From a virus, in the IMG/VR virus record IMGVR_UViG_3300042400_000452, positions 1 through 24,200 of that record: a stretch of 24,200 nucleotides of DNA; one strand, 5' to 3'. Numbering within the stretch: the first letter of the stretch is position 1; every line of letters starts with the position of its first letter. The notes beneath the pieces are model-generated. The model was not told the DNA's origin. It did no database searches and saw nothing but the letters and a program-made list of their open reading frames with translations. A program made the position numbers and the translations under genes. Positions 1-24,200 of this stretch are shown here, piece by piece.

Positions 1-105
1 TGCTTTTGCTACATCGGCTGGTTCAAGTGTATAACGCTGTGCATCTTCAACAACGCTACGGTATGTGCTAACAAGTTGCTTAACTGCGGCTTCAACTGCT
101 TTCAT
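1..105 (-). CDS. Small phage protein, N-terminus only (runs off the left edge)
   Basis: The frame starts with an ATG at 105 and stays open to position 1, giving 35 visible residues (MKAVEAAVKQLVSTYRSVVE and onward). A good ribosome site, AAGGGG, lies about six bases before the ATG. The visible part is predicted helical and has no motif I recognise. It follows the Ref-like nuclease gene in the same direction and is probably the next gene of the minus-strand replication operon. The gene is real in my judgement because of its start signal; its function is unknown. Confidence 0.6.
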   Translation of the reverse strand, partial: MKAVEAAVKQLVSTYRSVVEDAQRYTLEPADVAKA

Positions 106-169
106 GGTGTTCCCCTTACTTTAAAAATGTTAATTTATAAATAGTGCTGTTGATTAGATTCATTCTGTT

Positions 170-460
170 TCATATTTCGCCCCTTAAAATCTTTGTGGTG
201 TGTTCTAGCAATTCCGATTCTGTTCCATACTTGGCTTCAAATGTCTTTTTTCCTGCGTGAAATGCAACGCCATGTCCGCCGTTAGTATGATGCAAAGGGC
301 ATAAGGGTATTGCTAATAAATAATGCGACCTTTGTGCCATGCCAACACCATGTCTTATGTGATGGATATGTGGCATTGTATAACCTAACCCCTTACGGTG
401 GCAAACTATACATCCTAACTGGCTTAACTTATCGTAATGCTGGCGTTCTGCTTTTGTCAT
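170..460 (-). CDS. Ref-like HNH nuclease (RecA-dependent nuclease family)
   Basis: This 96-residue protein has a zinc/HNH arrangement: C17 and C20, a histidine cluster H31, H33, H34 and H37, then C54-P-L-H57-H58 and H63. The order (CxxC, PHIHH, CPLHH, then a GVAFH segment) matches the C-terminal nuclease domain of phage P1 Ref, a RecA-dependent HNH endonuclease that cuts DNA at RecA-formed joints. Many phages carry this domain alone, near NinB-type genes, as here. The ATG directly follows the TAA stop of the NinB-like gene, so translation is probably coupled. Expected role: nicking or cutting recombination intermediates during phage replication. The family call rests on motifs; activity is inferred. 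Confidence 0.8.
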   Translation of the reverse strand: MTKAERQHYDKLSQLGCIVCHRKGLGYTMPHIHHIRHGVGMAQRSHYLLAIPLCPLHHTNGGHGVAFHAGKKTFEAKYGTESELLEHTTKILRGEI

Positions 461-766
461 TTAATCTTGTAACCATATATTGTGTTCAGCCGCCCATCGT
501 TCAACACGCGCCATAAAATCGTTTAATTCAGCAACATTGCAATCAGCCGTTGATTTTAATTCGGTAATTACTTTGCCGCTTGATGTTTTCCATTCATTAT
601 AGCCAAGGTATCTATCCTTGAACATTATTTTCCACCAATGATGGTTATGATAAAGCCCATCGGCGGCAGGCACATTGGCGGCAATTTCAGTAAATAATAA
701 ATGCAATCGGTTGTTCTGCGGTAATGACCGTTTGGCTTCTTGCCCACATTCTTTACACTTTGCCAT
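461..766 (-). CDS. NinB-like recombination protein
   Basis: The 101-residue product carries the NinB (lambda Orf) signature: a segment RSLPQNNRLHLLF at residues 14-26 followed by tryptophan-rich text (HHWWK, and NEWKTSSGK). Lambda Orf/NinB binds single-stranded DNA and helps load recombinase, standing in for RecFOR. An extra N-terminal CxxC (C4, C7) precedes the core; two cysteines alone make a zinc site uncertain. Its start overlaps the end of the upstream gene by 14 bp and its stop abuts the Ref-like nuclease, so the two are probably made together and act on the same intermediates. The family assignment is good; the detailed role is taken from lambda. Confidence 0.75.
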   Translation of the reverse strand: MAKCKECGQEAKRSLPQNNRLHLLFTEIAANVPAADGLYHNHHWWKIMFKDRYLGYNEWKTSSGKVITELKSTADCNVAELNDFMARVERWAAEHNIWLQD

Positions 767-1085
767 TTTTATTCTTTAATGCTTGTTCAATAGCAATTCT
801 GTATTTTTCATAAGGGAAATCATTGCCCCATATCCAAATTTTTTTAATGATTGCATTATCTTCATCATCCGTTAATCCTTGCCATCTTGGTTGTTCTAGC
901 GCATCTTTAAACTCAATATCCCTAGCAATGCGTTCGTCTATGGTATGTTTCCAATCCCTTGTTAGGGGTTGTTCTAGTGCTTCTTTGCAAGCGTTGATTG
1001 CTTCTTTCCATTTACTTTCACTTACACAATCTACATTCAAATCCAATACTTCAATCGCCATCTTTAATGCTTCGTCTTTAGTCAT
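753..1085 (-). CDS. Unknown phage protein with two ALEQP segments
   Basis: A 110-residue acidic, helical protein. ALEQP occurs twice (about residues 36-40 and 62-66), the second followed by RWQGLTDDE, a phrase common in small phage hypotheticals. The C-terminal third is rich in Trp and Lys. There are no catalytic motifs, membrane segments or cysteine clusters of note. The start overlaps the preceding gene by 8 bp and the end overlaps the NinB-like gene, so it belongs to the operon. Function unknown; the repeated phrase suggests an internal duplication. Confidence 0.7.
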   Translation of the reverse strand: MTKDEALKMAIEVLDLNVDCVSESKWKEAINACKEALEQPLTRDWKHTIDERIARDIEFKDALEQPRWQGLTDDEDNAIIKKIWIWGNDFPYEKYRIAIEQALKNKNGKV

Positions 1086-1254
1086 CGTTTAACCTTTCAG
1101 CCAATTCCTTGGCTTCCTTTGCGCTGTCAAAATAACCATGATTAGTGTTTTTATTTGAAAGCCCGTATTTAACCGTTTTATCCGCTTTGTAATACTTAGC
1201 AATAAACCATTCACCCGATTTTAAACAATAATTATCCAATTTAAGCCATTTCAT
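1078..1254 (-). CDS. Small unknown protein
   Basis: A 58-residue protein beginning MKWLKLDNYCLKSGEWFIAK and ending AKELAERLNDD. I chose the ATG at 1254 because AAGGA lies nine bases upstream; in-frame codons up to 1275 lack a usable ribosome site. The gene overlaps the end of the helicase-loader-like gene by 14 bp and the next gene by 8 bp. The pattern (short beta-rich start with Trp/Tyr, ending in a charged helix after FDSAKEAK) resembles small phage proteins that modify or sense, but I do not recognise a family. Confidence 0.6.
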   Translation of the reverse strand: MKWLKLDNYCLKSGEWFIAKYYKADKTVKYGLSNKNTNHGYFDSAKEAKELAERLNDD

Positions 1255-1663
1255 GTTGCAAAGCATCCTTGGCAAATTTAAGGCTTATTTCGGGAAAATT
1301 CTGTGGATTAGCAATTATTCGCTTTGCCCATGCCTTATGGTCAGTCTTAGGTTTGAGTTTTTTAGCAACAAAAGTGTTTAATTCTTCTATGTGCTTTTTG
1401 TTTTCTGCGTAATTAACAGGCGATGGCAATGCAAAATAAACATCTTCCCTTGGCTTGCATAAAGCAATAATGTCAGCAGGCTGTGGCAACTTGTTTGGTG
1501 TGTCTGTCCATACATCAAGGGCTTTTGCTACAACGCTAAAATCAAAGCGTGATAGTTTATGAAACCAAATCCTTAACATTTCCTTTTCGGGCGGTGGTTT
1601 GTTGTAAATAGCAAAGACGGCAACAATCATGTCTTTAAATGCCAATTTATCTGCATCAATCAT
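1241..1663 (-). CDS. Putative replicative-helicase loader (lambda P / G39P-like)
   Basis: A 140-residue helical protein. Its first half (FKDMIVAVFAIYNKPPPEKE, then LRIWFHKLSRFDFSVVAKAL, then LPQPADIIALC) has the layout of phage helicase-loader N-terminal domains: a short helix bundle in which W, L and F packing residues precede a PxPADI segment. The gene lies three positions downstream of the replisome organizer, where initiator and loader genes usually sit. It overlaps the glycosyltransferase stop as ATGA, which points to coupled translation. Known families: loaders of this type recruit the host or phage DnaB helicase to the initiator. No helicase gene is in this window, so host DnaB would be the likely client. 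The family assignment is inferred from pattern and position. Confidence 0.5.
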   Translation of the reverse strand: MIDADKLAFKDMIVAVFAIYNKPPPEKEMLRIWFHKLSRFDFSVVAKALDVWTDTPNKLPQPADIIALCKPREDVYFALPSPVNYAENKKHIEELNTFVAKKLKPKTDHKAWAKRIIANPQNFPEISLKFAKDALQHEMA

Positions 1664-2532
1664 TTTTTATCCTTTAATATCATTCCATAATTATTAACAA
1701 CATTTTTAATAATTACATTTTTATTTTTTATTAGTTTGTTTTTTTTAAACGGCGAATAATCAACATGATGATGCCATCTATTAAACTTCCAAACAACTTT
1801 AGCAACATCGGGATGTAAATCTGCCAACATTTGTGATTTATTTAATGTTCCCTCATTTTTGTAAAATTCTTTTGTATTGCCACCTGACAATCTTTGCGTT
1901 GTTACTTTGCCACATAAAAAAGCATTAAATTGAATAGTGCAAAACCCATCTTTTAAAACACGCAAACATAAATCCGTATCTTCGTTATATCTTCCACGCC
2001 AACGATAGGGAATGTTATTTTGAATAAGCAAACATGAATAAATGCGTGTGTTTAAAATAAATGGCGCAACTTTGTCAGTTGATTTACAAAATGAATAATA
2101 ATTAAATCCTGATATATAAACATTTTCATATCTATCAACAAAATCTTCAGCCGCTTTAAATGTTGCGCCGCTTCTAACAGGAACTTTTAAATTCCTATTT
2201 AATCGGTGAAAATCATCAATGTTATCATCCAAAACCCAATGTCTTTTATGACCGTTTTTTATAGAATGTTCCCATGCAAAATTTCTTGCCGCACCCGGTC
2301 CTTTGCTTCTAGCAAATCCTAAATCATCGCAAGTATTATATTCATCAAGATATTTTTTAGGCAATATCAGAATTTTTGATTTATCAATTACTTTTGCATA
2401 TTGTTCAAATTCTGCTTCTTCAATAATAATTGAATAATTAACATTCATTTTTTCCAACGCTTTGCTAGTCAATCTTGTTTCCCATCTTCCTTTTGAAACA
2501 ATATAGATTGGATAATTAGGGTTCATTGACAT
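1660..2532 (-). CDS. TET-associated-type glycosyltransferase (TAGT), putative DNA-base glycosyltransferase
   Basis: With the ATG at 2532 this is a 290-residue GT-A-like glycosyltransferase. Landmarks: YIVSKGRW at residues 10-17, a GPGAARNFAW segment near 78-87, an acidic WVLDDNID at 99-106 (the DxD-type nucleotide-sugar/metal site), GRYNEDTDLCLR at 180-191, then QRLSGGN at 213-219. This order matches the TET-Associated Glycosyltransferase family described by Iyer and Aravind, proposed to add sugars to hydroxymethylated bases in phage DNA. No TET/JBP oxygenase or cytosine methyltransferase is in this window, so the acceptor base is open. The frame extends to a GTG at 2556, but no ribosome site supports it; ATGs at 2532 and 2526 overlap the preceding gene's stop and suggest coupling. 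Codons are more AT-rich than in neighbours. Confidence 0.7.
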   Translation of the reverse strand: MSMNPNYPIYIVSKGRWETRLTSKALEKMNVNYSIIIEEAEFEQYAKVIDKSKILILPKKYLDEYNTCDDLGFARSKGPGAARNFAWEHSIKNGHKRHWVLDDNIDDFHRLNRNLKVPVRSGATFKAAEDFVDRYENVYISGFNYYSFCKSTDKVAPFILNTRIYSCLLIQNNIPYRWRGRYNEDTDLCLRVLKDGFCTIQFNAFLCGKVTTQRLSGGNTKEFYKNEGTLNKSQMLADLHPDVAKVVWKFNRWHHHVDYSPFKKNKLIKNKNVIIKNVVNNYGMILKDKK

Positions 2533-2767
2533 ATATTTTTGCCGAATTAACACCACGGGTTAATTTTGGATGCCAAATACTTTTTGTTTTTTCAGTTATT
2601 TTTTGGTTTATTAAATTGGCAAATTCAAGCATTGATTCTTTACTGTCAAACCTAACGATTATTTTTGCATAAGGTTCTTGTTGTTCTTGAATAAATTCGG
2701 GCATATCTTTCCATTCGGTAAAAACAGGCGATTCCAAATCATCAAACAAATTATGTGAATCAATCAT
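2516..2767 (-). CDS. Small conserved partner of the TAGT gene
   Basis: An 83-residue protein with the core TEWKDMPEF, then YAKIIVRFDSKESMLEFANL, then TKSIWHPK. I recall this W-x-D/G-MPEF plus VRF and KSIW(Y/H)P pattern as a recurring small phage domain, standing alone or fused to ParB-like proteins, often close to TAGT genes; that memory is not checked here. The fold looks like alternating beta and alpha segments (about 35-60) with no catalytic motif. The ribosome site AAGGAAACTAT before the ATG at 2767 is the same as that of the plus-strand early genes. It overlaps the glycosyltransferase by about 17 bp. Role unknown; a DNA-modification accessory is an inference from linkage. Confidence 0.65.
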   Translation of the reverse strand: MIDSHNLFDDLESPVFTEWKDMPEFIQEQQEPYAKIIVRFDSKESMLEFANLINQKITEKTKSIWHPKLTRGVNSAKIYVNEP

Positions 2768-2776
2768 ATAGTTTCC

Positions 2777-3457
2777 TTAAAACGGGTTCATATCAATAAC
2801 AGGCTGTTCATCTTGCCAACTGCCAGCGTTTAAATACCGTTCGGGGTGCTTGATATACTTTCCATCTTCCTTTTTCCAATCAGCAGATTCCCTTTGCCAA
2901 GACAATGCAAACAAAACATCATCTAATGGCGGTCTTTGTTTAAGCCATGCTTGCTTTGCTTTCTGCTTATCTTTTTTCTTTGGGTATGCCAACCAAAATT
3001 GTTCAAATTCTTCATCAAGCGCATTTGCGCGAATAGGTTTACTTGCCTTAACTAAACTAGCCTTACCTAACCTAACCTGCGATTCCACTTTGGCAACATC
3101 TTGGAAACATTGTGTTTCCATTGTGTAAACATTATTGTTTTTTAAAGATAATTTTGCCTTTTCATCAATGTAAACGCTAGGTTTGTATCGGTCTTTTTGA
3201 ATAAGGTTATGAATCTTCCAATGCTTAATTACGCACACACCACTTTCAAACGGTATGACAAAATTCTTTGCCATCAATATCTTTAAATCATCATCCGCGC
3301 AACCAATCATTCGCTGTATTTTTTTAGCGTTATTTATAAATCCATCATCATCGGCACGCATTGATAAGTGAAAATAAAGCGATTGTGTTGAACATGGCAT
3401 ATCTAAAAAAGCATCGCTATCAATGATAGTTTTTGCAAACATTCTGCGTTCAGCCAT
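2777..3457 (-). CDS. Replisome organizer / replication initiator (phage O-like, DnaD-type N-terminus)
   Basis: A 226-residue protein starting MAERRMFAKTIIDSDAFLDM. The first 100 residues match the winged-helix N-terminal domain of phage replisome organizers (SLYFHLSMRADDDGF, then IQRMIGC, then KHWKIHN and DRYKPSVY). The C-terminal 60 residues carry the usual distal domain: FEQFWLAYPKKKDKQKAKQAW, then KYIKHPERYLNAGSWQDE. Proteins of this type bind origin DNA and bring in helicase plus loader. I chose the ATG at 3457 because GGGGGAAAG sits just upstream; the frame continues to 3577 but that part lies inside a structured leader. The gene is preceded by that leader, a promoter and DnaA boxes, consistent with origin control. 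Confidence 0.8.
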   Translation of the reverse strand: MAERRMFAKTIIDSDAFLDMPCSTQSLYFHLSMRADDDGFINNAKKIQRMIGCADDDLKILMAKNFVIPFESGVCVIKHWKIHNLIQKDRYKPSVYIDEKAKLSLKNNNVYTMETQCFQDVAKVESQVRLGKASLVKASKPIRANALDEEFEQFWLAYPKKKDKQKAKQAWLKQRPPLDDVLFALSWQRESADWKKEDGKYIKHPERYLNAGSWQDEQPVIDMNPF

Positions 3458-3468
3458 TTCTTTCCCCC

Positions 3469-3556
3469 AAAAAAAAGGGGCTACAACTACTAACTCCGAT
3501 GTTTTAAATCGGTTGGTGGAACGGTCTAGTAACCGCCAGTTAGTATGTGTAGCCCC
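3469..3556 (-). terminator. Terminator-like leader hairpin upstream of the replisome organizer (possible attenuator)
   Basis: On the minus strand the arm GGGGCTACACATACTAACT (3556-3538) pairs with 3495-3477 at 17 of 19 positions. It closes a 42-nt apex that can form two small hairpins (TGGCGG/CCACCA with one G-U pair, and CCGAT/ATCGG). Eight U residues follow at once (3476-3469), as in an intrinsic terminator. Next comes GGGGG of the ribosome site (3468-3464) and the ATG at 3457. The CCCC of the stem could instead pair with that GGGGG across the U-run, hiding the ribosome site. The plus strand has no U-run, so the element works leftward. It may attenuate the replication gene or end transcripts from the VRR-NUC gene. 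Confidence 0.6.
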
Positions 3557-3589
3557 ACTAGATTTAATCGCCACCACGCGATTTGTTGA

Positions 3590-3618
3590 ATCTTAGTTTA
3601 TCTAATTTAACTTTGCAA
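3590..3618 (-). promoter_or_regulatory. Putative sigma-70-type promoter for the replication operon
   Basis: Minus-strand reading gives TTGCAA (3618-3613), a 17-bp spacer, then TAAGAT (3595-3590): four of six consensus matches in each box at ideal spacing. Transcription would start near 3583 and make a leader of about 125 nt. The leader begins with a small hairpin (ATCGC-loop-GCGAT, 3582-3567) and then the terminator-like stem. Not tested; weak boxes of this kind also occur by chance in AT-rich DNA. Confidence 0.45.
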
Positions 3619-3661
3619 GCGTTTATTTACAGCCCCTTTTTAGCCAAAAATGCCTGTTTTA

Positions 3662-3828
3662 GCACTTTAATCATGCCCACCAAGGCACTTTTAACGCGTT
3701 TTGGCGCGTTTTAATGGTCGGCTATATGGTAGCCTTACCGCCTTGTGGATATGCTGTGCATTAAACGGCTAAAATCTGTGGATGAATTGTGTATAACTTT
3801 TTGCCGTAAACCTAAAAACTGTGGATAA
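3662..3828. other. Candidate replication origin: four DnaA-box-like sites and degenerate direct repeats
   Basis: Four sites in one orientation resemble the DnaA box TTWTNCACA (read on the minus strand): TTATCCACA at 3828-3820 and TTATACACA at 3796-3788 match perfectly; TCATCCACA at 3785-3777 and ATATCCACA at 3742-3734 have one mismatch each. To the left lie three related repeats: GCACTTTAA (3662), GCACTTTTAA (3685) and GCGCGTTTTAA (3704). The block fills most of the 253-bp gap between the VRR-NUC gene and the replisome organizer leader. Initiator genes often sit beside their origin, so an origin using host DnaA is a reasonable inference. Iteron binding by the phage organizer is possible but unproven. 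Confidence 0.55.
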
Positions 3829-3830
3829 CT

Positions 3831-4178
3831 TTACGGGTTTAAATAAGCAGTTATGGCGTTTTTTGCGTCATCAAATCCATAACAAACCACCGACTGATAC
3901 CCAAGCAAAATTGCCAGCCCCATAAATTCTTTTTGGTTTTCCTGTAACTTGCCGCCCTTAATTTTCATTTCAATGAACATCCCATGCCACCCATTTTTTG
4001 GAATCATTAGGAACAAATCGGGAACACCTGCAACAACACCTTCGGCTTTTAACTTGACGGCTGTTCCAATATGTCGTGCGCCGCCGTTAGGAATTGCCCA
4101 TAAACATTTGGCATATTTTGGGTATTGGTAGCGAAACCAAGTAACGGTTGCGACCTGTTCAGCGTGTTCAGTTGTCAT
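3831..4178 (-). CDS. VRR-NUC domain nuclease
   Basis: The 115-residue protein is a single VRR-NUC domain, a PD-(D/E)XK nuclease fold. Visible motifs: IPNGGARHIGTAVKLKAEGV at residues 29-48, GVPDLFL with D54, FIEMK with E70 and K72 as the E-x-K pair, and a downstream ENQKEF with Q82. Length is normal for stand-alone phage members. Family relatives (FAN1, phage versions) cut branched DNA, so Holliday-junction or replication-fork processing is likely. It is the first gene of the leftward set, divergent from the 4303 gene; its stop lies just beside the DnaA boxes. Confidence 0.85.
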   Translation of the reverse strand: MTTEHAEQVATVTWFRYQYPKYAKCLWAIPNGGARHIGTAVKLKAEGVVAGVPDLFLMIPKNGWHGMFIEMKIKGGKLQENQKEFMGLAILLGYQSVVCYGFDDAKNAITAYLNP

Positions 4179-4192
4179 GGGGTTATTCTACC

Positions 4193-4221
4193 ATTAAAAA
4201 ATAAATGCAAAATAATTGCAA
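4193..4221 (-). promoter_or_regulatory. Putative promoter for the VRR-NUC gene
   Basis: Minus-strand TTGCAA (4221-4216), 17-bp spacer, TTTAAT (4198-4193). The start would fall about ten bases before the ATG at 4178, leaving a very short leader with no clear ribosome site. The -35 box has the same sequence as the one proposed at 3618 and, being palindromic, is shared with the rightward control region. Tentative. Confidence 0.3.
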
Positions 4222-4302
4222 AAAGTGTTGTATTACAATAAAAAGGTCTGTAAGATTCAGTTGTGGTTGTTAAACACGCTAACGGAAACCAAAGGAAACT
4301 AT
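4200..4302 (+). promoter_or_regulatory. Early promoter/leader module, copy 1
   Basis: This stretch is repeated in diverged form at 5347-5453. Shared blocks in order: an A-rich ATGCAAAA or TTGCAAAA segment, TACAATAAAA (4234-4243) as a likely -10 region, TGTAA, AGTTGTGGTTG starting 20 bases after the TACAAT (4259), AACAC, AACGGAAAC and AAAGGAAACT, then ATGACAC. No -35 at normal spacing is clear, so an activator or an extended -10 may be used. The GTGG...CAC part can form a weak hairpin in the leader. Confidence 0.5.
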
Positions 4303-4899
4303 ATGACACGCAATGTTGAATTTTATGTAAACCGCGCTAACGAAAAATTTGAAGCAGGTTTTACTTCAATGGCATCACAAAAAGATGCGTTACAAAATCT
4401 TGGTCATGCTTACGATATTCTTAAACAAGACATCAAAAAATTCTGTCTTACATTTCCAATGGAAAGCAGAACAGAACAACAAAACAATGTTTACTGGAAC
4501 ATTCCACATAACTTGCACCAATGGAAAGCAAAACACACTTCATTAGTTTTAAGCGTATTTCCACACGCTGAAACATTAACAGCACAAATTGAAAATTTGG
4601 TTGAATTACGCAACACAATTAAATCAGCCGAAATCATTAAAGTTGAACGCAAAGAAAATGAAAAAGTTGCGGCTATAACTAAAACAATCCATGAAATGAT
4701 TGCATTAAGAAAATCACAATTTGAACGCGGCATGGAATTATGTGAAGTGTTTGGCAAATTGCCAGTTTCAATGAATTGGCATTATGTTGTTAATCAACAT
4801 GGCACAACTTTTATTCGCGTGTTTTATTACATGGCTGATAAATTAACGCCGCTAAATATGATTTGTTACATCATGGAACAGAACGACCTTAAAAAATAA
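4303..4899 (+). CDS. Unknown early protein, first gene of the rightward operon
   Basis: A 198-residue, helix-rich basic protein starting MTRNVEFYVNRANEKFEAGF. I chose the ATG at 4303 because AAAGGAAAC lies just upstream and the start fits the operon's ATGACA pattern; the frame opens at 4216 but that part is leader sequence. The middle (about 105-160) reads as a long charged helix pair (QIENLVELRNTIKSAEIIKV and onward), possibly coiled coil. No catalytic motif, signal or membrane segment is seen. As first gene behind the early promoter it is likely made soon after infection, so a host-takeover or regulatory role is possible, but nothing in the sequence proves it. Confidence 0.75.
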   Translation: MTRNVEFYVNRANEKFEAGFTSMASQKDALQNLGHAYDILKQDIKKFCLTFPMESRTEQQNNVYWNIPHNLHQWKAKHTSLVLSVFPHAETLTAQIENLVELRNTIKSAEIIKVERKENEKVAAITKTIHEMIALRKSQFERGMELCEVFGKLPVSMNWHYVVNQHGTTFIRVFYYMADKLTPLNMICYIMEQNDLKK

Positions 4900-4904
4900 C
4901 TAAC

Positions 4905-4920
4905 AGGGGCGCAAGCCCCT
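4905..4920 (+). promoter_or_regulatory. Intercistronic GCAA-tetraloop hairpin
   Basis: AGGGGC-GCAA-GCCCCT: a six-base-pair GC-rich stem closed by a GNRA-type GCAA loop, starting six bases after the stop of the 4303 gene and ending about five bases before the AAGGA ribosome site of the next gene. No U-run follows, so it is not a standard terminator. It belongs to a set of four such hairpins in this operon (also 5689, 5948 and 8564). Confidence 0.7.
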
Positions 4921-4937
4921 ATAAAGGACAATACAAA

Positions 4938-5345
4938 ATGACATATCAACATAACGATGGCGGCATGGTTGCCGCAGGCTTTAAGAAACCAAAAAAGGAT
5001 TGCGTGGTTCGCGCCATAGCGATTGCAACCCAAATGACCTACGCTGAAGCCAACGACCTAATCAACCAAGTTGCAGGCAAGGATGTAGATGCTAGGAACA
5101 ATGGCGTAAACAAAAAGGTTTGGAAAGACTTAATGAAACAGTTGGGTTGGACATGGACACCAACCATGTTGGTTGGGTCGGGTTGCAAGGTTCACCTTGT
5201 TGCCGATGAATTACCAATGGGTCGCCTTGTGGTTAGCGTCAGCAAGCATTTAACGGTTATGATTGATGGTGTCATCCATGATGTTTACCCTAATGTGGCA
5301 CGCGGCGGCAAACGGGCTGTTTATGGGTATTGGAAAAAAGATTAA
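4938..5345 (+). CDS. Conserved phage protein, possible papain-like (C39-type) fold
   Basis: A 135-residue protein of a type I recall from many tailed phages, usually annotated only as hypothetical. It has DCVVRAIAIAT with C22, a helix with WKDLMKQLGW near 62-71, VVSVSKHLTVMIDGVIHD with H104 near 98-115, and an RAVYGYW end. A Cys at the start of a helix followed some 80 residues later by a His on a strand and a nearby Asp/His is the order seen in papain-like peptidases such as C39. The residue pattern suggests this but does not establish peptidase activity. It sits second in the early operon behind a GCAA hairpin and an AAAGGAC ribosome site. Confidence 0.75.
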   Translation: MTYQHNDGGMVAAGFKKPKKDCVVRAIAIATQMTYAEANDLINQVAGKDVDARNNGVNKKVWKDLMKQLGWTWTPTMLVGSGCKVHLVADELPMGRLVVSVSKHLTVMIDGVIHDVYPNVARGGKRAVYGYWKKD

Positions 5346-5346
5346 A

Positions 5347-5453
5347 AATAATTGAAAATAAATGCAAAAAACGCTTGCTATACAATAAAACCATGTGTAA
5401 TATGAAGTTGTGGTTGGGCAACACACAAACGGAAACTTAAAGGAAACTTAAAA
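5347..5453 (+). promoter_or_regulatory. Early promoter/leader module, copy 2
   Basis: Diverged repeat of 4200-4302: ATGCAAAA, TTGCTATACAATAAAA with TACAAT at 5381-5386, TGTAA, AGTTGTGGTTG at 5406, AACAC, AACGGAAAC and AAAGGAAACTT, ending at an ATGACAC start. Spacing from TACAAT to AGTTGTGGTTG is 20 bases, as in copy 1. Preserved spacing of separate blocks in non-coding DNA argues for function, probably a second early promoter plus a leader element. Confidence 0.5.
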
Positions 5454-5681
5454 ATGACACTTCAAATTTCAAAAATCCAAAACAAAAAATCTTACTTAAA
5501 ATTCGGTGCGCCTGTTATCGCGTGGCAATTAGTAACATTTGCCAACGGCACTAAAGGTGCTTACCTTAACAACGAATTGATGCCGCTAACCTTGGCTGTT
5601 AAGTTACATGAAGTTACTGACAGCGTTTACACAATGACATCAATCTTGCACAAACACGCAGAATTCAAAACACTTAACTAA
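5454..5681 (+). CDS. Unknown small early protein
   Basis: A 75-residue protein starting MTLQISKIQNKKSYLKFGAP. It is predicted mainly beta-stranded (VIAWQLVTFANGTKGAYLNN) with a helical end. No cysteine cluster, membrane segment or known motif. It follows the second promoter/leader module with ribosome site AAAGGAAACTT, so it is probably strongly expressed early. Function not recognised. Confidence 0.7.
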   Translation: MTLQISKIQNKKSYLKFGAPVIAWQLVTFANGTKGAYLNNELMPLTLAVKLHEVTDSVYTMTSILHKHAEFKTLN

Positions 5682-5688
5682 ACTTAAC

Positions 5689-5702
5689 GGGGCGCAAGCC
5701 CC
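5689..5702 (+). promoter_or_regulatory. Intercistronic GCAA-tetraloop hairpin
   Basis: GGGGC-GCAA-GCCCC, five base pairs with the same loop as at 4905, seven bases after the previous stop and about 14 bases before the AAAGGAAAC ribosome site of the next gene. No U-run. Confidence 0.65.
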
Positions 5703-5727
5703 AACTTGGAAATTAAAGGAAACTAAA

Positions 5728-5940
5728 ATGACACACGCTAAAAAAATACAACAAGCCCACGAATTTAATCTTGATGCCGCTTATCGCGAAATTGATTCAC
5801 GCGAAATGCAAGGTGAAGATATGTCCGACTATTATGTTGATGAAAATACTTACGCCATCATCAAATCAGTTAAAACTAAACATCCATACGGTGTGCGAAT
5901 GTTTACTGGCGAATGTGCAATGTTTATGTTGAACATCTAA
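5728..5940 (+). CDS. Unknown small acidic early protein
   Basis: A 70-residue protein starting MTHAKKIQQAHEFNLDAAYR. The helical first half ends in the acidic stretch EMQGEDMSDYYVDEN; the second half (YAIIKSVKTKHPYGVRMFTG) looks beta-stranded. Start ATG has AAAGGAAAC upstream and the ATGACAC context shared with the 4303 and 5454 genes. It is flanked by GCAA hairpins on both sides. No family recognised. Confidence 0.7.
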   Translation: MTHAKKIQQAHEFNLDAAYREIDSREMQGEDMSDYYVDENTYAIIKSVKTKHPYGVRMFTGECAMFMLNI

Positions 5941-5947
5941 ACTTAAT

Positions 5948-5961
5948 GGGGCGCAAGCCCC
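5948..5961 (+). promoter_or_regulatory. Intercistronic GCAA-tetraloop hairpin
   Basis: GGGGC-GCAA-GCCCC directly after the stop of the 5728 gene and upstream of TATAAAGGAAAC, the ribosome site of the next gene. Third copy of the element; no U-run. Confidence 0.65.
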
Positions 5962-5977
5962 TATAAAGGAAACTAAA

Positions 5978-6274
5978 ATGAAATATATCCGCCCTGTATT
6001 TGACGATGATTATTCAGAAAATACACCCGTCAATCTTAAAGACCTTGTTGAACAATTCTTAATCAACAGCCACAACCTATCAGATTATGTTGAAGAAACA
6101 GATTTGATTGCCGACCAAGTGTTGGTTATTCTTTACGATGCCAATGACGATAAGTTGGGTCGTATTCGCGACATTTACAACAAACGCATTAGTGAAGTTG
6201 CCTATTTCGTTGATGAAAATTACGATGTTGATGGCTATGCAAAATTTATGGTTGACCAAGTAAAGGACTGGTAA
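5978..6274 (+). CDS. Unknown acidic early protein
   Basis: A 98-residue, strongly acidic protein starting MKYIRPVFDDDYSENTPVNL. A helix near 20-40 (LVEQFLINSHNLSDYVEETD) leads into a strand VLVILYDAND and a second acidic tail (VDENYDVDGYAKF). High negative charge without a catalytic motif is common in phage proteins that mimic DNA or bind host factors, but this is speculation. It has a good AAAGGAAAC ribosome site, and its stop overlaps the next start as TAATG. Confidence 0.7.
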   Translation: MKYIRPVFDDDYSENTPVNLKDLVEQFLINSHNLSDYVEETDLIADQVLVILYDANDDKLGRIRDIYNKRISEVAYFVDENYDVDGYAKFMVDQVKDW

Positions 6275-6399
6275 TGAAAGACTACAAAAACTTAGTTGTA
6301 AAATCTGAAACAAACTGGTTGCACATTGCTGTTGAAACGGTTTGCTTTGTCGGTAGCATGATAGCCATAGGCTTCTTGCTTTGCTTGCTGTCTGCTTAA
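6274..6399 (+). CDS. Very small membrane protein
   Basis: A 41-residue reading frame found by eye. Its ATG shares bases with the previous stop (TAATG), so it is translationally coupled. After a polar start (MKDYKNLVVKSETNWLHIAV) comes one hydrophobic segment, FVGSMIAIGFLLCLLSA, long enough to cross the membrane and reaching the C-terminus. Tight packing between genes with recognised starts supports it being real. Function unknown; membrane-active early phage peptides often affect host envelope or superinfection, which is only a possibility here. Confidence 0.6.
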   Translation: MKDYKNLVVKSETNWLHIAVETVCFVGSMIAIGFLLCLLSA

Positions 6400-6415
6400 T
6401 ACTAAAGGATAAGAT

Positions 6416-6940
6416 ATGACCTATGCAAAATTAAGGGCAATCAATGTAAATGCCCAAACTGAAAAGAAAGGCAACCTAACCTATTTGTCATGGACATGGG
6501 CGGTTGATGAACTACTGCAAGCCGATGAAACTGCCACATGGGATTTTCCCGAACCAAAGTATTACGGCGAAACCATGATGGTGTTTTGCAATGTCACCGC
6601 ATTTGGCAAGACCATGAAGATGCAATTGCCTGTCATGGACAATCGCAACAACGCTATTGCCAACCCCGATGCCCGTAAAATCAGCGATGCTACTATGCGA
6701 TGCCTTGCTAAATGTATTGCTTGCTTTGGCATTGGTTTATATATCTATGCAGGGTCTGACCTGCCACAACTTGATGCAGATGAATATGCCGAAAGACTTA
6801 ATGCCTGCGTAACTTTAGCAGAATTGCAAGATGCGTATTTAGCCATTGTGCCAATGTTCAAAGCAGATGCCCAGTCGCTTGCCGTCATTACAAAAACCAA
6901 AGACATTATGAAAGCCAAACTTACAAAGGATGCAAAATGA
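6416..6940 (+). CDS. Sak/DUF1071-type single-strand annealing protein
   Basis: The 174-residue protein has the DUF1071 pattern: NLTYLSWTWAVDELLQADET near 20-39, then ATWDFPEP, a beta-rich middle (YGETMMVFCNVTAFGKTMKM), and the helix KISDATMRCLAKCIACFGIG near 88-107. These belong to the Rad52-like Sak group of phage annealing proteins, which coat single-stranded DNA and pair complementary strands. The YqaJ-type exonuclease and the SSB-like protein encoded just downstream complete a lambda Red-like set. The distal 60 residues are a helical tail. Length is normal for the compact members of the family. Confidence 0.85.
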   Translation: MTYAKLRAINVNAQTEKKGNLTYLSWTWAVDELLQADETATWDFPEPKYYGETMMVFCNVTAFGKTMKMQLPVMDNRNNAIANPDARKISDATMRCLAKCIACFGIGLYIYAGSDLPQLDADEYAERLNACVTLAELQDAYLAIVPMFKADAQSLAVITKTKDIMKAKLTKDAK

Positions 6941-7080
6941 TTATCACCAGCCTTTATAAATTAGCACCGCCAAGCCCACGCCTTGTTGAATTGCGTGAAA
7001 AGAAAGTTGCCGCTTGCAAACAAATGATGGGCGAAAAATGGTTGTTTGCCAAACAAATTCAAAGAAAGGATGCAAAATAA
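6937..7080 (+). CDS. Very small unknown protein between Sak and the alpha-CTD gene
   Basis: A 47-residue basic frame (MIITSLYKLAPPSPRLVELR and onward, ending IQRKDAK). It starts with ATGA overlap on the Sak stop, and its own stop overlaps the next start as TAATG, so all three genes are coupled. Upstream AAAGGATGCAAA serves as ribosome site. The short proline motif APPSPR is followed by a Lys-rich helix. No family recognised; perfect tiling of the operon is the main support. Confidence 0.6.
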   Translation: MIITSLYKLAPPSPRLVELREKKVAACKQMMGEKWLFAKQIQRKDAK

Positions 7081-7370
7081 TGTTAATTGACGATATGGGT
7101 TTTAGCACTAGAATTAAAAACGCATTAAAGGGTAATGGTGTAAATACTATTGACGACCTTATTTTATTGTCTGAACATAGAATAAAAGGATTTCCAAACA
7201 TTGGTGACTTTTCCGCAAGGGAAATTATTGATAAAGTAAAAAGCCTTGGTTTTAATTTTGCCCCAACTGAAAAATTTAGTTTTCATTATGCAAGCGATAT
7301 GGCAATGCTTGTTAATAAAATTGATGAATTAATTATTCTTATAAAAAATCAAAACAAGGATGAAAAATGA
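7080..7370 (+). CDS. Orphan RNA polymerase alpha-CTD-like DNA-binding protein
   Basis: A 96-residue protein whose residues 8-56 align without gaps to the C-terminal domain of bacterial RNA polymerase alpha: FSTRIKNALKGNGVNTIDDL, then SEHRIKGFPNIGDFSAREII. Compared with E. coli, DNA contacts R265, N268, G296, S299 and E302 correspond to R11, N14, G42, S45 and E48; K298 is F44. The remaining 40 residues form a helical tail (MAMLVNKIDELIILIKNQ), possibly for oligomerisation. I start at 7080 because that ATG overlaps the previous stop as TAATG and AAAGGATGCAAAA precedes it. It could bind UP-like DNA or contact host sigma or activators. A generic helix-hairpin-helix DNA-binding role is the alternative. 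Confidence 0.75.
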   Translation: MLIDDMGFSTRIKNALKGNGVNTIDDLILLSEHRIKGFPNIGDFSAREIIDKVKSLGFNFAPTEKFSFHYASDMAMLVNKIDELIILIKNQNKDEK

Positions 7371-7645
7371 CCGAACAATTACCCGATGATGAAATGCAAC
7401 TCCTGGTCGCCGATGCCGTTCGTTATCGCTTCCTGCGCGATGTTGTGCCATCAATTATCAATAATTTATTGCCCGATGAAAATTACTATTGGGATAAGTA
7501 TGTTGGCTTTGAATCTATTTATTATGCAAAAGGCGATGGAACGGCTGAAGTTAAAAATGGCAAAGATTTAGATGATGCCATTGATGCTGAACTTGGTTTA
7601 ATGTTTGACAGGGAAATTGCCGAACAAATAAAGGAAACGCCATGA
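7367..7645 (+). CDS. Conserved phage protein with DAVRYRFLRD motif
   Basis: A 92-residue acidic protein. The phrase VADAVRYRFLRDVV near 14-27 followed by a WDKYVGFESIYY segment and a C-terminal DLDDAIDAEL helix is a common layout in small phage hypotheticals. No catalytic motif or membrane segment. Its ATG overlaps the preceding stop (ATGA) with AAGGATGAAAA upstream, and its end overlaps the exonuclease start. Function unknown; constant linkage to recombination genes would suggest a role there. Confidence 0.7.
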   Translation: MTEQLPDDEMQLLVADAVRYRFLRDVVPSIINNLLPDENYYWDKYVGFESIYYAKGDGTAEVKNGKDLDDAIDAELGLMFDREIAEQIKETP

Positions 7646-8265
7646 ACGAAATCCAAGGTTCGGATGAATGGTTTGCCGCCCGATTGGGCAAGGTCAGCGC
7701 AAGCCGACTAGCCGATGTATTAGCAACCGTTAAAACAGGTGAAGCGGTAACGCGCCGCAATTACCGTATGCAACTGGTTTGCGAACGCTTAACGGGGCGC
7801 AAAGCAGAAACCTATACCAACGCCCACATGGAACGCGGAAATGCCTTAGAACCGCTTGCAAGGGCTTCCTATGAACTAAGAAAAGGTGTCATGGTTGATG
7901 AAATTGGCTTTGTCCAACACCCGACCATTGAAATGGCAGGCGCAAGCCCCGATGGGTTGGTTGATGGCGGCAGTATTGAAATCAAATGCCCAACGCCTGC
8001 TAATCACATTGAAACCGTATTGCGCGGAACAGCCCCAAGCCAATACTTTGCCCAAATGCAATGGCAAATGGCTTGTTTAGGCGATGCTTATAAATTTGTG
8101 GATTTTGTGTCCTATTGCCCCGATGTGGGTGAAGATTTGGAATTGTTTATTGTTCGCGTTCCACGCGATGATGAATGGTTGCAACAAGCGGAAAAGGATG
8201 TGATTACTTTTCTAAATGAAGTGTCGGAAACATACAGTCAATTAAAATCACTTAAATGGCTGTAA
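7642..8265 (+). CDS. YqaJ/lambda Exo-type recombination exonuclease
   Basis: A 207-residue member of the YqaJ family (PD-(D/E)XK fold). Motifs: GSDEWFAARLGKVSAS at residues 6-21; MERGNALEPLAR at 63-74 with E64 and E70; GASPDGLV at 100-107 with D104; SIEIKCP at 111-117 with E113 and K115; and an FAQMQWQMAC helix. These are the metal-binding residues of the lambda exonuclease family. The enzyme should chew 5' ends at double-strand breaks and feed 3' single strands to the Sak annealing protein encoded upstream. It overlaps the previous gene by 4 bp (ATGA). Full length and intact by motif. Confidence 0.9.
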   Translation: MNEIQGSDEWFAARLGKVSASRLADVLATVKTGEAVTRRNYRMQLVCERLTGRKAETYTNAHMERGNALEPLARASYELRKGVMVDEIGFVQHPTIEMAGASPDGLVDGGSIEIKCPTPANHIETVLRGTAPSQYFAQMQWQMACLGDAYKFVDFVSYCPDVGEDLELFIVRVPRDDEWLQQAEKDVITFLNEVSETYSQLKSLKWL

Positions 8266-8291
8266 TTATTTAATCAACTAAAGGAAATAAA

Positions 8292-8558
8292 ATGGCAATA
8301 ACCCATGAACTAATCGCCCGTGGCGAAACTTATAAAGACAAAGATGGAAACGATAAAACCCGTTGGATTCGTTGCGGTGTTGTAATGGACACCAAATCGG
8401 GCGGGCAAGCAATTCACATTGAAAGCCTGCCAATTAACTTTGATGGCTGGCTAATGATGAAAGAACCAATGCCAAAAGAAAACCAAAAGCCTTATAGCAA
8501 ATCAGGTTCTGTTTCTGAAAAGCCAATTGATGAAATTGAATCGGATATTCCATTTTAA
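8292..8558 (+). CDS. SSB-like small protein with DIPF tail
   Basis: An 88-residue protein. A beta-rich core (THELIARGETYKDKDGNDKT, then RWIRCGVVMDT, then QAIHIESLPINFDGWLMM) is followed by a disordered Ser/Lys/Glu stretch and the acidic end ESDIPF. The last four residues match the conserved C-terminal tip of bacterial SSB (DDIPF), which docks repair and replication proteins. Together with the neighbouring annealing protein and exonuclease this points to a single-strand-binding or SSB-mimic role. It is much shorter than full SSB and lacks a readily recognised OB-fold signature, so competition with host SSB for partners is an alternative. Ribosome site AAAGGAAATAAA precedes the ATG. Confidence 0.7.
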   Translation: MAITHELIARGETYKDKDGNDKTRWIRCGVVMDTKSGGQAIHIESLPINFDGWLMMKEPMPKENQKPYSKSGSVSEKPIDEIESDIPF

Positions 8559-8563
8559 CTAAC

Positions 8564-8577
8564 AGCCCTACGGGGCT
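8564..8577 (+). promoter_or_regulatory. Intercistronic TACG-tetraloop hairpin
   Basis: AGCCC-TACG-GGGCT, five base pairs with a UNCG-type loop, lying five bases after the SSB-like stop and just before TTAAGGAAAC, the ribosome site of the next gene. Same position and size as the three GCAA hairpins but with unrelated stem sequence and the other stable tetraloop class, so structure rather than sequence seems to be kept. Confidence 0.6.
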
Positions 8578-8590
8578 TTAAGGAAACTAT

Positions 8591-8770
8591 ATGTATATTA
8601 CTGACAAACAATTTGATGAAACTATTGAACGCGCATTTACACGCGGCATGGAATTTCAAAAAAAGAACCAGCAAAATTTGGAAAAGGCTTGGTTTGACAT
8701 TGGTTACAATGCCGGTATAAAGTTTGCTAGACTTAATCAAGGGGAATATGATGCCTTGCAACAAGATTGA
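8591..8770 (+). CDS. Small unknown helical protein
   Basis: A 59-residue frame found by eye, MYITDKQFDETIERAFTRGM and onward, ending YDALQQD. Strong ribosome site AAGGAAACTAT and the upstream TACG hairpin support it. The product is amphipathic helix throughout with no cysteine or membrane segment. Its last 20 bases overlap the start of the next gene in another frame. Function unknown. Confidence 0.65.
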   Translation: MYITDKQFDETIERAFTRGMEFQKKNQQNLEKAWFDIGYNAGIKFARLNQGEYDALQQD

Positions 8771-8975
8771 CTGTAATCAAGGGCGCAACTGTGATTGCCC
8801 AAGGAATAATGATGTGGCTGTTGGGGCTGTTGTGGCTGTCGTTCTGTTTATTATAATGTTAGTTGCTATAAGTTGTTTAGTATTTAAACTTTTAAATGGA
8901 AATACAGGGCAAGACTGCGCTGTTGAAGTGCAGTTTAAAGACAGCAAAGCAACTTATATAGGGCAAACTGTATGA
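8748..8975 (+). CDS. Small membrane protein with N-terminal Cys cluster
   Basis: A 75-residue protein (74 if the adjacent ATG at 8751 is used; GGGGAAT lies just upstream of both). The N-terminus MMPCNKIDCNQGRNCDCPRN has cysteines at 4, 9, 15 and 17, then one long hydrophobic span VAVGAVVAVVLFIIMLVAIS and beyond, then a polar tail of about 30 residues. One transmembrane segment with a metal-binding-like Cys group on one side is clear; the function is not. It overlaps its neighbours at both ends, with ATGA into the next gene. Confidence 0.65.
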   Translation: MMPCNKIDCNQGRNCDCPRNNDVAVGAVVAVVLFIIMLVAISCLVFKLLNGNTGQDCAVEVQFKDSKATYIGQTV

Positions 8976-9094
8976 CCAAACTGTGTATGTCATGTCAAAA
9001 AATGCCGGCAATTAAAAAGATTGGTAATCGGGTTTTATGCAAAAACTGTGTTGATGCTAGGAACAAAGCAATCATAAAGGCTAATAAATTATGA
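8972..9094 (+). CDS. Very small zinc-ribbon protein
   Basis: A 40-residue frame found by eye. It starts by ATGA overlap on the previous stop. The sequence MTKLCMSCQKMPAIKKIGNR then VLCKNCVDARNK holds two CxxC knuckles (C5/C8 and C23/C26) 15 residues apart, a minimal zinc ribbon, followed by a basic tail. Such mini-proteins can bind nucleic acid or contact polymerase. The next gene begins inside its last codons. Confidence 0.65.
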   Translation: MTKLCMSCQKMPAIKKIGNRVLCKNCVDARNKAIIKANKL

Positions 9095-9261
9095 ACGGAT
9101 GTCATAGCGATTTAGTGCCTGACCGTTGTCAGCATGATTTGGTTTTTCATAGCAATGGCAAAACATCATGGAATTATATTTTTACGCGCGATTGCCAATA
9201 CACTAAACAGGGAATTCCTGATAGCGGTTGCGATGGTTGCAAACAAAAACATGATAGTTAA
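9091..9261 (+). CDS. Small Cys/His-rich protein
   Basis: A 56-residue frame found by eye that overlaps the previous stop. It contains C4, C13, C35, C47 and C50 with several histidines; the C-terminal PDSGCDGCKQK is a phrase familiar from small phage proteins. A metal site is likely from residue content. No known family assigned. Its end overlaps the start of the nuclease-like gene by 11 bp. Confidence 0.55.
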   Translation: MNGCHSDLVPDRCQHDLVFHSNGKTSWNYIFTRDCQYTKQGIPDSGCDGCKQKHDS

Positions 9262-9712
9262 ATTAAGCGACACCGAAATAAACTTAATTCATGTCATAGG
9301 CACAATGCGCTTTAACATAACAAGCGAACATGGAAATGACCGCAATCAATCGGGTGCTAATGGTTTAAATATGTGCATTGATGGCGTAATGAGTGAATAT
9401 GCCGTTGCAAAGTTGCTTAATGTGCATTTTGATTTTAATTGTGATTATCGCAAATTTGGTGCAGACCTTATTGGTAGAACTGGCAAGACGATTGATGTAA
9501 AATCTACAAGGAAACAAGGTGGCAATCTCAATGCTGTAAAATGGTCTGAAAAAAAACCAGCCGAAATCTTTATTCTTACTGAAATTGGCTTTGATTTTGT
9601 GGATGTGGTTGGCTTTATTAGTCGTAAAGATTTTTTAATTGATGCTAACTTAACAGATGTTGGTAAGGGTGAATTTTATAGTGTGCCGCGCAATAAATTA
9701 AGGGCAATGTAA
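9251..9712 (+). CDS. Putative PD-(D/E)XK nuclease
   Basis: From the ATG at 9251 the protein has 153 residues. Candidate catalytic residues follow the PD-(D/E)XK order: E49 in GVMSEYAVAKLL, D72 in FGADLIGRTG, then D82 and K84 in TIDVKSTRKQGG. The helix before E49 and the strand pair around D72 and K84 fit the fold's core. The frame stays open to 9134, but that part overlaps the Cys/His-rich gene and lacks a ribosome site; MIVKLSDTE is a natural start although its own ribosome site is weak. Likely substrate is phage or host DNA; junction resolution or host-DNA degradation are both possible. Confidence 0.65.
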   Translation: MIVKLSDTEINLIHVIGTMRFNITSEHGNDRNQSGANGLNMCIDGVMSEYAVAKLLNVHFDFNCDYRKFGADLIGRTGKTIDVKSTRKQGGNLNAVKWSEKKPAEIFILTEIGFDFVDVVGFISRKDFLIDANLTDVGKGEFYSVPRNKLRAM

Positions 9713-9960
9713 TGAGTAAAAACGATATAACTGGCGATGCTATTGTTAGCAAGTTTAGCAACACTTATGCTGACAAATACGATGCTATATTTCGCAACAA
9801 AGATTTAGCCAAATGTGCAGGGCAAGCCCCCGATGGAACGATGCTTTGCGCTTACAGGGAACGATGCAAACGCTATGTAATGCCTGCAAGCAACCATCAA
9901 GCGTGGAATGAATTTTGGCGTGGTGGCGATGATTGTGCTAGTTATATTGTTATCGGTTAA
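9712..9960 (+). CDS. Small four-cysteine protein, last gene of the rightward operon
   Basis: An 82-residue protein whose second half has LAKCAGQAPDG, then MLCAYRERCKRY, then a Trp-rich stretch and GGDDCASY. Four cysteines spaced this way suggest a zinc or iron-sulfur site. I recall similar CxYRExCxRY proteins in other phages without a known role. Its ATG overlaps the nuclease stop (TAATG). The 3' end overlaps the convergent endolysin gene by 11 bp. Confidence 0.65.
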   Translation: MSKNDITGDAIVSKFSNTYADKYDAIFRNKDLAKCAGQAPDGTMLCAYRERCKRYVMPASNHQAWNEFWRGGDDCASYIVIG

Positions 9961-10441
9961 ACAACGCCGCTTCATCTTTACGCCTGTTATCCAAGCCTTT
10001 TAAGACCTTACCGCCGGCTTTATTATATTTAAGTAGGCTTTGTATAGCCGTAACTTTATCGCCACGCAACAACGCCTGACGGAAGGTTGAACGCTGTAAA
10101 ACCCCCAACCCAAGATTGAAACTAAAACTAATAGCACAATCAGTTTCCCCTTGTGTAAGTGGGATAGGTAAATAACGGGCAACCCCGCGTTCAAATCGTG
10201 CGACATCCTTAGCCAATAATGCGTCAACTTCTTCTTCACTCCATTTTCTATTATCTTTATATTCTAACTTCCATGCTTTGCGCCGCGCCATGCCATCTAT
10301 GGTTGATGGAATTTTTGCTTGTTCAGGGTATAAAACATGACCAACTCCGATTGTCCAAAGACCAGCCGGGCATTGATATGGTTTATATCTAACGCCCTCA
10401 TGGTGCTTTAACATTTTAAGCAATTCTTTACTTGCCTTCAC
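9950..10441 (-). CDS. Endolysin: GH24 (T4/P22-type) lysozyme
   Basis: A 163-residue muramidase cutting the MurNAc-GlcNAc bond. With start at 10441 (GTG) the catalytic E-x8-(D/C)-x5-T triad is E15, C24 and T30 (HHEGVRYKPYQCPAGLWTIG), the C variant used by several phage lysozymes. Further down come SFSFNLGLGVL near 105-115 and LDNRRKDEAALF at the end, both typical. There is no signal peptide or N-terminal anchor, so release by the holin encoded next to it is expected. The frame extends to a TTG at 10468, also possible. It overlaps the holin gene by 14 bp and converges on the early operon. Confidence 0.9.
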   Translation of the reverse strand: MKASKELLKMLKHHEGVRYKPYQCPAGLWTIGVGHVLYPEQAKIPSTIDGMARRKAWKLEYKDNRKWSEEEVDALLAKDVARFERGVARYLPIPLTQGETDCAISFSFNLGLGVLQRSTFRQALLRGDKVTAIQSLLKYNKAGGKVLKGLDNRRKDEAALFNR

Positions 10442-10925
10442 GGTGTTTTTCCCATTGGCGTGAACCAAAATAGAAGCCGATTATGCTTGAAACAATAGCC
10501 ATTTCATCGTCTGAAAATACTAAACCCATTGCTGTTGTAAATTCAACGCCTGTATAGATTGCCCAAGCCAATCCTGCTAAATCAACAAACACTAGCAAGC
10601 CAACAAAAGTAAATGCAATATAAGGGCGAACCTTGCCATTTAAATCAACCACGGATTGCGATGCCTTATCCATAATCTTCATGTCATGGGCATACAGGGC
10701 TTCGCGTTCCTGTGCGTATGTTTGCATTTCAATTTCATCTAATTTAATTGCTTCTATCTTTTCCTGCGATGCAAACCCTGCTTGCGCCATTGCCGTTTCG
10801 CGTTCTGCTTGTAATCTAGCCATAGCCATTTCATGCTTTTGGTCGCCCTTTTGCTGAAAGAACCCTAATAGGCTAGGCAATGCGGATGAACCAATACCTA
10901 GTAAACCTGAAATAATTGAAAGCAT
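10428..10925 (-). CDS. Holin, 3-TM gene-transfer-agent type
   Basis: A 165-residue protein. A short hydrophobic N-terminus (MLSIISGLLGIGSSALPSLL) is followed by a charged coiled helix (about 25-90) and two membrane segments: IAFTFVGLLVFVDLAGLAWA near 103-122 and MAIVSSIIGFYFG near 142-154, before SRQWEKH. This layout, with VRPYIA before the second segment, matches the GTA_holin_3TM family. The product would form the pore that releases the endolysin encoded immediately downstream. The ribosome site is GGGGAATTAAA. Confidence 0.75.
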   Translation of the reverse strand: MLSIISGLLGIGSSALPSLLGFFQQKGDQKHEMAMARLQAERETAMAQAGFASQEKIEAIKLDEIEMQTYAQEREALYAHDMKIMDKASQSVVDLNGKVRPYIAFTFVGLLVFVDLAGLAWAIYTGVEFTTAMGLVFSDDEMAIVSSIIGFYFGSRQWEKHREGK

Positions 10926-10926
10926 T

Positions 10927-11397
10927 TTAATTCCCCAATGGATTTGATGTTGCCCGCTTAAGGGCTTTAAGTTGCGCTTCTATGCTATCGCGTGTGGCTT
11001 TCATTTCCTCACGCACGCCAAGCAAAGATGCGGCTGTTTCACGCACATTGCCGTTAGTAATAGCCTTGGCTTCGTTAGCCGTTCCAATAGCGTTTGACAC
11101 TTTTTCTTGCATGGAAACAAGTTGATTAGATGTTGTAACCATGCTGTCTTTAACGGTATTGACCGATGATTGCTGTGCTGATAATTGCACCTTTAAAGCA
11201 TTAACTTCAGCCTTTAATTCGGCATCATCATAAGGCTTTGACGCTTCAATGGCTTCAGTCGCCGCTATAACTCGGTTGTAAGTTGTTATGCCGATATAGA
11301 TTGTTCCACTTATCGGTGCTAATACCCCAAAAATCACTAACAATAGTGTTTTCGGTGAGTAATTCAAGTAAGATTCCTTGGCTTTGTTTGATGTCAT
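10927..11397 (-). CDS. Membrane-anchored coiled-coil protein in the lysis cassette (possible spanin-like)
   Basis: A 156-residue protein with a single N-terminal transmembrane helix (TLLLVIFGVLAPISGTIYIG, about 17-36) and a long helical, probably coiled-coil, remainder (heptad-like text from about 55 to 145). This is the topology of an inner-membrane spanin such as Rz, and its place next to holin and endolysin fits. I found no nested lipoprotein partner, so the spanin role is an inference. The start has AGGAA upstream. Its first 143 bp overlap the end of the preceding Cys-repeat gene in another frame, which is unusually long. Confidence 0.6.
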   Translation of the reverse strand: MTSNKAKESYLNYSPKTLLLVIFGVLAPISGTIYIGITTYNRVIAATEAIEASKPYDDAELKAEVNALKVQLSAQQSSVNTVKDSMVTTSNQLVSMQEKVSNAIGTANEAKAITNGNVRETAASLLGVREEMKATRDSIEAQLKALKRATSNPLGN

Positions 11398-12406
11398 AAG
11401 GCAATTCCTGTTGATAGGCTAGTGCATCGTTCAATTGAATTTGCTGAACTTGCATTGGCTTGTTTAAAATTTCCAAACTTAACACTATCCCAAAGCCAGC
11501 GACAAATGATTTGCCTGCTGGAACTGTTGTTGATGGTGCTGTTGTTTGCGTGGTTGTATCTTGTGTTGTTGTTGCAACAGGCGCACTTGTCGTTGATGCC
11601 TGCGTTGTTGATTCCTGTGGCATTGCTTCGGCAGGCGGTGGCGGTGCTTCCTGTGGCGGTGGCGGCGGTGGTGCAGGCGGCGCACTTATAGGGCTTACAG
11701 GATTTACAGGGCTTGCCATATTCGTTGGGTTTGTTGCACTTTTGACGCAAGTGTTTGTCGTTTCTACCCAAGGATTTACTGTTGGCTGGCTGTATGGTGT
11801 CGCGCAAACCGTTATTTGCTGTTGCGATATTGAACCTATATAGCCATCCTGACACGCTAACGACCTTTCTTCAACTTTGGTTTGGCAGGTTGCAGGGGCG
11901 GCTTGGCACGACCTTGCAATTTCAAACCATCCTGAATCAACTGGTTCGCCGTATGGGTCTGAACAGTTTTGTTCCCTTTTAAATGTAACCGCGCCGATTT
12001 GGTTATCCCCACAACTTTGCCTTTCTTCGGTAACAACGCTGTAATTGCAAGTTGGCGGATTCGGCGTGCAATTATTAGAAGTTGTTGCCCAATCTGTGTA
12101 AGTTTGGCTTTGGCATTGATAAGTGCGGCTTTGATTGATTGAACCTGAATGATTAGGTTGGCAAGCAAGGCTTTGAAACTCCATGCGGTCTGAACAAGAC
12201 GGTTGAACAGGTTGCCCACATTCAGGAATAGTTGGGTAATACTGACACGCCAATTGCTGACACGCTTCAATAGTCGTTCCTTGTGCAACGCCAAGGCTTG
12301 AATAGACGGGGCGATTATTTTCCCACGCACCTGCATAACAATACGCTTCAGCATAGTTACTCCTTAGAATTAGGCAAAGGGGTAATAAGGACAAAATCCT
12401 TACCAT
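11255..12406 (-). CDS. Sec-exported protein with three Cys repeats and a proline-rich stalk
   Basis: From the ATG at 12406 the protein has 383 residues. It starts with a signal peptide (MVRILSLLPLCLILRSNY, then AEA before YCYAG). Three modules of about 45-50 residues follow, each with (E)xR/Q-S-L/C-A/C, a G-x-I/V turn, then C, W and C (SLACQPNHSGSINQ; QSCGDNQIGAVTF; SLACQDGYIGSISQ). Next comes a proline run (APPAPPPPPPQEAPPPP), a Thr/Ser/Gln-rich linker and a C-terminal domain with a hydrophobic FVAGFGIVLSLEIL. Disulfides and location outside the cytoplasm are likely. Function unknown. The signal-peptide codons overlap the previous gene by 50 bp, and the end overlaps the next gene by 143 bp. 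Confidence 0.65.
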   Translation of the reverse strand: MVRILSLLPLCLILRSNYAEAYCYAGAWENNRPVYSSLGVAQGTTIEACQQLACQYYPTIPECGQPVQPSCSDRMEFQSLACQPNHSGSINQSRTYQCQSQTYTDWATTSNNCTPNPPTCNYSVVTEERQSCGDNQIGAVTFKREQNCSDPYGEPVDSGWFEIARSCQAAPATCQTKVEERSLACQDGYIGSISQQQITVCATPYSQPTVNPWVETTNTCVKSATNPTNMASPVNPVSPISAPPAPPPPPPQEAPPPPAEAMPQESTTQASTTSAPVATTTQDTTTQTTAPSTTVPAGKSFVAGFGIVLSLEILNKPMQVQQIQLNDALAYQQELPYDIKQSQGILLELLTENTIVSDFWGISTDKWNNLYRHNNLQPSYSGD

Positions 12407-12836
12407 AAATTTCAGCAAACCATTCGGGGTGTAAATCATACCAAGCCTTTCGCGCCGCATCGCCAATCGCCCCACCAATAGGGCAAGGTGAACCTGACAT
12501 TTCCATTGCCACCCAATTTTCATGGGTTGCCGCACACGCTAACGAAACTGCCGCTACTTTTAAGCCACTATCACTTAAAAACTTTGCCCATCGCAAACGC
12601 ACGCAATTATTATCCGTAATCATTGTGCCGCCTGCAACAGAAAAAACACCGCCATTGACCGCACCACTTACACCAATGCCGCAAACATCTTGGCTAAAGG
12701 CTGACATGGATGGTGCTATTGCACTTGATACTGGTTGCCCTTTGTAATTTATTGTTGTTTCATCGGCATAAGCAGAACTATATGCCAATAAACCGCCAAT
12801 AATTAAACCTAAAGTTAAATATAAAATCTGTTTCAT
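12357..12836 (-). CDS. Exported phage protein of unknown function
   Basis: A 159-residue protein with a Sec signal peptide (MKQILYLTLGLIIGGLLAYS, then SAYA before DETT). The mature part is Gly/Ala/Ser-rich (SAIAPSMSAFSQDVCGIGVS, then GGVFSVAGGTMITDNNCVRL) with C residues near 52, 78, 100 and 118 and a conserved-looking MSGSPCPIGGAIGDAARKAW. I recall the MSAFSQD plus GSPCP pattern from other phage genomes, always as hypothetical. It lies between fibre and lysis genes; a periplasmic role late in infection is the cautious reading. Its start overlaps the previous stop (ATGA). Confidence 0.7.
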   Translation of the reverse strand: MKQILYLTLGLIIGGLLAYSSAYADETTINYKGQPVSSAIAPSMSAFSQDVCGIGVSGAVNGGVFSVAGGTMITDNNCVRLRWAKFLSDSGLKVAAVSLACAATHENWVAMEMSGSPCPIGGAIGDAARKAWYDLHPEWFAEIYGKDFVLITPLPNSKE

Positions 12837-13072
12837 TTTAAAATGCCCCTACGGTTTTCTAATATATCAAACAGTTTTGAAATCATATCTTTCAATTCTT
12901 TTACATCTTCACGATAATCATCTTTAGCAACATATTCTTTTGGCAATTCTTCACGCAATTTAGCCAAATCTGCTTTTAATTCTTTAACAGCCGCCCACAA
13001 TTCGCGTAAAAACCAACCAAGGATTAACCCTGCGGATGAAAATAAAAGGTTAAGTAATGATTGGGTGTCCAT
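12833..13072 (-). CDS. Small membrane protein with coiled-coil tail
   Basis: A 79-residue protein: one N-terminal membrane helix (SLLNLLFSSAGLILGWFLRE, residues 5-24) followed by a charged helix (KELKADLAKLREELPKEYVA and on). The text EYVAKDDYREDVKELKDMIS is typical of small phage proteins next to holin genes. It could be a second holin or a holin modulator; the sequence cannot decide. AAGG precedes the ATG by about seven bases. Confidence 0.65.
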   Translation of the reverse strand: MDTQSLLNLLFSSAGLILGWFLRELWAAVKELKADLAKLREELPKEYVAKDDYREDVKELKDMISKLFDILENRRGILK

Positions 13073-13090
13073 GATTATGCCTTGTTAATT

Positions 13091-13435
13091 TTATATAGTT
13101 ACAACAGGTGTTGGTTGTGGTTGCCAAGGCAATGGTGGTGATTCTAATTGCTGTTGGCTTAATAATGATTGATTGACGCTATTTTTATATTGTTCAATCA
13201 CTACTAATGGCGTGTATGTATCAATCCAACCTAAAACAATTTCTTCAGTTAATTGGTCAAATGGCACAAATGATGAACCTGCTATTGTTGGAACATAGGT
13301 CATTGCAGGGCATGAAGTTGTATAAGTATCTTCCGTTCCTATTAAACTCCAATAAATGTTATAAACAACATTAACTTCGCCGTCTAATTCTTTATAAGCC
13401 TGAATAGAACTAATTTTTTTTGTATAAGTAATCAT
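13091..13435 (-). CDS. Fibre-linked small protein (DUF7936-like)
   Basis: A 114-residue protein: beta-rich N-terminus (VNVVYNIYWSLIGTEDTYTT), then a segment FVPFDQLTEEIVLGWIDTYT near 56-75, and a proline-rich end (PPLPWQPQPTP). The F-x-PF/Y-x-x-LTEE-x-V-x-x-W motif recurs in small proteins found beside fibre genes of aquatic phages. Its ATG overlaps the fibre stop (ATGA). A role in fibre assembly or as a fibre subunit is inferred from linkage only. Confidence 0.6.
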   Translation of the reverse strand: MITYTKKISSIQAYKELDGEVNVVYNIYWSLIGTEDTYTTSCPAMTYVPTIAGSSFVPFDQLTEEIVLGWIDTYTPLVVIEQYKNSVNQSLLSQQQLESPPLPWQPQPTPVVTI

Positions 13436-15444
13436 TTTTGACCTTTCAATTTAGCAATTTCAATCTTTAATTCTTCAATTTCTTTTCTTAATAAATTTAC
13501 ACCCTCAACAAGCAAAGGCGTAATTTTGTCGTAATTGATAGTTAGATAATCAAAATCTTGCTGTGTGCCATCTTCGTTAATTCTATTTAATGATTTATTT
13601 ATCGCAACAGCGTCAGGCAATATGGCTTGAACTTCCTGTGCAATTAACCCAATTTCTTCTTTGCCAACTTCAATATCCAATTCTAATTCTTTAACTTTGC
13701 TATTCCAGTTAAATCTATAAGTTGTAAGTTTGCTTAAAATATCTAATGATTCATTGCGAATTGGAATTAAGTTTTCTTTTAACCTGCGGTCTGACCAATA
13801 TGCTTGAACTAAGCCTGGACTATAAAAGTTTGTTCCCTCAACATAATAACGCCAACCGCCGCCTATATTTCTATGCACTCCAACAACACCGTCATTCATC
13901 ATTAAGGATTGCTGTCCATCAAATTCAATACCTTTCCATCCATTGCGTGAACCATCCACACGCCATGAACCATATGAACCATTATTTGGATAAAAATGTG
14001 CGGCATTTAAAGGGGAATAAAGCCCTGAATAGTTTGGCATTTCAATCCATTCGCGGCTGTAATTTCGCACCGATGAATCTATGCGACCTGCTGTATTTAC
14101 GGTTTGTGAACCAATGTTTGCAGATGTAATAAAAGAATTCCATCCTTGCCAAGCATTGGCATCGCCATTTCTTGCCCTATATGAAATTCCAGTTGTGTTA
14201 TATCCAGCATTTATTTCTAAATCATATCCAGTATTAGCACTAAATCGTGCAATCGGCCCGGTATGAGGGGCATTAACAGAATAAGTAAATCCTGTGCTGT
14301 TTGTGGACATTGTGTCCGCATTTAGCGTAAATCCCTCATAAAACATAATGTTGCTAGGTTTGCTTGTAACGCCTGTCCATGCCACATTTGTAGCCGTTGC
14401 CGCGTTGCCTGTTACATTAATGCCCCAAGTGCCTGAATTTGTTACATAAGAAACACCTGCATCTGTTATTACAGAACCCCAAAGACGAATTTGCCTACCT
14501 GTTCCTGATGTTGTTTGTGTTCCAACAATGTTTAATCCTGTGCCAAATACAGCCGCACCAATTACGCCATCATTAGTATCAGTTTGATTAGTTGCGCCGT
14601 ATCTTGTATATATCCCTTGCGTAACTTGTATATTGCCAGTTTGATTGCCACCCGTTAAATTGCTTGCACTTGTAGCCGATGTAGCAGTTGTGGCTGTTGC
14701 CGCATTGCCTGTGCATGAACCCGAACTACCTGTGGTGTTTTGATTAAGCGTTGGAATGTCTGCCGCCACAATAGCGCGAAATGTTGGAACGCCTGCGCTT
14801 CCATTAGGTGCGGCTAAAACAAAGTTTGCGGTCTTGCTTGCATAAGGGTTTTGAGTGTCGCCATAACCTGCGGATAGACTAATAACAGGATTTTGACCAC
14901 CGCTTGATGCAACAGGGCTTGTTGCTGTAACGCCTAAAACACCGCTATTTGATATTGTTGGGTCTTGCGATGAACCATTGCCATGTGCAACAGATATGCC
15001 TGTGCCTGCTTGTATTGTTCTGCCAGCAATAGCACCTGAACCGTTTTGCGTAAAAAATCCTGCACCTGACAAATTTTCAATAGCAGTTAGTTTTGTGCTT
15101 AATCCAACAGATATATTGCCGCTTGTTGTTATAGGGCTGTTGCTAACTGTAACGCCTGTTAATGGCGTTATGCCAACGCTTGTAACTGTTCCTGAACCTG
15201 CGCCCGTTGCGTTTACCCAAGCCGTGCCGTTATAAGATAGGCTTTGACCATTGGTTGGTGAAGTTATAGTTACATCGCCAAGGGCTGACAATAAGCCAGC
15301 CCCAACTTGAACAACGGCTGTTCCGTTATTGATGTAAACCTTTCGGTCTGCCATATTAACGCCTAATTCACCCGATACTAATTCGGATGTGTTAGGCACT
15401 TTATTTGCGGTGTTACTGCGTTTTGGTTTTATCGTATTAGCCAT
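13432..15444 (-). CDS. Tail fibre with C-terminal S74 self-cleaving chaperone
   Basis: A 670-residue fibre. The N-terminus (MANTIKPKRSNTANKVPNTS, then LVSGELGVNMADRKVYINNG) is the attachment-type segment also seen in the next fibre upstream. The body is Gly/Ser/Thr-rich beta repeat with the familiar GNAATATTATSATSASNLTG phrase. From about 551 the Peptidase_S74 intramolecular chaperone begins: SDRRLKENL with S551 and K556 as the expected Ser-Lys pair, then EEIGLIAQEVQAILPDAV, LTINYDKITPLL and a final trimer coiled coil. In known members the chaperone helps the fibre trimerise and then cuts itself off just before the Ser. It is probably a receptor-binding or side fibre. Confidence 0.85.
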   Translation of the reverse strand: MANTIKPKRSNTANKVPNTSELVSGELGVNMADRKVYINNGTAVVQVGAGLLSALGDVTITSPTNGQSLSYNGTAWVNATGAGSGTVTSVGITPLTGVTVSNSPITTSGNISVGLSTKLTAIENLSGAGFFTQNGSGAIAGRTIQAGTGISVAHGNGSSQDPTISNSGVLGVTATSPVASSGGQNPVISLSAGYGDTQNPYASKTANFVLAAPNGSAGVPTFRAIVAADIPTLNQNTTGSSGSCTGNAATATTATSATSASNLTGGNQTGNIQVTQGIYTRYGATNQTDTNDGVIGAAVFGTGLNIVGTQTTSGTGRQIRLWGSVITDAGVSYVTNSGTWGINVTGNAATATNVAWTGVTSKPSNIMFYEGFTLNADTMSTNSTGFTYSVNAPHTGPIARFSANTGYDLEINAGYNTTGISYRARNGDANAWQGWNSFITSANIGSQTVNTAGRIDSSVRNYSREWIEMPNYSGLYSPLNAAHFYPNNGSYGSWRVDGSRNGWKGIEFDGQQSLMMNDGVVGVHRNIGGGWRYYVEGTNFYSPGLVQAYWSDRRLKENLIPIRNESLDILSKLTTYRFNWNSKVKELELDIEVGKEEIGLIAQEVQAILPDAVAINKSLNRINEDGTQQDFDYLTINYDKITPLLVEGVNLLRKEIEELKIEIAKLKGQK

Positions 15445-15483
15445 TTGGCATCCCTTTGTTTGCTATATAGCAGGGTTAAAAAA

Positions 15484-16683
15484 TTAGAATGTGCCGCCGT
15501 CAATAGTAATGCCGTCAAAGGTGGTTAGGTTAATAATTGAACCGCCTGTAATTGCCACATTGCTTGCCGATTGCGTGGACATTGTGCCAAGACCACTAAC
15601 TTGCGTATTGGTAATAGCAATGGCTTGTGCTGATAACGCTGTTAATTGACCTTGTGCATTTACGGTTGCTGACAAACTATTGCTTGCTGAACCATAAGAA
15701 CCTGCGGTAACGGATGTGTTAGTAATGCTAAATTCACCACCTGTTAGCGTTAAGCCTGTGCCTGCGGTGTATGTGCCTGCGCCACTAAATTGAACAAACG
15801 GAATTGGTGTTGTGCCTAATGTGCCGCCTGCGCTTGCAGTTGTAACCCAACCCGTGTCCGCTTGCGTTGTGCCATCTTCAATAAAGGTAAACGCATTTGG
15901 AACTTCAGCCCAAGCATCCATATCTAGTGAACGCGACCATGTGCTTGCCGCAACAACATAAATACCATTGTTTTGTGGCAATGTTTGGTTTTTAACCAAC
16001 ACCCTGTCGCCTGCAATAACAGCCACACCATCAATAGTTTGCGTGCCTGATAAAGTAATGTTGCCAGTTGTAGCCGCAACGCATGATGCTTTAGGGTCTA
16101 AACCTTGGGCAACGCTATCCACATATTGTTTAGTTGCCGCGTCTTGTGCTGATATTGGGTCTGCAAGACCTGTAATTTTAAAGCCACCAAAACCGTAATC
16201 AGCCGTTGGCGCGGTTAAATCGTTAATGTTTGCTGAAGTTGCGGCAGTAACAAGACCTTTAGCATTAACTGTTGTTTTTAAGAATGTTCCAACATTGCTA
16301 TTAACTGTTGCAAGCGTCAATGCTTCGCTATAATTAGCCGTTCCATCAAATGTGCCTGAAGCAGTCGCATCGCCTGTTAAAGCGATTGTGCGTGCTGTTT
16401 GCAGGGCTGTTGCTGTGCCTGCATTACCACTAACTGAACCTGTAATGGTGTTGCTGAATGTTTTAGTGCCACCAACGGTTTGTGTTGTTGATGTATCAAC
16501 AAATGCGCCGTTACCTGCAATAGCAATAATGCTAGTTGCTGAACCGCCTGAACCGCCTGTGCCTGTTCCGTAATAAAGTATATTGGTTGCTTCGTTAAAT
16601 GCTAACTCCGCGTTTTCCAATGATGTTGGTGCGCCTGCGCCACCACTACTTGCCCTGCGTTTAATTCGTATTGTATTTGACAT
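15484..16683 (-). CDS. Tail fibre protein, paralogous N-terminus
   Basis: A 399-residue fibre. MSNTIRIKRRASSGGAGAPT then LENAELAFNEATNILYYG parallels the start of the 670-residue fibre encoded next. Inner modules: GSVSGNAGTATALQTARTIA, a GFGGFKITGLADPISAQDAA segment followed by TKQYVDS, then VLVKNQTLPQNNGIYVV with AFTFIEDGTTQADTGWV, all common in aquatic phage fibres. It ends ITIDGGTF. There is no chaperone domain. It could form a hetero-fibre with its neighbours or be the shaft to which the S74 fibre is joined. Confidence 0.75.
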   Translation of the reverse strand: MSNTIRIKRRASSGGAGAPTSLENAELAFNEATNILYYGTGTGGSGGSATSIIAIAGNGAFVDTSTTQTVGGTKTFSNTITGSVSGNAGTATALQTARTIALTGDATASGTFDGTANYSEALTLATVNSNVGTFLKTTVNAKGLVTAATSANINDLTAPTADYGFGGFKITGLADPISAQDAATKQYVDSVAQGLDPKASCVAATTGNITLSGTQTIDGVAVIAGDRVLVKNQTLPQNNGIYVVAASTWSRSLDMDAWAEVPNAFTFIEDGTTQADTGWVTTASAGGTLGTTPIPFVQFSGAGTYTAGTGLTLTGGEFSITNTSVTAGSYGSASNSLSATVNAQGQLTALSAQAIAITNTQVSGLGTMSTQSASNVAITGGSIINLTTFDGITIDGGTF

Positions 16684-16696
16684 GATAATTCCTTAA

Positions 16697-16990
16697 TTAA
16701 AAATTGCCGCCATCGCTTATTTCAGTTTGATTAACATTATTCCATTGGTTTACACCAAACATAACCACATCGCGTGGTTGTATGCTTGACATAACAACAG
16801 GATAACCGCCGATAAAATCCCCACCATCCCTGCCTGCTACACCGCGATTGATTTGAACAACCTGCGTTGGTGTTGGGATAACTTCAAGATTGATGTTGTT
16901 TCCACCTTGAACATTTAGGCTTAAATTGTTAGCGTCTTGAACCGTAACGCTTGTGTTACTAGGAACAGTTTGCACATTCAATGTTGCCAT
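16697..16990 (-). CDS. Small fibre/baseplate protein
   Basis: A 97-residue protein with beta-repeat text (TVPSNTSVTVQDANNLSLNV, NINLEVIPTPTQVVQINRG) and an AGRDGGDFIGG turn. It ends with ISDGGNF, close to the ITIDGGTF end of the next fibre. Spacing of 13 bp to that gene and 8 bp to the one upstream shows a tight operon. Probably a small structural subunit of fibre or baseplate. Confidence 0.65.
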   Translation of the reverse strand: MATLNVQTVPSNTSVTVQDANNLSLNVQGGNNINLEVIPTPTQVVQINRGVAGRDGGDFIGGYPVVMSSIQPRDVVMFGVNQWNNVNQTEISDGGNF

Positions 16991-16998
16991 AAGCCCCC

Positions 16999-17493
16999 CT
17001 AAACTTTAACGATTGCGTCTGAACGCACAAGGAAAAGTAAAAAGATAATGTTATCTTCGGCAGGTGTCGCACCGCCACCCCTTGCAGGGAAACTTATTTT
17101 AATGCGCCCTGAAAAGCCTGCGCCGTTTATGCTATCAATGGCTAAACTTGGGTCGCTTGCAACGGCAATCCATGATGTATCATCAATCAATAAAGTAAAT
17201 GAACCCGTTGCATCAACGCGGTTGGTTATGCTTAATGGTATGGCTGTTGGTGTTGGGGTATAGTCGCCAATGTCAAATGAAAGCCCATAACGGGAATCTT
17301 GCACATTAGATAGCGTTCTGCGGATAATTTGTGCATCAATGGTTGCGCCTGTTAAATTTACAGGGGTTGTGCCATCTTCAGATGTTAATGACAAATTCCA
17401 ATAGGTTTTTTGCTGATAGACTAATTCGCCAGTAATGCATGGGTTGTCAAAACCCGAAACTTGAGTAATGCTGTTTTTGTTAAATACTGCCAT
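16999..17493 (-). CDS. Baseplate-type protein (BppU N-terminal-like, tentative)
   Basis: A 164-residue beta-rich protein. The part LVYQQKTYWNLSLTSEDGTT then PVNLTGATIDAQIIRR near 24-60 follows the pattern of baseplate upper protein N-terminal domains: a strand pair, a D/E-G turn, then V-x-L-T-G-A. It ends in strands rich in Ile and Phe (NIIFLLFLVRSDAIVKV). Such domains attach fibres or receptor-binding proteins to the tail tip. A structured hairpin (17502-17562) lies just before its GGGGAAAAAC ribosome site. Confidence 0.55.
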   Translation of the reverse strand: MAVFNKNSITQVSGFDNPCITGELVYQQKTYWNLSLTSEDGTTPVNLTGATIDAQIIRRTLSNVQDSRYGLSFDIGDYTPTPTAIPLSITNRVDATGSFTLLIDDTSWIAVASDPSLAIDSINGAGFSGRIKISFPARGGGATPAEDNIIFLLFLVRSDAIVKV

Positions 17494-17501
17494 GTTTTTC
17501 C

Positions 17502-17562
17502 CCTACAAGGTAATGACGCGCCGATGCCCTCACCGAAACGCGGTCTTATTTTATCTTGTAGG
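17502..17562 (-). promoter_or_regulatory. Structured intergenic RNA element
   Basis: The 89-bp gap before the 16999 gene holds an exact 8-bp inverted repeat: minus-strand CCTACAAG (17562-17555) pairs with CTTGTAGG (17509-17502). Inside, GACCGCG and CGCGTC can form a second stem with one bulged C. The outer stem ends directly at the GGGG of the ribosome site. There is no U-run, so processing or translational control is more likely than termination. Confidence 0.45.
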
Positions 17563-17582
17563 TTAAAGCATTGTATAACTAA

Positions 17583-18020
17583 TTAAACTGTTTGCCAATC
17601 TTCCTGCGGTTTAATTGACCAAACAATATCACCAGCAACAGGATAAACTGCATATTGGCGAACGGAATTTCTATATTGGTCAAAAGCCAATTTATTTGCT
17701 AAATATGGATTGCTTAAAGCAGGGTCGCTAACACTTGGAATTTGTGTCCAATCTGTTGCTTGCAATAAATTTGTTGCCGTTGTTTTATTATCATCTGCCG
17801 TTGGAACATAAGGCGATGGTGGCACATATTCAGCAATTGTTCCATAATCACCTGCAACACATTCGTCAAAGATTTGTTTTGAACTTGGGTTGCTTGTGTC
17901 TAAAGGATTGGCTGTAAATGGAACTATACCTAAATCATCTGTTGTAAAATCAACAAGACAATCTATTGTGCTATGTTCAGCATCTGACCAAATAGGATTT
18001 GTTACGCTTGTATAATTCAT
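17583..18020 (-). CDS. Tail assembly chaperone-like protein (Phage_tail_APC type)
   Basis: A 145-residue protein. The second half has the pattern of this family: NLLQATDWTQIPSVSDPAL, then FDQYRNSVRQYAVYPVAGDI, then WSIKPQEDW at the end. Such proteins often lie beside fibre genes and are annotated as tail or fibre assembly chaperones. The N-terminus (IWSDAEHSTIDCLVDF) is beta-rich and may bind a fibre tip. It follows the 18022 gene by one base. It may assist folding of the fibres encoded on either side. Confidence 0.65.
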   Translation of the reverse strand: MNYTSVTNPIWSDAEHSTIDCLVDFTTDDLGIVPFTANPLDTSNPSSKQIFDECVAGDYGTIAEYVPPSPYVPTADDNKTTATNLLQATDWTQIPSVSDPALSNPYLANKLAFDQYRNSVRQYAVYPVAGDIVWSIKPQEDWQTV

Positions 18021-18021
18021 A

Positions 18022-18417
18022 TTATGCTACCCTTAAAAAAAGTAATCCTTTACTATAATAAATGCCTGCTCCTGTATATGTCCCTAATGCTTTCCATGTT
18101 CCACTAACTGCTGAACCCCTAAATCCACCATTTGCTATTTGCTGGTTTACTGCCCCACCAGTTGTCGCCCATCCAGCCGAATCGTTAGCCTGAACCGCTA
18201 ATGCGGAATAATACAAACCCGAACCTGCATAATTTGTTCCAGCAGTAACCGCTACAAAATTGATTGCAGTTGATAAAAAAGCATAACTTCCAACTGCACC
18301 TGCCGCCAATCCTGCTGTTGCTGTTCCTACTGCCGCCGTTGTTACTGCGCCAGCCGCCGTTGTTTGAATTGTGCTATCTGGGAATTGAACCCCAGTACTT
18401 ACTAATGATGTTGGCAT
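18022..18417 (-). CDS. Short tail fibre protein
   Basis: A 131-residue protein. MPTSLVSTGVQFPDSTIQTT is a start common to aquatic phage fibres; after an Ala/Gly/Val-rich stretch (GAVTTAAVGTATAGLAAGAV) comes a C-terminal domain of strands with Trp/Tyr (GGFRGSAVSGTWKALGTYTG). It is probably a short fibre or tip subunit. No chaperone domain. Confidence 0.7.
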   Translation of the reverse strand: MPTSLVSTGVQFPDSTIQTTAAGAVTTAAVGTATAGLAAGAVGSYAFLSTAINFVAVTAGTNYAGSGLYYSALAVQANDSAGWATTGGAVNQQIANGGFRGSAVSGTWKALGTYTGAGIYYSKGLLFLRVA

Positions 18418-18427
18418 TTCTTACTCC

Positions 18428-18682
18428 TTAAATTGTTCCATTTGCGACAATATCGCTTAATGTTGTAAACACACCAGTTGAAGTTAATTTTCCAACATTT
18501 GTGCCATTATAATTAAAAAACAATGTTGTTCCACTAGGAATTATATTCCATCCACTAGCATTTGAAATAGAACCTGCTGTTGTCGCACTAGGAACTGTTC
18601 CTGTTATGCCCGATGCGCCATTTAACTGACCGCTTGTGTTTACATAATTTGCTAACTGACTTAAATTAAATGCTTGTGTCAT
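18428..18682 (-). CDS. Short tail fibre protein
   Basis: An 84-residue protein starting MTQAFNLSQLANYVNTSGQL, a phrase seen at the start of many short phage fibres, then GASGITGTVPSATTAGS and a C-terminal strand set (SGTTLFFNYNGTNVGKLTST) ending LSDIVANGTI. The gene sits 8 bp after the J-like gene's stop. It may be a trimmed fibre that adds a small tip domain. Confidence 0.7.
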   Translation of the reverse strand: MTQAFNLSQLANYVNTSGQLNGASGITGTVPSATTAGSISNASGWNIIPSGTTLFFNYNGTNVGKLTSTGVFTTLSDIVANGTI

Positions 18683-18690
18683 CTTATCCC

Positions 18691-21600
18691 CTATGCCGCA
18701 CCAACAGATGCAAATGTTTGTTGTTGCATAATACTAGCACCATTTGTATTTGTTGATAATACATAACTGTTAGTGCCAATTGTGTAATCTGTGCTTTGTT
18801 TCATTAAAGCCCCATTTATATATAAAGCAAACGACAATGGGTTAAAATTAAATGAATATGTTACCACCCCACTAGATGCGTAAGCAACAACATTTGATAT
18901 TGTGCCAGTTGGTGTTGTTAAGTTATTTGCGCTAAATTGTATCATAGTCATTTTCCCAGTTGCAGTTGCAGGCAAGTTTGCAATTGCACCGCTTGTAATA
19001 TCATAATCTTGTTCATTAATTACCGTTCCATTTAAAAATAACAATTCATACGCACTATGCACCGCCCATTCAGTTGGCGTGTAACTACTTGCGCTTGTTA
19101 AATCAAAAGCCCAACGGCTAAACACGCGATAAGAACTGCCTGTTGCCCTGTATTGGTAAATTGTCGCGCCTGCGCTTACAGTTACGCTTGTTGAAAATGT
19201 AATGGTGCGCGTTGAATAATTTACGCCTGTTACTGTGTATTGTGTTGGCGTTCCGCTATTAGCAAAAGTAATAATGTCGCCTACATCAATTAGTTGCCAA
19301 GGCATTGTTGCGCTATTCCAAACAACCGTATTGGTTGATGATGATGCAACGGTTAAATTGATTGTTGTATAAGTATTGCCTGCCGCAACCGCACGCATTG
19401 AAATGCAAGTAATAATGTCGCCTGTTGTTGCGCCTACGCTTAATGTAAAGGTTGTGCTTGTTTCGCTGTATTCGCTTGTATCAAGTAACAATCCATTTTT
19501 AAAAATTAAGTCTTGCCCTGTTATATAACCCGATACCCTTGCTGTTGGCGTAAATACAGTTTGACCGCTTGTTGCCGTAAATGATTGTTGGTTAAAATAA
19601 AAATTATCAGGTGGCGAAAAGCCAACAATACGCCCATAAATATCAACCGTTATGGTTGCGGCTGAACTTGTATAAGTTGAACCGCCGTCAGGGAATGTCA
19701 AAAATTCCGCTAATGATGCAACCAGTTGTCCGTCAGGTGTGTTTTGAACAGCAATTTGACCTGCGCTTGCCGATGGCATTCCCGTGATAATTGTTTGACC
19801 TGTTGCCCTATCTAAATCAATTATGTTTGTTCCGTCAGGTAATGCTGACCAAATACGGAAATCAAATTTGCTTGTTGTTGTTGGAACAAATGCGCCACCA
19901 CTACCAGCCACATTTGTTCCGCCTGCATAAATGGCAAAATCAGTATCAAAACCAAATTTGCGGTTTTGATAATTGATGTAGGCTAAATAAATGTTAGTGC
20001 CAAAAGCAGGGTCGGCTAAATACCATTTATAGTCGCTTGCTGTGCTTGACGGTGTGCTTGATGCTTGATTATATAAACCAAAATAAGTTTTATTGCGTGG
20101 GTTTAAACTAAAACCTGTGCCTGTAATGCTATCAGCATAAGCAATAGACAGATATTGTTCATTATATTGGAATGTTGTTGGTCGCCATTGCAAAACACTA
20201 GATGCTAAAGAAAAATCGCTTGATGCAATACTATTAACCATGCGGCTAAAAAAATACCAGTTTCCAGCAGGTATGTTAAACAGTTGAACGGCAGGCATTA
20301 AAACACCTTGACCATAAGGGTTGCCATTAGCATTAACTTCAGTCGTGCCAGCAAGGATGCGCTGTGCGGATGTTGGATATTGATAGGCTGAATACCAAAC
20401 TTCAGCATATTGCGTAATGCCTGCACTTGATGTTACTACTTGAACACTAAATGCAGGATTAGCGGCAAATGGCAAACTTGTTGTTACAGTTGGTGCAGGA
20501 ACGACACCAAAAGTAATTGGTGAACCAATACCCGTATTAGGGGATGGTGTAAATTGCGTTACATTTACATCATCATAAACCGCACCGTTAAATTCCATCA
20601 AACTTAATGTGGCGGTAACTTGACCGCTATCATTAAATTTTTGCGTTACTTTACCAATCCTAAATTGTTTTGCAACCCAACCGTAATTAGAATTAGTAAC
20701 GGTAACAATATCGCCAGCATCAAGTTGCAAACCTGTGTAATCAATGTCCACTTGCATTTGCAAATCTTCACGCGCCGCTTCTAAAAAGCGATTTGCTGTA
20801 TATTGCGCTTGCACATTATTATTGCATAACGGCAGGCTAACAGATTGTTTGTTTACAGGTTCATTTGGAAATAACAACGCAGGATTAACAACCGCCAAAT
20901 CAAATGTTGCGCTGTTAAAACTATCTTGCGATGAATTGTCAGGAAACTTAACTTCAATAATGTTAAATGAATTTGATAAATCAATAGGGCTAATTGATAT
21001 GGCAGACACCATATTGCTATCGTTTATATTCATAGCAATAGTATTAGTTGGCGTTTGCACAATAACGCCCCATAACGATGTAATTTCAGAATAACGAACC
21101 AAACAATCGCAACAATCAGCCATTGATTGAATATTAGCCATTATTTTTTGTGTAGTATCAATTGTTCCATTAAATTTAAAGCGTGATTGTGTTGATGAAC
21201 CGCCGCTATAAGGTGTGTATGTAATTAAAGCATTGGAATATGTATTTAATGCCGTCATGCTTGCAGTATCAACATTTATAATGTCTATTGCCGCGCCATA
21301 CCTTGTGCTAGTTAAATAATCAGTCATACAATCGCCTGCTGAATTGCGCGGATTGTTTACTTGGAAACGGGTTGCATTTAATGAAACAAGATTGCGTGAT
21401 TGGCTGTATTTAATATGCACAATCGCAAAAGCGCAGTTTGACATTAACTTACTACTATCCCAAGTGTAAACAAGACCACTTGAACTCATTACGCTTATTG
21501 CACTTGAACCACTATTAGTTGGCGTATTAGAACCGTTGCTATATAAATAAATATCCATATATCCTGCAACATCTTGTGATAACCCTGTGCTTTCATCAAG

Positions 21601-22059
21601 CAAACTTGCTACGGATGCGCCTGAACCAAACACGCATTTTTTACCACCCCAATACACATCGCCAAAAGTAAATACATCGGGCGTGTTGCCGTTTTCGCTA
21701 TTGGTAACTTCGCTTAATGCCATAACCCAATAAATGTCTTGATTATCTTGCGAAATAGACATATCAACAATTATGCCGCCAACCCATGCAGAACCATAAA
21801 CAACAGGTAATTTATTATCGCCCGCAGGTGAAAGTTGTTGGCGATTGCCGGGATTTGGTTCAGCCTGTTGATTTTGATTTGGGCTATTTGGCGCAAAGAT
21901 TTTGGAAATAATCATTGTTGCAACCATGTTGATTGCAAATGCGGTTATTGCGCCTGCCGTTGTTGCCAAAAATGCCGTGGATAAAATAAGTGAAGCCACC
22001 GCAAATGCAGGTGAACAATAGGTAAACCAAACTATAAAAAGCAGTAAAAATTTAATCAT
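18691..22059 (-). CDS. Tail tip attachment protein, lambda J-like
   Basis: About 1122 residues, by far the largest gene. After two hydrophobic N-terminal segments the conserved J core appears: KLPVVYGSAWVGGIIVD near 82-98, KIMANIQSMADCCDCLVRYS in the central domain, NIIEVKFPD, and NRFLEAAREDLQMQVDIDYT leading to GLQLDAGDIVTV. A Fn3-like part and a receptor-binding C-terminal third follow. That third repeats an (F/Y)xNGxLx(D/Q) module three times (near 855, 1008 and 1080). I start at the ATG at 22059, which overlaps the GNAT stop as ATGA; an upstream TTG has no better support. The first 20 residues (MIKFLLLFIVWFTYCSPAFA) look like a signal peptide, which is odd for a tail protein. Confidence 0.85.
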   Translation of the reverse strand: MIKFLLLFIVWFTYCSPAFAVASLILSTAFLATTAGAITAFAINMVATMIISKIFAPNSPNQNQQAEPNPGNRQQLSPAGDNKLPVVYGSAWVGGIIVDMSISQDNQDIYWVMALSEVTNSENGNTPDVFTFGDVYWGGKKCVFGSGASVASLLDESTGLSQDVAGYMDIYLYSNGSNTPTNSGSSAISVMSSSGLVYTWDSSKLMSNCAFAIVHIKYSQSRNLVSLNATRFQVNNPRNSAGDCMTDYLTSTRYGAAIDIINVDTASMTALNTYSNALITYTPYSGGSSTQSRFKFNGTIDTTQKIMANIQSMADCCDCLVRYSEITSLWGVIVQTPTNTIAMNINDSNMVSAISISPIDLSNSFNIIEVKFPDNSSQDSFNSATFDLAVVNPALLFPNEPVNKQSVSLPLCNNNVQAQYTANRFLEAAREDLQMQVDIDYTGLQLDAGDIVTVTNSNYGWVAKQFRIGKVTQKFNDSGQVTATLSLMEFNGAVYDDVNVTQFTPSPNTGIGSPITFGVVPAPTVTTSLPFAANPAFSVQVVTSSAGITQYAEVWYSAYQYPTSAQRILAGTTEVNANGNPYGQGVLMPAVQLFNIPAGNWYFFSRMVNSIASSDFSLASSVLQWRPTTFQYNEQYLSIAYADSITGTGFSLNPRNKTYFGLYNQASSTPSSTASDYKWYLADPAFGTNIYLAYINYQNRKFGFDTDFAIYAGGTNVAGSGGAFVPTTTSKFDFRIWSALPDGTNIIDLDRATGQTIITGMPSASAGQIAVQNTPDGQLVASLAEFLTFPDGGSTYTSSAATITVDIYGRIVGFSPPDNFYFNQQSFTATSGQTVFTPTARVSGYITGQDLIFKNGLLLDTSEYSETSTTFTLSVGATTGDIITCISMRAVAAGNTYTTINLTVASSSTNTVVWNSATMPWQLIDVGDIITFANSGTPTQYTVTGVNYSTRTITFSTSVTVSAGATIYQYRATGSSYRVFSRWAFDLTSASSYTPTEWAVHSAYELLFLNGTVINEQDYDITSGAIANLPATATGKMTMIQFSANNLTTPTGTISNVVAYASSGVVTYSFNFNPLSFALYINGALMKQSTDYTIGTNSYVLSTNTNGASIMQQQTFASVGAA

Positions 22060-22490
22060 TGAATCCAACTTTCTTCTATTTTAGTAAACCCAAACTTTTC
22101 ATATTTAATATCAGGGCTTGAAATCATTTTGTTCATTGTGAACAATTTAATTCTTCCCTCATCTTTTAACTTTTTAGCGTGCATTACATACGCGCTTAAA
22201 AGCCTATAACCAACGCTTGTGTTTCTATTTTCAGGCTTAACATACCAAGCCAACTCATATAAAGCAAAGGTTTTATCGCACCATATTGTTGGCTGAATTA
22301 CACCAATAATCATGCCAACATTTTCTTCAATATATATTACGCCTTGCCCTGCAATCAAATTGTCTAACAAGCGGCTTATATATTCAACATTGTTTAAATC
22401 TTTATATTGTTGAATGGGGCTTTCATCCCTAAACAATCGCATCAAATCCATGATGCCGTCTTTATCAAACTTGTTAGCAAGCCTTATCAT
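22056..22490 (-). CDS. GNAT-family N-acetyltransferase in the tail operon
   Basis: A 144-residue protein with the GNAT fold: MIRLANKFDKDGIMDLMRLF (strand 1 and helix 1), VIYIEENVGMIIGVIQP, LYELAWYVKPENRNTSVGYR (strand 4 and the acetyl-CoA loop, where the usual RxxGxG reads RNTSVGYRL), LLSAYVMHAKK and KYEKFGFTKIEESWIQ at the end. It uses acetyl-CoA to acetylate an amine; the substrate is unknown. Its place between distal tail genes, overlapping both neighbours by 4 bp, suggests action on a structural protein or on a host factor late in infection. Confidence 0.8.
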   Translation of the reverse strand: MIRLANKFDKDGIMDLMRLFRDESPIQQYKDLNNVEYISRLLDNLIAGQGVIYIEENVGMIIGVIQPTIWCDKTFALYELAWYVKPENRNTSVGYRLLSAYVMHAKKLKDEGRIKLFTMNKMISSPDIKYEKFGFTKIEESWIQ

Positions 22491-23113
22491 GTATTGTAAG
22501 CGTTTGGGTCTGAACTTTTACCAAAAAAGTAATTGATGGATTGAATAAAATTAACACGCGCCATTGATGTATCACCAGCATTAAAAAATTGCCAAGCATT
22601 GTCATTGGTGTAACGCCCTGCCGTTCTGTTTTGCAGAATAATTTGTATGCTTGATGCGCTTACATTTATTGTGCCAACAAAAAGCCTTATTTCTTCCATC
22701 CATTGTTCGCTAATGGTGAATGAATTGATGTAGCCTGTAAAAAACTTATAAAGTCCACCATCGCCGCCTGTTGTAATCAAAGCATTGTTTGTGTCAAAGA
22801 ACCCATGCCACATTTCAATCTTTGAACCTTTAATGTTTTGCCCTAAAACCCAACCAAGCAATGCCGTGTCAATACCAACAAGCGTAACCGATGTTTCATT
22901 TGCTGTTGATTTAATATCACGCTGAACATCGCCAATTTGCACCAAGGCTGATAATCCATTAAACGGATTGGCATCAACGGATGGAACAGTAATTGCATAA
23001 GGCGCAGTTGAAAATAATGAAACGGTTGTTACGCCCAAAACTTCCGTTGTAACGCGCACAAAATCCGCTAGGCGGATGTTATTTGTATTTTGAACAGGAA
23101 CTATGTTTTGCAT
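22487..23113 (-). CDS. Distal/minor tail protein
   Basis: A 208-residue beta-rich protein: NTNNIRLADFVRVTTEVLGV, then VQIGDVQRDIKSTANETSVT, then SKIEMWHGFFDTNNALITTG and YINSFTISEQW. Mid-part strands with an IxMWxGFFD phrase are typical of minor tail proteins placed between tape measure and tip protein (L/DUF2163-like functional position). Exact family not certain. Stop and start overlap with neighbours by 1-4 bp. Confidence 0.65.
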   Translation of the reverse strand: MQNIVPVQNTNNIRLADFVRVTTEVLGVTTVSLFSTAPYAITVPSVDANPFNGLSALVQIGDVQRDIKSTANETSVTLVGIDTALLGWVLGQNIKGSKIEMWHGFFDTNNALITTGGDGGLYKFFTGYINSFTISEQWMEEIRLFVGTINVSASSIQIILQNRTAGRYTNDNAWQFFNAGDTSMARVNFIQSINYFFGKSSDPNAYNT

Positions 23114-23808
23114 TATAAGACCGCTTCAAACGCTTTAAAAGTGCCGTTCCATGCAATGAAACTATCATTGGTCATTGGAACTAATGTATAAGTTGGATAT
23201 TCACGCAAGATAACGCAAAAGGTTGTTCCCGTAAATGTGCCACCACCTAATGCAATGGTCGTTCCATATTGCCCAATTACACATTGCATAGGGCTTGTTA
23301 GGGCTGTAATTAAATTGCGATGAACGGGAATGTTTACTGTTGAACCGCTACCACGCAACACATCGGCGGTTGCAATATAGGCATAACGACCTACTTGGCA
23401 AAAATCGCCCGTTCTAACAATGACCGTGCTTGATGTAATACCCCCACCAATCGCTGGCAATGCCCCTAGAACCAATGTTTTATTTGCGCTTGATGTCTGC
23501 CATTGACACGCACCAATTTGCGCTTCAGATAAGCCGCCTTGATAGGCAATATAATTAACCCATCCAGTTGAACCAAAATTTAGATATTGTTCCGTTGCTT
23601 TGTCGGCTTCACGCAATGCACTAAGCAAAGGTCGGTTTTGACTATAAAGTAAATATGACATTGGCTTCATTTCAAAGCCAAACGGTTGCACGGTAAGAAT
23701 TTCGGATGTGCTTATGCGTTGGTTGCGTGATACCACCTGCCCAATAAAGCGTTGGTCGTTTATACCAACCGATTCTGCAACAGATAGTATTGTGTTTAAT
23801 GTTGTCAT
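23113..23808 (-). CDS. Distal tail-type protein
   Basis: A 231-residue protein just after the tape measure gene. Text such as GQVVSRNQRISTSEILTVQP, FEMKPMSYLLYSQNRPLLSA, then an inner beta domain (GDFCQVGRYAYIATADVLRG) and the end YTLVPMTNDSFIAWNGTFKA fits distal tail proteins that cap the tail tube and bind the tip. The assignment rests on position and beta content more than on a motif. Confidence 0.65.
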   Translation of the reverse strand: MTTLNTILSVAESVGINDQRFIGQVVSRNQRISTSEILTVQPFGFEMKPMSYLLYSQNRPLLSALREADKATEQYLNFGSTGWVNYIAYQGGLSEAQIGACQWQTSSANKTLVLGALPAIGGGITSSTVIVRTGDFCQVGRYAYIATADVLRGSGSTVNIPVHRNLITALTSPMQCVIGQYGTTIALGGGTFTGTTFCVILREYPTYTLVPMTNDSFIAWNGTFKAFEAVL

Positions 23809-23814
23809 TTTATT

Positions 23815-24200
23815 CTACCTTGACTGTGGCAAGCCGCGTTGCGCTGATTGATTAGCGGCAAATATAGCGTTCTTGTTTTTAGCAAGGAACTGAACACCGC
23901 TTTGCGTATCAATAGCACTCATGTTTTGTATTACCGTTCCATTATAAACTGTTTGTGGCTGACCGCCCATCATTGATGATAATTGATTGTTTGGAATAAT
24001 TGTGCCTGCTGTGCGTGGAACAAATAATTCTGCGCCGCGTTCGCCAACAATAGATGGAACGCCAACAGGTGGGTCGCCACCATCGGCAAAAAATCCACCA
24101 AGCAACCCTGCGCCATTATTGAAATCAGTTGAACTGCTAAACAATCCAAAACCGCCACCGCCACCACCACCAAGCATCCCAAATAAACCACTCATTTGTG
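23815..24200 (-). CDS. Tape measure protein, C-terminal end only
   Basis: The frame runs in from beyond 24200; only about 128 residues are in the window. It shows the usual end of tape measure proteins: a Gly-rich hydrophobic stretch (GLFGMLGGGGGGGFGLF), FADGGDPPVGVPSIVGERGA, ELFVPRTAGTIIPNN, then a Gln/Asn-rich tail. The ATG at 24195 is internal, not the start. The full protein sets tail length; its size cannot be judged here. Confidence 0.85.
   Translation of the reverse strand, partial: QMSGLFGMLGGGGGGGFGLFSSSTDFNNGAGLLGGFFADGGDPPVGVPSIVGERGAELFVPRTAGTIIPNNQLSSMMGGQPQTVYNGTVIQNMSAIDTQSGVQFLAKNKNAIFAANQSAQRGLPQSR

Follow-up and report, generated by a model that had tools for sequence, protein, structure and literature searches.

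Widespread loss of palindromic words and of GAG in a P19250A-group phage fragment: a probable record of many, changing host restriction systems

Our analysis showed that the window (the whole stretch of DNA studied here, 24.2 kb, which is also the whole of IMG/VR record G000) has lost a large set of short palindromic words. The reading we prefer, to which we give a probability of roughly 0.83, is that the window is a fragment of a phage of the P19250A group whose recognition sites were purged under many, changing Type II systems of its hosts. The avoided words would be a record of many past bacterial defences, and the set differs from one relative to another and from one genome segment to another. 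The idea of restriction avoidance as such is broadly sound; the interesting parts are its breadth, its turnover between relatives, its segmental mosaic and the loss of GAG.

Under this reading, the host population would hold a large and shifting set of Type II systems, which would remove recognition words substitution by substitution, with GATC as one entry among many. Each lineage would bear the signature of the systems it had recently met. Such signatures would be repeatedly gained and lost, and recombination would move them from phage to phage with whole modules, with the result that several restriction histories can be pieced together in one genome. A single bacterium is unlikely to have so many specificities; the reading would need either a population rich in restriction systems or a memory that reaches far back to earlier hosts.

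The window, its relatives and its putative host

The window covers about two thirds of the roughly 36-kb genome of a tailed phage, a bacterial virus of freshwater type. It contains tail, lysis, recombination and replication genes and is without head genes. Its near-complete relatives are 35-36 kb long, and one of them has a 127-base terminal repeat; the full lengths of G006, G007 and G021 are 36.3, 34.8 and 35.3 kb, with no GATC in any of the three. The following features are referred to below.

1660..2556, minus strand: predicted TET-associated glycosyltransferase (TAGT), PF20691, E 3.1e-49
2777..3577, minus strand: DnaD-like helicase loader, closest to Streptococcus/Enterococcus phages
6416..6940, plus strand: Sak single-strand annealing protein of the recombination module
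7642..8265, plus strand: YqaJ-type exonuclease of the recombination module
9712..13086: lysis region, 91.8% identical to G011:20352-23726
14255..14258: the sole GGCC of the window
18691..22068, minus strand: J-like host-specificity tail protein, 60% identical over 96% to that of P19250A, used as the probe for relatives and for the tree

Two further observations concern gene content. At 7014-7370 a small protein is encoded that carries PF03118, the C-terminal domain of RNA polymerase alpha, and may be a transcription factor of the phage. The lysis region has long overlapping reading frames on the minus strand (426 aa at 11255-12535, 165 aa at 11857-12354 and 153 aa at 11394-11855).

J, the terminase of G021 and the shared tail genes all place the window in the P19250A group. 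The terminase of G021, a member of the window's clade, is 78.8% identical to that of P19250A over 100% of its length, while the next phage reaches 34%. P19250A infects Methylophilales clade LD28, and Venkman, which belongs to the same genus-level cluster as P19250A, infects OM43 (PMC8163748). Judged from these phage relatives only, the host of the window is most likely a member of Methylophilales. A search for the host through bacterial genomes gave three matches, in Bacteroidetes, Alphaproteobacteria and Nitrosotalea MAGs, none of them credible hosts. These matches are contigs of this phage group (L068, L069 and L070) that were placed in unrelated MAGs, probably through binning errors.

Words missing from the window

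The sequence-only reading of this DNA had noticed an absence of GATC and a near-absence of GTAC. Exact counts bear this out, with no GATC in 24,200 nt and one GTAC at 18395..18398, nine bases from the position 18404 given earlier. The 80-90 copies of each then expected equal the mononucleotide value (86.4), but stricter nulls give fewer. The maximal-order Markov expectations are 61.5 for GATC and 32.3 for GTAC. A codon-aware null of 300 synonymous-codon shuffles, which preserves all proteins and codon usage, gives 41.9±4.8 for GATC (z -8.7; the lowest of the 300 shuffles has 30) and 49.9±6.1 for GTAC (z -8.0). Codon usage as the cause of the word loss is ruled out by this shuffle.

Besides these two words, ACGT, AGCT and TCGA each have zero copies in the window, GGCC has one and CCGG has seven, all of which had been overlooked before, as had the missing GCWGC, CASTG and hexamer palindromes and the loss of GAG/CTC. 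Against the codon shuffle, seven tetramers lie at z -5.6 to -9.9 and most control palindromes lie near 0; CTAG, CATG, GCGC, CGCG, TGCA, AATT and TTAA are within 2 SD of expectation. Longer words are affected as well. GCWGC, CASTG, GGNNCC, CGWCG, RGCGCY and RCATGY are at zero, GGNCC, CCWGG and GTSAC have two copies each, and many hexamer palindromes are at 0 (e.g. TGCGCA, CCATGG and GTTAAC). Degenerate words, namely RGCGCY, RCATGY, GGNCC and GGNNCC, disappear as whole sets.

Turnover between relatives and mosaic genomes

On the 31-row J tree, the minimum number of changes is 8 for GATC, 7 for GGCC and 8 for CCGG; because these genomes recombine and not every segment shares the history of J, the counts are changes relative to J. 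Two sister records, L017 and L018, have GATC at 0 and at 0.48 of expectation, and their other avoidances are common to both. Two contigs from one metagenome differ in a similar manner, with 16 GATC and 1 GTAC in L007 and 0 GATC and 11 GTAC in L008.

Single genomes are also divided. In G011, only one of the 59 GATC sites falls within 9.3-20.4 kb against an expectation of 20.5 (p 4e-10), and in G007 only one of the 27 CCGG sites falls within 4-24.8 kb (p 9e-10); both intervals were picked after the positions were known, which makes the p values too favourable, though both effects are large. Seven of the eight AGCT sites of G011 lie within 9.3-20.4 kb. Its tail/fibre module is GATC-free and the remainder is GATC-bearing. 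L006 and G011 have in common a GATC-bearing segment of 4.25 kb that is 98.7% identical, against 77% identity in their J regions. Modules of differing restriction history have been recombined in this group. All eight GTAC sites of G007 are inside 320 bases (L056 9460-9779), which suggests a short segment that was recently imported.

Relation of the lost words to known restriction specificities

We used the 617 recognition specificities in Biopython and regarded a specificity as eliminated when its sites were at most a tenth of expectation. Of the testable palindromic specificities, 50% were eliminated in the window and 61% in G021, against 7% and 5% of the asymmetric ones; over six clade genomes the ranges were 46-61% and 3-7%. 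A lost tetramer removes longer words too and specificities overlap, so one cannot read these percentages as numbers of separate enzymes. Elsewhere, the palindromic figure was 8% in lambda, 16% in phi29, 18% in T7, 20% in Helicobacter phage KHP30, 20% in Nostoc phage N1, 27% in P19250A, 34% in Anabaena phage A-4L and 43% in Venkman; the six comparator phages outside the group were hand-picked and serve as a yardstick, not as a survey. Among the pooled hexamer palindromes of the clade, 25 of the 31 testable ones with a known enzyme were avoided, compared with none of the five without (p 0.001). This comparison is partly confounded, as most unavoided hexamer palindromes consist of A+T only, yet AATATT (0.15) and ATTAAT (0.18), which are A+T only and have known enzymes, are avoided. 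A published survey found that dsDNA phages avoid orthodox Type II sites but not Type I or IIG sites (PMC6286503), and the contrast between palindromic and asymmetric specificities in the clade agrees with this rule. We infer that restriction was the probable agent of the purging.

General selection against palindromes, acting through hairpins, replication, packaging or a promiscuous nuclease, could account for the depletion seen in most hexamer palindromes with at least one G or C. We regard it as improbable, since TTGCAA (0.88), TATATA (1.00), AAATTT (0.94) and TCGCGA (0.77) are kept, the avoided sets flip between sister phages and between segments of one genome, and the asymmetric word GAG is lost too. 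Palindromes are in fact not equally depleted, as TGCA, CATG, GCGC, CGCG, AATT, TTAA and TTGCAA are hardly or not at all affected.

A single GATC-specific host system (MboI, Sau3AI or Dam-linked), perhaps with one GTAC system besides, had been put forward from the absence of GATC and the near-absence of GTAC. It is very unlikely and is already contradicted as a sufficient explanation, because GATC is one of at least six tetramers that are gone equally, together with dozens of longer specificities, and because L017 and L018 differ in GATC while their other avoidances are common to both. Of the earlier proposal, selection by host restriction is supported as what best explains the missing palindromes; its focus on GATC and a special Dam/Sau3AI/MboI-like system is not supported.

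How the sites were lost

In the stretches that could be aligned between the window and G011, all 25 GATC sites of G011 are broken in the window, where about 17 would be expected to be kept at the observed identities. In this pairwise comparison, which has no outgroup polarisation, 21 of the 25 differ by one substitution. Their counterparts are varied (GAAC, AATC, GGTC, GATT, GACC, TATC and GATG), and 17 of the 24 coding changes are synonymous. The G011 counterpart of the lysis region has 12 GATC, 6 GGCC and 6 CCGG, and all 24 are absent from the window. A substitution test on the J gene alone was uninformative, because the GATC-bearing relatives have few GATC in J.

Such varied single-base products fit selection at each site and not one mutational process. 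Erasure of the words by mutational bias, through deamination of methylated sites or context-dependent polymerase error, is hardly credible, since the lost GATC, GGCC and CCGG have turned into many products, at all four positions and by both transitions and transversions, most control tetramers are conserved in these alignments, and words fall to exactly zero.

Three DNA methyltransferase families gave no match in the window, so that what is visible is removal of sites and not self-methylation, and the latter was rejected. Only one relative, G007, has an N6/N4 DNA methyltransferase gene (G007:33427-34068, minus strand; L057 13427-14068).

Depletion of GAG/CTC

The window has 33 GAG/CTC where 574 are expected, i.e. 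6% of expectation. The value is 0.02-0.10 in the clade and 0.54-1.11 in the other phages examined. The loss covers all frames and both strands. In the clade, all 5-mers that contain GAG are at 0.29 of expectation or lower, while the next trinucleotide, AGA, has a maximum of 1.02. A ribosome-binding cause, in which GGAG is avoided in mRNA, was rejected, as CTC is lost too and all frames are hit; moreover P19250A, with normal GAG, likewise uses AAGGA and not GGAG. The loss acts at the level of DNA and is probably akin to the purging of palindromes.

The residual GAG is unevenly placed, with 284 on the J strand and 93 on the opposite one, compared with 237:225 in P19250A. For genes on the other strand, a rule by genome strand (p 0.06) fits better than a rule by transcription strand (p 5e-5). 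Translocating enzymes that need opposed sites (Type III) are known for such a strand bias.

For GAG itself, we lean slightly towards the combined effect of numerous ordinary asymmetric sites that contain it, such as MnlI-like CCTC, BsmAI-like, Type III and other sites. This concerns GAG alone, is compatible with the purging of palindromes by many Type II systems and is more conservative than one 3-base target. Distant lineages deplete differing contexts (GAGG in L027-28, CGAG and GAGA in L046, GAGA and AGAG in L021), the preferences for flanking bases in the clade show some interdependence (p 1e-5), and the strand bias of the residual GAG is as expected of translocating enzymes. Against it, the uniform depletion of the GAG 5-mers is unmatched by any other trinucleotide, and asymmetric specificities are otherwise hardly avoided.

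The other reading, possible but distinctly less likely, is that a defence which reads GAG/CTC as such, either one short-site enzyme or a translocating family with a GAG core, drove the removal of more than 90% of GAG on both strands and left a strand-biased remainder. We know of no enzyme with GAG alone as its site, and the Biopython specificity list contains none. A literature search on GAG avoidance and MmeII gave nothing usable. Natural 3-bp sites do exist, as in the chlorovirus nicking endonucleases Nt.CviPII (CCD) and Nt.CviQII (RAG), the latter of which includes GAG. However, AAG is not depleted here (0.99), so RAG itself does not fit.

Acquired genes

The predicted TAGT shares 60-70% of its residues with counterparts in large Aeromonas, Vibrio and Tenacibaculum phages. 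Among 27 records of the group it was found only in the window and in the distant G024, and it is a separate, horizontally acquired gene. It has two matches to avoided words, whereas four homologues from other phages have 33-47. The sequence-only reading had also suggested avoidance and glycosylation as two layers of defence; the glycosyltransferase proved real, but its absence from equally purged relatives speaks against that pairing. TAGT is a gene that the window has in common with the TET/JBP-TAGT cytosine hypermodification phages; for the partner TET/JBP dioxygenase and cytosine methyltransferase, the 24.2-kb fragment gave no Tet_JBP or DNA_methylase match, with the Tet_JBP control matching in no genome.

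The helicase loader has been purged too, with one avoided-word match against 42 expected. Its nearest counterparts are in Streptococcus/Enterococcus phages, at about 46-62% identity, which is odd for a presumed betaproteobacterial phage.

Significance and comparison with known systems

With avoidance profiles this strong, phage sequence by itself could reveal the restriction repertoire of bacteria that cannot be cultured. Turnover of the repertoire could be watched between sister phages, some of them from one metagenome, and the words still present in a segment could trace gene exchange. The depletion of GAG suggests a defence with a specificity that no known enzyme has.

As in known restriction-site avoidance of dsDNA phages (Rusinov et al. 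2018, PMC6286503), of which T7 and GATC are a classic case, palindromic orthodox Type II sites are lost here and asymmetric ones are mostly intact. The difference is that about half of the testable palindromic specificities are gone at once from a small genome, with strong turnover between sister phages, a segmental mosaic and an asymmetric 3-bp word in addition. Methylophilaceae phage P19250A (KX815270), of the same group, also misses ACGT and GGCC and is low in GTAC, but it has 111 GATC and 223 AGCT, and its GAG is at 0.62-0.64 of expectation. The marine Methylophilales phage Venkman (MT375522) resembles the window in the extremity of its avoidance, with seven tetramers eliminated along with 43% of palindromic specificities. 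Unlike the window, it has lost GCGC and CGCG and kept AGCT and GTAC, its GAG is normal (0.85), and it has an annotated DNA methyltransferase. Since Venkman eliminates another set of seven tetramers, extreme avoidance may be common in phages of Methylophilales.
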